Origin: Bacteroides caecigallinarum
Lineage (GTDB): Bacteria > Bacteroidota > Bacteroidia > Bacteroidales > Bacteroidaceae
Assembly: GCF_016901995.1 (NCBI RefSeq)
Contig: NZ_JACJLE010000013.1
Span: 1 to 64,000 of the forward strand
DNA: 64,000 nucleotides
Direction: 5' to 3'
The notes beneath the pieces were generated by a model. It searched no databases and was not told the origin of the DNA. It saw only the letters and a program-made list of their open reading frames with translations. Positions 1 to 64,000 of this stretch are shown in pieces (position 1 is the first letter of the stretch; every line of letters begins with the position of its first letter). Made by a program: the position numbers and the translations under genes.

Positions 1-33
1 GTCCTTTAATCTGATTGATTTGACTTTGCCCAT
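1..33 (-). CDS. 5' end of an unidentified gene running off the window
   Basis: Reading the minus strand from position 33, an ATG opens an uninterrupted frame of 11 codons (MGKVKSIRLKD) to the window edge. A perfect TAnnTTTG -7 box (TACCTTTG, 66 to 59) lies 25 bases upstream, the right distance for a short-leader Bacteroidales gene. The product cannot be identified from 11 residues. Confidence 0.4.
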   Translation of the reverse strand, partial: MGKVKSIRLKD

Positions 34-58
34 AGAGGTAGCTTTGAGGATTATGAGG

Positions 59-66
59 CAAAGGTA
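59..66 (-). promoter_or_regulatory. Bacteroidales -7 box for the truncated left-edge gene
   Basis: The minus strand reads TACCTTTG, an exact match to TAnnTTTG. An AT-rich TTAGTTTA about 17-20 bases upstream could serve as the -33 element, but it is weak. Confidence 0.4.
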
Positions 67-365
67 GCAAATCTATATGATATAAACTAATTATGAACAT
101 CTACTTAATAATAAGTATATTCCAATATACATTTCTATATTTACATTTTCATACATCTAAGTTTTCATAAATAAAATTTTTATTTCAAAGTTAACATTAA
201 ACAGTTTTTTTCTCTCTGGTTGCAAAAGTAACAAGTAATAATATACAATATAACACTCAGTAAAAACTGCAAGTAAACAAAAAAGATGTTATACTATTGA
301 ATATCAATAATATAACATCTCTACAAAGTAAACTTTTTAAAGTCTTCCATTGAAAACAAGAAGGT
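67..365. other. AT-rich intergenic region, no gene seen
   Basis: About 300 bases of AT-rich sequence between the truncated left-edge gene and the end of the DUF6377-type gene. No credible coding frame was seen on either strand. The only clear structure is the terminator hairpin at 284-320. Confidence 0.5.
271..320 (-). terminator. Terminator after the DUF6377-type gene
   Basis: AGATGTTATA (284-293) pairs with TATAACATCT (311-320). On the minus strand the hairpin is followed by a T-rich tract (TTTTGTTTACTT). It lies about 45 bases past the stop codon of the gene ending at 366. Confidence 0.65.
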
Positions 366-2069
366 CTATTTCTGCATTTTACCCAATGAACGGACAGTTT
401 CGGCAAACTCTTCTTTAGGTATAATGGCTTTGTTGCGTGTCCTCAAACGATTATTATAAACTGTCTGAGGAGAACAATGCAAGAATTCGGCTATCTTCAC
501 GCTATCGCTTATACCTAACCGTACAAGTGCATATATTCTAAGTTCAGTATTGAGCAATTCTCCTTCTTTAAGCACCACTCTTTCTTCCGGTCGCAATAGT
601 GAATTGAAATCTTCAACGAAATCCGGATATACATGAAGGAAAATTGCATCGAAACTGTGATAGAATTCTTTAAGTTCACTCTGAACTATTGTTGTACTTG
701 AAGTCAGTGATTTTATATCATCTATCTGTCCAGCCTTTAACTTTCTGTTAATGCTCTTTCTGTATTCTTCCAGTTTACTTATATAGCTTGAGCATATTGA
801 AAATACGTAACCTATATATTCCTCTTTCACATAATTGGATTCCTGAAGCTTACTGTTACTTATCTTCAATTTCTCGTTTACTTCGCTCAGCTCTTTGTTT
901 ACATCTGCAAGCATCTGATGTGCTTCGGAAAGTTCATCTACATTACGGTTAAGCAAACGATTGCTTTCATCCAATTCTTTTCGTGACTTGACAAGCCTTC
1001 TATACTGGACATATATAAACAATATAGAAATCAGCAAAACTACCGACATTATACTCATTGCATAAAGCGATGAACGAAGTTTGCTTTCCTGCTCGGCATT
1101 CCTTTGTTGGTAAGCATATCGTAATTTATCCATAACTGATGAAATGTTTGCAAACCTTACCCTATTTGGATATAATAATGCTGTCTTAAGACAATATCCG
1201 ATATATGTATATCCCCTGTCTATATCGTTATATGAATATAGTATGTTTGATAATTCTTCCAAAGAAGCTATATCTCGATTGCTTATCTTTATATCTGCAA
1301 TTGCCGAATAAACCAGATATTTTATATAATTGTATTCATCACCTTCATTAAAAAACATAATAGCCAGATGGTATGAATTAATTGCATCGGTTCGCGACGA
1401 CAGTCTTGATTTTTCCACTATTTTCTGAAGTTTAACCTTAATACTGTCTCCAAATGCAGACCTCGGATAGTCTTTATGTAATGAAGCATAAAAGCTATAA
1501 TACGACGGATTGTCAGGAGTTATAAATTCCTGTGCTTCGCGTTTTAATTCCGCTACGCGCTCATAATAGGCTCTGGTAAGTTCCGGACGTTCTCCTATAT
1601 ATTGTCCCAAATGAGAATACAGATATATTTTACTGTCATAATATCTGAACATCAAGTCTTTATTCAAGTTTTTAATATCTATATCTTCAATAACTCCTTC
1701 TGCCTCACTAAGCAAACCTGTAGCAGCAAGTAAGAAAACTTTATTCAGAAGCCATTCCTGCTCCCAGTCTTTTCTTCCAAGTTCTTGGGAAATACTGATG
1801 TTATCAGTTACATAGACCATTGCAGAATCTACATTATAAACATAATATTCATCATAGAACATCTTGTTAAGCCACAATCTTTCCTCCGGTTTTAAAGCCG
1901 AAGACTTCCTTTTCCTCAGTTCCTCTAATCTGGCTTCTTTCTCCGCTACAAATTTATCACTGCATGCCAATACAGAATCAAGCCTTAATAACAATTGTTC
2001 CAATTCAGAATTAATAGAATAGGCTTCCACCGAAACCAATAACAATAGCAACATCAAGATATTTCTCAT
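366..2069 (-). CDS. DUF6377-type membrane-anchored transcriptional regulator
   Basis: 567 residues. A signal peptide (to about residue 20) is followed by a helical TPR-like region, one membrane segment at about residues 340-360 (SIMSVVLLISILFIYVQY), a coiled coil, and a C-terminal helix-turn-helix that recalls LuxR-type domains (SDSVKIAEFLHCSPQTVYNN). This is the DUF6377 layout common in Bacteroides: a periplasmic helical sensor joined through one membrane pass to a DNA-binding tail. The target genes are unknown. The ATG at 2069 is preferred over an in-frame GTG one codon upstream. It is transcribed alone and ends at the 284-320 hairpin. Confidence 0.8.
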   Translation of the reverse strand: MRNILMLLLLLVSVEAYSINSELEQLLLRLDSVLACSDKFVAEKEARLEELRKRKSSALKPEERLWLNKMFYDEYYVYNVDSAMVYVTDNISISQELGRKDWEQEWLLNKVFLLAATGLLSEAEGVIEDIDIKNLNKDLMFRYYDSKIYLYSHLGQYIGERPELTRAYYERVAELKREAQEFITPDNPSYYSFYASLHKDYPRSAFGDSIKVKLQKIVEKSRLSSRTDAINSYHLAIMFFNEGDEYNYIKYLVYSAIADIKISNRDIASLEELSNILYSYNDIDRGYTYIGYCLKTALLYPNRVRFANISSVMDKLRYAYQQRNAEQESKLRSSLYAMSIMSVVLLISILFIYVQYRRLVKSRKELDESNRLLNRNVDELSEAHQMLADVNKELSEVNEKLKISNSKLQESNYVKEEYIGYVFSICSSYISKLEEYRKSINRKLKAGQIDDIKSLTSSTTIVQSELKEFYHSFDAIFLHVYPDFVEDFNSLLRPEERVVLKEGELLNTELRIYALVRLGISDSVKIAEFLHCSPQTVYNNRLRTRNKAIIPKEEFAETVRSLGKMQK

Positions 2070-2113
2070 CACTTATCTTAAATCTTAAAAGTTAGCAAAC
2101 TCGGTATATAATC

Positions 2114-2137
2114 AGACAGCACCATATAGTGCTGTCT
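2114..2137 (-). terminator. Hairpin after the patatin gene
   Basis: AGACAGCAC (2114-2122) and GTGCTGTCT (2129-2137) form a nine-pair stem with a six-base loop, 26 bases past the stop of the patatin gene. There is no strong T-run on the minus strand, so it may be a weak terminator. Confidence 0.45.
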
Positions 2138-2162
2138 ATTCTAAGCTCATTTCACATATGAA

Positions 2163-3014
2163 TTAATCCTGCATCAAAGGTTTAAGTACCTTTTCTGCAC
2201 AAAGATATCCTTCCTCATAAAGTTCCATCAGTTTCTTTATATCCTTCTCGATACGGTTTACAACGACTTTCTTTTCCGGACGGATTGCTATAATCTTTCC
2301 ATCATCTTCCATTTTTTCTACCATCTCCAGCTGTTCATTATATACACGGCAACGGTTACTCAATAGTACACGCAAACGAGGATATCTGGTATATATGAAA
2401 TGAGGAACCTTTATGTCTTTCTCCGTCTTACGGTAACCACGATTACGGGTAAGAACGACAACATTCTTCTCATATCCCTGCTCTATGGCTCTCAACACAG
2501 GAATGGAATCTATTATTCCTCCATCAAGCATTGGACGTCCATCCACATAAACTATCGGACATACATAAGGCAAACTACTTGAGGCCTTAGCTATACGCAA
2601 CAATCGTTCCTTATCATGCTTTTCTTCAAGATAACAAGCCCTACCGGTTACACAATTCGTTGTGACCATCTCAAACCGGTTAGGATTCTTCATATAAGCA
2701 TCGTAATCGTACGGAAGAATTTCTTCAGGAAACAGTTCGTACAGAAGCTTCTGATTTAAAATACTGCGCTGATGAAAAAGATATTTAAAGCTTATATAGT
2801 TATACTTTTCAAGCATATCTATATTACTGTATTTGGCACGACCTCGCTGATGCGACATATACGAAAGTCCGTTGCAAGCACCGGCAGACACTCCTACCGC
2901 ATAAGGGAATTCGATATTGTTATCCATCATAAAATCAAGCACGCCACAGGTAAATACACCACGCATGCCACCGCCTTCAAGCACTAAGCCCATTTTACTA
3001 AAATCTACTTTCAT
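2163..3014 (-). CDS. Patatin-like phospholipase
   Basis: 283 residues. The N-terminus carries the glycine-rich oxyanion motif LEGGGMRG (about residues 12-19) and the nucleophile motif GVSAG (about 42-46). The catalytic aspartate sits in MLDGGIID (about 163-170). This is the complete Ser-Asp dyad of the patatin family, whose bacterial members hydrolyse acyl esters of phospholipids. No signal peptide is seen, so a cytosolic or inner-membrane role is inferred. It is divergent from aminopeptidase P and has its own -7 box at 3055-3048. A second, different patatin lies at 60250-61011. Confidence 0.88.
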   Translation of the reverse strand: MKVDFSKMGLVLEGGGMRGVFTCGVLDFMMDNNIEFPYAVGVSAGACNGLSYMSHQRGRAKYSNIDMLEKYNYISFKYLFHQRSILNQKLLYELFPEEILPYDYDAYMKNPNRFEMVTTNCVTGRACYLEEKHDKERLLRIAKASSSLPYVCPIVYVDGRPMLDGGIIDSIPVLRAIEQGYEKNVVVLTRNRGYRKTEKDIKVPHFIYTRYPRLRVLLSNRCRVYNEQLEMVEKMEDDGKIIAIRPEKKVVVNRIEKDIKKLMELYEEGYLCAEKVLKPLMQD

Positions 3015-3047
3015 AACATATTTCTTTTAAAACAGACACGCCAAATG

Positions 3048-3055
3048 CAAATATA
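3048..3055 (-). promoter_or_regulatory. -7 box for the patatin gene
   Basis: The minus strand reads TATATTTG, an exact TAnnTTTG match, 33 bases upstream of the ATG at 3014. It is one half of a divergent promoter pair with the box at 3100-3107. Confidence 0.6.
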
Positions 3056-3099
3056 TGTTTTTTAAATACATTCAGATAGAAAATAAGACATTTTTTTCT

Positions 3100-3107
3100 T
3101 ACTTTTG
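3100..3107 (+). promoter_or_regulatory. -7 box for aminopeptidase P
   Basis: TACTTTTG matches TAnnTTTG exactly. It lies downstream of an in-frame ATG at 3055 and upstream of the ATG at 3154, which supports the latter as the translation start. Confidence 0.6.
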
Positions 3108-3153
3108 CAACATAAATAACATATTCTATAAATTACTGTATAATATTACTGTT

Positions 3154-4545
3154 ATGTTTGAAACCTTAACATATCAAAAAAGACGCCAAGCCTTGAGGGA
3201 AAGAATGAGCAACGGTCTTATCCTTATCCTTGGAAACAACGAGGCTCCGGCAAACTATCCTGACAATACATACAAATTCAGACAGGACAGTTCGTTCCTA
3301 TATTTTTTCGGACATTCCCACCCGGGATATGCCGGAGTTATTGACATAGACAATAACGAAGAGTATTTTTTCGGCAATGATGTCGATATGGACGACATTA
3401 TATGGATGGGACCTCAGCCTAGCATAAAAGAACTGGCTGCAAGAGTAGGTGTAAGCAAAAGCTTCCCATTCGACAAACTGAAGGATGTTATAGGAAAAGC
3501 TTTATCACAACGCAGAAAAATCCATTTCCTGCCTCCATACCGTTATGACAACATGATGCTTCTGGAAGACCTGACAGGTATTAAGGCATCTATGGTTAAA
3601 ACTCATGCCTCTGTAGAATTAATCAAGGCCGTCGTGTCATTAAGGGCTGTAAAGGAGCAATGCGAGATTGAAGAAATTGACAAAGCGTGCAACATTGGTT
3701 ATGAAATGCACACCACAGCTATACGTCTGTGCAAGCCTGGAGTATCGGAACAATACATAGCAGGTATCCTGGAAGGTATCGCAGCTTCATACGGAAGCAT
3801 GACTTCATTCGCCACTATCCTCACTCAGAACGGACAGACATTGCATAACCACGACCACAGCCACATTCTGCAGGAAGGAAGACTGATGCTTACAGATGCC
3901 GGTGCAGAGAATATAAACAACTATTGCTCTGACCACACGCGTACTGTCCCTGTAGGAGGAAAATTCACCCAGCGCCAGAAAGATATTTATAACATTGTTT
4001 ATGCATGTCATGAGAAAGCCCTGGAACTGGCAAAACCTGGAATAACATACAAGTCTGTACATCTTGACGTATGCAAGGTTCTGGCTCAGGGACTCAAAGA
4101 TCTTGGACTGATGAAGGGCGATGTGAACGAAGCTGTTGCAGCAGGTGCACATGCTCTGTTCATGCCTCACGGACTTGGACATATGATGGGACTTGACGTT
4201 CACGACATGGAAGACCTGGGACAGATATATGTGGGATATGATGATGAAGTACGTCCATCCGACCAGTTCGGTCTGGCATCTCTGCGTATGGGACGCCGTC
4301 TGCAACCGGGATTTGTCATGACCGATGAGCCGGGATGCTATTTCATTCCAGCGCTGATTGACAAATGGAAAGCAGAAGGAATGCATACCGACTTCCTAAA
4401 CTACGATGTTATAGAAAAGTATAAAGACTTTGGCGGTATCCGTCTGGAAGACGATATACTCATCACTCCTGACGGTTCAAGATTTACAGGAGAAAAGCGT
4501 ATTCCTATCAAGGTGGAAGACGTAGAGGAAATCATGAAGAATTAA
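3154..4545 (+). CDS. pepP: Xaa-Pro aminopeptidase P (M24 family)
   Basis: 463 residues. An aminopeptidase-P N-terminal domain precedes a pita-bread M24 domain. The five metal ligands are visible in order: D in LTDAGAEN (about residue 248), D in CSDHTRT (about 259), H in PHGLGHMMG (about 340), E in TDEPGC (about 391) and E in GIRLEDD (about 432). The enzyme removes an N-terminal residue that precedes proline, using two metal ions. No signal peptide is seen after choosing the start at 3154, so it should be cytosolic. It is followed 22 bases later by a C1 peptidase, probably in the same transcript, which suggests a small peptide-degradation unit. Confidence 0.92.
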   Translation: MFETLTYQKRRQALRERMSNGLILILGNNEAPANYPDNTYKFRQDSSFLYFFGHSHPGYAGVIDIDNNEEYFFGNDVDMDDIIWMGPQPSIKELAARVGVSKSFPFDKLKDVIGKALSQRRKIHFLPPYRYDNMMLLEDLTGIKASMVKTHASVELIKAVVSLRAVKEQCEIEEIDKACNIGYEMHTTAIRLCKPGVSEQYIAGILEGIAASYGSMTSFATILTQNGQTLHNHDHSHILQEGRLMLTDAGAENINNYCSDHTRTVPVGGKFTQRQKDIYNIVYACHEKALELAKPGITYKSVHLDVCKVLAQGLKDLGLMKGDVNEAVAAGAHALFMPHGLGHMMGLDVHDMEDLGQIYVGYDDEVRPSDQFGLASLRMGRRLQPGFVMTDEPGCYFIPALIDKWKAEGMHTDFLNYDVIEKYKDFGGIRLEDDILITPDGSRFTGEKRIPIKVEDVEEIMKN

Positions 4546-4567
4546 TACTATAAATCCAATTAATAAC

Positions 4568-5767
4568 ATGAACAAATTTATCACACTGGCTGCACTTGGA
4601 CTTTGTTTCAGCAGCATCAACGCTCAGGAAGCGAAAGAGGAGAAAAAAGCTGAAGAAGGCTTTGTGTTTACAACTATCAAGGAAAACCCTATCACATCTA
4701 TCAAGAACCAGAACCGTTCAAGCACTTGCTGGTCGTTCTCGTCTGTAGCATTCCTTGAATCTGAATTGCTACGTCAAGGTAAAGGCGAATTCGACCTTTC
4801 TGAAATGTTCATCGTTCACCACACAATGGAAGATCGTGCCGTAAACTACGTACGTTATCACGGTGATGCTTCGTTCTCTCCTGGCGGTAGCTTTGAAGAT
4901 ATGGTAGTTTGCTACGAAAAATATGGTATGGTACCACAGGATGCAATGCCTGGTATCATGTACGGCGACTCACTTCCTGTACACAACGAACTTGACGCTG
5001 TAGCAGGAGCATATGTTGAGGCAATCGGTAAAGGCAAGTTCTCAAAACTTACTCCGGTATGGAAGAACGGTCTGCGCTCTATTTATGACACATATCTTGG
5101 TGAATGTCCGAAAGAATTTAATTACAACGGCAAGACTTACACTCCAAGAACATTTGCCGACGAAGTTCTGAAACTGAACATGAACGACTATATCTCTTTG
5201 ACTTCTTATACTCACCATCCTTTCTACATTCAGTTCAACGTAGAGGTACAGGACAACTGGCGTAATGCTCTTTCATACAACCTGCCTGTAGAAGAGTTGA
5301 TGGAAGTTATGGACAATGCCGTAAGAAAAGGATATACATTCGCATGGGGTTCTGACGTAAGCGAACAGGGATTCACCCGCGACGGTATCGCCGTATTCCC
5401 GGATGCTTCCAAGGGTGCAGAACTTACTGGTTCAGATATGGCTCACTGGTTGGGACTTAGCGCAGCCGACAAGCGTAAGGAACTTACAAGCAAACCTCTT
5501 CCTGAAGTAACTGTAACACAGGAAATGCGTCAGACAGCTTTCGACAACTGGGAAACTACTGACGACCACGGTATGCTTATCTACGGTTTGGCTAAAGACC
5601 AGAACGGAAAAGAATACTTCATGGTAAAGAACTCTTGGGGTGAAGCTGGAAAATACAAAGGTATATGGTATGCTTCAAAGGCATTCGTTGCTTACAAAAC
5701 TATGAACATCCTTGTACACAAAGATGCAATCCCTTCAAAAATTGCCAAGAAATTAGGCCTGAAATAA
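4568..5767 (+). CDS. C1-family aminopeptidase (bleomycin hydrolase/PepC-like), exported
   Basis: 399 residues. A signal peptide (MNKFITLAALGLCFSSINAQ) is followed by a papain-fold catalytic domain. The active cysteine is in SSTCWSFSS (about residue 54), the histidine in TDDHGML (about 336) and the asparagine in VKNSWGE (about 357). This is the bleomycin-hydrolase branch of C1 peptidases. Unlike classical PepC, it carries an export signal, so periplasmic peptide trimming is inferred. Codon use is strongly biased, which suggests high expression. The transcript ends at the hairpin at 5798-5840. Confidence 0.88.
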   Translation: MNKFITLAALGLCFSSINAQEAKEEKKAEEGFVFTTIKENPITSIKNQNRSSTCWSFSSVAFLESELLRQGKGEFDLSEMFIVHHTMEDRAVNYVRYHGDASFSPGGSFEDMVVCYEKYGMVPQDAMPGIMYGDSLPVHNELDAVAGAYVEAIGKGKFSKLTPVWKNGLRSIYDTYLGECPKEFNYNGKTYTPRTFADEVLKLNMNDYISLTSYTHHPFYIQFNVEVQDNWRNALSYNLPVEELMEVMDNAVRKGYTFAWGSDVSEQGFTRDGIAVFPDASKGAELTGSDMAHWLGLSAADKRKELTSKPLPEVTVTQEMRQTAFDNWETTDDHGMLIYGLAKDQNGKEYFMVKNSWGEAGKYKGIWYASKAFVAYKTMNILVHKDAIPSKIAKKLGLK

Positions 5768-5797
5768 TCGTAATATAGACTGATTACAAATAATATG

Positions 5798-5840
5798 ATG
5801 CCGGTTTAGTTAATTTTTATACTAAACCGGCATTTTTATT
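5798..5840 (+). terminator. Terminator after the peptidase operon
   Basis: ATGCCGGTTTAGT (5798-5810) and ACTAAACCGGCAT (5821-5833) form a 13-pair stem with a ten-base loop, followed by TTTTATT. A strong rho-independent terminator. Confidence 0.9.
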
Positions 5841-5961
5841 CTTTCTTTTTCCTAACTTTACAAATTGAATTGAACAGGCATACCAAGTAATGCCACACAA
5901 AAAGACAGGAACATTATGTTCCACCCCATCATACTCAGGAAAAAAGAAAAAAAATAATATA

Positions 5962-7683
5962 ATGAGATACAAATGGAATTATCAACCTCCTACTCTAGAG
6001 CAAAGAGAAGAAGCCAGGGCTCTGGCAAAGGAAATAGGTATTAGTCCGATCCTTTGCCACTTATTGCGACAGAGGGGCATAAAAACAGCCGATGCGGTAA
6101 AGAAGTTTTTCCGTCCGCAACTGCACGACCTGCACGATCCGTTCCTTATGAACGACATGGATGCGGCTGTGAAAAGGCTCAACAGCGCAATGGGCAGGAA
6201 AGAGCGTATCCTGATATATGGCGATTACGATGTTGACGGCACTACAGCCGTGGCATTAGTCTATAAATTTTTACAGCAGTTCTACTCAAACATTGATTAT
6301 TACATTCCTGACAGATACAACGAAGGATATGGAGTAACGACAAAAGGAGTTGACTATGCATACGAAACAGGAGTAAAACTTGTGATTGTGCTCGACTGCG
6401 GAATAAAAGCCGTAGAAGAAATTGCGTATGCCAAAGAAAAAGGTATTGACTTCATAATTTGTGACCATCACGTACCCGACGATGTACTGCCTGATGCTGT
6501 AGCCATACTCAACCCCAAAAGAGCAGACTCTACATATCCATACGAACACCTTTCAGGATGCGGCGTGGGATTCAAGTTCATGCAGGCATTTGCATTGAAC
6601 AACGGTATAGAATTTCACCAACTCACCCCATTGCTCGACCTTGTAGCAGTAAGTATCGCTTCGGACATCGTTCCTATCATGGGCGAAAACAGAATACTGG
6701 CATACCACGGACTGAGACAGCTCAATGCCAATCCTTGCATGGGACTGAAAGCCATAATAGACGTGTGCGGACTCACTGACAAGGAAATAAACATGAGCGA
6801 CATAGTGTTCAAGATCGGTCCGAGAATAAACGCCTCGGGAAGAATACAAAAAGGAAAGGAAGCTGTTGACCTGCTCATTGAGAAGGACTATAAACAGGCA
6901 CACGAGAAAGGCAATCTGATAAACGGATATAACGAACAGCGCAAGGATCTGGACAAGACTATGACCGAAGAGGCAAACAAGATTGTCGATTCTCTTGAAA
7001 ACCTTTCGGAAAGAAGAAGCATTGTGATATACAACGAGGAATGGCACAAAGGGGTAATAGGTATTGTAGCTTCAAGACTTACAGAAATTTACTATCGCCC
7101 AGCAGTGGTGCTCACCCGTACCGAAGGTCTTGCCACAGGCTCGGCACGTTCAGTCTCAGGATTCGACGTTTATAGTGCAATTGAGCATTGCCGCGACCTG
7201 CTTGAAAACTTCGGCGGACACACATATGCTGCCGGACTGTCCATGAAAGTGGAGAATGTGGAAGAATTCACAAGACGATTCGAGGAATATGTGACAAACC
7301 ATATATTACCTGAACAGACAAGCGCTACAATCGATATTGACGCACAACTGGACTTCCGCGACATAACTCCTAAATTCTTCTTCGACCTGAAGAAATTCAA
7401 CCCATTCGGACCGGAAAACCACAAACCGGTGTTTGCCACACTTAATGTTTACGACTATGGCACAAGTAAAGTGGTGGGACGCGAACAGGAGCATATAAAA
7501 CTTGAACTAGTTGACAACAAATCGAACAATGTGATGAACGGAATTGCTTTCGGACAAAGCTCACAGGTGAGATACATCAAGACAAAGCAATCGTTCAACA
7601 TCTGCTACACGATAGAAGAGAACTCACACAAGCGCGGTGACATTCAGTTACAGATAGAAGACATTAAGCCAAGCGGATTTTAA
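5962..7683 (+). CDS. recJ: Single-stranded-DNA exonuclease RecJ
   Basis: 573 residues. The DHH-superfamily motifs are present: IYGDYDVDGTTA (about residues 76-87), VLDCGIK, CDHHVPD (about 166-172), and GPRINASGRI in the DHHA1-side linker. The C-terminus has the RecJ OB-type domain. It degrades single-stranded DNA 5' to 3' in RecFOR recombination and in mismatch and base-excision repair. An in-frame ATG 72 bases upstream would add a low-complexity lysine-rich tail; the ATG at 5962, behind an A-rich leader, matches the family N-terminus. Its stop codon directly abuts the recQ start, so the two are translationally coupled. Confidence 0.93.
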   Translation: MRYKWNYQPPTLEQREEARALAKEIGISPILCHLLRQRGIKTADAVKKFFRPQLHDLHDPFLMNDMDAAVKRLNSAMGRKERILIYGDYDVDGTTAVALVYKFLQQFYSNIDYYIPDRYNEGYGVTTKGVDYAYETGVKLVIVLDCGIKAVEEIAYAKEKGIDFIICDHHVPDDVLPDAVAILNPKRADSTYPYEHLSGCGVGFKFMQAFALNNGIEFHQLTPLLDLVAVSIASDIVPIMGENRILAYHGLRQLNANPCMGLKAIIDVCGLTDKEINMSDIVFKIGPRINASGRIQKGKEAVDLLIEKDYKQAHEKGNLINGYNEQRKDLDKTMTEEANKIVDSLENLSERRSIVIYNEEWHKGVIGIVASRLTEIYYRPAVVLTRTEGLATGSARSVSGFDVYSAIEHCRDLLENFGGHTYAAGLSMKVENVEEFTRRFEEYVTNHILPEQTSATIDIDAQLDFRDITPKFFFDLKKFNPFGPENHKPVFATLNVYDYGTSKVVGREQEHIKLELVDNKSNNVMNGIAFGQSSQVRYIKTKQSFNICYTIEENSHKRGDIQLQIEDIKPSGF

Positions 7684-9591
7684 ATGACAGACGATTACCG
7701 TAAAATACTGAAAGACTATTGGGGATATGACAATTTCCGTGGAATACAGGAGGATATTATCCGAAGCATAGGAAGCGGACGCGACACACTTGGACTGATG
7801 CCTACGGGAGGTGGAAAATCCATTACATTCCAGGTTCCAGCCATGGCGAAAGACGGACTGTGTATTGTCATAACTCCACTGATAGCCTTGATGAAAGACC
7901 AGGTGAGAAACCTTCGCGACCGCGGCATAAAAGCCATTGCCATATATTCCGGCATGACTCGCGAAGAAATCATCATAGCTCTTGAGAACTGTATTTTCGG
8001 CAATTACAAATTCCTTTATATCTCGCCTGAAAGACTTGACACGGAGATTTTCCGCATCAAACTCCGCAGCATGAAAGTCAGCTTGATAACTGTTGACGAA
8101 TCGCACTGTATCTCTCAATGGGGTTATGACTTCCGCCCCGCATATCTCAAAATTTCAGAAATAAGAAACCTGCTGCCAGGCGTTCCCGTTCTGGCACTGA
8201 CAGCCACAGCCACTCCCGAAGTGGTTAAGGACATACAGCAGCGTCTTGCCTTTAAAGAGGAGAATGTGTTCCGCATGAGTTTCGAACGCAAGAACCTTGC
8301 ATACATTGTCCGCAGAACAGAGAGCAAGCAGGAAGAACTCCTTCATATTCTGAAACACGTAGATGGCTCAGCCATAGTATATGCCCACAACCGCAAACGT
8401 ACAAAAGAGTACGCCCAGCTATTGAACGAAAACGGAATTACGGCTACTTTCTATCATGCCGGACTCAACAACGAAACAAAAGACCAGCGACAGAAATCGT
8501 GGGTGAAAGGAGAAACCAGAGTTATGGTTGCCACCAACGCATTCGGTATGGGTATAGACAAGCCTGATGTAAGACTAGTAGTGCACGTTGATATACCGGA
8601 TTCTCCGGAAGCATATTTCCAAGAGGCAGGTCGTGGCGGACGAGACGGTAAAAAAGCTTATGCAGTATTGCTTTATGCAAGAAGTGACAAAGCCACCCTG
8701 AAGAAAAGAATAACAGACACATTTCCCGAAAAAGACTATATCCGTACAGTTTACGAGCATCTGAACTATTATTACCAGATGGCAATGGGCGACGGACTTA
8801 GTTGCACCAGAGAGTTCAACATTGATGAGTTCTGCCGTAACTTCAAGCACTTCCCTATCCAGGTAGATAGCGCATTGAAAATACTTACCCGTGCGGGATA
8901 TCTGGAATACACAGACGAGCAGGACAACAATTCTCGTCTGATGTTTACTCTGACAAAGGAGGAGCTTTACCGCATACATGAGACAAGCCCCGAAACCGAA
9001 AAGCTGATAAACATCATACTCCGTTCATACACAGGAGTATTCACCGAATATGCCTATATAAACGAAGAGACTCTGTCACTGCGCACCGGCATGACACGCC
9101 AGCAGGTATATGACACACTTATCTCACTCACCCGCCGACGCATTCTCCATTATATACCGGGAAAGAAAACTCCTTATATTATATATACGCGCGAAAGGCA
9201 GGAAGCCGACCGTCTGATATTCACAAAAGAAGTATATGAAGACAGAAAGAAAAGCTTCATCCGCCGCATTGAGGCCATGACTGAATATGCCGAAACTGAA
9301 GACAAATGCCGAAGCCGTATGCTCTTGCTATATTTTGGAGAGAAAAACGAACATAACTGCGGACAGTGCGACGTATGCCTTTCGTCACATTCATCAGGAA
9401 TCAAGCAGGGAGTGTTCGACGAGATATCAAGAGCCATAGAAGAAACTCTCAAAGAAAAGGACATGACAACATCCGCACTCATGGAAAAACTTGAATCATA
9501 CGACAAAGAGAATGTTACAAAAGTATTGTCATACCTTCTTGCTGAAGAAATCATACATCAGAAAAACGGTATGCTTTCATTGCCAAAATAA
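7684..9591 (+). CDS. recQ: ATP-dependent DNA helicase RecQ
   Basis: 635 residues. SF2 helicase motifs: Walker A MPTGGGKS (about residues 39-46), Walker B DESHCISQWGYDFRP (about 137-151), ALTATAT, and motif VI EAGRGGRDG. The zinc-binding cysteines follow (about 541-565, ending HNCGQCDVC), and the tail is a winged-helix-like segment. It unwinds DNA 3' to 5', feeding RecJ in the RecF pathway; the abutting recJ gene supports this. The tail is short and no typical HRDC domain is evident, so it belongs to the compact Bacteroidales form. Confidence 0.93.
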   Translation: MTDDYRKILKDYWGYDNFRGIQEDIIRSIGSGRDTLGLMPTGGGKSITFQVPAMAKDGLCIVITPLIALMKDQVRNLRDRGIKAIAIYSGMTREEIIIALENCIFGNYKFLYISPERLDTEIFRIKLRSMKVSLITVDESHCISQWGYDFRPAYLKISEIRNLLPGVPVLALTATATPEVVKDIQQRLAFKEENVFRMSFERKNLAYIVRRTESKQEELLHILKHVDGSAIVYAHNRKRTKEYAQLLNENGITATFYHAGLNNETKDQRQKSWVKGETRVMVATNAFGMGIDKPDVRLVVHVDIPDSPEAYFQEAGRGGRDGKKAYAVLLYARSDKATLKKRITDTFPEKDYIRTVYEHLNYYYQMAMGDGLSCTREFNIDEFCRNFKHFPIQVDSALKILTRAGYLEYTDEQDNNSRLMFTLTKEELYRIHETSPETEKLINIILRSYTGVFTEYAYINEETLSLRTGMTRQQVYDTLISLTRRRILHYIPGKKTPYIIYTRERQEADRLIFTKEVYEDRKKSFIRRIEAMTEYAETEDKCRSRMLLLYFGEKNEHNCGQCDVCLSSHSSGIKQGVFDEISRAIEETLKEKDMTTSALMEKLESYDKENVTKVLSYLLAEEIIHQKNGMLSLPK

Positions 9592-9634
9592 TCTTATCTA
9601 ACATATTCAAGCTACAAAAAGTAAGAAAAAACCA

Positions 9635-9662
9635 TTGTGTTATAAAATTTTGACTATATTTG
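9635..9662 (+). promoter_or_regulatory. Promoter of the XRE-cupin gene
   Basis: TTGTG (9635-9639) as a -33 element and TATATTTG (9655-9662) as an exact -7 box, spaced about 16-19 bases apart. The ATG follows 35 bases downstream. Confidence 0.65.
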
Positions 9663-9697
9663 CGCTTACAAACATATAAATCAAAACTTTTTTTACC

Positions 9698-10276
9698 ATG
9701 GATTACACTAATATCATCGGCGAAAAAATCAAATCGCTCAGAAACATAAAAGAGATCAGTATAGAAGAATTGGCAGAAAATACAGGTTTGACTACTGAAC
9801 AAATCACACGCATTGAAGAAAATATCGATATTCCGTCGCTGGCACCGCTAATCAAGATAGCACGTGCCCTTGGTGTACGCTTGGGTACATTCCTTGACGA
9901 CCAGGACAGCGAATCCGGTCCGGTGGTATGCCGCAAAGGTGAAGCTGACGACACTATAAGTTTCTCAAACAATGCTACTGACTCACGCCAGCACATGCAC
10001 TATCACTCACTTTCACGCAGTAAGACCGACCGCCACATGGAGCCTTTCATCATAGACATTGATGAGAACGATGAAACCGTGTTCAACCAGTCGGCTCACG
10101 AGGGCGAAGAATTCATAATGGTAGTGAAAGGTATGGTGGAAATCACTTACGGAAAGAACGCTTACGTTCTTGAAGAAGGCGACACAATTTATTACGACTC
10201 TATCGTGCCTCATCATGTTCATGCCTACGAAGGTCAGGCAGCACGTATTCTTGCAGTTATCTATACACCAATCTAA
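9698..10276 (+). CDS. XRE-family regulator with C-terminal cupin sensor
   Basis: 192 residues. The N-terminal helix-turn-helix spans about residues 8-62 ([20 protein letters not shown]). A cupin barrel follows at about 110-190 ([17 protein letters not shown], then [10 protein letters not shown] and VPHHVHAY). HTH-cupin proteins are usually one-component repressors whose barrel binds a small ligand. The neighbouring acyl-CoA synthetase starts only 16 bases after the stop, so this protein probably controls it, with an acyl or acyl-CoA ligand as a guess. Confidence 0.88.
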
Positions 10277-10292
10277 TCAAAAGCCGGAAACC

Positions 10293-11945
10293 ATGTTACA
10301 GTTATCAGAAAGAACACTTGGCGACTGGCTCGAACATTGGGCCGAAGTCACCCCCGACAAAGAATATATAGTCTATTCCGACCGCAACCTGCGCTTCACA
10401 TGGAGCCAGTTCAACAAGCGCGTGGACAATATGGCAAAGGGTCTGCTCGCCATCGGAGTGAAAAAAGGAACTCACGTAGGTATATGGGCAGGAAATGTGC
10501 CAGACTGGCTGACATTCCTGTATGCATGTGCCAAGATTGGTGCAGTGGCAGTCACAGTAAACACCAACTACAAACAGGCAGAGCTTGAATATCTGTGCCA
10601 GAACTCTGACATGCACACCCTATGTATCGTAAACGGAGAGAAAGACAGCGATTTCGTCCAGATGACATACAATATGCTCCCGGAACTGAAAACCTTCAGT
10701 CGCGGACACATGAAGAGCAAACGTTTCCCATGTATGCGTAATGTTGTCTATATCGGTCAGGAAAAATTCAGAGGAATGTATAACACTCCGGAAATTCTTC
10801 TTCTAGGAAACAACATAGACGATGAGGTTCTTGAAAACGCAAAAAAGCAAGTAAGCTGTCACGACACAGTAAATATGCAATACACATCAGGTACAACAGG
10901 ATTCCCGAAAGGAGTAATGTTGAGCCACTATAACATCACAAACAACGGCTACCTGACAGGTGAACACATGAAGTTTACATCAGACGACAAACTATGTGTA
11001 TGTGTACCGCTGTTCCACTGCTTCGGTGTAGTGCTTGCCACAATGAACTGCCTCACACACGGATGTACACAGGTAATGCTGGAACGCTTCGACCCGCTGC
11101 TCGTCCTTGCATCAGTGCATAAAGAACGCTGTACGGCACTATACGGTGTACCTACAATGTTCATCGCCGAACTCCACCACCCTATGTTCGATATGTTCGA
11201 CCTCAGCAGTCTGCGCACCGGTATCATGGCAGGTTCTCTCTGCCCTGTGGAACTGATGCGTCAGGTTGAAGAAAAGATGTTTATGCGCGTCACCAGCGTT
11301 TACGGTCTGACAGAAGCATCGCCGGGTATGACACACACTCGCATAGACGACCCGTTTGAAGTGCGCTGTACAACAGTAGGACGTGATTTCGAATTCACCG
11401 AAGTGAAAGTTCTTGACCCGGAAACAGGTGAAGAATGTCCTGTAGGCGTGCAGGGAGAAATGTGTAACCGCGGATATAATACCATGCAGGGTTACTACAA
11501 GAACCCTGAAGCTACAGCTGAAGTCATCGACAAGAATGGTTTCCTTCATTCAGGCGATCTTGGTGTGAAAGACGAAAACGGCAACTACCGCATAACAGGA
11601 CGTATCAAAGATATGATTATCCGTGGAGGTGAGAATATCTATCCGCGCGAAATCGAAGAATTCCTCTATCAGATGCCTGGCATAAAGGACGTGCAGGTAG
11701 CTGGAATTCCGTCGAAGAAATATGGAGAGGCAGTAGGCGCATTCATCATCCTGCACGAAGGATGCGAAATGAACGAATTCGACGTTCGCGAATTCTGTCA
11801 GGGCAAGATTGCAAGATACAAAATACCGAAATATATCTTCTTCGTAGATGGTTTCCCTCTGACAGGAAGCGGAAAGATTCAGAAATTCAAGCTGAAAGAC
11901 ATAGGTTTGGAACTCTGCAAACAGAAAGGTATAGAAATAATCTGA
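10293..11945 (+). CDS. AMP-binding acyl-CoA synthetase (FadD-like)
   Basis: 550 residues. Adenylate-forming enzyme with P-loop [16 protein letters not shown] (about residues 195-210), the A5-type motif [10 protein letters not shown], and the hinge/A8 region [16 protein letters not shown]. The catalytic lysine is in GSGKIQKFK near the C-terminus. It activates a carboxylic acid with ATP and transfers it to CoA; a medium or long fatty acid is the likely substrate, inferred from family resemblance. The ATG at 10293 gives the family N-terminus ([12 protein letters not shown]). It is co-transcribed with the XRE-cupin regulator and ends at a strong terminator. Confidence 0.9.
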
Positions 11946-11973
11946 CATTATATATTATTATATAGATAGTATA

Positions 11974-12017
11974 TGGAGCCACAGTGGCATAGTTACCACA
12001 GTGGCTCCATTTTTTTG
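11974..12017 (+). terminator. Terminator after the acyl-CoA synthetase
   Basis: TGGAGCCAC (11974-11982) pairs with GTGGCTCCA (12001-12009). After one mismatch the stem continues with GTGG/CCAC, and a T-run follows. Strong rho-independent terminator. Confidence 0.9.
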
Positions 12018-12339
12018 TTTCTACCGAAACAATACCTCGTTCTTCCACATAAAAACATGTTTTCGTGCTGACATTTTCTATAAATATAACAGATAAAATA
12101 CTTTTATCTCCAGCAAAAGAGCCTCTTCTACCCTATATATTTTATCAATGTATATAGTTTAAAAGATGACAGGAATCATGTTTTGTCAGTAATATTAAGA
12201 TAAATTTCAGCCAAAATGTCAGTTTTTGTCTGTGCCAAAACATTTTTATGCCGTGGCACACGGTTTGTTTATAATACAGCGTAACGCAAAAGTTACAGAA
12301 ATAACTTAATTAGATAATAATAAAAAAACAGATAAAATT
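12018..12339. other. dnaK leader and upstream intergenic region
   Basis: 322 bases without a gene. It holds a GTTTTCGTGCTGA motif (from about 12059) that recurs at 58422-58434, TGACA/TGTCA half-sites, and a sigma-54-like element just before dnaK. No CIRCE-type operator was seen. Confidence 0.6.
12167..12268 (+). promoter_or_regulatory. Sigma-54-like dnaK promoter with upstream half-sites
   Basis: TGGCAC (12254-12259) and TTTGT (12264-12268) keep the GG-N10-GY spacing of a -24/-12 sigma-54 promoter; the usual -12 GC is GT here. Upstream, TGACA (12167-12171) and TGTCA (12184-12188) form an inverted repeat with a 12-base spacer. A further TGTCAG/TGTCTG pair (12217-12222 and 12227-12232) lies closer in. 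This arrangement fits an enhancer-dependent promoter, but activity is inferred only. Confidence 0.45.
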
Positions 12340-14253
12340 ATGGGAAAGATTATTGGTATTGACTTAGGTACAACAAACTCATGTGTAGCAGTGTTCGAAG
12401 GTAACGAACCAGTTGTAATCGCTAACAGCGAAGGTAAGCGTACTACTCCATCAGTAGTAGGTTTCGTTGACGGCGGCGAACGTAAAATCGGTGACCCTGC
12501 AAAACGTCAGGCTATCACAAACCCAACTCGTACAGTTTACTCAATCAAACGTTTCATGGGTGAAACTTACGAACAGGTAGCAAAAGAAATAGAACGTGTT
12601 CCATATAAAGTAGTTCGTGGCGAAAACAATACTCCACGTGTTGACATCGACGGACGTCTTTACACTCCACAGGAAATCTCAGCTATGATTCTTCAGAAAA
12701 TGAAGAAAACTGCTGAAGACTATCTTGGACAGGAAGTTACAGAAGCTGTTATCACAGTTCCGGCATACTTCTCAGACTCACAGCGTCAGGCTACAAAAGA
12801 AGCTGGTCAGATTGCAGGTCTTGAAGTAAAACGTATTGTAAACGAACCGACAGCAGCAGCACTTGCATACGGTGTTGACAAATCAAACAAGGATATGAAG
12901 GTTGCAGTGTTCGACCTTGGTGGTGGTACATTCGATATCTCAATCCTTGAATTCGGTGGCGGTGTGTTCGAAGTACTTTCTACAAACGGTGATACTCACC
13001 TTGGAGGTGATGACTTCGACCAGGTAATCATCGACTGGTTGGTTCAGGAATTCAAGAACGACGAAGGTGCTGACTTGACTCAGGACCCAATGGCAATGCA
13101 GCGTTTGAAAGAAGCAGCAGAAAAGGCAAAAATAGAATTGTCTTCTTCTACTTCTACAGAAATCAACTTGCCTTACATCATGCCTGTAGCTGGTGTTCCA
13201 AAGCACTTGGTTAAGACATTGAGCCGTGCTAAATTCGAACAGTTGGCACACAACTTGATCCAGGCTTGTCTTGAACCATGTAAGAAAGCTATGAGCGATG
13301 CAGGTTTGAGCAACTCAGATATCGACGAAGTAATCCTTGTAGGTGGTTCTTCACGTATCCCTGCAGTTCAGAAACTTGTAGAAGACTTCTTCGGTAAAGT
13401 TCCTTCTAAGGGTGTTAACCCAGACGAAGTAGTTGCAGTAGGTGCAGCAGTTCAGGGTGCCGTATTGACAGACGAAATCAAGGGTGTTGTTCTTCTTGAC
13501 GTAACTCCATTGTCAATGGGTATCGAAACAATGGGTGGTGTGATGACAAAACTTATCGACGCCAACACTACTATCCCTTGCAAGAAGAGTGAAGTGTTCT
13601 CTACAGCAGCCGACAACCAGACAGAAGTAACAATCCACGTACTTCAGGGTGAACGTCCTATGGCAGCACAGAACAAATCAATCGGTCAGTTCAACCTGAC
13701 AGGTATCGCTCCAGCTCGTCGTGGTGTTCCTCAGATTGAAGTAACATTCGATATCGATGCCAACGGTATCTTGAAAGTATCTGCTAAGGATAAGGCTACA
13801 GGTAAGGAACAGGCTATCCGTATCGAAGCTTCATCAGGTTTGAGCAAGGAAGAAATCGAACGTATGAAGGCTGAAGCTGAAGCAAACGCAGAAGCTGATA
13901 AGAAAGAAAAGGAACGTATCGACAAATTGAACCAGGCTGACAGCTTGATCTTCTCTACAGAAAATCAGTTGAAAGACCTTGGCGATAAGATCCCTGCAGA
14001 CAAGAAAGCTCCTATCGAAGCTTCTCTTCAGAAACTGAAAGACGCTCACAAGGCTCAGGATTTGGCTGGTATCGACGCTGCAAGTGCAGAACTCCAGTCA
14101 GCTTTCCAGGCAGCAAGCGCTGAAATGTATGCTCAGTCAGGCGCACAGGGCGGTGCTCAGGCAGGTCCTAACGCAGGTCAGGCAAACAATGGTGGTGCTA
14201 ATGACAAGCATGGCGACAATGTTCAAGATGCTGATTTTGAGGAAGTCAAGTAA
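12340..14253 (+). CDS. dnaK: Molecular chaperone DnaK (Hsp70)
   Basis: 637 residues. Actin-like ATPase domain with [13 protein letters not shown] at the N-terminus, the phosphate-2 motif [12 protein letters not shown] (about residues 190-201) and [13 protein letters not shown] (about 335-347). The substrate-binding domain follows ([17 protein letters not shown]), then a helical lid and a Gly/Ala-rich tail ending EEVK. It refolds proteins with DnaJ and GrpE, which are not in this window. Codon use is strongly optimised. Its last 15 bases including the stop recur at 29026-29040, which marks it as the insertion site of the accessory island. Confidence 0.98.
14239..14253 (+). repeat. Left attachment-like repeat (dnaK tail)
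   Basis: GAGGAAGTCAAGTAA, the last four sense codons and stop of dnaK. The identical 15-mer lies at 29026-29040 in the same orientation. The two copies would be attL and attR of an element integrated at the dnaK 3' end without disrupting the gene. Confidence 0.6.
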
Positions 14254-14285
14254 GTAACGATAAATAAACAATAAACATCCATAAG

Positions 14286-14324
14286 AAAAGGTGTGGAAAT
14301 CAGACGATTCCACACCTTTTTTTG
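14286..14324 (+). terminator. Terminator after dnaK
   Basis: AAAAGGTGTGGAA (14286-14298) pairs with TTCCACACCTTTT (14308-14320), followed by more T. If the island model is right, this hairpin lies inside the island and was supplied by it; a different terminator follows the second dnaK-tail copy. Confidence 0.9.
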
Positions 14325-14377
14325 TTTTTATATTTGGTGTTTTTCTATCTATGTTTATTGTTTTTTATGGAATAAAT

Positions 14378-14416
14378 GTACCATATTTGTACCGTAACTT
14401 AATGGTAGATAATGTG
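14378..14416 (+). repeat. Composite end repeat, copy 1
   Basis: GTACCATATTTGTACC (14378-14393), then GTAGATAATGTG (14405-14416) starting exactly 27 bases after the first motif. Copy 2 has the same spacing. The first motif recurs at the right end of the island. Confidence 0.7.
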
Positions 14417-14546
14417 ACACTTAAAAAATCTATAGTCTGAAAATCAAGGATATACACAAGTGGTTTTTCCTTTATCAATATTGAAAAAGAATATTGGGAT
14501 ACATTTTTGATTCATTGTTCCTAAAATATATGTAATTCACTTATTA

Positions 14547-14585
14547 GTACCATATTTGTACCGCAACAAATTAGTAGATAATGTG
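14547..14585 (+). repeat. Composite end repeat, copy 2
   Basis: GTACCATATTTGTACC (14547-14562) and GTAGATAATGTG (14574-14585), again 27 bases start to start. It begins 169 bases after copy 1, with a few mismatches between the motifs. Confidence 0.7.
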
Positions 14586-14683
14586 CAACAAATGAATATA
14601 TAAATACTTAAATAACAGTAAGTTATAAGTTTTCATATTTTCTCATCAAAGAATTGCTGAAATAAAATCAGATTGTTCTCTAA

Positions 14684-14833
14684 TTCTAATCAAATATTAC
14701 TTATTTTCTAGCTTAATAGCTTCATATATGCATCTGATAAGTCTTTGTTGTTTATCGATTTTTATCTGTAATTATTTATGTTTAATTAGCTATCGCGTGT
14801 CTTTACATTTTACGCTGCGGATTGAGTATTTTA
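14684..14833 (+). repeat. Diverged 150-bp direct repeat, left copy
   Basis: Aligns with 27945-28094 in the same orientation, at roughly 80% identity by eye. Shared blocks include GCTTCATATATGCATCT, TGTAATTATTTA, ACATTTTACGC and GGATTGAGTATTTT. It is non-coding. Confidence 0.7.
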
Positions 14834-15110
14834 ACTGGTGAATTTGTGATTGCTTTTCTGTGCATTTTCGCAGTCAGCTATGAAGGAGATAAAATATCTG
14901 ACAGAATTGCGACTAGATTCTTGATTTGAGACTCGAAGCTTTTGGTACGGTGCAGATCCAAGACCAAAGTGGTGTGGCAAGACAGCAACTGCTGAATCTC
15001 GGGCTGCAAGTGTTATAAAGTTGAGACGGAAGATTTATCTAGTACTGAAAGGACAAAGCCATCGCTATTGCTTAAAGGCACTACCTCAGTCTAATTTACG
15101 TCTTCAGATT

Positions 15111-15656
15111 TTAGGATAAAGCATTTTTTACTATCTGTTTTTCACGGATATAGTCTACCATTTCCTTTGTTGCCTTTCCTGCTCTTGCTATGTCTATAAT
15201 AGTAATACAATTTTTTTGAGGAGCATCCGGAATGCACGTCATGACTTCCTCCCATGCTGAGTCATGTAGCATGTCGGAAGTTATGTCCTTATATTGGGCA
15301 ATAGCGTCATCTAGACAACGCCTGTTTGAGCCTGAAATGTAGTCCATATTAGGTGTGGCAGAAGTATAAACCTTCTTGTCATGCACTTTTATGTTGATAA
15401 GAAATTCATCAAAATTACCCTCCAGCTGCATTCTCTCTGCTATTTGTAGTGCCTTGTAAATGTAGGTAGGAACAGGGCCATGCTTCAATGCCTTAAAAGA
15501 GTCTTCTATAAGCACTTTCCCATATTTGAGAAGATGATCCTGCTGAGCAAAATAAAGTATTTTAAATAACTTTATAAACTCTACTCCATGAGGGAAACTT
15601 TGCATGATATATAGTAATACCGCTCTCATTTTAGCTATTTGTATCTTTTCTTTCAT
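15111..15656 (-). CDS. Panacea-domain (SocA-like, DUF4065) protein A
   Basis: 181 residues from the ATG at 15656. A longer frame to 15821 exists, but its first 55 codons look unlike the family. The Panacea hallmark is FIKLFKILYFAQQDHLLKYG (about residues 28-47), followed by the HGPVP turn (about 58-62) and the helical SAWEEV region near the end. The domain is known as a promiscuous antitoxin or anti-protease-type adaptor that pairs with many unrelated toxins. No obvious partner is fused. It lies about 290 bases downstream of the frameshifted third gene of the ATPase-nuclease operon on the same strand, so a functional link is inferred. Confidence 0.78.
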   Translation of the reverse strand: MKEKIQIAKMRAVLLYIMQSFPHGVEFIKLFKILYFAQQDHLLKYGKVLIEDSFKALKHGPVPTYIYKALQIAERMQLEGNFDEFLINIKVHDKKVYTSATPNMDYISGSNRRCLDDAIAQYKDITSDMLHDSAWEEVMTCIPDAPQKNCITIIDIARAGKATKEMVDYIREKQIVKNALS

Positions 15657-15944
15657 CTTAATCAAATCTATAATTGGCAAAATGTAACTAATATTTCTGT
15701 TTAGATGATAATTCATTGGAATAGACTGCCAACCTTTTATTATTTCTTCTCTTTTTTCCTTCCAAATTAAATGTTTTGTTATGCAGATATTTGAGCAGGG
15801 CGCAACCATACTAGCCGACAATCAGGAGATATAGAATGCTTTTATAACATATTCATTATAATCACTTTCTGTTTCAACTGCTCAAAGTCTTTCCTGTTTC
15901 ATTACTGGTATCTTTATTAGATTGGACTTTTCCTATGATTTAAT

Positions 15945-16243
15945 TCATTCATTTATCAGAGAAGAATATAATGCTTTCGGCAATTCATAAACCGCCATAA
16001 ACGCAAGAATGATGTCCTTAGTTTTTACATAAGCGATACTTTCCAAACTGATAAGTCCTTTTATTAGTGGGTGGTCTCAGTTACAGATAGGCAATACACT
16101 TTAGAATCTGGATATTCTTGTCTTTTCTCCATCCATTGTTCCTGTATATATGGTTTACTCTGATAACTATCAGAGTATTTCTTGTTATTTTTAGCAAACT
16201 TTGTACTCGTTATCGTATATTCTCTGTTCAAAGACAAAGTCAT
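15945..16243 (-). pseudogene. Frameshifted third gene of the ATPase-nuclease operon
   Basis: From the ATG at 16243, overlapping the end of the upstream gene by 53 bases, a protein-like 59-codon frame runs to a TAA at 16064 (containing KPYIQEQWMEKRQEYPDS). A -1 step near 16068-16075 (ACCACCC) enters a second frame (PLIKGLISLESIAYVKTKD, then AFMAVYELPKALYSSLINE) that stops at 15945. Joined, they give about 100 residues. After that stop the same frame continues protein-like to 15822 with further stops. It is most simply a decayed gene; programmed frameshifting is less likely. The family is not recognised. Confidence 0.4.
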
Positions 16244-16841
16244 GTATCAGTAGCTCATGAGCCCGGATATTGGCGAATATTTTCTGTGGTTTTCGGAAAG
16301 CCCGTAATGATTTTGACATGATTCCATTAGGTCTCGTATCTGTCAGTCGGCATGAAAAAAGAGCCACTTTTTTTTCATAGTCGTCCAAAAAGTTGTTTAC
16401 GCTATAGAATTTTTCAATGGAGATTTCTAGTTGTTTTTTTGCGTATGCCAGTTTTCCTTCCTTTTCTTCCCCTGTTTTGGGAGAAGTGAAAGGCATGATG
16501 TATTGTTTTTCGCTTTCAGTCAACTCATTGAATATGATGAAATCATATCCGGCTATCGGATTGATGATAAAGTCACATTTACGTCCCATACCGGCATCTG
16601 TATCGCGAAAGATGTTTATATAGTGTTCGAAATCTATGATTTCTACATCTGTTTCCGAATTGTTGTTAATGACGGATACGCCATTACCTGTATATTGTAC
16701 AATTTGCAGTTGTCCGTCTCGTATTTCGAATTTGCCTTTAGGCCGTTGTTCTCTTCGGACTTGCATGGTGTCTTCTTTCCATTCCTGTCCGAAATGTGCG
16801 GGATAGTCCTTTTTGAGGAAGTCAATCAGTGCGCTGTCCAT
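16191..16841 (-). CDS. Putative PD-(D/E)XK-like partner of the AAA ATPase
   Basis: 216 residues, family not recognised with confidence. A pattern resembling a restriction-nuclease core is visible: KCDFII (D90), then YDFIIFNELTE (E106), then a helix with a conserved-looking glutamine, AKKQLEIS (Q137). The usual lysine of the E-x-K pair is replaced by threonine, so nuclease activity is only a proposal. It starts 3 bases after the ATPase stop and is certainly co-transcribed. ATPase-plus-small-effector pairs of this layout occur in defence systems such as Septu and AbiL. Its 3' end is overlapped by the frameshifted third gene. Confidence 0.55.
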   Translation of the reverse strand: MDSALIDFLKKDYPAHFGQEWKEDTMQVRREQRPKGKFEIRDGQLQIVQYTGNGVSVINNNSETDVEIIDFEHYINIFRDTDAGMGRKCDFIINPIAGYDFIIFNELTESEKQYIMPFTSPKTGEEKEGKLAYAKKQLEISIEKFYSVNNFLDDYEKKVALFSCRLTDTRPNGIMSKSLRAFRKPQKIFANIRAHELLIHDFVFEQRIYDNEYKVC

Positions 16842-16844
16842 ACA

Positions 16845-18014
16845 TTATTCCTCCATGCTTTCGTATTCGTCAAAGATTCTTTCCATCGTGTCGGACATGT
16901 CGTAGGTATTGATTACATACTCTTCCGTTTCGTTATCCGTTGCCATCAGAGATGTCAGAGTGCCTTCATGTACACGATATACGGCAATATTATCCTTTTC
17001 CAGGAATGGATAGTTTTCCCTTGCCTTTTCAAAGTATCCGGCACGAAGCAGTACGTTCAGATGGTTTACGATATAAGGGCTGTGTGTGGCTATCATCAGC
17101 CCCAGCTTGCGGTCTTCATTGTTTTTGTGGAACGCTTCATCAATAAGATTGCTTATGAGGGCCCTCTGTGCCTCTGGATCAAGACTCAGTTCAGCTTCTT
17201 CTATATGGATATGCACATACTTCTCCAAATCGCTTTGGTTGATTTGGGGAGTGAATTTTTCAAGTCTGTCTTGTTTGTACAGATAGTCCAGCACAGAGCG
17301 CTTGAAAGCATCCTTGAATGAGAATTCTTTTGCAAAATAGCGAACAATGGTGACCAATGGAGCAGATGTCTGAATACCGGAAGAAGCATATCTCAGTTCC
17401 ATAGGTTTGGTGCCTTCCTGTAATGACTCTATCATAAACTGTTTAGGCTTATTGCCGGACTTCTGGACTTTCATCTTCAGATTCAGATAGTCCAGTTGCT
17501 GTTCTTTGATGACATCTGTCGCGTTGTTGAAGTCGTTGAATGTCTCGTGAAAGAAGAAGCCGAGGCTTGCCCCTTTAAGCGTAGCCACTTTGGATGCCCA
17601 TGTAGGAATTACGCTTCGTGTTTCTGATATATACGATTCCTTGAAGAATACCAGGTCGTTGTTTGGAATGTTGATGTCCGACTGCAAAGTCTTGTTGGTA
17701 TAGGACAGGGTATATTGATTCCCGTTTATTTCTACGGTATAATATATCTCGGTTTCTACCGTTATCATGCTTTCCAGGCCGTCCTGAAGCAGAGAGTTGA
17801 AACGTAGTTTGAATGGCGAACGGGTAATCTTCGCATTTTTCAGATACGACCGGATGTTTATCATTTTATAGATATATCTCATAAGTACAATAATTTTCAT
17901 GATTGTACTCTTACCACTGGCAGACTTACCGATAAATACGGTCAGTGGCTTGATATCTCTTATTTCCACTTCTTTAAGCGGGCCTAAGTTCTTTATGATT
18001 ATAGATTCTTTCAT
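16845..18014 (-). CDS. OLD/ABC-type AAA ATPase of a defence-like operon
   Basis: 389 residues. Walker A GKSASGKST (residues 29-37), a signature-like SSGIQTSAPL (about 210), Walker B HIHIEEAELSLDP (about 270) with two acidic residues, and the H-loop ATHSPYIV (about 309). This is the AAA_15/AAA_21 group related to SMC and OLD ATPases. No Toprim domain follows, so catalysis would lie in the partner gene three bases downstream. The divergent gene upstream is a Panacea protein. The arrangement suggests an ATP-gated effector, possibly anti-phage; this is inferred from organisation, not shown. Confidence 0.8.
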   Translation of the reverse strand: MKESIIIKNLGPLKEVEIRDIKPLTVFIGKSASGKSTIMKIIVLMRYIYKMINIRSYLKNAKITRSPFKLRFNSLLQDGLESMITVETEIYYTVEINGNQYTLSYTNKTLQSDINIPNNDLVFFKESYISETRSVIPTWASKVATLKGASLGFFFHETFNDFNNATDVIKEQQLDYLNLKMKVQKSGNKPKQFMIESLQEGTKPMELRYASSGIQTSAPLVTIVRYFAKEFSFKDAFKRSVLDYLYKQDRLEKFTPQINQSDLEKYVHIHIEEAELSLDPEAQRALISNLIDEAFHKNNEDRKLGLMIATHSPYIVNHLNVLLRAGYFEKARENYPFLEKDNIAVYRVHEGTLTSLMATDNETEEYVINTYDMSDTMERIFDEYESMEE

Positions 18015-18039
18015 GATTTTGAAGTTGCTTTCTAATAGG

Positions 18040-18047
18040 CAAAGATA
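18040..18047 (-). promoter_or_regulatory. -7 box of the ATPase-nuclease operon
   Basis: The minus strand reads TATCTTTG, an exact TAnnTTTG match, 26 bases upstream of the ATPase ATG. The -33 element is unclear. Confidence 0.55.
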
Positions 18048-18205
18048 CGGATAATTAATGGATTACGGGTGTGTGAAGGCTGATTTTTCAATATTTATTT
18101 TGTTCGCTTCTATCTAAAACTTTTTTATTGTTTATTTGACCACATGTGTCGACGTACATTTGTACAGTTAATTGCTTGTTTTCTTGTCCGTTTTAAGGTT
18201 AAAGC

Positions 18206-18213
18206 TATCTTTG
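18206..18213 (+). promoter_or_regulatory. -7 box of Panacea gene B
   Basis: TATCTTTG, exact consensus, 20 bases upstream of the ATG at 18233. With the box at 18047-18040 it makes a divergent promoter region of about 160 bases that a shared regulator could bind. Confidence 0.55.
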
Positions 18214-18232
18214 TAACCAAAATACATTGATT

Positions 18233-18823
18233 ATGTGTAAATTCTCTGAATATACTAAACAGAAGCTTGGTAATACGATTGTGTATATAGCGCGTAAAAA
18301 ATCTAATCTCAGCAAGACACAACTACTGATACTTTTGTATTTGATGGAGGAACGTATGGCACTGAAATATCATATCCCGTTCATAGGCATACCGTTTGAA
18401 GTATGGCAGATCGGTCCTGTAGCAAAGGATGTGTTCGTCGATCTTTCTGACAGTCCGTATCTTCTGAAAAATTTCGTAAAAACTGATTTTAAGGATGGAG
18501 GTACTTTCATTGAAGCAATAGCCGATTTTGATGACAATGAATTCTCAGAATGTGAAATCGAGATGATGGACGAGATATTGGCAAAATATGGAAATATGAC
18601 TGCATCTGATTTGGTTTCGGAAACCCATAAGGAAGGTACTCTTTGGTATCGGACAGCAGTACGTACTGGATTATTGGAGGCATTCAATAAATATGAATGC
18701 AACAATTCCGACCAGCAAATTGACTTTACAGAAGAAATGACTGATTGTGCAGCAGAGGATTATCGTGAGAGTTTGAATATACGACAGACGGCTAATCTCT
18801 TAAATACTGAATCTCATATTTGA
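18233..18823 (+). CDS. Panacea-domain (SocA-like, DUF4065) protein B
   Basis: 196 residues from the ATG at 18233; an in-frame TTG two codons upstream is less likely. Panacea features: SKTQLLILLYLMEERMALKY (about residues 25-44), the GIPFEVWQIGPV turn (about 50-61) and a C-terminal helical part with HKEGTLWYRT. It differs clearly from protein A in sequence and has a hydrophilic tail of about 40 residues. It is divergent from the ATPase-nuclease operon. Known Panacea antitoxins neutralise diverse partners, so it could guard that operon's effector; unproven. Confidence 0.75.
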   Translation: MCKFSEYTKQKLGNTIVYIARKKSNLSKTQLLILLYLMEERMALKYHIPFIGIPFEVWQIGPVAKDVFVDLSDSPYLLKNFVKTDFKDGGTFIEAIADFDDNEFSECEIEMMDEILAKYGNMTASDLVSETHKEGTLWYRTAVRTGLLEAFNKYECNNSDQQIDFTEEMTDCAAEDYRESLNIRQTANLLNTESHI

Positions 18824-19075
18824 GGAAAGTGATTTGTTGTTTTTTCGTCCTTTTTTGTTCAGAAAGCAAGATTGCGTTCTTCAAAGTATGTAAAGCTATT
18901 TAGATATAATTTTTTAATAATGATTACTGCAGATTAATCCCAGTGGAATACCATTTGTGAACTTAAGAAATTCTTTGTATATGCCCGATTTTTTCACTTT
19001 TTATGACGATATTTATTGCTTCATCATTTTACCTGTGTTCATATTTAACAATAGTTCGTTAAAAATTAGCCTAGC

Positions 19076-20293
19076 CTAAGCGGCTCTGGCAGTAAATAAA
19101 ATGAGTTCTTTGAAAAGTTTGTCAATTAATTGCGTGTTTGGTTCAATCCCAGACACGCAAATAAATCGTTCAAGCATGTAAGCATTGTGTATGACTGACT
19201 TGCATGATGATATGGAATATTTTATTCCCATCTTCTTACATGCAGCCTTGGCGAGGTTTATCGCTGCAAGTGATGCATTAAAGTGGAATGCCAGTTTCCT
19301 GAAGTCTGTAGACTGACAGTTTGTTATTCCTGCATGTTGCTTGGCATCCCGAAAGCAGAATTCGAGTTGGAAACGTGTCCTGTAAAAGTCCAGTACATCC
19401 TGTGCGTTCTGTATTTCGTTTGTAGAGAAATACAGCTGCCATTTGTCCGTTCTTCCATCCATGGGATACCATACAGCTAGGCTCACAAAGCGTTTGAGTG
19501 CTTTGGAGTATGCTTTCAGTCCGTAAAGTTTATCCTTGTTTACTTTGTATTCGGTACATCTTGTAATGTCCAGATATTCAAAGTCAATCTTTCCGTCATA
19601 CAATTTTGGACGTCCGCGTTTTCCTGTCCCATTTTCTAAGGTGGGATAAAACAACGCTGCATCATTTCTGAAACGGCTTATAACGTGGAATCCGTTCTCG
19701 CATAATGGTTTGATGAAAGTTGCCTTTGAAAAGAACGCATCACATACGACAGTGTCGGAAATCCGTTTCAGATGTTCCTGTATGCTGATAAGGTAAGAAC
19801 TGTACCAGTCTACAAGATTCTTCCCGCGGCTTTCCAGCATTGTGTTGTCAGGTGTCTGTACAGAGGCCAAAGTCATACATTCATGGTTGTCAACGTCTAT
19901 AACTCCAATACCGGTTATCTCCAGTCCGCGTTTGTATTCGCCGGCATAACCGGACCAGAAATAGCCAATCCACGGTGTTTTGCTGCCGGATTTTGGAATG
20001 AAAGACGGATCAATGGCTATTGCCTTGCGACAGCCTTTAAGGTGTTCTCTGATGATGGCTTCATTGAAGGAAAACCAGTCAAAGTCATCATTCTCAAAAT
20101 TGTTGCGGTATGTCTGTTCCGAGAAACATCCATATCGTCCCATTTGCAGGAAATTGATGCGGTCAGGTATAGCCATGAATAATTTCATTGCATCCATGAA
20201 TACTTTCTGAAAAGATTTGCTTATATTTACAGCTGATTCGAGAGCGTTTCTGCACTCGGATTGGTATTGCATAAGGAGTGATTCTTTAGTCAT
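19076..20293 (-). mobile_element. IS4-family DDE transposase (IS copy)
   Basis: 405 residues, intact. The catalytic core has the first aspartate in IAIDPSFIPKSG (about residue 94), the second in TVVCDAFFS (about 186), and the glutamate in the IS4 signature Y-x2-R-x3-E-x6-K (YRTRFQLEFCFRDAK, about 305-319). No convincing terminal inverted repeats or target duplication could be found in the 250-300 bases on either side, so the IS ends are left undefined and the coordinates cover the gene only. It lies between Panacea gene B and a decayed ATPase gene and may have contributed to that decay. Confidence 0.85.
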
Positions 20294-20638
20294 AATTAAA
20301 AGTGGTGAAGTACTTCTAATTTACTAAAAATCAGTGAATTATGCAATACTTTTCCTCTTTGTCTTCAGCTGTTTAGCATATATTTTCATCCCTTTTCTTA
20401 CTCCTTAACGATTCATTCTTGACAGTATTTCAATGATCTCTTTAATGTAATTTTGAACTGGCTAACACCGATTCTATTGTTTTATTTTTATTTATCGGTA
20501 AAAATTTACCGAAGTATTGATTTAATGAATACGTCCGGACAAATGAACTGCATGGCCATAAACTTATAAAAATAATTTTCTATAAAAATATTTTTTTATT
20601 AATTAGATATTTATCTTTGCGGATAAATCTGAAAAACT
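20294..20638. other. Intergenic region with a perfect-arm palindrome
   Basis: No gene seen. TCGGTAAA (20495-20502) and TTTACCGA (20505-20512) are perfect inverted arms separated by AA, a likely operator shape. A TATCTTTG -7 box (20612-20619) lies before the ATG of the decayed ATPase gene. Confidence 0.5.
20612..20619 (+). promoter_or_regulatory. -7 box before the decayed ATPase gene
   Basis: TATCTTTG, exact TAnnTTTG, 20 bases upstream of the ATG at 20639. The promoter looks intact although the gene does not, and may now serve the downstream intact ATPase. Confidence 0.5.
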
Positions 20639-21609
20639 ATGTGTAGATCAGATAAGATTGGTCTATTGGCAGAATATGGTGACTTCTTCGGAAGAGAAAA
20701 GGAAATCCGCAAGGTAAACAGACAGCTTGATAGTAGCCATTCTTTTTACTGTCTGTACCTCGCCGCATTAGCAAGTCTTCATAGGCGAAATTTCTGATAG
20801 AAGAGAAAAAGAATCAGAGGTGGAAATGTGTTTATATCGACCTGGAGGAAACAATCACAGAAGATGGTTTTCTTAACCTTGTAATTGAAGCCTTCTGTAA
20901 AAATGGTATTTGGAAACAGGTAGCTAAAGGAATGTCCAAAGGGTTGACTTCAGTACTGGAAAGAATAGAGAAGATTTCTCTCGGTCCTGTTCAATTTGAT
21001 TTTTTGGAAAAAGAAGACCTGGAAAATTTCTTGAAGGAGCTAATTAGGCACGATGAAAACACATTTATTGTCGTTGATGAATAGACTCTTTTCCTAACGA
21101 TTCTCAGCATGGGGAAAACAGAATTGAAAAAGTGGACTTTATCCTCAACTGGCTTAAAAGCCTGCTACGGGTTAGCAAGACTAAAGTCCGTTGGCTGTAC
21201 TGCGGTTTTGTAGGTCTGAAAATATTGAAATGAGCGATTAGTTTGTTGAGTATTCGCTGAACAAGTTGTATTGGAACATCCCTTATTCTATTTCTCAAAA
21301 TAGGTAGAAGACTATGAGGACAAGATGACTTGGGAAGATATAGACATAGCTTATCGTAAATTATATTCAGAGAATTATTTGAGTACCTGGTCTGAGAGAC
21401 TAGTCGAATATGGTGAATACGAGCTTCCTGCCCGGTAGATTCTAAAGCTACTTGCCACTCTACGAAAAGGTATGCTCAACAATTTGATGACTGGTCAGGA
21501 TGCCTCAAAGATTGAGGCTGTTGATTATACTTTAAGCAAGGGTCTTGAATACATTATGAAGAAAGACGCTTTGCGTATGTTCTGCTCACCGCTTTTGAGG
21601 GATTATTGA
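20639..21609 (+). pseudogene. Decayed AAA/archaeal-type ATPase gene
   Basis: The frame begins MCRSDKIGLLAEYGDFFGRE, typical of bacterial archaeal-type ATPases (GREKEI motif). It then loses its P-loop region to frameshift and stops. Protein-like stretches continue in several frames: CVYIDLEETITEDGFLNLV, a Walker-B-like TFIVVDE followed directly by TAG, then ERLVEYGEYELP and a helical tail ending at 21609. At least three stops or shifts interrupt it. It ends 30 bases before an intact ATPase gene; the two probably formed a pair. Decay indicates relaxed selection or an inactivated system. Confidence 0.75.
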
Positions 21610-21638
21610 TTTGACAGATTTGTTTAATGATTAAATAG

Positions 21639-22577
21639 ATGAATACAAGTACCAGCATATTGCATCAGCCTCCTTTATCTATTGGCAATGGGATAAAGGA
21701 AGAGACTGTTGTCATAAACAATGATATTTTTACGTCCATCTTCAGCTATTTGTTAAAGGAGGACAGGGATAAGATCGCACAGCCCAATTTGATTATTGGT
21801 GAAAAAGGGAGTGGAAAGACCTCATTACTCAAAAGGATGTATTTCAGTATAGAGAACAGTACCAAATGGCTTAAGCCGGTTTTTATAGATGGAAAAAGCC
21901 TTTTCTCAACTGATGATATATGGAAGTTTTGTTCACAGCAGGATGATTCTTGCAGGACTGTCTTGTTGATTGACAATGTCCAGTACTATTTCGAGAGGAT
22001 TGATAATACTGAGCAGTATAATTTGAGGGGAAAGCTCAATAAAGCCGGTGCACCTATTCTGATAGCGACAGCCGACAAGGTGCTGCCAGCATTCACCTGT
22101 TATGAGTCTGCTTTCTTCGAAGGATTTAAGATCTCTTATATACGGCCTCTTGTCGTCACTGATTATAGTATATTCGTAGGGTATGAGGCGGATATGACAC
22201 GTTTGGAAAACCTGATGTCTTACTTGCCTAAGACACCCCGTTCTGTGCAGATTGCCGCAAAGATTATTGAAGATTCTGCAAGTCCCGAAATGGATATAAT
22301 GCTTCTTTTAGACTATTTCTCTTTCTATTATCAGGCAAAGTATGATAGCTATGTAGTGCAGATTCAAAGAATTTTATCGGCTATTGCAAGGCCTGAAAAT
22401 GGAGTCAGTCTGCAGGAGATCCGTCAGATGACAGGTCAAGATAACGGGAAGATATCCCCATATCTCAAACTGATGGCTGACCGGAAAATTATAGATAGAA
22501 CATCTCAAACCCAACGGGGAGGTATATATACCATTACAGACCCGCTGTTTAAATTATGGTTGCAAACTAATGTATAA
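21639..22577 (+). CDS. AAA_16-type ATPase with C-terminal winged helix
   Basis: 312 residues. Walker A IIGEKGSGKTSLL (about residues 52-64), Walker B TVLLIDNVQ (about 106-114), and a C-terminal winged-helix-like region (QEIRQMTGQDNGKISPYLKL) ending in a beta-wing (GGIYTITDPLFKLWL). This final motif is shared with the archaeal-type ATPases related to MNS/ORC proteins. It lacks an evident effector domain. It directly follows the decayed ATPase gene, so its natural partner may be lost. Its function is unknown; STAND-like or TA-like roles are possible. Confidence 0.7.
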   Translation: MNTSTSILHQPPLSIGNGIKEETVVINNDIFTSIFSYLLKEDRDKIAQPNLIIGEKGSGKTSLLKRMYFSIENSTKWLKPVFIDGKSLFSTDDIWKFCSQQDDSCRTVLLIDNVQYYFERIDNTEQYNLRGKLNKAGAPILIATADKVLPAFTCYESAFFEGFKISYIRPLVVTDYSIFVGYEADMTRLENLMSYLPKTPRSVQIAAKIIEDSASPEMDIMLLLDYFSFYYQAKYDSYVVQIQRILSAIARPENGVSLQEIRQMTGQDNGKISPYLKLMADRKIIDRTSQTQRGGIYTITDPLFKLWLQTNV

Positions 22578-22689
22578 TTCTTTTTAGATAATAAGAATAA
22601 AATTTGTATATATTTGGCTATCAATACTTTTCAACTAAACGATAGAAAAGTGATAAGGGAAAATTCAAGGATTATTGAAAGGATTAAAA

Positions 22690-22710
22690 TTTAATGTTTT
22701 TAACATTAAA
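22690..22710. terminator. Bidirectional hairpin between convergent genes
   Basis: TTTAATGTT and AACATTAAA are perfect inverted arms with a TTT loop, lying between the convergent genes that end at 22577 and 22867. T-rich flanking is better on the minus strand. Confidence 0.5.
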
Positions 22711-22866
22711 AACAATAAAAAGTATGACAGTGCGTAGATTATAATCTATCATGATCACTTACAAGTAAAAACTTTAAATGTTATGTGTATTGGACGTTTC
22801 CTTTGGTCACAAGAACAATTTATAAATTTTGTATTTCATTATTATAATCATCCTTGGTATGTTGCT

Positions 22867-23142
22867 TCAAAACGGTAAGTTCTCATCGCTCTCCGTTTTG
22901 TCAGGTTCAATATCCGTGTTCTCTGCCATGGTTTCTATTGCTGTATGTTCTATCTCTTTCAACACGTTGTTTATTTGCGTCTGTTCTTCCTTAGAGATGC
23001 TTTCATCATAATCACGGTCAAGTGCTTCACCAGCCAAGAGTGCCTTGATCATCTCGATATACGAGAATTGCGCCTCTGCGGTGCCCTTGAACATGGTCAC
23101 CGACACATCGCCATTTTCGTTCTTCTTGAATACCAGTTTCAT
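22867..23142 (-). CDS. Small acidic protein linked to the PHP-ATPase
   Basis: 91 residues, family not recognised. The N-terminus has a beta-rich start (MKLVFKKNENGDVSVTMF), the middle is helical (FSYIEMIKALLAGEALD) and the tail is very acidic (from about residue 72). It starts 5 bases after the stop of the PHP-ATPase gene, so it is the third gene of that operon. The size and charge suggest an accessory, inhibitor or DNA-mimic role, but nothing in the sequence decides this. It may be a conserved companion of TrlF-like ATPases. Confidence 0.65.
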   Translation of the reverse strand: MKLVFKKNENGDVSVTMFKGTAEAQFSYIEMIKALLAGEALDRDYDESISKEEQTQINNVLKEIEHTAIETMAENTDIEPDKTESDENLPF

Positions 23143-23147
23143 ATCGC

Positions 23148-25448
23148 TTAATTGAATTTTTTCAGGTTATACTTCTTTACTCTTTTCTTGATCGATGCCT
23201 TGCCACCGTCGGTCTGATCTGCTATCAGGTCCAGCACCTTCTCTTTTCCAATCTGACCTTCCAGCGATGCTGAACGGATTGTAATTTTCTTTCCGTCGTT
23301 CTTGCATAGCACAATAGTCTGAGCATCAGCCATCATCGGAATGGTGGCGTTGTGGCTCACCAGTATCACTTGCTTCCTGTACTTCACCTTTTTGATGGTC
23401 TGCACCAGCGCCTCGTTGATATACTTCACAGCCAGGTTGTCTTCCGGCTGATCAATGATGATAGGTGAATTGCCGCCATCATAGCCAAGTATCAAGTCCA
23501 GCAGGATAGCCGACTTCCAGCCAGGACTCATCTCGTAAAAATTCCTGCCATCCGAAGACACGATTTTATACGATGTATGGTCGTTTTTCCGAAGGTATTC
23601 ATAGATAAAGTCACCTAATTCCCTATATGAGCTCACCTTCGGACGCTGTTTGAATTTTGTCTGGTACATATTCTTCGGCACCACATCGTCCATATTCCTG
23701 AAGTGGTGGTTCAGATACTTGTTCAGCACCTCCATCAACACTCCTTCGTTAAATTTGAACGTGTTTTCTATGTACAGTGTGTGCCCAGTAGCCTTCACTT
23801 CCTTAGTGGTAAACGACCTGTTCATCTCGGTCAGTTTCACTTTCTGTTCAGCAAAACTGCGGCTGTATTTCACGTAGTCACGAAGGTGCTGTATCAGTTT
23901 CCTGCGGTTTTGTAAGTTGCTCTGGTTCTGACCCTGCCTTGTTTGCAGTTCTTCGTCCTTCTCATCCTTACGCGTCGCTATCAGTGCGGCCACATTTTCA
24001 AATAGCACAGCACCCCTTCTAGCTTTAGCGAGCTCCTTCAGTATAACCTCTACCTCCTTGCTGATATTGTTTGTAAACGGATTTTCGTTTACAAACTTTT
24101 CCAGATCCACCATATTTTCAACGTTGGCATTGTACTCTTCCTCCGGATAGGCGCATTTCTCCTCTTCATCATTCTTTGGCATCAGCGGCTGGAAAATGTT
24201 TCCCTCCACTTTACCCTTCGTAATCAGTTTGCCGGGATGTGGAATATCCTTCAGCCAACGCTCTATCTTCTCAATGTTTTCCACGCAAAGTAGCATCTCA
24301 TCCACTATGCGTTTCAGATCTGCCAGCGTTTTGCTGATTTGTCGCTTCACGTTGTCATCGCTCGGAAATGCTTTCTTCAGGATGGGAATCTCGTCTATCG
24401 AGGCCTCATCATTCCTGTTCACCAAATCTGCTATAAAGTTCTGATGAATGTAGTAGGGGTGAATTTCCGACGGGTTCTTTACGTCTATGTTCTCCACCTT
24501 GAACTTAGCATATTCCGAATGATGCAAATCCTGTTCAAAGAATTTGTTCACCGAGTCCACAAACAGCGTTTTGCCCGAGGACGAGCCACCTATCACCACA
24601 TTAAGTCCTTCTGTCAGTTCTACGTCAATGTCTATTAGCTCGTTTGACAACTTCACCTTACCTATGTGGTCACATTGTATCTGCGGCTTCTCCTTTTGGT
24701 AGAACAGTCTCGAACTCTCCGAGAGTGACAACCTCACGCCGTCGTATGTCGGTTCAGCCATCATCCACGTAGGCACGAAAGGCGAAGCCTCGCTCGATTT
24801 CGGTTCCGGGTAGCGGCTAGGAATATAGTTGTCTGAGCAGGTCAGCAGGTTCACAAACTCCGCTATGCCCAATTTGGCAAAATACTCTCGTGTGGTTTCC
24901 AGTCCCTTGTCCTCACGCGCAGTAAAGCCGTCAAACTGGTTGTAGTAGATACTGCGGCTGATGGCGTTATCTACCTGTTCCCCCTCATGCAGTGAGTAGT
25001 TGAACTGTCCGTGCTTCTGACCCGCGTGTGGCAGTAGCATAAACTCAAATGGATCGAAGGCATTAATTACCTTCTGTATGTCGGGTATTGACTGGTCGGT
25101 TTTGCATGGCAGTTTGTTTGTATACAGTTTGTCCAAGATCTCGTTCAGCGCTTTAATGTTTTCCTCTGTCACATCCATGTTGAAATAAATATGGCAGTGG
25201 AACGCCTCTACGTCATCGTGGTTCTTGATGTGCAGTTCTGCACCCAACAGTAGGTTAACTCCGATAGCCTTGGCTGCTAGGTATGCTTTCTTGTTAATGG
25301 TGTTGTGGTCGGTAAAGCTTATTAGGAATGGTTCATCATTGTTGTACTCCTCAATCTTCTTCACCAGCGTCACAACATCATAGTCCGTCGAACGGTCGTT
25401 CGCATTGGGATAGGTGTGGATATGTAAGTCAATATACACTGGCTGCAT
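23148..25448 (-). CDS. TrlF-like PHP-phosphoesterase fused to an SMC-type ATPase
   Basis: 766 residues. The N-terminal PHP domain (about 1-230) shows DLHIHTYPNAN, SFTDHNTI, GAELHI, HCHIYF and LPHAGQKHG, together the histidine, aspartate and glutamate metal ligands of the fold. The ATPase follows: Walker A GGSSSGKTLF (about 288), a long charged helical insert (about 340-560), Walker B PIIIDQPEDNL (about 663) and the H-loop VSHNAT. Databases name this architecture TrlF-like. A nuclease or phosphoesterase gated by an SMC-like ATPase is the natural reading. It is the middle gene of a three-gene operon, 18 bases after an AAA_21 ATPase. Confidence 0.82.
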   Translation of the reverse strand: MQPVYIDLHIHTYPNANDRSTDYDVVTLVKKIEEYNNDEPFLISFTDHNTINKKAYLAAKAIGVNLLLGAELHIKNHDDVEAFHCHIYFNMDVTEENIKALNEILDKLYTNKLPCKTDQSIPDIQKVINAFDPFEFMLLPHAGQKHGQFNYSLHEGEQVDNAISRSIYYNQFDGFTAREDKGLETTREYFAKLGIAEFVNLLTCSDNYIPSRYPEPKSSEASPFVPTWMMAEPTYDGVRLSLSESSRLFYQKEKPQIQCDHIGKVKLSNELIDIDVELTEGLNVVIGGSSSGKTLFVDSVNKFFEQDLHHSEYAKFKVENIDVKNPSEIHPYYIHQNFIADLVNRNDEASIDEIPILKKAFPSDDNVKRQISKTLADLKRIVDEMLLCVENIEKIERWLKDIPHPGKLITKGKVEGNIFQPLMPKNDEEEKCAYPEEEYNANVENMVDLEKFVNENPFTNNISKEVEVILKELAKARRGAVLFENVAALIATRKDEKDEELQTRQGQNQSNLQNRRKLIQHLRDYVKYSRSFAEQKVKLTEMNRSFTTKEVKATGHTLYIENTFKFNEGVLMEVLNKYLNHHFRNMDDVVPKNMYQTKFKQRPKVSSYRELGDFIYEYLRKNDHTSYKIVSSDGRNFYEMSPGWKSAILLDLILGYDGGNSPIIIDQPEDNLAVKYINEALVQTIKKVKYRKQVILVSHNATIPMMADAQTIVLCKNDGKKITIRSASLEGQIGKEKVLDLIADQTDGGKASIKKRVKKYNLKKFN

Positions 25449-25466
25449 GGTATTCGCCTCCTTTCT

Positions 25467-26765
25467 CTATTCGTTACAACCTTTAAATTCATCCTCAAAG
25501 TATGGAATTGCACCATACTTGCCTTCCAAATAATTCTTCTCGTAGTTGCTATCTGTCCTAGGCTTTGCCCCGTTGTCCAGCGTTATACTCATCATCGGTG
25601 TAAGTTTTGTAGAATAGCTCGTTTTTGCCGTCTTTTCTACGAAGACCACCTGATCCCGTCTCAGCAATTTCTTTGACAGCATGTTAGTATCATGAGTCGT
25701 AAAAATCAGCTGGGCTCCGTGAGGGTTCGTTTCTGCATAGTTAAAGAGTTTTACAATACGTCGCGACAACAGCGGGTGCAACTGTGCATCCAGTTCATCC
25801 ACAAACAGCGATTTCCCTTGCCGTAAGGTGTCAACAATAGGCCCGGCAAGATTAAACAGTTTCCTCGTACCATCCGACTCCCTTTCTTCTATGTCAAAAT
25901 CAACCATCCCAACAACCTCACCATCTGCGTTTATTTTGCTATGCTTGGCATAGGCAACAATGGGTGGATGCTCTTTTAGGGATGCCACAATTTCTGCGGG
26001 CAGACCTTTGGGCAGCATCTTTTCGTCAATATACTCTTGTTCGGTGGTCACTTCACGGAACCCCACATCCATACTGCTGATAAAGTCCAAAATTTCATCT
26101 TTATAATCAGTCCTGGTATGAAGTATCTCCTTAGTATAGCGCGAAAAGTCATTATCTCGCAAACCGGAAATCACGCTAGGCTTTGTTCTGAACCATTCTA
26201 TCACTCGTTTCGATATCTCGCCTCCCAATTGTGCGGCTAACGAAATGAACAACCTGTTATTGTTCAGTGGAATGGTGCCTTCTTTTATTGACAAACCTTC
26301 CGAGTAGTTCTGCTCATCAATCTCAATTGTATTTTGGGTGCGTCTTAATAGTGTCTTAAGTGATCGCTTGGGGAATTTTGCTACCAGCCATTCTTCTTCT
26401 ATCCGTTTCGCAGTGTAGCTGAAACCGTATGTAAACTTGTCGGTGCCATCCACAAATGACATTTCAAACCGTGTTGGTCTCGCCTCCTTATCCGAAAGGA
26501 GAAAAGCATCATACGGTAACGTTTCGTTATCGTTCAGCCTCACTGAATGAATAATGATACCCCTCATCATTCCAACAGCCTTGAACACATTTGATTTACC
26601 GCAAGAGTTGGCTCCATAGAAAGCCTTGGCGTTAAGAACGCGAGTGTTTGCAACAGTGGTATATCCCCTGTTGTCCATGTCCTTAATGCCTGTATCAGCC
26701 ATGAACGACAATCTGATTTCTCCGTCTATCGAACGGTAATTCTCTACGATAAAGTTTGTTATCAT
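25467..26765 (-). CDS. AAA_21/RloA-AbiLi-like ATPase, first gene of the TrlF operon
   Basis: 432 residues. The N-terminus FIVENYRSIDGEIRLSF is typical of AAA_21/ATP-GTP-phosphatase proteins. Walker A is FYGANSCGKSN (about residues 49-59), Walker B is SLFVDELDAQLHP (about 321) and the H-loop is FTTHDTNML (about 355). RloA and AbiLi ATPases of this type normally pair with RloB/AbiLii (DUF4276). No such gene is present here; the PHP-ATPase takes its place. Two ATPases and a small acidic protein in one operon is an uncommon combination. Confidence 0.82.
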   Translation of the reverse strand: MITNFIVENYRSIDGEIRLSFMADTGIKDMDNRGYTTVANTRVLNAKAFYGANSCGKSNVFKAVGMMRGIIIHSVRLNDNETLPYDAFLLSDKEARPTRFEMSFVDGTDKFTYGFSYTAKRIEEEWLVAKFPKRSLKTLLRRTQNTIEIDEQNYSEGLSIKEGTIPLNNNRLFISLAAQLGGEISKRVIEWFRTKPSVISGLRDNDFSRYTKEILHTRTDYKDEILDFISSMDVGFREVTTEQEYIDEKMLPKGLPAEIVASLKEHPPIVAYAKHSKINADGEVVGMVDFDIEERESDGTRKLFNLAGPIVDTLRQGKSLFVDELDAQLHPLLSRRIVKLFNYAETNPHGAQLIFTTHDTNMLSKKLLRRDQVVFVEKTAKTSYSTKLTPMMSITLDNGAKPRTDSNYEKNYLEGKYGAIPYFEDEFKGCNE

Positions 26766-27133
26766 AACTTCATTTTGTGGTTTTTACTCAAATTCGGCTT
26801 GTAAATATATGCATTTTAGTTTGTACGCACAAAAAAATTTGCATTTTCTTCAAAAAGAAGACAAATTGTCAGAAAATAACACACCAACCTGACAGTAGCA
26901 GTTTTGGCTGACAGTATGACATAATTATGCGGATTTGGCGTAATATCAACGATTTATCTACTTATTTTCGATAAAATTGTTGTAATTTATGAGGTTTTTA
27001 CTCAAATTTTAAGATTTGGCATTCTTGTTGCTTATAATCAGGATGTGGACTCGTTCCTGAGCATCGAAACCACTCCAAGGTGTAAAGCTCTGCTGTACTG
27101 TTCAGATTACAGGATATAAACCATAATTGCTCT
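26766..27133. other. Intergenic region between divergent cargo genes
   Basis: No gene seen. It holds the promoter of the TrlF operon and two copies of GGTTTTTACTCAAATT (26779-26794 and 26993-27008), a perfect 16-bp direct repeat 214 bases apart. Confidence 0.5.
26802..26833 (-). promoter_or_regulatory. Promoter of the AAA_21-TrlF operon
   Basis: On the minus strand TTTG (26833-26830) as -33 and TATATTTA (26809-26802; seven of eight consensus positions) as -7, with a 20-base spacer. The ATG follows 36 bases downstream. Confidence 0.6.
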
Positions 27134-27412
27134 ATGACATACGTCAAAAACGCAAGTGGTACTTCCAGATGGTCAAGCCCCTCAACGGGTGAATCATCGT
27201 GGTTGGAGTATTGGGAAAAACATACGGGTAAAAAGGCTATCCGTTGTGGTGCTACCGATTGCCATTCCACAAGCACACTCGTTGGCGGGCACGTCCAGAA
27301 GGTTTTCGGGGGTAATGAAATCTACATCACCCCTCTGTGCAAAGGCTGCAACAATCGCACAGACAACTTCTGGGTTGACACCGAACTGGTTAGAGTACCA
27401 AACGGATTGTAA
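27134..27412 (+). CDS. Small HNH-like zinc-binding protein
   Basis: 92 residues. A treble-clef pattern is visible: IRCGATDC (about residues 37-44), VGGHVQKV (about 50-57) and TPLCKGCNNR (about 66-75), giving two cysteine pairs plus a histidine. This resembles small HNH-type proteins found on mobile elements, but a full HNH catalytic triad is not certain. It overlaps no other credible gene. The DUF2188 gene follows 88 bases later. Confidence 0.6.
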   Translation: MTYVKNASGTSRWSSPSTGESSWLEYWEKHTGKKAIRCGATDCHSTSTLVGGHVQKVFGGNEIYITPLCKGCNNRTDNFWVDTELVRVPNGL

Positions 27413-27500
27413 ACCGTTGCATGGTATGCAACGCCTCAAGTGCTCCGTAGCGGAATCGGAAGGCCACCGCATTGTTTTTCACAATTTAAACCTTACTGTT

Positions 27501-27737
27501 ATGAGGAAAGAGATACACATTGTTTCTAATCCAAACAGAGGAGGTTGGGATGCGAAAAGACCTAACGCAGACAGGGCTTCAAAGCATTTTGATACGAAAA
27601 AAGAAGCAATGGAGTGGAGTCGCGATCTGGCAAAGAGGGAAGGACTAGAACTTATTCCTCATGGAGCAGATGGTAAGATTCAAAATCCCAACAGCTATGG
27701 AAATGACCCATGTCCTCCCAAGGACTCCAGGCATTAA
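27501..27737 (+). CDS. DUF2188-family small protein
   Basis: 78 residues. It shows the compact pattern seen in DUF2188: IHIVSNPNRGGWDAKRPNAD (about residues 5-24), KHFDTKKEAMEWSRDLAKR (about 28-46) and LELIPHGADGKIQ (about 50-62). The biochemical role of the family is unknown. A longer frame starting at 27156 was set aside because it runs antiphase through the HNH-like gene. A strong terminator follows the stop by 19 bases. Confidence 0.75.
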   Translation: MRKEIHIVSNPNRGGWDAKRPNADRASKHFDTKKEAMEWSRDLAKREGLELIPHGADGKIQNPNSYGNDPCPPKDSRH

Positions 27738-27756
27738 GCATCGCTTTTCATGGAGG

Positions 27757-27789
27757 TAGCAGGCCGTTTCAAAGGCCTGCTATTTTTAT
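27757..27789 (+). terminator. Terminator after the DUF2188 gene
   Basis: TAGCAGGCC (27757-27765) pairs with GGCCTGCTA (27774-27782), followed by TTTTTATT. Confidence 0.9.
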
Positions 27790-27944
27790 TCTAGATAGGC
27801 ACTGTCCGGAATTTTGTGTAAATTGAAACAGGATTCAGCTGCAAGTTTGTTTTTATATCTGGATTCTGTTCTCAAATTGGTTCATAATCAAACTCTAGTT
27901 ATGAATAGACTGTATCCATTTCTTCTCAATTTCCAGTACTATAG

Positions 27945-28094
27945 TTTCTAATCAATATTACTCATTCTCTTGCTTAATTGCTTCATATATGCATCTTATA
28001 AGTCTTTTTAACTTATTGATTTTTGTATGTAATTATTTAATGTTCATTTAGTTATTGTGTATCTCTACATTTTACGCAGTGGATTGAGTATTTT
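27945..28094 (+). repeat. Diverged 150-bp direct repeat, right copy
   Basis: Partner of 14684-14833, same orientation and non-coding. The two copies enclose the whole cargo; recombination between them would delete about 13 kb. Confidence 0.7.
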
Positions 28095-28968
28095 TACAAT
28101 ACAATGTATCATTCATAATTAATATCAGTTCATGAGTTTTGAACAGTAACGACATCGTGAACGTATAAAAGCAAGAATTTTATCTTGTTCTATGAAAGTA
28201 TCATCAACAATCTTCCTTCGTTATATAGGAAATTAGTTTGGACTGCCTGATATTTCCTTTAGCAAAAAAACATAAGAACAAAAAAGCCATAAGAACGATG
28301 TTGTATCTCTTCATTTATACATTAATAATATGCTTGCATATCTGCATGTCTAATAAATGAGACAAGATCTTGTTTTCACTTTTCGAGCAACTTAAAAACA
28401 GTTTAGTTTGGTTTATTTCCTTTATTTATAGATACTAAATTAAACTGATTAATATATAGGGCCGCACATGGAGTTATTTTTTACTACAAAGACTTGCCCG
28501 ATCGGTAATGTATAAGAGTAAAATATTATTTTTCCGTATGATGGTAAATCCATTATTTGCCAAATAAGATTGTTGCGAGTATTAGCCAGCCCCTGCGTAA
28601 TTTGATGACGATAAGCCTTGCTGCAGAAACATCCACAACAGTTTGACGGTGTTGTACTTTTGCGACATCAGTCCCCCAAGCCTCTCAACGATGCTCAAAA
28701 CTGGGTCGTTTATTTTTATCCATCTATGAGCATTCAATTTGACACTAATGTAGTGAGAATAATTCCTATTATCAATGGGATGGCAAGCTGGTTTATGCAC
28801 AACACATCAAATATCTCAATGGAGATAACTGATAGCAGCAGGATCGTTATAACCTGTATTATCAGTACAAAGAATACAATCTTTATACTCCACTTAACAC
28901 CTAAAAATCAATTATTTACAGTTCTATATTCCTCAATTTTGTATATATGGATATTTACGGTATAAAAT

Positions 28969-28997
28969 TACCATATTTGTACCATGATATTTGTAAC
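28969..28997 (+). repeat. Right-end short repeats
   Basis: TACCATATTTGTACC (28969-28983) matches 15 of the 16 bases of the left-end motif. It is overlapped by a degenerate second copy GTACCATGATATTTGTAAC (28979-28997). It lies about 43 bases from the second dnaK-tail copy. Confidence 0.65.
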
Positions 28998-29025
28998 ATT
29001 CTGATAATCAGCTAAAGTTGTTTTA

Positions 29026-29040
29026 GAGGAAGTCAAGTAA
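29026..29040 (+). repeat. Right attachment-like repeat (dnaK-tail copy)
   Basis: GAGGAAGTCAAGTAA, identical to the dnaK 3' end at 14239-14253. The codons upstream (AAA GTT GTT TTA) resemble but do not match dnaK. A terminator follows within 20 bases, as expected for the original sequence downstream of dnaK. Confidence 0.6.
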
Positions 29041-29059
29041 ATTTAAAACTATATTATAC

Positions 29060-29094
29060 AAAAGGCGTGCAGTCCAATGGATTGTACGCCTTTT
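29060..29094 (+). terminator. Terminator after the dnaK-tail copy
   Basis: AAAAGGCGT (29060-29068) pairs with ACGCCTTTT (29086-29094), with further G-T-rich pairing inside. It could be the ancestral dnaK terminator displaced by the island. Confidence 0.8.
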
Positions 29095-29238
29095 ACATTA
29101 TTAAGTTACATAAATTCTTATTGATATTTATTGCCGTTTTCAACTTAAACCTGTTTTAATATACCTTTTATTTTAATATAAGCCATCATTTACTTATAAT
29201 ACTTTACTTATTGATATGGTCTTCATATCACATTCATT

Positions 29239-31335
29239 TCATTGCAGAATTTGGCCGAGTGTTGTATCAGTGAAAGTTCTCCAGATTTTCAAGTCTAAAT
29301 GCTTATAATCATCAAAGATTTGTTTGATATACTCAATTTCAAATACAAGTCGAATATCATTCTTATCCTCATCTGCTTGACCTTCCTTAAAACAACCAAG
29401 ACGAACTATTTTTATCAGATATAAATCTCTAATACCCTTTTTCTTTATGTATGGCACGAAATAATAGAGTTTATTCAGGGCTATTGTTGAAGGAAATCGT
29501 TTTCCAGTATAATAAATATTGGCAGAACAATCTATATAATGCTCCATATTATTTGCCTTTACAAGTGAAATGAGAACATTCTTCGACAGATCAAGTTCTA
29601 TCTTTATAGGTCGTTTATTGTCATAAACAACAGTTTTCTCACGAAGCTCCAAATTCTCTACAATATTACTATCTGCATATTGTTCAAACAAATTCAATAA
29701 ATTAAGTTGCTTAACTCTTGGCTTAGACTCTTTTATAACTTTTTTGACTTTAATTTTGGGATTTCCATTTTTAAGAGCATTAAATTCCTCTGCCAGTTTA
29801 TCAATACTATAATACCCATTAGTATATTTCAACTTAAAGAAATTATTGAGTAATCCTACCCCCAATATCTCATCCATTGTATTGTGGATAAATGCATAAA
29901 CATCTTTGATGTAGTTACGTTCATCATCAGAAAGTAATGATAAATCTACAACTTTTCCCTTATTTAAGTCATTGGGCTCAAATTTTACAAGTCCATTGCC
30001 GTATTGGCGAGAGTTGTCTAGAAAAATTTCTTTGGCAACGTCTGTAATTAAATATGAGAACAGAATATCATGATCAACAGTATTTTCCTTTGGATAGACA
30101 CAATGGAAAGTAGTTAGATTATATACACCTGCCTCGTTGCGAATAAAGCGCAATCCACTCCTGTTAAAAACAGAGACCCAAATAGGTGAAGGAGGTCTAT
30201 TCTCTATAGAATACCATGGCGATCTACTTGCAGTCAAATAACGTCTATTAATACCCAGACTTTCACCTAAACTTATGTACCTTACTACATTGTTGTTTTT
30301 TGGATTTGAACAACCGTTAAAAATATAAACCGTCTTATCATTATTTACTAAATTTTCAAAATCATCCTTTGTAAAAAATATATGTGGAGCATCGACTGAT
30401 TTACATATACAAGGCATCAAACTGTTTTTGGGTATATTATAGTCATCTGATTTTGAAGGCTTAAATGTAAAGTACTCATTTGCACCGGTTGCAATACCTC
30501 TAGAGACCTTGGCGAAATTAGAAAATGGGACAAGATTTTGATATTTGTCCCCATTACATTCTTCATAGTATGCTTTCCATTTTTTATCAGCCTGAAGATA
30601 GTCTGCATCGTACTCCAAGTACGAAGAAAGACTGTTATTTAGCTCTTCTATCTTCGTTACTGTTGAAAAACGGACTTTACCCGAATCTGTTTTCTTTTCG
30701 CAAAGCAAAATACAAGCGGTTGTAAGAGCATCATCAAAAGCACACTCTGTAAAATCAACAACAATGATATGCTGTAATGAATTACTCTTTATCAATGCCC
30801 GTTTTACCTCTACCCCATAGTCTGAATTGAGAAATTCTGATGGTACAATATATGCCAAACGTCCATTCTCTTTTAATTGTGCTATTGATTTTAGGAGAAA
30901 CAATGTATATAGATTTGTGAACCCATTGAGTTTTGTCCCCAAATGCTTGTTTACATCCAGTATATAAGAGGCATTATCATAGTCATGAAACTTTAAATAT
31001 GGTGGATTACAAATTATTACATCATATATTGCGTCCCATTCACTTTTAAAATAATCCTCATTCCGTAAATTCACCTCTTTTGGCGTAACTCTTTTAGCAT
31101 ATTCAAATAATTTATTGTCAATTTCATATGCATCTACAGGTAAAGAAACTTTTCTAGATAGTACACGAGAAAATACGCCTAGTCCATATGCCGGTTCAAG
31201 TACTCTTGTCTTGATTTTTCCTTCAAGTACCCAATTGCACATAAACTCGGCAATATTCTCAGGAGTAAAAAACTGAGCATACTTTTTACGATGTTCAAGT
31301 GTAGTATTTGCAATATAATTCTGTTCAATAGTCAT
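29239..31335 (-). CDS. Eco57I-class N6-adenine DNA methyltransferase
   Basis: 698 residues. SAM-binding motif I is LEPAYGLGVFSRVL (about residues 46-59) and the catalytic motif IV is VIICNPPYLKF (about 107-117), the NPPY signature of N6-adenine methylases of the gamma class. The middle and C-terminal parts hold a TaqI-like target-recognition region. It should methylate adenine in the site cut by the adjacent endonuclease. Its start lies 2 bases after the endonuclease stop, so expression is coupled. It lies just outside the dnaK-tail repeat. Confidence 0.9.
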   Translation of the reverse strand: MTIEQNYIANTTLEHRKKYAQFFTPENIAEFMCNWVLEGKIKTRVLEPAYGLGVFSRVLSRKVSLPVDAYEIDNKLFEYAKRVTPKEVNLRNEDYFKSEWDAIYDVIICNPPYLKFHDYDNASYILDVNKHLGTKLNGFTNLYTLFLLKSIAQLKENGRLAYIVPSEFLNSDYGVEVKRALIKSNSLQHIIVVDFTECAFDDALTTACILLCEKKTDSGKVRFSTVTKIEELNNSLSSYLEYDADYLQADKKWKAYYEECNGDKYQNLVPFSNFAKVSRGIATGANEYFTFKPSKSDDYNIPKNSLMPCICKSVDAPHIFFTKDDFENLVNNDKTVYIFNGCSNPKNNNVVRYISLGESLGINRRYLTASRSPWYSIENRPPSPIWVSVFNRSGLRFIRNEAGVYNLTTFHCVYPKENTVDHDILFSYLITDVAKEIFLDNSRQYGNGLVKFEPNDLNKGKVVDLSLLSDDERNYIKDVYAFIHNTMDEILGVGLLNNFFKLKYTNGYYSIDKLAEEFNALKNGNPKIKVKKVIKESKPRVKQLNLLNLFEQYADSNIVENLELREKTVVYDNKRPIKIELDLSKNVLISLVKANNMEHYIDCSANIYYTGKRFPSTIALNKLYYFVPYIKKKGIRDLYLIKIVRLGCFKEGQADEDKNDIRLVFEIEYIKQIFDDYKHLDLKIWRTFTDTTLGQILQ

Positions 31336-31337
31336 TT

Positions 31338-32429
31338 TTATAGTGATATTCCGAAAAGAGATTGGAAATTAGCAGCATCAAGACAAGCTTCACCTCCATC
31401 AAATTTTACATAGAACAACAATCTTCCTTTATTTAATTCTTTTCTAACGCTATAATGATCTGGTTCAGTCACAGACTGTGCCAGGCAAATTCCATCTTGT
31501 GATGGAATTTTTATTGTAGTCTTATTCTGGTTCTTTGTATCTTGCTCAATAAAATACTTGTCATCTTCCAGGTCCGGATTAGATATAAGTTCAAGTATGT
31601 TTTGAAATGAAATTCCATAAATTTTATCAAAGAAAACCTGAACATAGAAATGAGGAACATCATATGTCATAATCCACTTATGGACTACCTTTAAATCTTC
31701 CACTTTAGGAGTAATAGACAGTGAATTTCTTTTCTGAATATTCTTCAAACACTTCTTTATTTCTGAGAGCATTGCCGACAGTTCTTGGAGACGTTGCGAG
31801 GAACGCCAACTTGAACAACGAAAATCAAGTGTTCGTATAGAAATCTCGTTAAGTTGCTGTAATATCAGAATAAGTTCCGGACGCTTTTGCTCGAGCAAAT
31901 CCCGATATTCACTTATTATGACATTCTTCAGTTGAATTACCTTATCTGTGTTCTCCCGAATTATTCGATTTGCTTCCTCCGTATATTTATTAATGAGAAA
32001 TGCACTTGAACGTACTTCTATACCTGCAATTGCTTTAGACACATATTCAGAAATCTCTGAACTTGCTTTAGAACTTATATCATACCCAAGAGTTTCGTCA
32101 AAATCATCTTTATTAAACAGAAGTATGTCAGGACGTTTGCCAATTGTGTCAAGCTCTGTCTGATAGTCATTGAAAAACTTTTCAAATCCGGCATCTCCTG
32201 CTACAAGGTCATCAGACTTTCCGTATCTCACAGCCACAATATTGCTTGAATTTTCATTTATAGCCCTGAATAATACATCTTCCGCCCAGTCTCCTTGTTG
32301 TTTGTTGGTAATAAATTCCGATGAAGCCTGCGTTGGCATAGAAGCTTCATTCCTTGGTTCTGAAAAGTCGATTAAACCTATATGAATTTTATTACATATT
32401 TGATTAATTATATCTTTATATGTTACCAT
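31338..32429 (-). CDS. Type II restriction endonuclease, AccI-like
   Basis: 363 residues from the ATG at 32429; a GTG two codons upstream is less likely. An N-terminal NKQQGDWAEDVLFRAINE (about residues 42-59) precedes a PD-(D/E)XK-like core: GKRPDILLF (about 95-103) and GIEVRSSAFLI (about 135-145), where arginine stands for the usual lysine. This resembles the AccI-type endonucleases; if so, the target would be near GTMKAC, but this cannot be read from sequence. It is transcribed ahead of its methylase, an order that may need post-transcriptional control. Confidence 0.72.
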   Translation of the reverse strand: MVTYKDIINQICNKIHIGLIDFSEPRNEASMPTQASSEFITNKQQGDWAEDVLFRAINENSSNIVAVRYGKSDDLVAGDAGFEKFFNDYQTELDTIGKRPDILLFNKDDFDETLGYDISSKASSEISEYVSKAIAGIEVRSSAFLINKYTEEANRIIRENTDKVIQLKNVIISEYRDLLEQKRPELILILQQLNEISIRTLDFRCSSWRSSQRLQELSAMLSEIKKCLKNIQKRNSLSITPKVEDLKVVHKWIMTYDVPHFYVQVFFDKIYGISFQNILELISNPDLEDDKYFIEQDTKNQNKTTIKIPSQDGICLAQSVTEPDHYSVRKELNKGRLLFYVKFDGGEACLDAANFQSLFGISL

Positions 32430-32537
32430 AATCACATAATTTCTTTTTATACTCCAGTCATCCTAACAATTTCGTAAATAATACAACCTTTATCCGAAAC
32501 ATTAGCCTTTTTCCCATTTGATATATATTTCCAGATA

Positions 32538-32545
32538 CAAAAATA
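32538..32545 (-). promoter_or_regulatory. Candidate -7 box of the restriction-modification operon
   Basis: The minus strand reads TATTTTTG, an exact TAnnTTTG match, about 109 bases upstream of the endonuclease ATG, implying a leader of about 100 bases. Confidence 0.4.
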
Positions 32546-32660
32546 GTGATAAATAATTAATCTAAATGGAAACTACTTTATATATTAGTTTTCCATATTA
32601 ATAATCTGATATCTATAAAAACTGCACTGCCATGCATTTGAGTTTACATATAAGAAATGA

Positions 32661-33425
32661 CTATCCCATAGTAAACACCGGATTATCACCGGTACTTTCA
32701 TGCTCATTATAACAAAATCCTTCCCATTCGAAAAGTTTAAGATGTTCAGGGTCTTCTATCCTGTTTTTCAAGATATAACGCGTCATTTCGCCGCGACACA
32801 TCTTAGCATAGACAACCACTGTAGAAAGCTTACCATTTTTGTAAACATGAAAATCAGGAGTTATTACTCTGACTTCACTGCACACACGTTTCCAGTCGAA
32901 AAGATCCTTCATCTCGCTACTAGCGAGATTTATAAGAATTCCTCCCTTTTTCTTAATTTCATCAATAAAGAAATCAGTCAAAACAGGTTTCCAATAATCA
33001 AACATTGTCACGTTACCCCTTTCCGGAAGTCTCACATCTCCTTCCAGACGATAATTTTTTATAACATCAAGCGGACGGAGTAACCCATAAAGAAAGGAAG
33101 TGATTAACAGATGTTCCTGTGCATATTTCAAATCATCATTTGAGAAATCCTTTACGGCAAGACGTTTGAACACCATCCCGGTGTACGACAAAATGGCAGA
33201 AAGACCATTATTATCTTCCGAAAAGAAATTATGATATCTGAAGTAATTCTCGGCAGCAAGTTTGGAGTTTACTTTCAGCATTCGTCCTAATTCCTCTTTA
33301 TTAAATTGCGACATGTACATAGCGTTCTGCACAGCCTCATTATGAAATACCGGTTCTGTAGTTAACGGTACTTTTTGCTTACTTTGCGCTGTCATTGTCT
33401 TAGCGCAAGATATATAAACCAACAT
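32661..33425 (-). CDS. yaaA: Peroxide-stress protein YaaA
   Basis: 254 residues, full family length (DUF328/UPF0246). The start MLVYISCAKTM and the core blocks ILSYTGMVFKRL, LLITSFLYGLLRPLD, NLASSEMKDLFDW and YAKMCRGEMTRYI are characteristic. In E. coli YaaA lowers free iron and limits oxidative DNA damage. It is transcribed alone, with housekeeping character, and is the first core gene after the restriction-modification pair. Confidence 0.93.
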   Translation of the reverse strand: MLVYISCAKTMTAQSKQKVPLTTEPVFHNEAVQNAMYMSQFNKEELGRMLKVNSKLAAENYFRYHNFFSEDNNGLSAILSYTGMVFKRLAVKDFSNDDLKYAQEHLLITSFLYGLLRPLDVIKNYRLEGDVRLPERGNVTMFDYWKPVLTDFFIDEIKKKGGILINLASSEMKDLFDWKRVCSEVRVITPDFHVYKNGKLSTVVVYAKMCRGEMTRYILKNRIEDPEHLKLFEWEGFCYNEHESTGDNPVFTMG

Positions 33426-33474
33426 AATCAGAAATAGTGTTTAATCAATATTATCTTTTTAGAACAATCAAGAC

Positions 33475-33513
33475 TTCAGCAGCCCAGAGAACACCCACTG
33501 AACGGCTGCTGAA
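33475..33513. terminator. Hairpin between the lipoprotein gene and yaaA
   Basis: TTCAGCAGCC (33475-33484) and GGCTGCTGAA (33504-33513) form a ten-pair stem with a 19-base loop. It is placed to end the minus-strand lipoprotein transcript, but it has no clear T-run. Confidence 0.5.
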
Positions 33514-33532
33514 TTTCTGTCATACCGGTACA

Positions 33533-33895
33533 TCAATCTTCATTAAGTTCCTCAAAGAAACCTTCCACACCGCCTTCAATCTGTTTACCCAAATCCTCAA
33601 TCTGTTTTGAAAAATCTTTCAAGGCGTTCTTGGTCATTTTGGCATAAATCCTGCCCTTGAGTTTTCCTATTTCTTTCAGCTCATCATCGGTATATTCATA
33701 TTTTGAAAGATCTTCTTCTATTTTTTCATACTCGGATAATATTTTTTCCCAGTCATCTTCTGTAAATTCATCATATTTGTCTTCTACCTGTTCAACCAGT
33801 GATGACAGATGTTCTATAGGAGTTTTAGATGTTTCACATGAAGAGAAACCTAATGAAAAAGTAATAGCTGCTAGAAATACATTTAATTTATTCAT
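33533..33895 (-). CDS. Small exported lipoprotein, DUF6565-like
   Basis: 120 residues. The signal peptide ends in a lipobox-like FSSC (cysteine about residue 20), so it is probably lipid-anchored in the envelope. The rest is highly charged and helical with a coiled-coil pattern (KYDEFTEDDWEKILSEYEK, about residues 39-57). Such small acidic helical lipoproteins are frequent in Bacteroidales; the DUF6565 assignment is from memory of the pattern. Its function is unknown. Confidence 0.65.
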   Translation of the reverse strand: MNKLNVFLAAITFSLGFSSCETSKTPIEHLSSLVEQVEDKYDEFTEDDWEKILSEYEKIEEDLSKYEYTDDELKEIGKLKGRIYAKMTKNALKDFSKQIEDLGKQIEGGVEGFFEELNED

Positions 33896-34119
33896 AATCC
33901 TTTTTATTTATAATTTAGGAGTTTATATTTATATAAAAATTCTTAGCAATATTCATAAATAGCATACGATGATAAAAATGATAAGATTTTTCGAGAAAAT
34001 AAAGTTAACGCATAATAAATGGAAAACGACGATTAATAATTAACAATTAATAACGAATAGTGTATTACTTATGATATAAAAACACACCTGACCTTCTATA
34101 TTCATTCTATTTTTTTTCA

Positions 34120-34127
34120 TACCTTTG
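34120..34127 (+). promoter_or_regulatory. -7 box of the glycosyltransferase gene
   Basis: TACCTTTG, exact TAnnTTTG, 28 bases upstream of the ATG at 34156. The 260-base gap before this gene holds nothing else recognisable. Confidence 0.6.
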
Positions 34128-34155
34128 TTCTTAAGTCTAAATATACATTTTTTTT

Positions 34156-34905
34156 ATGCAAAACAGTGACAGCATCATCATAATTCCTACTTACAACGAG
34201 AAGGAAAACATTGAGAATATAATCCGTGCCGTGTTCGGACTGGAAAAGTTTTTCCACATCCTTATTATAGAAGATAACTCGCCGGACGGAACAGCAGACA
34301 TAGTGAGAAGGCTGCAGAAAGAATTTCCGGAAAGGCTTTTCATGATTGAAAGAAAAGGTAAACTGGGACTAGGAACTGCATATATCACAGGATTCAAATG
34401 GGCTATAGAAAAGAAGTATGACTATATTTTCGAAATGGATGCCGACTTCAGCCATAACCCTAACGACTTGCCAAGACTCTACAAGGCTTGCCATGAAGAC
34501 GGCGGAGATGTGGCTATCGGTTCAAGATACATCAGCGGAGTGAACGTGGTTAACTGGCCTATGGGCAGAGTTTTGATGTCGTACTTCGCATCCAAATATG
34601 TGAGATTTATCACCGGAATACCTGTACACGACACTACTGCCGGATTCAAGTGCTATAGACGTGAAGTACTTGAGACCATCGATCTGGATAAAATCCGCTT
34701 CAAGGGATATGCTTTCCAGATTGAAATGAAATTCACTGCCTACAAGTGCGGATTCAAGATTATAGAAGTGCCGGTTATATTCATCAACCGTGAACTCGGA
34801 ACTTCTAAGATGAACAGCAGCATATTCGGTGAGGCTGTGTTCGGAGTAATGAAACTGAAATGGGATAGTTGGTTCAAAAAATATCCTAAAAGAAAATGTT
34901 GTTAG
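34156..34905 (+). CDS. Polyprenol-phosphate mannosyltransferase (DPM1-like GT2)
   Basis: 249 residues. GT-A fold of family GT2: IIIIPTYNEKENIENII (about residues 6-22), IIEDNSPDGTADIV, the metal-binding EMDADFSHNP (about 94-103), and GSRYISGV. No C-terminal membrane segments, so it is the DPM1-type soluble form. It should transfer a sugar, probably mannose, from a GDP-sugar to a lipid phosphate carrier at the inner membrane; such donors feed the Bacteroidales protein O-glycosylation pathway. It is followed by pyrC. Confidence 0.88.
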   Translation: MQNSDSIIIIPTYNEKENIENIIRAVFGLEKFFHILIIEDNSPDGTADIVRRLQKEFPERLFMIERKGKLGLGTAYITGFKWAIEKKYDYIFEMDADFSHNPNDLPRLYKACHEDGGDVAIGSRYISGVNVVNWPMGRVLMSYFASKYVRFITGIPVHDTTAGFKCYRREVLETIDLDKIRFKGYAFQIEMKFTAYKCGFKIIEVPVIFINRELGTSKMNSSIFGEAVFGVMKLKWDSWFKKYPKRKCC

Positions 34906-34975
34906 TTTTCAGACATTGGTTATTAGTTTTTAGAATTAGAAATCTAATCAATTAGTCAATTCTTAATATATAAAG

Positions 34976-36316
34976 ATGAAAAGAATTTGGATAAAGAATG
35001 CTGTCATCGTGAACGAAGGCAGACAGTTTAAAGGCTCGGTTGTTACTGAGTATGAAACAATATACAGAATTATCGAAGGCAATGCTACGCCTGAATGTGA
35101 TATAAACGAGACCATTGACGCAGAAGGTTGCTTCCTGCTTCCTGGAGTGATTGACGACCATGTGCATTTCCGCGACCCTGGACTTACACACAAGGCTGAT
35201 ATGGCTACAGAAACCGCTGCAGCTGCTGCCGGAGGTGTGACTTCGTTCATGGATATGCCTAACTGCAATCCGCAGACCACTACCATCGAGGCTCTGGAAA
35301 ACAAGTTTGCCGATGCCGCTACCAAGTGCGTGGTGAACTATTCTTTCTATTTCGGGGCAACGAACAATAATGCCGACCAGCTTAAAAATCTTGACAAGAC
35401 TCACGTTTGCGGCGTGAAACTGTTTATGGGCGCAAGTACAGGCAACATGCTTGTGGACCGCATGGAAGCTCTGAAGAAAATATTCTCCGAAGCAGGAATG
35501 CTGATTGCCACTCACTGTGAGGACCAGACCGTAATTAGCCGCAACACTGCCGAAGTAAAAGAAAAGTATGGCGAAGAGGCTGACATTTCTCTTCATCCGA
35601 TAATCCGCAGCGAGGAAGCCTGCTATAACTCATCATCGCTTGCAGTGAAATTGGCTAAGGAAACTGGAGCACGTCTTCATATCCTTCATGTAAGTACCGC
35701 CAAGGAACTGGAATTGTTCGAAGACAAACCTCTTTCTGAAAAGAAAATAACTTCGGAGGCTTGTGTTTCTCACCTTATGTTCTGCGATGAGGACTACAAG
35801 ATTCTTGGCGGACGCATAAAATGTAATCCGAGCATCAAAACACGTGCTGATCGTGACGCTCTGAGAAAAGCACTAAGCAGTAATCTGATTGATGTGATAG
35901 GCACCGACCACGCCCCTCACCTTCTCTCTGAAAAACAGGGCGGTGCACTGAAGGCTGTATCGGGTATGCCTAGCCTGCAATTCTCATTGGTAAGTATTTA
36001 CGAGCTTGTCAAGGAAGGCGTGCTGTCAGTGGAACAGCTTGTACAGAAAATGTGTCATGCTCCTGCCAAACTGTATCAGATTAAGGAAAGAGGATTTATC
36101 CGCGAAGGATATAAAGCAGATTTGGTGATACTAAATCCTAATCATGAATGGACTGTCACAACTGACTGTATAAAGAGCCGCTGCGGATGGAGCCCTATGG
36201 AGGGAAGAAACTTCCATGCCAAGGTTGAGAAAACTCTGGTAAACGGAACTGTGGTTTACGAAAATGATACCGTAAATACTGCCCACAGAGGTCAGGCACT
36301 GGTATTCGACAGATGA
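34976..36316 (+). CDS. pyrC: Dihydroorotase
   Basis: 446 residues. The amidohydrolase metal motif is DDHVHFRDPG (about residues 60-69). The bridging lysine lies in KLFMGAST (about 149-156), later histidines in ATHCEDQ and LHILHVSTAK, and the aspartate in GTDHAPH (about 316-322). It closes carbamoyl-aspartate to dihydroorotate in pyrimidine synthesis. It follows the glycosyltransferase by 70 bases and probably shares its transcript, a pairing often seen in Bacteroides. Confidence 0.93.
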   Translation: MKRIWIKNAVIVNEGRQFKGSVVTEYETIYRIIEGNATPECDINETIDAEGCFLLPGVIDDHVHFRDPGLTHKADMATETAAAAAGGVTSFMDMPNCNPQTTTIEALENKFADAATKCVVNYSFYFGATNNNADQLKNLDKTHVCGVKLFMGASTGNMLVDRMEALKKIFSEAGMLIATHCEDQTVISRNTAEVKEKYGEEADISLHPIIRSEEACYNSSSLAVKLAKETGARLHILHVSTAKELELFEDKPLSEKKITSEACVSHLMFCDEDYKILGGRIKCNPSIKTRADRDALRKALSSNLIDVIGTDHAPHLLSEKQGGALKAVSGMPSLQFSLVSIYELVKEGVLSVEQLVQKMCHAPAKLYQIKERGFIREGYKADLVILNPNHEWTVTTDCIKSRCGWSPMEGRNFHAKVEKTLVNGTVVYENDTVNTAHRGQALVFDR

Positions 36317-36437
36317 TTGTAAAATTAGTTTTTAGTTCTTAGTTGTTGGTTATTAGTTCCATCCGAATGGCTCTAACAACTAAAAACTAATATCTAATAA
36401 CTTATTAATTATTAATTTTTAATTATTAATTTCCCAA
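36317..36437 (+). repeat. TTAGTTTTTAGTT-type low-complexity spacer
   Basis: Repeated TTAGTT and TTAATTATTAATT words. Related sequence recurs at 34905-34970, 37340-37384 and 54245-54285, always between co-directional genes. It is probably a dispersed non-coding spacer of this genome. Confidence 0.5.
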
Positions 36438-37340
36438 ATGCATACAGACATCACCGTAAAAGAATACGACATACACGAACTGGCTGATTACATAAACTGG
36501 ATTTACTTTTTCCACGCATGGGGATTTCAACCAAAATATTCGTCAATAGCCGATATTCATGGTTGTGACGGCTGCCGTGCAATGTGGCTCGTATCTTTCA
36601 AAGAAGATGAAAGACCAAAGGCTTCCGAGGCGATGCAACTGCACAAGGAGGCACAGAGAATGCTAAACAGTCTGGACGGACGCTTCAAAGTTTATGCCAT
36701 GTACCGCCTGATGGATGCCAATTCGGACGGCGACAATCTGATAATGGAAGGGACAAGATTTCCGCTGTTAAGGCAACAATCAAGAGTTAAAGACTCTGAC
36801 CCGTTTCTGTGTCTTAGCGACTTCGTCAAACCTGCATCCTATGGTATGACTGATACTGTGGGATGTTTTGCCACCACAATTGACCCGGAAATGGAAAAGG
36901 AATTCGAAGACGATGACTACAAGCATATGCTATGCAAGACTTTAGCTGAAAGACTGGCTGAAGCGGCAGCAGAAAAGATTCATGAAACAATCAGAAAATC
37001 GGTCTGGGGATATGCTCCAGACGAAAACCTGAGTGTGAAAGAGCTGTTGGATGAAAAGTATTGTGGAATACGTCCTGCTGTAGGCTATCCCTCACTTCCA
37101 GACATCTCGGTGAACTTTCTGCTTGATGATTTGTTGGATATGAAGCGCATAGGAATAACTCTGACTGAAAACGGAATGATGCATCCTCATGCTTCAGTGA
37201 GTGGACTGATGTTCGCACATCCGCAGTCAAGGTACTTCAGTGTCGGAAAAATAGACGAAATGCAACTTGCCGACTATGCTGAGAGACGTGGCAAGACTGC
37301 CGATGAGATGAGAAAGTATCTAAGGGCAAATGTTGGGTAA
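36438..37340 (+). CDS. Stand-alone cobalamin methionine synthase activation domain
   Basis: 300 residues. The whole protein corresponds to the C-terminal activation domain of MetH: KYSSIADIHGCDGC region near the start, AERLAEAAAEKIHE (about 176-189), RPAVGYPSLPDI (about 212-223) and ASVSGLMFAHPQSRYFSVG (about 253-271). This domain binds S-adenosylmethionine for reductive re-methylation of cob(II)alamin. Methyltransferase and cobalamin domains are absent, so it must work with a MetH encoded elsewhere. Confidence 0.85.
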   Translation: MHTDITVKEYDIHELADYINWIYFFHAWGFQPKYSSIADIHGCDGCRAMWLVSFKEDERPKASEAMQLHKEAQRMLNSLDGRFKVYAMYRLMDANSDGDNLIMEGTRFPLLRQQSRVKDSDPFLCLSDFVKPASYGMTDTVGCFATTIDPEMEKEFEDDDYKHMLCKTLAERLAEAAAEKIHETIRKSVWGYAPDENLSVKELLDEKYCGIRPAVGYPSLPDISVNFLLDDLLDMKRIGITLTENGMMHPHASVSGLMFAHPQSRYFSVGKIDEMQLADYAERRGKTADEMRKYLRANVG

Positions 37341-37385
37341 TCAGTTTTTAGTTGTTAGTTATTAATTTTTAATTATTAATTCTAA

Positions 37386-38537
37386 ATGATCTTACTTAGA
37401 GTTGCAATATTTTTTCTGCTGATGCTGTTGTTACCGGACTGGTACATACACCGTGTATATATAAGGTGTAAGAAAAACAAGCTTTACAGCAGGCTTCTTT
37501 GGTGGCCTACTATAGGTCTGCTACTGCTGCTGGCTATCTTCATAGCCTTACACGACAGTCTGCACGACTATTTCGGCATATACCTTATCGTAACTTTATG
37601 TTTCTGCATTCCAAAACTGACGTTTGTCTTATTCAGCCTTATACTGAGGGGTATCAATAAGATTTCTGGATTGAAAATACCTCACGCAGCCATATCTGCC
37701 CTACCTGCTCTGGCCATGCTGGGATACATTCTTTTCGGAGCAATAAAGGGAAAAGAAAACTTCAAGGTAAGGGAAGTAACATTCACATCGGCAAACCTGC
37801 CTGAAGTATTCGACGGCTACAGGGTTATGCAACTCTCGGACATACATTCCGGAAGCTGGAAAGGAAATCCGGAAGCCTTGAAAAAAGCCATAGACTTATG
37901 CAACAAACAAAACGCAGATTTGGCTTTGTTCACAGGCGATCTTGTAAACAGCCGTTCCGACGAACTTTTAGAGTTCACAGAAATTTTCTCTGAACTGAAA
38001 GCGAAAGATGGTGTTTACTCCGTATTGGGAAACCATGATTACGGGACATACGTCAAGTGGAATTCCGAAGCAGACAGGATTGCAAATATAGATTCTCTCA
38101 TTGCCCGTGAAAACAGAATGGGATGGAGAATGCTGAACAACAGTCATACCATCATCAGAAGAGGTAATGACTCTATAGCAGTGATAGGAGTAGAGAATAG
38201 CGGACGCCCTCCCTTCCCAGACTATGCCCGTCTGAAAGAGGCCTCAGCAGGCACCGAAGGTATGTTCCAGATACTGATGAGCCACGACCCTACCCACTGG
38301 CGCAGGCAAATTCTACCGGAATCGGATATTGAACTCACACTGTCGGGGCATACACACGATATGCAGATTACGTTCTTTGGGTTGTCTGTATCATCGTTCA
38401 TTTATCCTGAACACAACGGCATGTATATGGAAGGAGAAAGAGGACTTTACGTAAACATAGGACTAGGACACGTACTGTTCCCGATGCGACTTGGAGCATG
38501 GCCGGAAATAACAGTAATCACACTAAAGAAAAAATAA
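37386..38537 (+). CDS. Membrane-anchored metallophosphoesterase
   Basis: 383 residues. Three or four N-terminal membrane segments (to about residue 122) precede a calcineurin-like domain with LSDIHSGSW (about 152-160), LFTGDLVNSR (about 179-188), LGNHDYG (about 216-222), MSHDPTHWR and LSGHTHD. All metal ligands are present. It belongs to the YaeI/UDP-diacylglucosamine-phosphodiesterase-like group; the substrate is unknown, but membrane location and the acyltransferase gene next door suggest lipid phosphate esters. Confidence 0.85.
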   Translation: MILLRVAIFFLLMLLLPDWYIHRVYIRCKKNKLYSRLLWWPTIGLLLLLAIFIALHDSLHDYFGIYLIVTLCFCIPKLTFVLFSLILRGINKISGLKIPHAAISALPALAMLGYILFGAIKGKENFKVREVTFTSANLPEVFDGYRVMQLSDIHSGSWKGNPEALKKAIDLCNKQNADLALFTGDLVNSRSDELLEFTEIFSELKAKDGVYSVLGNHDYGTYVKWNSEADRIANIDSLIARENRMGWRMLNNSHTIIRRGNDSIAVIGVENSGRPPFPDYARLKEASAGTEGMFQILMSHDPTHWRRQILPESDIELTLSGHTHDMQITFFGLSVSSFIYPEHNGMYMEGERGLYVNIGLGHVLFPMRLGAWPEITVITLKKK

Positions 38538-38560
38538 CAGAAACTCAAAAACTCATAAAT

Positions 38561-39313
38561 ATGAAATTATTGTACATTATCTATCAGATTTGCATTGGTT
38601 TGCCGATATTCCTTGTAACAACAATTCTTACGGCACTGACAACAATGATCGGATGCCATCTTGGCAACGGACATTTCTGGGGGTATTATCCCGGAAAACT
38701 CTGGTCACAAATAACATGTTACACTTTACTTCTGCCTATAAAAGTAAAAGGACATGAAAATATAGACCAGAAACAATCATATGTGTTTGTAGCAAATCAT
38801 CAGGGTTCGTTCGACATCTTCCTGATATACGGTTTTCTGGGAAGAAACTTCAAATGGATGATGAAGAAAAGCCTTAGAAAAATACCATTTGTGGGTAAGG
38901 CATGCGAATCGGCAGGATTTATCTTTGTTGACAAATCTGGACCTAGAAAAATACACGAAACCATAGAACAGGCATTCCATGTGCTGAAAGACGGAACTTC
39001 GCTGGTGGTTTTCCCTGAGGGAGCTAGAACATTCACCGGACACATGGGCATTTTCAAGAAAGGAGCGTTCCAGCTGGCAGACGAACTTCAGTTACCGGTC
39101 GTTCCTTTGACGATAGACGGCTCGTTCAATATACTTCCGCGTACTGGAAAACTGTTGTCATGGCATCCTATGAAACTTACTATCCACAAGCCTATTTTCC
39201 CGAAATGCAAAGGTCCTGAAAACATCAAGGAGCTTATGGAAGAATCGTATAAGGTAATAGAAAGTGCGTTACCTGACGAATATAAAGGAAAAGTTGATAA
39301 TCCTGACCAATAA
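38561..39313 (+). CDS. plsC: 1-acyl-sn-glycerol-3-phosphate acyltransferase (PlsC)
   Basis: 250 residues from the ATG at 38561, which gives a hydrophobic N-terminus; an earlier in-frame ATG at 38498 overlaps the phosphoesterase and looks non-coding. Catalytic HX4D motif NHQGSFD (about residues 75-81), block III FPEGARTFTG and block IV VVPLTIDGS. It acylates lysophosphatidate to phosphatidate at the inner membrane. The strong bidirectional terminator after it separates it from the convergent ThrE-like gene. Confidence 0.88.
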   Translation: MKLLYIIYQICIGLPIFLVTTILTALTTMIGCHLGNGHFWGYYPGKLWSQITCYTLLLPIKVKGHENIDQKQSYVFVANHQGSFDIFLIYGFLGRNFKWMMKKSLRKIPFVGKACESAGFIFVDKSGPRKIHETIEQAFHVLKDGTSLVVFPEGARTFTGHMGIFKKGAFQLADELQLPVVPLTIDGSFNILPRTGKLLSWHPMKLTIHKPIFPKCKGPENIKELMEESYKVIESALPDEYKGKVDNPDQ

Positions 39314-39324
39314 ATCTATAGCAT

Positions 39325-39380
39325 AAAAAACAGCTCCGGCATATTGGAATTTGTTTCCTTATGCCGGAGCTGTTTTTTTT
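39325..39380. terminator. Bidirectional terminator
   Basis: AAAAAACAGCTCCGGCATA (39325-39343) pairs with TATGCCGGAGCTGTTTTTT (39360-39378). A-run on one side and T-run on the other serve the convergent plsC and exporter genes. Confidence 0.92.
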
Positions 39381-39402
39381 ATATAAAATCAATATGAATT
39401 GA

Positions 39403-40782
39403 TTACCATTCTACGAATTTGCCACGAGCTCTGCGTTCTGCAAGAATTTCTTTCAGACGTTTGTTCTTTTCTTTAGCGATGTATTTACGTCCGAAGATGT
39501 TAGGGATGGCAACTCCAAGAGAAATACATAATATCACCATACCGGAAGTAATACCACTCTGTATAGCCTTCATCAAGATTGAAATCTGTTCAGGTGATTC
39601 CACATTCATATTGATGATACCGAAAAGCATACGATACATAAGCACTCCAGGAATCATAGGAATGACAGAAGGGATAGTCAAAACGTGGTTTGGACAGTGG
39701 AACCAGTGTACAGCCTTGATAGCTATAAGGCTTACCAATACAGAACCGGCAAACGATCCTATCACTAGTCCCATATCAAGACCTATATTGTCTGTACTTG
39801 GACCGAGGTTCACAAAGTTACGTGTACAAACAGCTATTATACCTCCTATGGCAACAACCCACAACAGACGGCGTGGTATATTGAATATCATAGAGAATCC
39901 CATTGCTGAGATGGCAGCCGCTATGGCATATTCAATATAATTGTGGTGAGGAACCATACTGATGGTCGGGAAGAAATTTTCAATATGACATATCTTAACG
40001 GCAAATGCTATACCGAAAGCCATGGCAGAAACCATAAGCAATGTATTGACCGCACGTACTATACCGACCTGAATATAATTGTCCAGCATATCATCAACAA
40101 AGTTTATCAACGGCACTCCCGGTACAATGAACAATGCACATGCCAAAAGCGGATGCCATGGAGTGGTTGTCCACGAAGCAGGCAATAATGTAGATGCCCA
40201 TGCCAACATTGTAGAAATAAAAGCAGCTATAGCAATACCCATGTAATGATTTAGACCTGACTCATTACATTTGGCACGTACTCTCATACCGATAATGGCA
40301 GCTATTGACGCATAAAGGAAAGCAACCCAGTCGCAACCGAACTGGATACAGAATCCACCGCAGGCAAAACCGGCACCGATAGCAACCTGCCAAGGAGTAT
40401 AGTTACGCTTGCGTTTACGAATTTCTTCCAGCTCCTCTTCATATTGGTCAAGGGTGTAGTCATTCTCGATTGCACGCCATGACAATTTGCTCACAGCCGA
40501 TATGGCAGTCATGTTCACTCCATGACCCTCTATCCTCTGGAATTTTGTGAATGAATAGTCACCATCACTCACATTCACCATAAGCATGGTAAAGCTGACG
40601 TTGATGTGAAGTTTTTCTTCCGGAATACCTAGGAAAGCGGCAGTACGCTTCATATTCCTTACCACACGGTTAGTATCGGCAAGGCTCTCAACCAAAAGTT
40701 TTCCAGTGCGTAGAAGTAAATCTACTCGTCGATGAAGCAGCAGTTCATCATGTACTTTTTCTGTCGTCTGAAGATGTTCCAT
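39403..40782 (-). CDS. ThrE-like threonine/serine exporter
   Basis: 459 residues from the ATG at 40782. A soluble N-terminal part of about 130 residues is followed by about ten membrane segments. The layout is that of ThrE_2/DUF1212 plus DUF3815 proteins, with motifs GAGFACGGFCIQFGCD and IVPGVPLINFVDD. It should export small neutral amino acids. A longer frame to 40935 adds a stretch that lies upstream of the -7 box at 40813-40806, so the start at 40782 is used. Confidence 0.85.
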   Translation of the reverse strand: MEHLQTTEKVHDELLLHRRVDLLLRTGKLLVESLADTNRVVRNMKRTAAFLGIPEEKLHINVSFTMLMVNVSDGDYSFTKFQRIEGHGVNMTAISAVSKLSWRAIENDYTLDQYEEELEEIRKRKRNYTPWQVAIGAGFACGGFCIQFGCDWVAFLYASIAAIIGMRVRAKCNESGLNHYMGIAIAAFISTMLAWASTLLPASWTTTPWHPLLACALFIVPGVPLINFVDDMLDNYIQVGIVRAVNTLLMVSAMAFGIAFAVKICHIENFFPTISMVPHHNYIEYAIAAAISAMGFSMIFNIPRRLLWVVAIGGIIAVCTRNFVNLGPSTDNIGLDMGLVIGSFAGSVLVSLIAIKAVHWFHCPNHVLTIPSVIPMIPGVLMYRMLFGIINMNVESPEQISILMKAIQSGITSGMVILCISLGVAIPNIFGRKYIAKEKNKRLKEILAERRARGKFVEW

Positions 40783-40805
40783 ATAGTAAATTTTGTTTTC
40801 GGGTG

Positions 40806-40813
40806 CAAAGGTA
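40806..40813 (-). promoter_or_regulatory. -7 box of the ThrE-like exporter
   Basis: The minus strand reads TACCTTTG, exact TAnnTTTG, 23 bases upstream of the ATG at 40782. A second TATCTTTG on the plus strand (40835-40842) could point toward the efflux operon but is over 220 bases from it. Confidence 0.55.
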
Positions 40814-41067
40814 TTAATTATTCCTATTTTATGTGTATCTTTGTAGCGCAATATTATACAAAAAAAATATCCGGATTTGGTAAGAAACAGAAAAATCACA
40901 TATCGTTTCCACAGTTTTGTGGAAAAATTACACACCTTTTAATAATAAAAACTACTTGACAATACATTTTAAACAGTTTATTTTCAGTAAATTAGATTCT
41001 CCGTCTCAATTATGGCATATGGATTGCCATTAATTTAACGGCATCTAAAATATTAACAGATTTGTAT

Positions 41068-42282
41068 ATGAAACGATTTTTGACAAGAAAGGACTTGAAA
41101 TTCAAGAAGAAACAAGCCATTTACTCATGCATCTGCATTATCTTAGTAGTAGGTCTTTATCTTATCTTCAACAGAAAAGAAAAACCTGTTGTTGAAAGAC
41201 CTATTGTATGTGTGCAACCTGTTGTACAGGAGAATGTTGAAATCTATGGAGACTATGTAGGACGAATCAGGGCACAACTTTTCGTTGAAGTAAGAGCCAG
41301 AGTGGAAGGCTTCCTTGAAAGAATGCACTTCGAAGAAGGTAGTTACGTTAAAAAAGATCAGATACTTTTTGTCATCAATCAGGACCAATACCGCGCAAAA
41401 GCAGACAAGGCCAGAGCCCAGTTGAAGAAAGACGAAGCTACGGCTCTGAAAGCCAAACGTGATTTGGACCGTATCCGTCCGCTTTATGAGCAGAACGCTG
41501 CCAGCCAGTTGGACCTGGACAATGCCATTGCAGCATACGAAACGGCAGAGGCAAGTGTAGGTATGAGTAAGGCTGACCTGGAACAGGCTGAGCAGGAATT
41601 GGGATATACCATCGTACGCTCCCCTATTTCAGGACATATCAGTGAAAGACTTGTTGACCCGGGAACACTGGTAGGAACAGGAGGCAAATCACTGCTTGCC
41701 ACAATTGTAAAGAGTGACACCGTAAACGTGGATTTCAGCATGACAGCCCTTGACTATCTTAAAAGCAAGGAAAGAAACGTTACATTCGGTCAGAAAGATA
41801 CTACACGTACATGGAAACAAACTGTAACGGTTACACTGCCGGACAATACCGTATATGAGCATAAAGGTCTGGTGGATTTCGCGGCTCCGCAGGTTAATCC
41901 AAAGACAGGTACATTCCAGGTAAGAGCTGAACTTCCAAATCCCGAACATGTACTTCTTCCGGGACAGTTTACAAGCGTAAAAGTACTTCTCGACGTAAGA
42001 GAGAATGCTACAGTTATTCCAAAGAAATCACTTATCATCGAAAAAGGCGGATCATACGTATTCGTGATGCGACGTGACTCCGTAGCAGAAAGACGCTTCA
42101 TCGAGATAGGTCCGGAATTCAAGAACGATGTTGTAGTGGAAAGAGGTCTGGCACCGGGAGAAATGATTGTGACAGAAGGTTACCACAAGCTCACACCGGG
42201 AGTGAAAGTACAGGTTGCTCCTGAAGATATAAGCCAGGAGGAAAACAAGGCTGACAATGACAGCAGCACTACAAGCAAGTGA
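41068..42282 (+). CDS. RND efflux periplasmic adaptor (AcrA/MexA-like)
   Basis: 404 residues from the ATG at 41068. One N-terminal membrane segment (about 15-32) and no lipobox. A lipoyl/hairpin region follows (VEGFLERMHFEEGSYVKKDQ, about 77-96), then a coiled coil rich in Ala/Lys, the second lipoyl half (YTIVRSPISGHISERLVDPG) and beta-barrel/proximal domains. It bridges the inner-membrane pump and outer-membrane channel encoded next. The C-terminal tail is Ser/Asp-rich. First gene of a three-gene operon. Confidence 0.92.
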   Translation: MKRFLTRKDLKFKKKQAIYSCICIILVVGLYLIFNRKEKPVVERPIVCVQPVVQENVEIYGDYVGRIRAQLFVEVRARVEGFLERMHFEEGSYVKKDQILFVINQDQYRAKADKARAQLKKDEATALKAKRDLDRIRPLYEQNAASQLDLDNAIAAYETAEASVGMSKADLEQAEQELGYTIVRSPISGHISERLVDPGTLVGTGGKSLLATIVKSDTVNVDFSMTALDYLKSKERNVTFGQKDTTRTWKQTVTVTLPDNTVYEHKGLVDFAAPQVNPKTGTFQVRAELPNPEHVLLPGQFTSVKVLLDVRENATVIPKKSLIIEKGGSYVFVMRRDSVAERRFIEIGPEFKNDVVVERGLAPGEMIVTEGYHKLTPGVKVQVAPEDISQEENKADNDSSTTSK

Positions 42283-42319
42283 AATTAACACAGAGGTAAA
42301 CTAACCAAGCTACACATTT

Positions 42320-45300
42320 ATGAAAGTAAGTTTCTTTATAGACAGGCCGGTCTTTTCGGCTGTCATCTCAATACTTATTGTCATAGTAGGTATCATAGGA
42401 TTGATGATGCTTCCTATCGACCAATACCCACAGATAACTCCGCCTGTGGTTAAAATCAGCGCCTCATATCCGGGTGCGAGTGCCGTAACCGTTTCTCAGG
42501 CGGTGGCAACTCCTATCGAGCAGGAACTCAACGGTACTCCGGGTATGCTTTATATGGAATCAAACAGTTCGAATACAGGTAGTTTCTCGGCTACTGTCAC
42601 TTTCGACATTTCCGCCGACCCTGATATGGCATCCGTTGAAATACAGAACCGTGTGAAACTGGCTGAATCAAGACTTCCGGCGGAAGTTGTTCAGAACGGT
42701 ATCGAAGTGGAGAAACAGGCTGCCAGCCAGCTTATGACTCTGACTCTGATGTCTGATGACCCAAAATTCGATGAGATTTATCTTAGTAACTTTGCTACTC
42801 TATATGTACTCGACCTTCTTCGCCGTATCCCTGGTGTAGGCCGTGTATCGAATATCGGTAGCCGCTATTATGCAATGCAGATTTGGGTTGATCCGGCAAA
42901 ACTTGCCAATTACGGACTGACAGTGCAGGATTTGCAGAGTGCACTTAAAGACCAGAACCGTGAATCGGCAGCCGGAGTACTCGGTCAACAGCCTATGTCA
43001 AACGGTATCGACATAACTATCCCTATCACAGCCCAGGGACGTCTTTCTTCTGCATCCCAGTTTGAAGAAATAGTGCTTAGAGCAAATCCCGACGGTTCAC
43101 TTATCAGAATGAAGGATGTGGCAAGAGTTTCGCTCGAGGCATCATCATACAGTACCGAGAGTGGAATCAATGGTGGTAACGCAGCTGTGCTTGGCATATA
43201 CATGCTCCCGGGAGCCAACGCAATGGAAGTGGCACAAAGAGTAAAAGATACAATGGAGGAAATCAGCCAGACATTCCCTGAAGGTCTGGAATACAATTTC
43301 CCGTTCGATATGACAAACTACATCTCGCAGTCTATCCATGAGGTGTATAAGACTTTGTTCGAAGCCCTGTTCCTGGTGATTGTGGTGGTGTTCCTGTCTC
43401 TTCAGAGCTGGAGAGCAACACTCATACCTGTGGTTGCAGTACCTATATCGCTTATCGGAACATTCGGTTTCATGCTGATATTCGGGTTCTCACTCAATAT
43501 GCTTACACTTTTGGGACTTGTACTTGCAATCGGTATAGTAGTGGACGATGCCATCGTGGTGGTGGAAAATGTGGAACGAATAATGGAGGAGGAAAAACTC
43601 AGTCCTTACGAGGCCACAAAGAAAGCTATGGAAGGTCTTGCCGGAGCCGTAATCGCAACATCACTGGTGCTGGCTGCGGTGTTCGTTCCTGTAAGTTTCC
43701 TTTCCGGTATCACAGGTCAGTTGTACCGCCAGTTTACTGTAACAATCGTAGTGTCAGTACTTCTTTCCACTGTTGTGGCATTGACATTAAGTCCGGTGAT
43801 GTGTTCTCTAATATTGAAACCTACAGATCCGAACAAGCCTAAAAACAGGGTGTTCAACTGGATAAACAAATGGCTGGGTATCGGTAATAACCAGTACGTG
43901 AAATATATAAAACGTATAATCAAGAATCCTCGCCGGGTAATGGCAGGTTTCGGTATGGTTCTCGTATTCATATATGTATTCCACAGATTAGTACCAACCA
44001 GCTTCCTTCCGGTTGAGGACCAGGGATATTTCACCGTAGAGCTTGAATTACCAGAGACTGCCACACTCGAGCGTACACGCAAGGTTACCGACAGAGCCAT
44101 TGACTTCATTATGAAAGACCCTGCTGTGGAATATGTACAGAACGTTACAGGTACCAGTCCACGTGTGGGAACAAGCCAAGCTAGAAGCCAGCTCACAGTC
44201 ATCCTGAAAGAATGGAAAGAACGTGACAATACAACGATAGACGAGGTAATGGACCGAGTTCAGAAAGAACTTGAAACATATCCAGAGAGCAAGGTGTTCC
44301 TTTCTACTCCACCGGTAATTCCGGGACTTGGTACAGCCGGAGGTTTCGAAATGCAGCTTGAAGCCAGAGGTGAGGCTACATACGATGACCTGGTACGCGC
44401 TACAGACACTCTGATGCATTATGCTTCTATGCGTAAAGAAATTGCAGGTCTGTCATCATCACTGCAGGCTGAAATTCCTCAGTTATATTTCGATGTTGAC
44501 CGCGACAAGGTAAAACTCTCAGGAGTACCAATGGCAGATGTATTCTCTACAATGAAGACTTACACTGGTTCGGTTTATGTGAACGACTTCAATATGTTCA
44601 ACCGTATCTATCGTGTATATATCCAGGCTGAAGCTCCTTATCGCCAACAGCGCGAGAACATAGGTCTGTTCTTCGTAAAAGGTTCGTCAGGCGACATGAT
44701 TCCGCTTACGGCACTTGGAACAACAGACTATACCACTGGACCGGGTAGTATCAAACGTTTCAACATGTTTAACACATCAGTTATACGTGGTACAACCGCC
44801 AATGGCGCCAGTTCAGGTCAGGTAATGGAGATATTGGAACAGATAGCACGCGAAAAACTTCCTGACAACATAGGTGTGGAATGGAGCGGTCTGTCATATC
44901 AGGAAAAACAGGCAGGCGGACAGACAGGTATTATATTATCACTTGTATTCCTGTTCGTATTCCTCTTCCTTGCGGCACTATATGAAAGCTGGACAGTACC
45001 TATCGCAGTATTGATTTCACTTCCTGTTGCAGTACTAGGAGCATACGCCGGAGTAACATTATGCGGACTTGAAAACGATACTTACTTCCAGATCGGTCTT
45101 GTAATGCTTATCGGTCTTGCTGCAAAGAATGCCATCCTTATCGTGGAATTTGCTAAAGACGAGGTAGATAAAGGCAGAGATGTGGTAGAATCAGCCATAC
45201 ATGCGGCACAATTACGTTTCCGCCCTATCCTTATGACATCACTGGCATTTATCCTTGGTATGCTTCCTATGGTATTGGCAACAGGTCCCGGTTCTGCAAG

Positions 45301-45445
45301 CCGACAGGCAATCGGTACCGGAGTATTCTTCGGAATGATCATAGCCGTTACAGTAGGTATAGTGCTTGTACCTTTCTTCTTCGTAATGATATACAAGGCT
45401 ACAGGCAAAATAAAACAGAAACGTATCAACATAAAGAAAGCATAA
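42320..45445 (+). CDS. RND multidrug transporter (AcrB/MexB, HAE1 family)
   Basis: 1041 residues, normal length for the HAE1 family. N-terminus FIDRPVFSAVISILIVIVG, the proton-relay aspartates in AIGIVVDDAIVVVENVER (about residues 398-415), the GSD-type region PMADVFSTMKTYTGSVYVN, and the second membrane block with GLAAKNAILIVEFAKD near the end. It should export hydrophobic drugs, detergents or bile salts by proton exchange. No regulator gene is adjacent. Confidence 0.95.
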   Translation: MKVSFFIDRPVFSAVISILIVIVGIIGLMMLPIDQYPQITPPVVKISASYPGASAVTVSQAVATPIEQELNGTPGMLYMESNSSNTGSFSATVTFDISADPDMASVEIQNRVKLAESRLPAEVVQNGIEVEKQAASQLMTLTLMSDDPKFDEIYLSNFATLYVLDLLRRIPGVGRVSNIGSRYYAMQIWVDPAKLANYGLTVQDLQSALKDQNRESAAGVLGQQPMSNGIDITIPITAQGRLSSASQFEEIVLRANPDGSLIRMKDVARVSLEASSYSTESGINGGNAAVLGIYMLPGANAMEVAQRVKDTMEEISQTFPEGLEYNFPFDMTNYISQSIHEVYKTLFEALFLVIVVVFLSLQSWRATLIPVVAVPISLIGTFGFMLIFGFSLNMLTLLGLVLAIGIVVDDAIVVVENVERIMEEEKLSPYEATKKAMEGLAGAVIATSLVLAAVFVPVSFLSGITGQLYRQFTVTIVVSVLLSTVVALTLSPVMCSLILKPTDPNKPKNRVFNWINKWLGIGNNQYVKYIKRIIKNPRRVMAGFGMVLVFIYVFHRLVPTSFLPVEDQGYFTVELELPETATLERTRKVTDRAIDFIMKDPAVEYVQNVTGTSPRVGTSQARSQLTVILKEWKERDNTTIDEVMDRVQKELETYPESKVFLSTPPVIPGLGTAGGFEMQLEARGEATYDDLVRATDTLMHYASMRKEIAGLSSSLQAEIPQLYFDVDRDKVKLSGVPMADVFSTMKTYTGSVYVNDFNMFNRIYRVYIQAEAPYRQQRENIGLFFVKGSSGDMIPLTALGTTDYTTGPGSIKRFNMFNTSVIRGTTANGASSGQVMEILEQIAREKLPDNIGVEWSGLSYQEKQAGGQTGIILSLVFLFVFLFLAALYESWTVPIAVLISLPVAVLGAYAGVTLCGLENDTYFQIGLVMLIGLAAKNAILIVEFAKDEVDKGRDVVESAIHAAQLRFRPILMTSLAFILGMLPMVLATGPGSASRQAIGTGVFFGMIIAVTVGIVLVPFFFVMIYKATGKIKQKRINIKKA

Positions 45446-45448
45446 CAT

Positions 45449-46843
45449 ATGAAACATATAGCATCTATATTTAGAATGACATTCATATTCCTAATGGCTT
45501 CCACTATCTGTGGTTGCCAACTAGGAAAGCACTATACACGTCCTCAGATTGATATGCCAGAAGTGCTTGACAGCATGAGCATGGACAGTACATCAATGGG
45601 TGATTTCCCTTGGGAAGAACTTTACACGGACACTACACTGCAGGCTCTGATAAGAAAAACACTTGAATACAACAAGGATATGCTTATAGCTGGTGCACGT
45701 ATCAAAGAGCTGGCAGCAATGAAGCGTATCGACTGGGCCAACATGTTTCCGGCTATAACAAACAAAATATATGCAGAGAACGAAAAAGAAAATTATGGTG
45801 GTAATAAACCATCACTTGACAATGAATTTGATATAAAATTAGGAGTATCATGGGAGCTTGATTTATGGGGAAACCTACGTTGGGCACGTGATAAGAGTAT
45901 GGCTGATTTTATGGGATCTATAGAAAATCAGCGCGCTCTGAAAATGAGTCTTATCGCACAAATGGCACAATCATATTTCGAATTGGTGGCATTAGACAAT
46001 GAGTTGTCTATAGTTCGAAAGACAGTTGATGCTCGACGTGAAAGTCTGTACCTTGCCAGAATCAGATATGAAGGTGGATTAACAAACGAAACAGCGTTCA
46101 GACAGGCTCAAGTGGAATTAGCCAGAACTGCAACGCTCATCCCTGATCTTGAAAAGAAAATATCATTAAAAGAAAATGAAATAGCTTTCCTAACAGGTGA
46201 ATATCCACATCATATAAACCGTTCAGTGCTACCTGAAGATGTGTTGCTACCGGCTACCCTACCTGTTGGTTTACCATCAAGTCTTCTTGAGAGACGTCCT
46301 GATGTAAGACAAGCGGAACAGTCTCTCATAGCAGCTAATGCTGCAGTTGGAATGGCATTCACTAATATGTTTCCAAGACTGACTTTGACAGCATCATACG
46401 GAGCTGAGAGTGAAGAATTAAAAGACATTTTCAAATCTCCGCATCATCTTATTGCCGGTTCGCTCATTACCCCAATATTTAATTTCGGCAAGAACCGCGC
46501 AGCGCTTAAAGCCAAGAAAGCCGCATACGAACAGGCTACATATGCCTATGAGAAAGCAGTGCTAAACGCATTCAAGGATGCAAGAAACGCTATCGTAGAA
46601 TTCAACAAGACACGTGATATATACGAAACCAGATTGAGACTGGAACAGGCTTCAAAAAGCGCTCTTGACCTTGCCGAACTGCAATATATCAACGGTGTTA
46701 TCGGATATATCGACTTGCTGGATGCGCAGCGTGGTTATCTGGATGCACAGATTGGATTGAGTAATGCCATACGCGACAAGCAGATTACTCTTGTAAATCT
46801 ATACAAGGCTCTTGGCGGCGGATGGTCACAAGACGAAAAATAA
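45449..46843 (+). CDS. Outer-membrane efflux lipoprotein (OprM/TolC-like)
   Basis: 464 residues. Signal peptide with a cysteine at about 23 (ICGCQLG), followed by the family motif YTRPQIDMP. Two long coiled-coil repeats contain RARPDV-like LLERRPDVRQAEQ (about 280-292) and LSNAIRDKQITLVNLYKALG near the end. Outer-membrane exit duct for the pump encoded 3 bases upstream. A strong terminator follows. Confidence 0.92.
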   Translation: MKHIASIFRMTFIFLMASTICGCQLGKHYTRPQIDMPEVLDSMSMDSTSMGDFPWEELYTDTTLQALIRKTLEYNKDMLIAGARIKELAAMKRIDWANMFPAITNKIYAENEKENYGGNKPSLDNEFDIKLGVSWELDLWGNLRWARDKSMADFMGSIENQRALKMSLIAQMAQSYFELVALDNELSIVRKTVDARRESLYLARIRYEGGLTNETAFRQAQVELARTATLIPDLEKKISLKENEIAFLTGEYPHHINRSVLPEDVLLPATLPVGLPSSLLERRPDVRQAEQSLIAANAAVGMAFTNMFPRLTLTASYGAESEELKDIFKSPHHLIAGSLITPIFNFGKNRAALKAKKAAYEQATYAYEKAVLNAFKDARNAIVEFNKTRDIYETRLRLEQASKSALDLAELQYINGVIGYIDLLDAQRGYLDAQIGLSNAIRDKQITLVNLYKALGGGWSQDEK

Positions 46844-46867
46844 AATAAAAGAATCCATACCTAAAGT

Positions 46868-46919
46868 TTTCAGGCGGTGTTCAGTGATAATATCACAGAG
46901 CACCGCCTGAAATGTTTTT
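46868..46919. terminator. Bidirectional terminator after the efflux operon
   Basis: TTTCAGGCGGTG (46868-46879) pairs with CACCGCCTGAAA (46901-46912), with a T-run on the plus strand. An inner GTGATA/TATCAC pair extends the hairpin. Confidence 0.9.
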
Positions 46920-46939
46920 AAATGACTTTTAAACTGTAT

Positions 46940-49261
46940 TTAATTGAAGAATTTTATTCCTATAAATATGGTTCTCGGCTGCGTAGGACCGTAAAAGTAT
47001 TTTGAATCGCGTCCTATACCTTTATCCAAATCTTTCTGGAAAGCATTGAACATATTGTTCACACCACCGTTCAACTGAAGTTTCAGATGGTCGTTCAATA
47101 CAAAAGTATAGTTAAGTTTCAGGTTAAGTTCCATAAAATCCGGAGTCTTTTCAAGAACATCTTTCTCTATATAACCGGCAAAGTGAGGTACCAGCATTCG
47201 TCCTGTATATACACCAGACAATGAGAAATCAAAATTCTTGTTCTTGAATGGAGCAGAAGTAAACGTAAAATAACCGTACAGGTCAGGAGTACGCGTCATC
47301 TTCTTTGTAGGTGCCACATCTGCATCCTCGCTCCAATAAACAGCCTCTGTATATCTGCTTTGCTGTGCAGTAAAACCTAACTGCAACTGGGCATCCCTGC
47401 CATGAGCAATCTTATAGTCGATATTGGCTCCATACACTCTGGCACCACGTCCGTTACAGCGCTCCTGTATGGTAGTTCCCTGCTGATCGCCTTCACCTAT
47501 ATTTTTAAGATAGAATACATCATTAAGCATTGTGTAGAAACCTTCAATCAAAAGGTTTGACTGGAAATGACCGAACGAAGCACTCCAATCTACCGAACCG
47601 CTGAAACTGTTTGAGCGTTCAGGTTTCAGCCCTTCCGCCAGACGTATAATCATAGCCTCACCACCTACCGCAGCTACGTGAAGATCCTCATCGTATGCCT
47701 GTGGAGCACGGAAACCTGTTGACCAAGTCAGACGTCCCTGTACCTTATCCGATGGTTTCCACAAGGCATTCACACGCGGACTGAATATCACATTATCCAC
47801 AAGATTATGCTTGTCAAGACGGAATCCTGCCAACAAAGTGAACTTATCCATCTTCCATTCGTTCTGGGCGTATGCGCTGGCCACTTTCACATCCTGCTTC
47901 AAATCGCGGTTATATCCCGCCATGATGTCATGCAAGGCATTGTACTGATACTCCAGACCACCGGTAAAAGTAGCCGGAGAGAAGAGACACTTATCCATAT
48001 TGCCCACATACATTGCTCCACCTACTGCAGTCAAATCGTCTGTAGTTCCGTATGCCTTACCCGGATCATCAAGTTCCTGCGTACCATAATAACTGTTGCG
48101 GTCTGTATGCTGAACAGAACCGTAAACAGAGAGTTTATGACGATATTCATTGAAGAAAACATCATATGTCAGACCTCCACTGTTTATTATATGTTTAGTC
48201 TGCTCACAAATATCTGCCTCATGAGGCTGCAGATTGAAATTGCTTCCTCCGCGTCTGAATTCATTTGTAGTATGATATTCCAGGCTGATACGGCTGAAAT
48301 GAGTAGGACGGTAATAAGCTCTGAGTCCGAATGTATTCATATTCAGTTTTCCCAGTTCCGAGAAACCGTCGCCATCAGCGTCGTACGGATTTCTGTTTCT
48401 ATAAGACTGATACAATGCTATACCGTATGTATTATCAGAAGATACGAGCGAGGCATTCGCTCCCATATACTGTTCCCAAGATTTTCCACCAAGGTTGGAC
48501 ATATTGGTAGAAACCTGAAATGAATTGTTTACAGGATCTTTTGTTATGATATTGATAGTACCACCTACAGCATTTGCACCGAAAAGAGCCGATCCACCGC
48601 CACGCACTACCTCTACCCTCTCTATCATATTCACAGGAATCTGCTCAAGACCATACACTCCAGACAATGCGCTCATCACCGGACGGCTATTGATAAGAAT
48701 CTGCGAGTATGGCCCTTCCAGACCATTGATACGTACCTGAGGGAAGCCACAGTTCTGACAATTATTCTCCACGCGCAATCCTGACTGATAGTTAAGCGAC
48801 TTTGCCAAATCAGTAGAATTTACCATTTCGAACAGTTTATTGTTCATCACATTTACCACCACAGGAGCAAGTTTCCTACTTGTTTCATTTCTGTTGGCAG
48901 ACACCACGACTTCATCAGTCATGATAGTTTCTTCCGAGAGGACAAAATGCACATCTACAGTATATTCATCGCTCACACTCACCTCTTTAGTCTGTTGTGC
49001 ATACCCAACAGAATTCACTTTCAACGTATATTTACCTGCAGGAACTTTTTTCAGCTTAAAATATCCGTCTGTATCAGTCACTGTTCCCTCACCCGTTTCA
49101 ACAATAATGACTGTAGCATATGGGAGACTGTTTTCTGTACCTTTTTCTATTACATGACCTGTTATTACATTACCCTCTTTCACAGGGCTGTTATCGACCC
49201 CTGCTGCCATACTGACTATGGCGCACACAAGAGCCGAAATGAATATTGATAATTTCTTCAT
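46940..49261 (-). CDS. TonB-dependent receptor with a cysteine-pair plug
   Basis: 773 residues. Signal peptide, a CarboxypepD_reg-like domain (about 32-115; GHVIEKGTENSLPYATVII), plug domain (about 120-240) and a 22-strand-type barrel ending IFIGIKFFN. The plug carries an unusual NNCQNCGFPQVRINGLEG with a CxxC pair. It is not a SusC-type protein and has no SusD partner. Together with the His-rich small protein encoded just upstream, it suggests uptake of a transition metal or its chelate; this is inference. Confidence 0.88.
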   Translation of the reverse strand: MKKLSIFISALVCAIVSMAAGVDNSPVKEGNVITGHVIEKGTENSLPYATVIIVETGEGTVTDTDGYFKLKKVPAGKYTLKVNSVGYAQQTKEVSVSDEYTVDVHFVLSEETIMTDEVVVSANRNETSRKLAPVVVNVMNNKLFEMVNSTDLAKSLNYQSGLRVENNCQNCGFPQVRINGLEGPYSQILINSRPVMSALSGVYGLEQIPVNMIERVEVVRGGGSALFGANAVGGTINIITKDPVNNSFQVSTNMSNLGGKSWEQYMGANASLVSSDNTYGIALYQSYRNRNPYDADGDGFSELGKLNMNTFGLRAYYRPTHFSRISLEYHTTNEFRRGGSNFNLQPHEADICEQTKHIINSGGLTYDVFFNEYRHKLSVYGSVQHTDRNSYYGTQELDDPGKAYGTTDDLTAVGGAMYVGNMDKCLFSPATFTGGLEYQYNALHDIMAGYNRDLKQDVKVASAYAQNEWKMDKFTLLAGFRLDKHNLVDNVIFSPRVNALWKPSDKVQGRLTWSTGFRAPQAYDEDLHVAAVGGEAMIIRLAEGLKPERSNSFSGSVDWSASFGHFQSNLLIEGFYTMLNDVFYLKNIGEGDQQGTTIQERCNGRGARVYGANIDYKIAHGRDAQLQLGFTAQQSRYTEAVYWSEDADVAPTKKMTRTPDLYGYFTFTSAPFKNKNFDFSLSGVYTGRMLVPHFAGYIEKDVLEKTPDFMELNLKLNYTFVLNDHLKLQLNGGVNNMFNAFQKDLDKGIGRDSKYFYGPTQPRTIFIGIKFFN

Positions 49262-49363
49262 TTCTTTATTGATATAAATTTGATAAAAAGTTACAACGTA
49301 TTTATTCCATGCCTATACAGAAATACAGGCACGAAAAACCAGGACACCATATATGGTGCCTTA

Positions 49364-49723
49364 CTATACAAATAGAAATGAAGAATAAGGAGGTGCGCGC
49401 AGACCTATACCGGAATCAAATTCCGGCAACAGACATGTAGGAACATGTTCTGTATAATCAATAAGGAATACAGGTTGAAACGGTGTATCGACAATCAAAG
49501 GTTCCGAAGCTTCCAATGAATGGAAATCCGTAAGAAAATGAAGAACCAGAGTCTGTCCGGCTGTATGTGAATGCTGATCCGAGAATGGATGCGAATGCAC
49601 TACCATTACGCCGTTCACCACGTGTACATGGGCATAAGCAGAGACTATGGCATAATATGCCACAAACACAGTAAGAAACAGCGAGGCCGTTATTCTAATC
49701 CATGCTCCAGTGCTTTTTGTCAT
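49364..49723 (-). CDS. His-rich exported small protein, metal-uptake partner candidate
   Basis: 119 residues from the ATG at 49723. Two other in-frame ATGs exist; the one at 49768 lies upstream of the -7 box (49763-49756) and is excluded, and the one at 49741 would leave a leader under ten bases. One N-terminal hydrophobic segment (about 9-29) precedes HVHVVNGVMVVHSHPF and SDQHSHT, a histidine cluster suited to zinc or copper binding. The rest is aromatic and proline-rich. Family not recognised. It is 102 bases ahead of the TonB receptor, likely the same operon. Confidence 0.65.
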   Translation of the reverse strand: MTKSTGAWIRITASLFLTVFVAYYAIVSAYAHVHVVNGVMVVHSHPFSDQHSHTAGQTLVLHFLTDFHSLEASEPLIVDTPFQPVFLIDYTEHVPTCLLPEFDSGIGLRAPPYSSFLFV

Positions 49724-49755
49724 AACTCTATTTATACTCATTATAAATTGCGCAG

Positions 49756-49763
49756 CAAAGATA
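49756..49763 (-). promoter_or_regulatory. -7 box of the His-rich protein/TonB receptor operon
   Basis: The minus strand reads TATCTTTG, an exact match, with TTG about 20 bases upstream as -33. It fixes the start of the His-rich gene downstream of 49756. Confidence 0.6.
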
Positions 49764-49980
49764 AGCAAAATATTAAAGCATTCAATGTAATGGGATTAAT
49801 TTTATGCTCAAAAAAAGGATAATGCAGCATAATATAATTCATTTCTATTACAATGTTTTATAGCCATATCAATCACAGCATACAGCATCATAACCAGAAT
49901 AATAATATCAATAACGATAATTTTATATGACTATCTATAAAAAATTATCGTATATTTGATGAATATAACAAACGAGACCG

Positions 49981-50466
49981 ATGATAACAAAAGTAACAGA
50001 AAACGATGCAGCCGAAATAGCTGCCATCTATAACTACTATATACGCGAAAGCGTAGCCACTTTCGATACAGAAGAATGGCAAACAGAAAAGATGGAACAA
50101 CGTATAATTACATTGTCCTCATCTTATCCATATATTGTTTACCGAACAGAAGATGGAAAAATTGCCGGTTTTTGCTATGCCCACCCATGGAAAGAAAAAG
50201 ATGCATACAGCCGTACACTTGAAACCACAGTATATGTATCTCCAGAACATACTGGACGCGGAATAGGACAGAAACTAATGGAAGAACTGATTGATATTTG
50301 CCGTAAAAAAGGTTTTATGACACTCATAGCATGTATCACAGAAGGAAATGAAAACAGTTTCAGGCTACACCGAAAATTAGGATTTAAGCAAGTATCACAT
50401 TTCAAGAAAGTAGGAATGAAATTCAACCGGTTTCTTGATGTGATAGATTATGAGTTAATTCTTTGA
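49981..50466 (+). CDS. GNAT acetyltransferase, phosphinothricin-type
   Basis: 161 residues. Pat-like start (VTENDAAEIAAIYNYYIRES) and acetyl-CoA motif VYVSPEHTGRGIGQKLMEEL (about 83-102), then NENSFRLHRKLGFKQVSHFK. The family N-acetylates phosphinothricin, methionine sulfone or similar amines; the natural substrate here is unknown. It is 28 bases upstream of the YqgE gene, same strand. Confidence 0.88.
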   Translation: MITKVTENDAAEIAAIYNYYIRESVATFDTEEWQTEKMEQRIITLSSSYPYIVYRTEDGKIAGFCYAHPWKEKDAYSRTLETTVYVSPEHTGRGIGQKLMEELIDICRKKGFMTLIACITEGNENSFRLHRKLGFKQVSHFKKVGMKFNRFLDVIDYELIL

Positions 50467-50494
50467 ATAAAATAATTTATAAGAAGATACAAAT

Positions 50495-51085
50495 ATGTAC
50501 GAAGATTTATTCCAAGTAAGATCAAACGACCTCACTCCTACGACAGGCAGAATTCTCATAGCATCGCCACTCATAAACGATTATCATTTTCAAAGATCCG
50601 TAGTAATGCTGATAAATAGCGAAAAGAAAGGTAATCTTGGGATAGTTCTGAACAAAGAACTAAAGGTTCAGATGTCGCTCAATGAACTTGTACACGAACT
50701 GGATGATGTCCCAAGAATTCCTCTATACAAAGGAGGTCCCGTGAACCGATACAATTTATCTTTCATCCATGACATTCAGGAGATAGACCAGTCCATACCT
50801 TTAGGAAACGGCCTGTTCTTGAACGGAAGTTTCAACCTGATGCTTAAATATATAAAGCAGGGAAATCCTATAGAAGGCAGGGTACGCTTCTATATGGGAC
50901 TTGCAGGATGGAATGAAGGACAGCTACTGACTGAAATAGATAATGACACATGGATTATAAGTAATCCACGAAAAGATATAATTATGGGAGAAGATATCGG
51001 TAATATGTGGAAAAATAGCCTGGCTATAATGGGTGAGCCGTATAGTACATGGTCCAAATATCCGTTGATACCATCGATGAACTGA
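50495..51085 (+). CDS. YqgE/AlgH family protein
   Basis: 196 residues. Family motifs: GRILIASPLINDYHFQRSVV (about residues 18-37), GNLGIVLNK, YKGGPVNRYNLSFIH (about 78-92), FYMGLAGWNEGQLLTEI (about 131-147). The family is widespread and structurally known, but its molecular role remains unclear. It is convergent with the downstream GNAT gene. Confidence 0.92.
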   Translation: MYEDLFQVRSNDLTPTTGRILIASPLINDYHFQRSVVMLINSEKKGNLGIVLNKELKVQMSLNELVHELDDVPRIPLYKGGPVNRYNLSFIHDIQEIDQSIPLGNGLFLNGSFNLMLKYIKQGNPIEGRVRFYMGLAGWNEGQLLTEIDNDTWIISNPRKDIIMGEDIGNMWKNSLAIMGEPYSTWSKYPLIPSMN

Positions 51086-51095
51086 TATCTTATAA

Positions 51096-51611
51096 TTACA
51101 AGGCAGCTATCTTCTGATATAAGCACACATCATAATATTTGTTACCTCTTCTGATCCACGATTTGAGTACGGCAACTTCTGTAAACCCACACGAATCAAA
51201 CACAGAACGTGCCGCAACATTATCATTTCGGACATAAGAATACAACTGATTTATCCCAATAAATCCGAAACAATGTGCTTCCATTCCGGAGATTGCCGCC
51301 TTTGCTATACCCCTTCCTCGAAACTCCGGCAACACGACAATGCCAATCTCTGCCTTATTATTTCTGACATCGAAATCGAACACATCAACCATTCCTGCTA
51401 TTCTTCCGTCCTGAAGCTCTATCATCATCCTCAATTGCCTGTCTGTAAATATATCATTAGTATTCTCGGCAATATACTGCTTCATCTGGTAGCGGGTATA
51501 TGGTCCTGTATTTTCGCTACTATGCTCCCACAGCAAAGGATCATTCTCCACAGCCAGCATTATTTCCAGATCCTCAGGCTCCGGTGCACGAAGAATAATG
51601 TCGCTCATCAT
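51096..51611 (-). CDS. GNAT acetyltransferase, RimJ/SpeG-like
   Basis: 171 residues. It starts ILRAPEPEDLEIMLAVENDP and has the acetyl-CoA motif EIGIVVLPEFRGRGIAKAAI (about 92-111), then YSYVRNDNVAARSVFDSCGF. This is the branch that contains ribosomal-protein, spermidine and amino-sugar acetyltransferases; the substrate is not decided. Its start overlaps the preceding stop by four bases (ATGA), so it is translationally coupled, third in the recR operon. Confidence 0.85.
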   Translation of the reverse strand: MMSDIILRAPEPEDLEIMLAVENDPLLWEHSSENTGPYTRYQMKQYIAENTNDIFTDRQLRMMIELQDGRIAGMVDVFDFDVRNNKAEIGIVVLPEFRGRGIAKAAISGMEAHCFGFIGINQLYSYVRNDNVAARSVFDSCGFTEVAVLKSWIRRGNKYYDVCLYQKIAAL

Positions 51612-52072
51612 AAATCCTCCCCTTCTGTTTTCTGCAAGTCAAGTTCAGAAAGCATACGTCTTCTGCCCGGTATGCATAACATAGTTGCCAAGACTGCCAT
51701 GCCACCACAAAGAAGACCGGTAGTATCCATTGTCCAATAATAAAGCGATATATTGAACACTGCTACTACAAGCAGAAGTATAATTCTAACCTCGCTCCAT
51801 CGGCGATAACTCTTCAAGGCTTTTTCTATATTCAGATTCTTTATATACTTTGTCAGAGACAGATTGAAAATACGAAGCGACATAGGAATAAGACATATGG
51901 CCAACAAGACTCCGGTCAGCTGTGCCACATATTCCGCATTGGCATTACCCACAAGAGCACCCTCTTCCAATACCTCACATTCATATCCTGCAATAAGAGC
52001 AATAATAACAACCCATGCCAATATAAATTCAATCTTTAATAATCTTAATAATCCTTCTATTTTCTGTTCCAT
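51608..52072 (-). CDS. Small integral membrane protein of the recR operon
   Basis: 154 residues from the ATG at 52072. Four hydrophobic segments (about 13-30, 48-66, 95-112, 117-134) with a basic loop (KSYRRWSE) and an acidic tail. Family not recognised. It lies between recR and a GNAT gene, 14 bases after recR. It may be a membrane-stability or transport accessory; nothing more can be said. Confidence 0.7.
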   Translation of the reverse strand: MEQKIEGLLRLLKIEFILAWVVIIALIAGYECEVLEEGALVGNANAEYVAQLTGVLLAICLIPMSLRIFNLSLTKYIKNLNIEKALKSYRRWSEVRIILLLVVAVFNISLYYWTMDTTGLLCGGMAVLATMLCIPGRRRMLSELDLQKTEGEDL

Positions 52073-52086
52073 CACAATTCCTTTTA

Positions 52087-52704
52087 TTACATTTTTCCCG
52101 TAAACTCAATTCTGTTTACTATAGAACGTCCCAAAGTAACCTCATCTGTGTATTGCAGTTCGTCGCCTATCGAAATACCGCGCGAAATCACGGACACCTT
52201 CACATCAAGTCCGCTCAGTTTGCGGAAGATATAAAAGTTTGTACTGTCACCCTCCATAGTAGAGCTCAATGCCAGAATTATCTCTTTCACTCCACCAGCC
52301 TTTACACGATCCACAAGACTGTCTATCTGCAAATCATTCGGTCCCACACCATCCATAGGAGAAATCACACCGCCCAGCACATGATACAATCCGTTAAACT
52401 GCTGGGTATTCTCAACAGCCATCACATCGCGGATATTTTCAACCACGCAAACGATTGAAGAATCGCGCGACGGTGTGGAACATATCCGGCAGACATCCGT
52501 ATCCGAAATATTATGGCATACCTTACAGTATTTCACCTCATGCTTTAATGTGACTATCGCATTGCCGAACGCCTCTACAGCCTCGGTGTCCTGACGCAAA
52601 AGATGCAGTACAAGACGCATCGCTGTCTTTCTTCCTATACCCGGCAATCGTGAAAACTCGTCAACAGCCTTTTCCAAAAGTACCGATGGATATTGTTGGT
52701 TCAT
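52087..52704 (-). CDS. recR: Recombination protein RecR
   Basis: 205 residues. Helix-hairpin-helix [15 protein letters not shown] (about 13-27), a four-cysteine zinc finger ([18 protein letters not shown], about 54-71), a Toprim domain with [12 protein letters not shown] (about 83-94), and a terminal Walker-B-like segment. It acts with RecF/RecO to load RecA at gaps. First gene of a three-gene minus-strand operon; its divergent promoter shares the 88-base gap with the symporter gene. Confidence 0.95.
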
Positions 52705-52742
52705 TGTGTCTTTTTTTGAGTTTGTTAGTTTACTTCAAGCCG

Positions 52743-52750
52743 CAAAAATA
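52743..52750 (-). promoter_or_regulatory. -7 box of the recR operon
   Basis: The minus strand reads TATTTTTG, exact TAnnTTTG, 38 bases upstream of the recR ATG. Confidence 0.6.
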
Positions 52751-52763
52751 CAAAAAATCTGAT

Positions 52764-52771
52764 TATCTTTG
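52764..52771 (+). promoter_or_regulatory. -7 box of the symporter gene
   Basis: TATCTTTG, exact TAnnTTTG, 20 bases upstream of the ATG at 52792. It is back to back with the recR box. Confidence 0.6.
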
Positions 52772-52791
52772 TGCTTTAATTTACTATTAAC

Positions 52792-54252
52792 ATGAACGGC
52801 ATATTCATTCTAATCACAATAATAATCTATTTCGGAATATTACTTGGCATATCGCGTATAACAGCCCGCAGACATTCGGACAACGATGCATTCTTCCGGG
52901 GCAACCGCCAGTCACCATGGTATATAGTATCATTCGGAATGATAGGCGCATCACTGTCCGGAGTAACATTCGTTTCTGTACCAGGCATGGTGAAAAATAT
53001 AGACATGACCTACATGCAGACATGTATGGGCTTCTTTGTGGGCTATCTGATAATAGCTCACGTACTCCTCCCCCTATACTATAAGCTGAACCTTACGTCA
53101 ATCTACACATATCTGGGGCAAAGGATAGGCAGATATTCATACAAGACGGGGGCTTCATTCTTCCTCATATCAAAAATGTTGGGAGCAGCTGCCAGGCTCT
53201 ACCTGGTATGCATTATCCTGCAACACTACGTATTTGATGACTATAACATACCGTTTGCCGTGACAGCTATAGGAACCGTATTGCTGATATGGCTATATAC
53301 ACACAAGAGCGGCATACGTACGATTGTATGGACAGACAGCCTGCAGACACTGTGTCTCCTGCTTGCCTTGGGACTGATACTATATAATGTGGCAGACAAG
53401 CTGAACCTGAATGTAGGCGGAGTGATAGACACCATAAAGAACAGCAGTGAAAGCCGTATCTTCGTTTTCGATGACTGGCAGTCTAAACAAAACTTCTTCA
53501 AGCAGTTCTTCAGCGGTATATTCATAACCATAGTAATGACAGGACTTGACCAGGACATGATGCAGAAGAACCTCTCCTGCCGTAATCTTAAAGAAGCACA
53601 AAAAAATATGTACTGCTACGGAATATCTTTCGTGCCGGTAAATCTGCTTTTCCTTTCATTGGGTATCCTGCTCATGGTAGCAGCCACACAGATGAACGTA
53701 GCCATTCCGGCTAAGGGAGACGACCTCCTTCCGATGTTTGCAGCAGGCGGTCATCTGGGATATGCAGTACTGGTTTTCTTTACCATAGGAATAATAGCGG
53801 CAGCATTCTCAAGTGCCGATTCCGCTCTAGCAGCCCTGACGACAAGCTTCTGTATAGACATTCTGAATACGGACAGATACAGTGAAAAGAAAGCCGAGAG
53901 AGTAAGAAAAATCACTCATCTTGGCATAAGCATAGTGTTCGTGGCATGTATTCTGATATTCGAAGCCATAGACAGCCAAAGCGTGATAGACACTATATAT
54001 ACGCTTGCATCATATACCTACGGTCCTCTGCTGGGACTTTTCTGCTTCGGACTTTTCACCAAATTAAGGCCACGCGACAAATATGTACCTTATATAGCAA
54101 TTTTATCACCTGCCATATGCTACATAATAGACATTCTCACATTCAATGCCACAGGATACAAGTTCGGTTACGAAATGCTGATGTTCAACGGTTTTCTCAC
54201 ATTCATGGGACTTGCCACATTGAGTTTGGGAAAGAAAAGGGTAAATTGTTAG
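52792..54252 (+). CDS. Sodium:solute symporter (SSS family)
   Basis: 486 residues with about 13 membrane segments. The family features are FGMIGASLSGVTFVSVPGM (about 44-62), the TM8-like GIIAAAFSSADSALAALTTS (about 331-350) with sodium-binding serines, and GLDQDMMQKNL. SSS proteins import sugars, amino acids, vitamins or sialic acid with sodium; the substrate cannot be decided. No catabolic gene is adjacent. Confidence 0.9.
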   Translation: MNGIFILITIIIYFGILLGISRITARRHSDNDAFFRGNRQSPWYIVSFGMIGASLSGVTFVSVPGMVKNIDMTYMQTCMGFFVGYLIIAHVLLPLYYKLNLTSIYTYLGQRIGRYSYKTGASFFLISKMLGAAARLYLVCIILQHYVFDDYNIPFAVTAIGTVLLIWLYTHKSGIRTIVWTDSLQTLCLLLALGLILYNVADKLNLNVGGVIDTIKNSSESRIFVFDDWQSKQNFFKQFFSGIFITIVMTGLDQDMMQKNLSCRNLKEAQKNMYCYGISFVPVNLLFLSLGILLMVAATQMNVAIPAKGDDLLPMFAAGGHLGYAVLVFFTIGIIAAAFSSADSALAALTTSFCIDILNTDRYSEKKAERVRKITHLGISIVFVACILIFEAIDSQSVIDTIYTLASYTYGPLLGLFCFGLFTKLRPRDKYVPYIAILSPAICYIIDILTFNATGYKFGYEMLMFNGFLTFMGLATLSLGKKRVNC

Positions 54253-54288
54253 TTTTTAATTGTTAGAAAATTTATAAAAGACATATAT

Positions 54289-54894
54289 ATGGAAATAAAA
54301 AGTGCAGAATTCACAATAAGCAGCTCAAGAGCTGATATGTGTCCAAAATCGGATATACCGGAATATGCTTTCATAGGCCGTTCCAATGTGGGAAAATCCA
54401 GCCTTATCAATATGTTGACAAAGAAGCCGAAGCTCGCCATGACTTCATCCACTCCAGGTAAGACTCTGCTTATCAACCATTTCCTGATCAACAAAGAATG
54501 GTATCTTGTCGATCTTCCTGGATATGGATTTGCATTGAGAGGCAAGAAGATGATGGAAAAGATCAAGAACCTAATAGAATACTACGTTCTTGAGCGCGAA
54601 CAGCTTACCTGCCTTTTTGTATTAATAGACAGCCGTCATGAGCCTCAGAAAATCGACCTTGAATTCATAGAATGGCTTGGCGAAAACGGTGTTCCGTTTG
54701 CAATTATATTTACAAAAGCCGACAAACAGACTGTAGGCAAGACAAGACAGAACGTAAACAACTACCTGAACAAACTGAAAGAGCAGTGGGAAGAATTGCC
54801 TCCTCATTTCATTTCCTCATCTGAAAACGGTACTGGCAGACAGGAGATACTTGACTATATAGACGGCATCAACAAATCACTGAAAGAACAATAA
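54289..54894 (+). CDS. engB: Ribosome-biogenesis GTP-binding protein YihA/YsxC (EngB)
   Basis: 201 residues. G1 [14 protein letters not shown] (about 28-41), G2 STPGKTL, G3 VDLPGYGFA (about 73-81), G4 FTKADK (about 144-149). GTPase needed for late assembly of the large ribosomal subunit. It is 36 bases after the symporter gene and may be read through from it; a strong terminator follows. Confidence 0.95.
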
Positions 54895-54896
54895 AA

Positions 54897-54950
54897 AATT
54901 AATCCGCTATATACTTCTTTGATAGATGTATAAAGCGGATTAATTTTTAT
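54897..54950 (+). terminator. Terminator after engB
   Basis: AATTAATCCGCT (54897-54908) pairs with AGCGGATTAATT (54934-54945), followed by TTTAT. The A-rich 5' side makes it bidirectional with the gene ending at 54985. Confidence 0.88.
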
Positions 54951-54984
54951 AATCGTTTTCTGAGCAAGAAATACAAAACATTAC

Positions 54985-55524
54985 CTACACAAAACGTACA
55001 TCTTTCAATATCTTCTTCATCACATTACGTCTGGCCGTCTTCAGTCCTGAAGATAAAGACTCAGCAGATATTAATTCAAGACAATTGCTTAATTCAGACA
55101 GAAGTTCAGGAAAGAACCTGCACTGCTCGTATGCCAGCTTCATACACAAAGCACGATTAGAACACGATTCGTGAGACGATTGTATAGTTTCAAAACAGAA
55201 ATCGATAAAATCGGTACGCAAAGTGTCACATTCAAACGGCTGCCTCAACAGAAGAGTGAGAAGCAAACGTTTCTTTCCCTCATGCTTTTCAGATATAACC
55301 TTATCAATCAATTCGTCATGCTTTGCATACAGCCATTTATTGTTCGACAGGTCAAAATAGGTAAACACCCACAAGGCATTATACGAAACCCTGACATCCT
55401 CATCAGATATCAGGGTATATAGTTCTTCTTTCAGACTGTCGTTGTCCGTACCTTGAGTGAGAAAACACATCTCGTGTATGTCGTCCTGACTCAAACGCTG
55501 AAGGAATCTCTTACGGAAATCCAT
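54985..55524 (-). CDS. Helical-repeat (HEAT-like) hypothetical protein
   Basis: 179 residues, almost wholly helical. It contains repeat-like units (LYTLISDEDVRVSYNALWVF, about 37-56; later KRLLLTLLLRQPF) suggestive of HEAT/ARM folds. No signal or membrane segment. It starts 3 bases after the ABC-F stop and is therefore in that operon. Function unknown; perhaps a protein-protein adaptor. Confidence 0.72.
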   Translation of the reverse strand: MDFRKRFLQRLSQDDIHEMCFLTQGTDNDSLKEELYTLISDEDVRVSYNALWVFTYFDLSNNKWLYAKHDELIDKVISEKHEGKKRLLLTLLLRQPFECDTLRTDFIDFCFETIQSSHESCSNRALCMKLAYEQCRFFPELLSELSNCLELISAESLSSGLKTARRNVMKKILKDVRFV

Positions 55525-55527
55525 ATC

Positions 55528-57393
55528 CTATCCCTCAATTTCGCTGAGTTCCATCCAGCGCATGGTCTTCTCGTCAATCTCGTCAGTAAGTATCGGCAGA
55601 CGCTTCGATTTCTCAGTCAGCTCGTCCACACTCAATGTACCACTGCAAAGAGCATCTTCTATAGCCTTCTTCTCCTCTTCCAGTTCAGCTATTTCTTTTT
55701 CCAGTTGCTCAAACTCCTTCTTTTCCTTGAAGGTCATGCGGCGCTTGTCGTTCAGGCGTACTTTCTGTGTCTTCTCCTCCTTTGGTTTGGCAGCTTCCTT
55801 TTCACAATCCTGTTTTGCAAGTTTCCAGTCGCGATAATCAGAATAATTACCCGGGAAGTCACGGATATCACCCTGACCGTTGAACACAAGGATATGATCT
55901 ACCACCTTATCCATAAAGTAACGGTCGTGGCTTACCACAATTACACACCCCTTGAAGTTCTGAAGATATTCTTCCAATACCTGCAAAGTCACAATGTCGA
56001 GGTCATTCGTCGGCTCGTCCAGAACAAGGAAATTAGGATTACGCATAAGTACAGTACAGAGATACAGGCGTCGTCTTTCGCCACCACTCAACTTATACAC
56101 GTAACTGTGCTGAGTCTCCGGAGTGAAAAGGAAATGCTGCAGGAACTGCGATGCCGTAAGTCTCTTGCCGTTACCCAGCTCTATCACCTCGGCAATATCA
56201 GTTATCACGTCTATCACTTTCATCTGCTCGTCAAACTGAAGTCCTTCCTGCGAATAGTAACCGAAACGTACTGTCTCACCAATATCCAAACGTCCGCTGT
56301 CAGGCTTTTGCAATCCCATAAGGATTTTTATAAAGGTTGACTTTCCTGTACCGTTGTTTCCCACGATACCCATCTTTTCATATCGCGCAAAGATATATGA
56401 GAAATCGTCAAGAATCTTCAGGTCACCGAAACTCTTATAAAGATGATCAGCCTCGAATATCTTAGAACCGATGTATGAAGCCTTCACATCCAGCTTCACG
56501 TTCGAATCGTTCATTCGTCTTTTAGCCACCTTCTCCAGCTCATAGAAAGCCTCCTCCCTATATCTCGCCTTGTGTCCGCGTGCCTGCGGCATACGACGCA
56601 TCCATTCCAGCTCGGTACGGTAGAGGTTGTTAGCCCTCGCTATTTCCGCATTTGAGGCATCTATCCTCTCCTGGCGTTTCTGGAGATAGTAACTGTAATT
56701 TCCTGTATATGAATATACCTGCTTGTTGTCAAGTTCGATAATCTCGGAGCATACACGGTCAAGGAAATATCTGTCATGAGTCACCATAAGCAGGCTCAGA
56801 GTACCACGTTTGAGATATTCCTCCAGCCATTCTGTCATATCGAGGTCCAGATGGTTGGTTGGCTCATCAAGTATAATCAAGTCCGGCTCTGTGATAAGCA
56901 CATTGGCAAGAGCCACACGTTTGAGCTGACCTCCGGACAATTGTTTTATTTTCTGATTGAAATCCCTGATTTTCAACTGCGAAAGAATCTGTTTTGCCTT
57001 TCTTTCATAGTCCCATGCCTTTTCGTGCTCCATGCGTACCAGCAAGTCCTCCAGTCCGGGATTTCCTTCGGTCTCCATACATTTCTCATATTCTTTTATG
57101 AGCTGCACCACAGGAGTACCATGATAGAAACATGCCTCAAGAACAGTTATATCGTCAGGATAATGTGGACTCTGTTCAAGATAGCCAACACGGAGGTCGC
57201 GACGGAAAGTTATCTTTCCATCGTCATAGCCTTCCTTTCCGGCAAGAATGTTAAGCAAAGTAGTTTTTCCGGAGCCGTTCTTCGCTATCAGACCAATACG
57301 CTGTCCCTCGGCCACTCCGAAAGATATTGAATTGAATAGAACCAAATCACCGAACGATTTGGTAAGATTTTCTACCTGTAAATATGGAGTCAT
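55528..57393 (-). CDS. ABC-F ATPase, Uup-like
   Basis: 621 residues from the ATG at 57393. Two ABC domains: Walker A GKNGSGKTTLLN (about 41) and GNNGTGKSTFIK (about 350), signatures LSGGQLKRVAL and LSGGERRRLYL, and Walker B IILDEPTNHLD and LVLDEPTNDLD. The inter-domain arm and a C-terminal coiled coil (FEQLEKEIAELEEEKKAIED) match Uup. ABC-F proteins act on the ribosome or on branched DNA rather than in transport. An earlier ATG at 57441 would translate a GTTGAC repeat tract and is rejected. Confidence 0.92.
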   Translation of the reverse strand: MTPYLQVENLTKSFGDLVLFNSISFGVAEGQRIGLIAKNGSGKTTLLNILAGKEGYDDGKITFRRDLRVGYLEQSPHYPDDITVLEACFYHGTPVVQLIKEYEKCMETEGNPGLEDLLVRMEHEKAWDYERKAKQILSQLKIRDFNQKIKQLSGGQLKRVALANVLITEPDLIILDEPTNHLDLDMTEWLEEYLKRGTLSLLMVTHDRYFLDRVCSEIIELDNKQVYSYTGNYSYYLQKRQERIDASNAEIARANNLYRTELEWMRRMPQARGHKARYREEAFYELEKVAKRRMNDSNVKLDVKASYIGSKIFEADHLYKSFGDLKILDDFSYIFARYEKMGIVGNNGTGKSTFIKILMGLQKPDSGRLDIGETVRFGYYSQEGLQFDEQMKVIDVITDIAEVIELGNGKRLTASQFLQHFLFTPETQHSYVYKLSGGERRRLYLCTVLMRNPNFLVLDEPTNDLDIVTLQVLEEYLQNFKGCVIVVSHDRYFMDKVVDHILVFNGQGDIRDFPGNYSDYRDWKLAKQDCEKEAAKPKEEKTQKVRLNDKRRMTFKEKKEFEQLEKEIAELEEEKKAIEDALCSGTLSVDELTEKSKRLPILTDEIDEKTMRWMELSEIEG

Positions 57394-57409
57394 TTGAGTT
57401 TTGTTTATA

Positions 57410-57480
57410 GTTGACAAGGATACAAGTTGACGAGTTGACAAGTTGACGAAGTTTGCATCCGGACGGAGAGCCTTGTCAAC
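57410..57480. repeat. GTTGAC repeat tract
   Basis: GTTGAC at 57410, 57426, 57434 and 57442 (the last three spaced by eight bases) and its complement GTCAAC at 57475-57480, so part of the tract can fold back. Non-coding; it lies just upstream of the ABC-F start. Confidence 0.6.
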
Positions 57481-57504
57481 TTGTAACTATAGCCTTGTAA
57501 TCTT

Positions 57505-58329
57505 TTAATTATTTATCGCCTTCTCCACCTCTTCCTTTATCTTTTCGAATTCAGCTTTCAGGCTACATGACTTACCGTTCTTAACCCTGCTCCATATCAA
57601 CTGCTGCGGATACACCATAACATCAGTTTCAGCAAACTTCAGTGCAGGGTACTCTTTCTGTCCGTCAATCACAGTCACCCATTCCATACCGTCCATTTCA
57701 TTGACGAGTATTGCGCCGAAAGCCATTCCGAAAGACTCCCAGGCCTGACGCTGACTGTTATTGAACTTGCCGCTATCCATCACCTTCTGAATGCTTGCAA
57801 TATCAGCCTCTGATGAAGTAAAATCTTTTGTAAGCTGTTTCTTGATAGTCATTACAGCCCAGTCGAAGCTCTCGTTTATGGCATTGATTTCAAGTACACG
57901 CACAGGGATGACCCCTTTCCAAGGTTTCTCTCCCTCGCATCTCACCTTCAACGAAGTTATAATGCTCTCTGCAGGTTTCATACTTTCTCCTTTAGCCACA
58001 GTAAAAGAACATTCCACAGAGATGTCGCCCTTTCCTGTAATCCACAGATGCGAAGTGTACCAGTTTCCGTTTTCCTGGAAATTCTCAGTTGAATAGACAC
58101 ACGACCACTCTCCCACCTTCACCAGTCGTGAAGTACGGTTGTTCTTCAATTCATAGTCCATACACTCTTCGGCATACTTCTTGTCCTGCCCTTTGAAAGC
58201 AGAGATTCTGAAATTACCGTTCCACTTTTCAGGATTGTAAAAAAGGAAGCTGTCTTCTGTATCTTCAAACTCATGCCATCCTGCCGGATATTCCAGCGAG
58301 AACCATGAACCGGGAGAAATATATTTCAT
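57505..58329 (-). CDS. DUF3805/DUF3806-like protein
   Basis: 274 residues. The N-terminal half begins MKYISPGSWFSLEYPAGWHE, the PsbP-like pattern of DUF3805; the C-terminal half (from about residue 145) has helical FDWAVMTIKKQL and the aromatic block EMDGMEWVTVIDGQKEYPAL. No signal peptide. Such proteins are seen mainly in Bacteroidetes and have no assigned role. Assignment is from recalled pattern. A -7 box lies at 58376-58369. Confidence 0.72.
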   Translation of the reverse strand: MKYISPGSWFSLEYPAGWHEFEDTEDSFLFYNPEKWNGNFRISAFKGQDKKYAEECMDYELKNNRTSRLVKVGEWSCVYSTENFQENGNWYTSHLWITGKGDISVECSFTVAKGESMKPAESIITSLKVRCEGEKPWKGVIPVRVLEINAINESFDWAVMTIKKQLTKDFTSSEADIASIQKVMDSGKFNNSQRQAWESFGMAFGAILVNEMDGMEWVTVIDGQKEYPALKFAETDVMVYPQQLIWSRVKNGKSCSLKAEFEKIKEEVEKAINN

Positions 58330-58368
58330 ATATGAGATAGTTTAGATGTTAATACTTAATTCTGTATG

Positions 58369-58376
58369 CAAATATA
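58369..58376 (-). promoter_or_regulatory. -7 box of the DUF3805-like gene
   Basis: The minus strand reads TATATTTG, exact TAnnTTTG, 39 bases upstream of the ATG. Confidence 0.55.
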
Positions 58377-58464
58377 ATGCTTTATAGAATAAAACAAAAA
58401 ACTTTTCCCCCGTCAAAACAAGTTTTCGTGCTGATATAAAACTATTTTCATGGTCAGAAAATCT

Positions 58465-58560
58465 ATAAATACAACTTGTATTTATACAAATCACAGTGTG
58501 ATTTTTATAAACCACAGTGTGGTTTGTAGAAACACAAGTTTGGTTTATAGAAAACGACAG
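58465..58560. repeat. Array of palindromes in a 21-bp register
   Basis: Units begin AAA at 58467, 58488, 58509 and 58530: AAATACAACTTGTATTT, AAATCACAGTGTGATTT, AAACCACAGTGTGGTTT and the decayed AAACACAAGTTTGGTTT, each start exactly 21 bases apart. A fifth remnant starts at 58551. The first three are perfect palindromes around a central base, yet their arms differ. Confidence 0.8.
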
Positions 58561-58632
58561 TAGAAAATCAAATTTATTACAGGAAAAATAGTTTAAAGAA
58601 TATTTAAATAAAATCAGTTCTAAACATAAAGA

Positions 58633-59334
58633 CTATTTCATAGGATCAATCTTATCATAATCCTTGATATCATTAAGTACTGTCACTATATACATAATTA
58701 TCAGGACAAGAAGAACAAATACTCCAGCTATATCCAATGAACCAAGAACTATATCCTTACCGAACATGGAAATCTCCATCACAGAATCACTTATGGCAGG
58801 ACAGTATATGCAAACGGTATTGAAAATTATAGCCAAAACTCTGAATTCCGTAGGTCCAAGTTTGGCGTATGTCAGCCTGAATTCTTTTTTGAGATGCGCA
58901 TTTATACTTACGTTAAGCGTTAACATCATATATACGATAAGTATAAAAAGTGACAGGTCAAAACATATAAGTCCGGAAAGACCTAACCCTAAAAAAATAA
59001 GCAGCTCGTTTATAATATCTACCGTATGATCAATATAATATCCGAAAATCGGTCTTTGCTTGTTTCTTACTCTTGCCAGAGTGCCGTCAAGCGAATCGCC
59101 ATACCAGTTTATAACAAATCCCAAAGAACTAAGCCACAAGTAATTAATATTTATTTGCGATAGAATATATCCCAATGATATTACTATCGCACCAAACGTT
59201 CCTATACCCGTAAGAATATTCGAAGTCATCCACCTTGGCTGTCTGTCTGCCAAAAATGCCAAGGCTTTTTTCTCTACACCATTCAAAATGGAAGTCTGTA
59301 TCCTTACAGAAGTTTCACTACTCTTTTCTTTCAT
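58633..59334 (-). CDS. CDP-alcohol phosphatidyltransferase
   Basis: 233 residues with about six membrane segments. The signature D-G-x2-A-R-x8-G-x3-D-x3-D is visible as DGTLARVRN, then FGYYIDHTVD (about 80-105). It moves a phosphatidyl group from CDP-diacylglycerol to an alcohol such as inositol or glycerol phosphate; the acceptor is not decided. It starts 5 bases after the acyltransferase stop and is the last gene of the FtsH-lipid operon. Confidence 0.9.
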   Translation of the reverse strand: MKEKSSETSVRIQTSILNGVEKKALAFLADRQPRWMTSNILTGIGTFGAIVISLGYILSQININYLWLSSLGFVINWYGDSLDGTLARVRNKQRPIFGYYIDHTVDIINELLIFLGLGLSGLICFDLSLFILIVYMMLTLNVSINAHLKKEFRLTYAKLGPTEFRVLAIIFNTVCIYCPAISDSVMEISMFGKDIVLGSLDIAGVFVLLVLIIMYIVTVLNDIKDYDKIDPMK

Positions 59335-59339
59335 AAAAG

Positions 59340-60155
59340 CTATTTTAAATTATACACATTCTCTCTTAAAAAGGTTCTAAAGGCTTCAATATCACTGTAT
59401 TCGTCTTGTAGCTTAGGACTTATTACATTTCCCAATATAAGTTTCACGGTTTTTCCTTTCTTATTGAAAAGTTCCGAAGGCAATTTCATAAGCCTTATTC
59501 TCCAGTCAATAAGCCCAAGGCTATAAAACAAGGAAGAGTTTCCTCCAAGAAACCTGATTGGAAGAATAGGAACACGCAATTTCTTAATAAGACGAATGAC
59601 AGGTTCCTGCCATTGCCTGTCCTCAATACGAAACTTTGACAAGTTGACATCAGATATTGCACCGGCCGGAAATATACCAACCGGATGTCCGGAATAGACA
59701 TGCCCTACTACGCTTCTTATTCCATGAATACTTTCATTTTCCGGTTTACCTTGTTTACGTCCTGTAGGAATGACATCTATAAAATTATCATCAAGATTTT
59801 TTATCCTACCCAACACTTTATTGACCATTACCTTATAATCAGGTCTGAAATGTCCTATAAAATCAACAAGTATCAAGCCATCCAAGCCTCCGTATGGGTG
59901 GTTGCTTATGGTTATAAATGCTCCTTCACGCAATACATTTATGGCATTTCTGTTCTTTATTTCATATTGTACTCCCAAATCTTCCAGAATAGCACTCGTA
60001 AAATCCGGACCTTTCAAGGAAGGATATCTGTCATACAAGGCGTTAATACGCGAAACGCATGAGAGATCCATAAGTCCTTGAGCTAAAATCTTTCCGATTT
60101 TTCCTCTGAAGATATAAGAACTGTCTTGTAACTCTTTTACTGTCAGAAGTGGCAT
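59340..60155 (-). CDS. PlsC-like lysophospholipid/amino-lipid acyltransferase
   Basis: 271 residues from the ATG at 60155. Catalytic motif SNHPYGGLDG (about residues 85-94), the variant seen in hemolysin/OlsA/GlsA-type acyltransferases, and IFPAGAISD (about 167-175). Compared with the PlsC at 38561-39313 it is a different branch. It may acylate a lyso-lipid or lyso-aminolipid at the inner membrane. No GNAT-type N-acyl transferase is adjacent, so aminolipid synthesis is not implied by context. Confidence 0.85.
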   Translation of the reverse strand: MPLLTVKELQDSSYIFRGKIGKILAQGLMDLSCVSRINALYDRYPSLKGPDFTSAILEDLGVQYEIKNRNAINVLREGAFITISNHPYGGLDGLILVDFIGHFRPDYKVMVNKVLGRIKNLDDNFIDVIPTGRKQGKPENESIHGIRSVVGHVYSGHPVGIFPAGAISDVNLSKFRIEDRQWQEPVIRLIKKLRVPILPIRFLGGNSSLFYSLGLIDWRIRLMKLPSELFNKKGKTVKLILGNVISPKLQDEYSDIEAFRTFLRENVYNLK

Positions 60156-60249
60156 AATCAATTCAATTTATTCATATCACAAAAATAAAAACTGCCTGAA
60201 CTTTGGCACACTGGATATAGAACCTACAGATTTATACTGTAATCCATCG

Positions 60250-61011
60250 CTATATTTTTTCCAGTGCTTTGTGCATCTCTACATAGCCTATATTATATAT
60301 TTCTTTTGCTTTTTTCAAATCAAAAGTCTTATATTTCAAAACTGAATCTATTTCCAAAATCCAGTCACACAGTTTAATATCATCTACAGTATTAGCCTTA
60401 AAAACATATTGGTATGATTTTGCTGCTACATAAAGCATATTCTCCTTATGTTCATCAATAAGATGCGGACTGACATTTATTGCCATAACCTTTTCGCACA
60501 AGTCTCGTATCGGACTTACAGGAAGATTCTTGAAAAGACCGCCATCAACATATCTAACGCCTTCTATTTTCAAAGGAGTAAAGACAACAGGCAGTGTACA
60601 AGATGCCATTACTCTGGGAACGAGTTCGCCCGACGTAAAATCCACAAACTTTCCGTTGTCAAAATCTGTAGCTATCACATGGAGAGGTATCTTCAATTCT
60701 TCAAAAGTCTTGACAGGAATAACATCTCTTAGAAACTTCGCAAAACCATCATATTTCAGAAAAGACTTGTTTGGTAAAGTAAATCGCAGAAAATCCGTAA
60801 CCTCATGTTTCATAAAAAGTTTAATCATATCCTCCGGAGATATTCCTGCCGAATACATCGCTCCAACTACTGCACCGGCACTGGTTCCGGATATGACATC
60901 AGGAAACAATCCTTTCTCCTCCATTGCCTTGATAGCACCAATATGTGCGAAACCTTTTGCACCGCCTCCGCTAAGCGCTAGTCCTAATCTATATTTATTT
61001 TCTGACAACAT
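60250..61011 (-). CDS. Patatin-like phospholipase, RssA-type
   Basis: 253 residues. Oxyanion motif LALSGGGAKGFAHIG (about 11-25), nucleophile motif ISGTSAGAVVG (about 40-50), and the catalytic aspartate in YVDGGLFKNLP (about 153-163). Cytosolic. It starts 6 bases after ftsH and precedes the acyltransferase by 94 bases; deacylase and acyltransferase in one operon suggest phospholipid remodelling. Confidence 0.9.
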   Translation of the reverse strand: MLSENKYRLGLALSGGGAKGFAHIGAIKAMEEKGLFPDVISGTSAGAVVGAMYSAGISPEDMIKLFMKHEVTDFLRFTLPNKSFLKYDGFAKFLRDVIPVKTFEELKIPLHVIATDFDNGKFVDFTSGELVPRVMASCTLPVVFTPLKIEGVRYVDGGLFKNLPVSPIRDLCEKVMAINVSPHLIDEHKENMLYVAAKSYQYVFKANTVDDIKLCDWILEIDSVLKYKTFDLKKAKEIYNIGYVEMHKALEKI

Positions 61012-61017
61012 AAATTC

Positions 61018-62853
61018 TTATCGATTTAGTATTTCCATAAATTCTTCTCCGGTAATAGTTTCCTTTTCCAAGAGGAAGTCTGCCAATTCGTCCATCTTCT
61101 TACGATTAGCCTTTATAATTTCTACAGCCTTTTCGTAAGCATTTCCTATTATAGCACGAACTTCAGAATCTATATCTGCAGCCGTAGCAGGAGAACATGT
61201 CAACGTGGTATCTCCTCCCAAATAGGCATTGTTGACAGTTTCGAGTGCCATCATACCATATTTGTCGCTCATGCCATATCTGGATACCATAGATCTGGCT
61301 ATTCGCGTAGCTTGCTCAATATCATTCGAAGCTCCTGTGGTTATCACGTCAAATACGACTTTCTCGGCAGCACGTCCACCGGTAAATGCAGTAATTTTAT
61401 TCAACAATTCTTCTTTAGTCAACAAGTATTGTTCCTTACTGTCAACCTGCATGGTATATCCCAAAGCGCCCGATGTACGAGGTATGATGGTAATCTTATG
61501 TACGGGAGCCGAATGTGTCTGCATTGCAGCTACCAGAGCATGGCCTATTTCATGATATGCTATAATTTTCTTCTCATTTTCAGATATAACCATTCCTTTT
61601 TTCTGTGCACCGGCTATTACAGTCTCTACAGATTCTTCAAGATCGGACGTACTAACATACTCCTTTCCTGTCCTTACAGCCAGCAATGCAGCTTCGTTTA
61701 CTATATTAGCCAATTCGGCACCAGACGAACCTGCTGTGGCACGTGCTATAAGATCGACATCAATATCTTTATGTTTAATGTTTTTCAGATGTACATTAAG
61801 TATAGCCTTTCTACCCTCCAAATCAGGCAGATTCATAATCACCGTACGGTCAAAACGTCCGGGACGAAGCAAAGCATTATCCAGGCTTTCAGGACGGTTG
61901 GTAGCTGCAAGTATTACAACCCCCTTCTTGCCGTCGAAACCGTCCATTTCTGTCAATAGCTGATTAAGTGTTTGCTCGCGTTCATCATTTCCTCCCATTG
62001 GTCCTGCATTTCTTTTTTTACCTATGGCGTCTATCTCATCAATAAATATTATACACGGAGCTTTTTCCTTTGCCTGCATAAACAGATCTCGAACTTTGGC
62101 TGCACCCATACCTACAAACATCTGCACAAAATCTGAACCGGAAATGGCAAAGAAAGGGACTTTAGCCTCACCGGCCACCGCCCTGGCAATTAATGTTTTA
62201 CCTGTTCCCGGAGGGCCTACCAGCAAGGCTCCTTTTGGAAGCTTGGCACCAATTGCGGCATATTTGGAAGGATTGTGCAAAAAATCAACAATCTCATTAA
62301 GTCCTTCTTTTGCTTCTTCCTGACCGGCTACATCGGCAAATGTAGTTTTTACTTCCGAATCTGCATAAATTTTGGCACCACTATTACCGAATGACATGAA
62401 ATTGCCTGAAGAAGCACCCATTTTCTTTTTCATGAGACTGTTCATTCCCCACCAGAGAAGATAAAAAATTATACCGGGAACAATCCACATCAGCATAAAA
62501 TTGACTAAAGGGGAATTCTCTTTCGGTATTTGCTTGTTAAATACTATTTTGCCAGTTTCATTTGTACTCTTGGCATTCAACAATCTGTCAACCAATTGAG
62601 GGTCATCAATAGCTCCTGTCTTATAGTAGATCTGCTTACCATATTCTTTGGTAACAAAATATATACAGTTCTGGTCTATACTGACCTCCTGAACTTCTCC
62701 TTTTTCTACATTTGATATAAATGTTCCATAATCAGTTTCAACAATCTGTTTATTAAAAAGATATGGAAATACAAACGAGTTTAAAATAAGGACTATCATT
62801 ATCCCATAAATAAACCCATTCCATGGAATTGGCTTTACCTGTTTTTTCTTCAT
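61018..62853 (-). CDS. ftsH: ATP-dependent zinc metalloprotease FtsH
   Basis: 611 residues. Two membrane segments (about 15-33 and 121-137) flank a short periplasmic domain. AAA domain with Walker A GPPGTGKT (213-220), Walker [12 protein letters not shown] and the SRH region, then the M41 zinc motif [11 protein letters not shown] (about 440). It degrades misfolded and short-lived membrane and cytosolic proteins; in E. coli it controls lipid A/phospholipid balance. It is rather short at the C-terminus for Bacteroidales FtsH and may be a second paralogue. First enzyme of the lipid cluster. Confidence 0.94.
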
Positions 62854-62891
62854 ATAATAACGATTTGATTATTGTTCACTAAAAATATCTA

Positions 62892-63770
62892 TCATGATAA
62901 CTTATATTGTTTGGGAGACATACCTGTGAGACGTTTGAAATATTTTCCAAAAAATGACGGAGAAGGAAATTTCAATTTATATGCAATTTCTTGAATTGTG
63001 TATTTGGTATGTTTTATCATTGTCTTTGCCTCGAAAATGACATACTCGTCAATCCACTCGACAGCAGTCCTGCCTGTATATTCTTTCACCAGTTTGGAAA
63101 GATAATTCGGCGTTATACCTATCTTTTCGGCATAATATGCCAGGTTACGCCCTATTGCTTCACTTTGAGTAAGAAGCTCTATAAACGACTCAAAAATTTC
63201 TTCGTTTCTCTTTTTTGCCGGAAAGTCCTGCTTGTTGTTCTGAAAACGATGGATTATACTGTTCAATTTAGAAACCAATGATTGAATAAGTCCTTCCAAG
63301 ATAGATTGCTTTCGTTCTTCGTTGCTTTGTATTATATCTTCCAGCAGGAAATAATATTTTTCCAATGTCGCTATTTCCGAGTATTCCAAAGAAATAATAG
63401 GCTCTTTTTTCGCAAATACATACAGCTTCATCAGGTCTTTCATCTTGATATTCATTTTCTTTAGAAAATCAGATGAAATAATAATAGGATAAATCTTCAG
63501 ATTATTTACGTTACTTATACGGATTACATTCTCCGGAATGTTAAGCACAAGAATACCGGGATATATCTTATATTCGTGGAGATTAATCTGCAGTTCTGCT
63601 TCACCATGAGCACAGAACAGCAAGACAAAACCGTCAAGGCGGCATGGAGTATCGAATAGGTTTCCCTTTATTTCTATATTATCGGACAATATAATATCAT
63701 CATCCAGCACACTCATTTCCAAACCCATATTCTTCAGCTGGCTTACTGATATTTTCTCAATAGTATTCAT
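62892..63770 (-). CDS. AraC-family transcriptional regulator
   Basis: 292 residues. An N-terminal cupin-like sensor (PCRLDGFVLLFCAHGEAELQ, about 42-61) and a C-terminal pair of helix-turn-helix motifs (AEKIGITPNYLSKLVKEYTG about 218-237; IQEIAYKLKFPSPSFFGKYF about 260-279), ending GMSPKQYKLS. It lies 38 bases ahead of ftsH on the same strand and could be its activator or its operon mate. A palindrome overlaps its own promoter. Confidence 0.9.
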   Translation of the reverse strand: MNTIEKISVSQLKNMGLEMSVLDDDIILSDNIEIKGNLFDTPCRLDGFVLLFCAHGEAELQINLHEYKIYPGILVLNIPENVIRISNVNNLKIYPIIISSDFLKKMNIKMKDLMKLYVFAKKEPIISLEYSEIATLEKYYFLLEDIIQSNEERKQSILEGLIQSLVSKLNSIIHRFQNNKQDFPAKKRNEEIFESFIELLTQSEAIGRNLAYYAEKIGITPNYLSKLVKEYTGRTAVEWIDEYVIFEAKTMIKHTKYTIQEIAYKLKFPSPSFFGKYFKRLTGMSPKQYKLS

Positions 63771-63789
63771 AACTCAGACTATTTTTTAG

Positions 63790-63830
63790 CAAAAATAGCC
63801 TTATTGAAGAATTTTATCAATATATTGATA
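63790..63830 (-). promoter_or_regulatory. Promoter and palindrome upstream of the AraC gene
   Basis: The minus strand reads TATTTTTG (63797-63790), an exact -7 box, 19 bases upstream of the ATG. The perfect 16-bp palindrome TATCAATATATTGATA (63815-63830) covers the expected -33 area, a typical operator position. The remaining bases to 64000 are AT-rich with no gene seen. Confidence 0.5.
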
Positions 63831-64000
63831 TTGCAATTCCTCAAATAGAACATTTTATTCTTCATATATAACATTAAAATATTGAAGAAATAATCATGCT
63901 TACATTACCGATAAAGCTTTTATTAGCTTTTATATAAAATTCAAAGGGTATAGACAACAAACATGAATTAGGACAGTATCTATGCCGTATGTTTTTATAA

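Follow-up and report, generated by a model that had tools for sequence, protein, structure and literature searches.

Among the integrative elements of Bacteroidetes, the target of NBU1 is a leucine tRNA gene, whereas CTnDOT uses several sites, and the term CIME denotes a cis-mobilisable element. The elements described here, likewise from Bacteroidetes, differ from these two in that their usual target is the 3′ end of dnaK. In the consulted portion of PMC8138268, integrases of the IntCTnDOT subgroup (CTnDOT, NBU1) have arm-binding, core-binding and catalytic domains; the corresponding Pfam domains (Arm-DNA-bind_5, Phage_int_SAM_5 and Phage_integrase) were found in two integrases of the dnaK type, which by their domains would belong to this subgroup, and the island analysed here has none itself. 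Excerpts on SGI1, at the 3′ end of trmE, and on the dusA elements place the attachment site at the end of a conserved coding gene (PMC8409611, PMC4482086). By these descriptions the dnaK elements resemble both, but the genes used are others (dusA at its 5′ end) and SGI1 resides in other hosts. Among the literature matches listed, no title or abstract opening described a dnaK attachment site. The word ‘dnaK’ occurred 0 times in the main-text portions of PMC5704250, PMC8138268 and PMC12884075, and in the portion of PMC5714932 it was an island cargo gene and an entry in a virulence list.

The DNA analysed was a window of 64,000 nt from Bacteroides caecigallinarum (GCF_016901995.1, contig NZ_JACJLE010000013.1, positions 1–64,000, forward strand), the features of which are collected in Table 1. 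The 1254 bases at the 3′ end of its dnaK were 95–97% identical to the DNA of the three closest genus relatives. We confirmed the earlier note's observation that the last 15 bases of dnaK recur downstream in the same orientation: these two exact copies were the sole matches with up to 2 mismatches on both strands of the 64 kb, and shuffled sequence gave a mean of 0.15 matches and reached 2 matches in 2 of 100 shuffles. On the right side a wider 18-base core (29023–29040) was recognised. As had also been noted, dnaK keeps its reading frame at the junction. The two 15-mer copies mark the attL and attR sites of an element that inserts site-specifically. The island between them is very probably what remains, CIME-like and without an integrase, of an integrative element that used the last codons of dnaK as its site-specific attB, and it looks like an old, defence-gene-carrying element without its own insertion enzyme.

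Table 1. Features of the dnaK locus and its island in the 64,000-nt window.
Feature	Position	Strand	Basis
dnaK, target gene, full length	12340..14253	+	ORF, 637 aa, ends FEEVK-stop
attL core, final 15 bases of dnaK with the stop codon	14239..14253	+	
Element left end	14254..14435	+	left-end HMM, profile positions 2–180
Terminator, strong hairpin and T-run, brought by element left end	14286..14324	+	directly behind dnaK stop
Second, partial left end, arm region only	14542..14592	+	left-end HMM positions 120–170
SocA/Panacea-domain protein, cargo	15111..15821	-	PF13274 E 2.4e-17
PDC-M29B-like partner of 16845..18014 gene, cargo (putative function)	16191..16841	-	PADLOC candidate, E 2.9e-5
AAA_21 ATPase, PDC-M29A-like, cargo	16845..18014	-	PF13304 E 2.9e-23; PDC-M29A E 8.8e-29
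Second SocA/Panacea-domain protein, cargo	18227..18823	+	PF13274 E 8.9e-17
IS701/IS4-like DDE transposase	19076..20293	-	PF01609; NCBIfam IS701 E 2.8e-29, below its cut-off
STAND-like NTPase piece	21639..22577	+	weak matches, all below cut-offs
PHP-AAA ATPase, TrlF/Ppl-like, cargo	23148..25448	-	NF045780 E 5.4e-58, below cut-off; Ppl E 7.2e-20
AbiLi-like AAA ATPase, cargo	25467..26765	-	PADLOC AbiLi E 2.9e-86
Element right end	28958..29019	+	right-end HMM, core excluded
attR core, second copy of dnaK end	29026..29040	+	exact 15-mer match
Hairpin after attR, four-T run (presumed chromosomal dnaK terminator)	29060..29094	+	

Both ends of the island were homologous to the ends of integrase-bearing dnaK elements. 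A left-end HMM built from 5 integrase-bearing elements of other species matched the window at 56.4 bits (E 8.4e-17; at most 6.4 bits in 20 Markov shuffles), and a right-end HMM built from 6 integrase-bearing elements of other species, with the core excluded, matched at 33.7 bits (E 1.6e-9; at most 13.3 bits in 40 Markov shuffles). The flanks of G019, G042, G025 and G017 also scored 31–60 bits against the left-end HMM, as high as the window's total, but with the terminator part alone and reaching profile position 87 at most; the element left end in the window is distinct since its match continues through the arm region to position 180. This left end contains a tandem arm-type motif, GTACCATATTTGTACC (14378–14393), and the right end contains ACCATATTTGTACCATG (28970–28986) and the palindrome CTGATAATCAG (29001–29011), which sits 11 bases ahead of the 18-base core, a spacing repeated in many relatives. 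A terminator-like hairpin was found behind the core at 77 of 77 loci tested, compared with 4 of 385 shuffles. Of the strong terminators previously described behind both copies, the left one passed this test; the right one, which has only a four-T run and failed, is therefore weaker, and presumably is the native dnaK terminator of the chromosome.

The arm region was found a second time behind the left end (25.8 bits, E 1.8e-7), and a 39-nt direct repeat, D3, 87% alike, supports this partial left end. We take it, on its sequence, as a remnant of an older element, suggesting that the dnaK site of the window has hosted two or more elements. Assembly of the island in more than one step at a hot spot (element stacking, an IS insertion and deletions), as opposed to a single insertion, would be compatible with an integrase-less remnant, and we regard such a history as rather likely. 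The stranded left end speaks for it, as do direct repeats of 95 and 61 nt (83% and 82% alike) at 14693–14835 and 27954–28097, the IS701-like gene inside and the AccI-type R-M pair outside attR, although the outer ends fit one element type on both sides.

Eleven counted ORFs covered 66% of the island, about a third of which was without ORFs, and its GC content was 38.8% compared with 41.8% and 40.8% in the flanks; hence ‘between-gene decay’, as the island had been characterised, is a fair description. The cargo may serve in defence. Among 61 genus genomes, only that of the window had its PHP-AAA protein at E ≤ 1e-60, and a cargo common to another genus member was thereby rejected. A composite transposon was likewise rejected, as there was one IS701-like gene, internal, and no IS copies at both island edges. 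A separate AccI-type R-M pair lies directly outside attR.

Profile scans of 10 island proteins (the larger ORFs) revealed no integrase, relaxase or conjugation gene, and the single PF03432 and TIGR03783 matches of the genome were both on contig C190. When the window was searched by tblastn with 10 query proteins (4 dnaK-type integrases, 4 HTH proteins paired with these and 2 others), two trivial matches were obtained (E 0.19 and 0.40); no integrase relic was thus detected, in agreement with the integrase-free island reported before, and attL has no cognate integrase behind it. In the genome of the window, no integrase match above 33% identity was listed (3 of 4 matches listed). On these grounds we consider the island an integrase-less remnant. 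It has neither the conjugation genes of an ICE nor the relaxase gene of an IME, judged from the proteins scanned, and resembles a CIME in that its att sites enclose cargo but neither an integrase nor transfer genes, so that the previous description as cis-mobilisable or a relic was upheld, with mobilisation putative. A still live cis-mobilisable island, excisable via attL and attR by an incoming dnaK-type ICE or IME, would be compatible with such a remnant and is a possibility we hold tentatively: both ends, the core and the right-end spacing are preserved, and in G005 stacked occupation was seen, with a second integrase (58%) directly behind the displaced core copy, whereas the genome's integrase matches, the lack of a detected relaxase in the island and its ORF-free third weigh against it.

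Counting the window's own, 9 of 19 genus genomes (8 of 18 others) had another copy of the dnaK end farther downstream, on the contig and strand of dnaK itself, at distances of 2.6, 3.9, 14.8, 19.8, 26.6, 29.1, 83.2, 106.2 and 194.3 kb; as in the window, the direct-repeat core lay at the 3′ end of dnaK in the same orientation. The 19 genomes were chosen from 61 genus genomes, one per species, for usable contigs, and the same search yielded one additional, unrelated match and 3 matches with the reversed-pattern control. The TIGR03783 conjugation ATPase was present inside the G006, G007 and G016 elements, and a partial relaxase match inside that of G023. Among 14 same-strand core pairs picked from the matches listed, an integrase of at least 57% identity was found in only 4 (1.4–1.6 kb behind the left copy read), and G083 and G121 had no dnaK in the stretch fetched. 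It is highly improbable that chance or gene conversion copied a dnaK tail fragment downstream with ordinary chromosome between, for although DnaK tails are conserved and G248, one of the 14 pairs, has two dnaK-like tails 1.3 kb apart, the DNA upstream of the window's right copy is unlike dnaK and is recognised by the right-end HMM of integrase-bearing elements (E 1.6e-9), and the same arrangement recurs in 8 of the 18 other genus genomes searched.

A tyrosine integrase accompanies the dnaK-end elements. It was found behind dnaK in 72 of 80 named loci, the best 80 of 156: in 70 by tblastn, where the integrase faces the same direction as the dnaK upstream, and in two (L111 and L121) with a truncated dnaK at the contig edge. 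This check for integrases adjoining dnaK was therefore strongly positive. Seven of the other 8 were not at dnaK (L083, L086, L096, L116, L119, L127 and L132) and one was undecidable (L151). A tandem reading of the seven loci at which a core but no dnaK had at first been found (L083, L086, L096, L111, L121, L127 and L151) was rejected, as the right-end HMM found no match upstream; L083, L086, L096 and L127 (at least 2 kb upstream) are probably secondary sites, or alternatively have a neighbour with another right-end type. The 61 genus genomes contained 14 integrase matches at 58–100% identity, one partial, with a 63-residue fragment at 70% identity in G001; the next long matches were at 43–45%. 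Eleven of the 14 were preceded within 5 kb by a dnaK end or a copy of one, and the remaining 3 had a core ∼770 bp upstream, without dnaK there. Residues R276, H360, R363, H386 and Y395, which we take to be catalytic, were invariant in 3 aligned integrases. The hosts of these loci were Bacteroides, Phocaeicola, Prevotella and relatives, Porphyromonas and Tannerella. Collectively, these integrases form a Bacteroidales-wide group that usually targets the 3′ end of dnaK, a docking site in gut and oral Bacteroidales. The core repeats, the end homology and the integrases behind dnaK thus bore out the attachment site proposed in the earlier note, and corrected its view of dnaK as an unusual, one-off target.

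Two elements, each present in two hosts, located the crossover. All 1500 available bases before the right core were identical between G006 and G007, as were all 497 available bases between G016 and G201, and the flanks beyond differed in both pairs. The integrase DNA of L081 and L082 (G201 and G016) was 100% identical and their dnaK region 84%; the values for L122 (G006) and L115 were 100% and 82%. The bases specific to each host were at positions 3 and 9 of the core on the left side and at positions 12 and 17 on the right side. The crossover is in the last Glu-Val codons of dnaK, and the element thus rewrites the final codons, stop and terminator of the gene.

Intact relatives suggest how such an element would insert. 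Their tyrosine integrase, with an arm-binding domain, begins ∼770 bp behind the core; the gene ahead of it encodes a protein with two HTH_17 domains, a probable excisionase. The integrase would bind arm-type sites at both ends (GTACCATATTTGTACC on the left, ATATTTGTACCATG and CTGATWWTCAG on the right) and recombine attP with the dnaK 3′ end. From the third base of Val onwards, the end of the gene (Lys and the stop codon) and the terminator would come from the element, leaving the DnaK protein sequence unchanged and the old dnaK end displaced to the far side as attR. The window's copy has retained both ends and the defence-like cargo and has presumably lost the integrase and HTH genes, and elements at dnaK have presumably been excised in the past. 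Heat-shock transcription of dnaK through the element-borne terminator could raise integrase expression; it is conceivable, if unlikely, that the dnaK end was chosen for more than its conservation and that read-through under stress couples ICE/IME excision and transfer to proteotoxic stress. The docking site is shared by all the host genera above with occupants of 2.6–194 kb, so that one PCR or a dnaK 3′-flank alignment could report a strain's mobile DNA. A copy of the dnaK end together with the right-end motif offers a rule for integrase-less islands, and the site, with its matching integrases, is a candidate landing site for genetic work in these commensals.

Circular and empty forms were also sought. 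The attP junctions of two elements gave 0 and 0 matches in viral contigs, and MT836643, a virus-particle record with an 81.6% integrase, was rejected as a circular form because its sequence begins within the left end and lacks both the core and the right end. A dnaK followed directly by the sequence beyond attR had been predicted for related genomes, and this was borne out only in part. G004 (dnaK 96% identical) is suggestive in this respect: its dnaK is followed by a terminator, an ORF judged by eye to be NUDIX/mutT-like, and yaaA, without cargo; its terminator was about equally like both window terminators (local scores 30 and 33, each 0 of 2000 shuffles), and homology to the native terminator was hence rejected as proof of an empty site. 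No clean empty site was obtained, as G012 (dnaK 95%), also free of cargo, still has an element left end immediately after dnaK (left-end HMM 50.1 bits, E 3.5e-15). It thus has the 14286-type terminator without cargo, one half of what the earlier note held would speak against insertion; the other half, a second core copy elsewhere, was not seen, and G012, with its single core copy, was read as a left-end scar.

The island is bounded by an exact second copy of dnaK's final 15 bases, as the earlier note had proposed, and no third copy occurs in the window at ≤2 mismatches. The reading frame of dnaK was found to be intact over its full length, which bears out a second proposal. A strong terminator had been claimed for each copy; this stood for the left hairpin, which is strong, and not for the right one, which has a good stem and a short T-run. 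The reported lack of an integrase was confirmed, as a protein domain scan and a homology search of the island found neither an integrase nor a relic of one.

Coordinates of features in and beside the island
Feature	Position in window	Detail
Island	14239-29040	
Left core (attL)	14239-14253	
Left-end HMM match	14255-14435	56.4 bits, E 8.4e-17
Partial second left end (left-end HMM)	14542-14592	25.8 bits, E 1.8e-7
Adjoining direct repeats, left copy	14693-14835	95 + 61 nt
Small cysteine/histidine-containing ORF, then DUF2188 protein	27134-27737	PF09954 E 8.5e-20
Adjoining direct repeats, right copy	27954-28097	95 + 61 nt
Best right-end HMM match	28958-29019	33.7 bits, E 1.6e-9
Right core (attR)	29026-29040	exact copy of left core
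AccI-type restriction endonuclease, Eco57I-type methylase	29239-32435	PF09545 E 1.2e-145; GC 32.7%

Both island ends were recognized by profiles built from integrase-bearing dnaK-type elements of other species, six for the right end (core excluded) and five for the left. Top control scores were 13.3 bits in 40 Markov shuffles and 6.4 in 20 shuffles, respectively. A palindrome starts 22 bases 5′ of the core in the window and in most relatives with this end type. However, the terminator part of the left profile alone scored up to 60 bits in genomes without the arm region (G017 and G025); the arm region, found twice in the window, is the diagnostic part of the left match. Judged by these ends, the island very probably belongs to the group of elements targeting dnaK.

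In five loci read from the genus (Phocaeicola and kin; L035, L037, L038, L044 and L045), dnaK is followed by a helix-turn-helix (HTH) protein and a tyrosine integrase. The one such HTH protein scanned contained two HTH_17 stretches, and both integrases scanned carried Arm-DNA-bind_5, Phage_int_SAM_5 and Phage_integrase domains. Searching 61 genus genomes gave 14 integrase matches with identities of 58-100%, one of them partial, as well as a 63-residue fragment (70%); below these came a gap down to 43-45%. Eleven of the 14 lay within 5 kb behind the dnaK end or its copy; the other three (G051, G011, G001) had the core upstream of the integrase, with dnaK absent there. Gene order looked similar by eye in G014 and G049 (integrases 43-44%), where an upstream core was not found.

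Of 156 integrase loci in named genomes we retained the best 80, which are not independent, certain elements being identical. They came from Bacteroides, Phocaeicola, Prevotella and relatives, Porphyromonas, Tannerella, Dysgonomonas, Maribellus and others. A same-strand dnaK lay upstream in 70 of these 80; L111 and L121 had an incomplete dnaK at a contig edge, L151 was left unclassed, and seven were away from dnaK (L083, L086, L096, L116, L119, L127, L132). L116 and L119 have the G006 element's left end at other sites, with 1 and 2 core mismatches, and no core was found at L132. The core-to-integrase-start distance was 754-810 bp in most loci, 1045 bp in one and ~3.69 kb in two. Seventeen IMG/VR contigs matched a dnaK-end pattern, five with a related integrase behind it (L214 and L226; L215, L216 and L223). 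Because identity was only ~42% in two of the five, this suggests a second integrase group using the dnaK-end site.

Sequence 3′ of dnaK was highly variable across the genus (20 loci read). When 19 genomes were searched with the dnaK end as a degenerate 18-mer, a downstream second copy on the same contig and strand was found in nine, including the window's own, at spacings of 2.6 to 194.3 kb; there was one additional, unrelated match, and the reversed-pattern control gave three. Extending the search to the family gave a dnaK-end match in 245 of 301 genomes. From the matches listed we chose 14 same-strand, single-contig pairs, leaving out G069 (pair 1.9 Mb apart) and pairs lying on opposite strands (G101, G301, G121). 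dnaK lay upstream of the left copy in 12 of the 14, G248 among them; for the G083 and G121 pairs it was not found within the stretch examined. The G248 pair (L186, G248:C49, record 13735-13752) consists of dnaK-like tails separated by 1.3 kb and is apparently a doubled dnaK 3′ end with no element.

Two elements, each present in two hosts, allowed the crossover to be mapped. Integrase DNA was 100% identical at 84% dnaK-region identity in L081/L082 (G201/G016), and at 82% in L122/L115 (L122 being G006). Identity extended over all 1500 available bases 5′ of the right core between G006 and G007, and over all 497 between G016 and G201, with divergence 3′ of it in both. Left copies carried a host-specific base at core position 3 (G016/G201) or 9 (G006/G007), and right copies at positions 12 and 17 (G016/G201), which places strand exchange between positions 9 and 12, within the Glu-Val codons. 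The present dnaK of G201 terminates in GTG AAA TAA, against GTC AAA TGA at the displaced chromosomal end; the element swapped wobble base, stop and terminator and left the protein unaltered. A terminator-like hairpin followed the core at 77/77 loci versus 4/385 shuffles, three loci without the exact core being left out.

Ends of coding genes are already known as attachment sites (PMC8409611, PMC4482086), and the general kind is therefore known. No dnaK attachment site was found in the titles and abstract openings of the literature searched. What looks new is dnaK as the target, how widely it is used in Bacteroidales, and the crossover map.

An exact empty site of the window's island was not found among the genus flanks compared. 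G004 is free of cargo, and its dnaK is followed by a terminator, a mutT-like ORF (by eye) and yaaA. In G012, an element left end stands between dnaK and yaaA. Since yaaA also lies downstream in the window and in G003, dnaK then yaaA looks to be the native order here. The AccI-type pair directly outside attR is probably a separate insertion between these genes. In G005 (L164, G005:C6:1-16000, core at 7341), the displaced dnaK-end copy is immediately followed by a second integrase (58%), and two elements appear stacked at one dnaK.

No cognate integrase resident in the window's genome (assembly completeness estimate 99.67%) was seen among the matches listed (three of four), which were only 29-33% identical. 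The cargo comprises two Panacea proteins, a PDC-M29-like pair, a TrlF/Ppl-like PHP-AAA protein, an AbiLi-like ATPase and an IS701-like transposase; from family membership only, with several matches under curated cut-offs, we infer a possible defence role. The relatives include ICEs, namely the G006, G007 and G016 elements with TIGR03783 inside (fragmented in G007), and the G023 element, with a partial relaxase match (E 1.4e-7), is likely an IME. Near the right end, the small ORF preceding the DUF2188 protein had no Pfam match. The adjoining direct repeats, 83% and 82% alike, lie ~13.26 kb apart within the island, close to its two ends.
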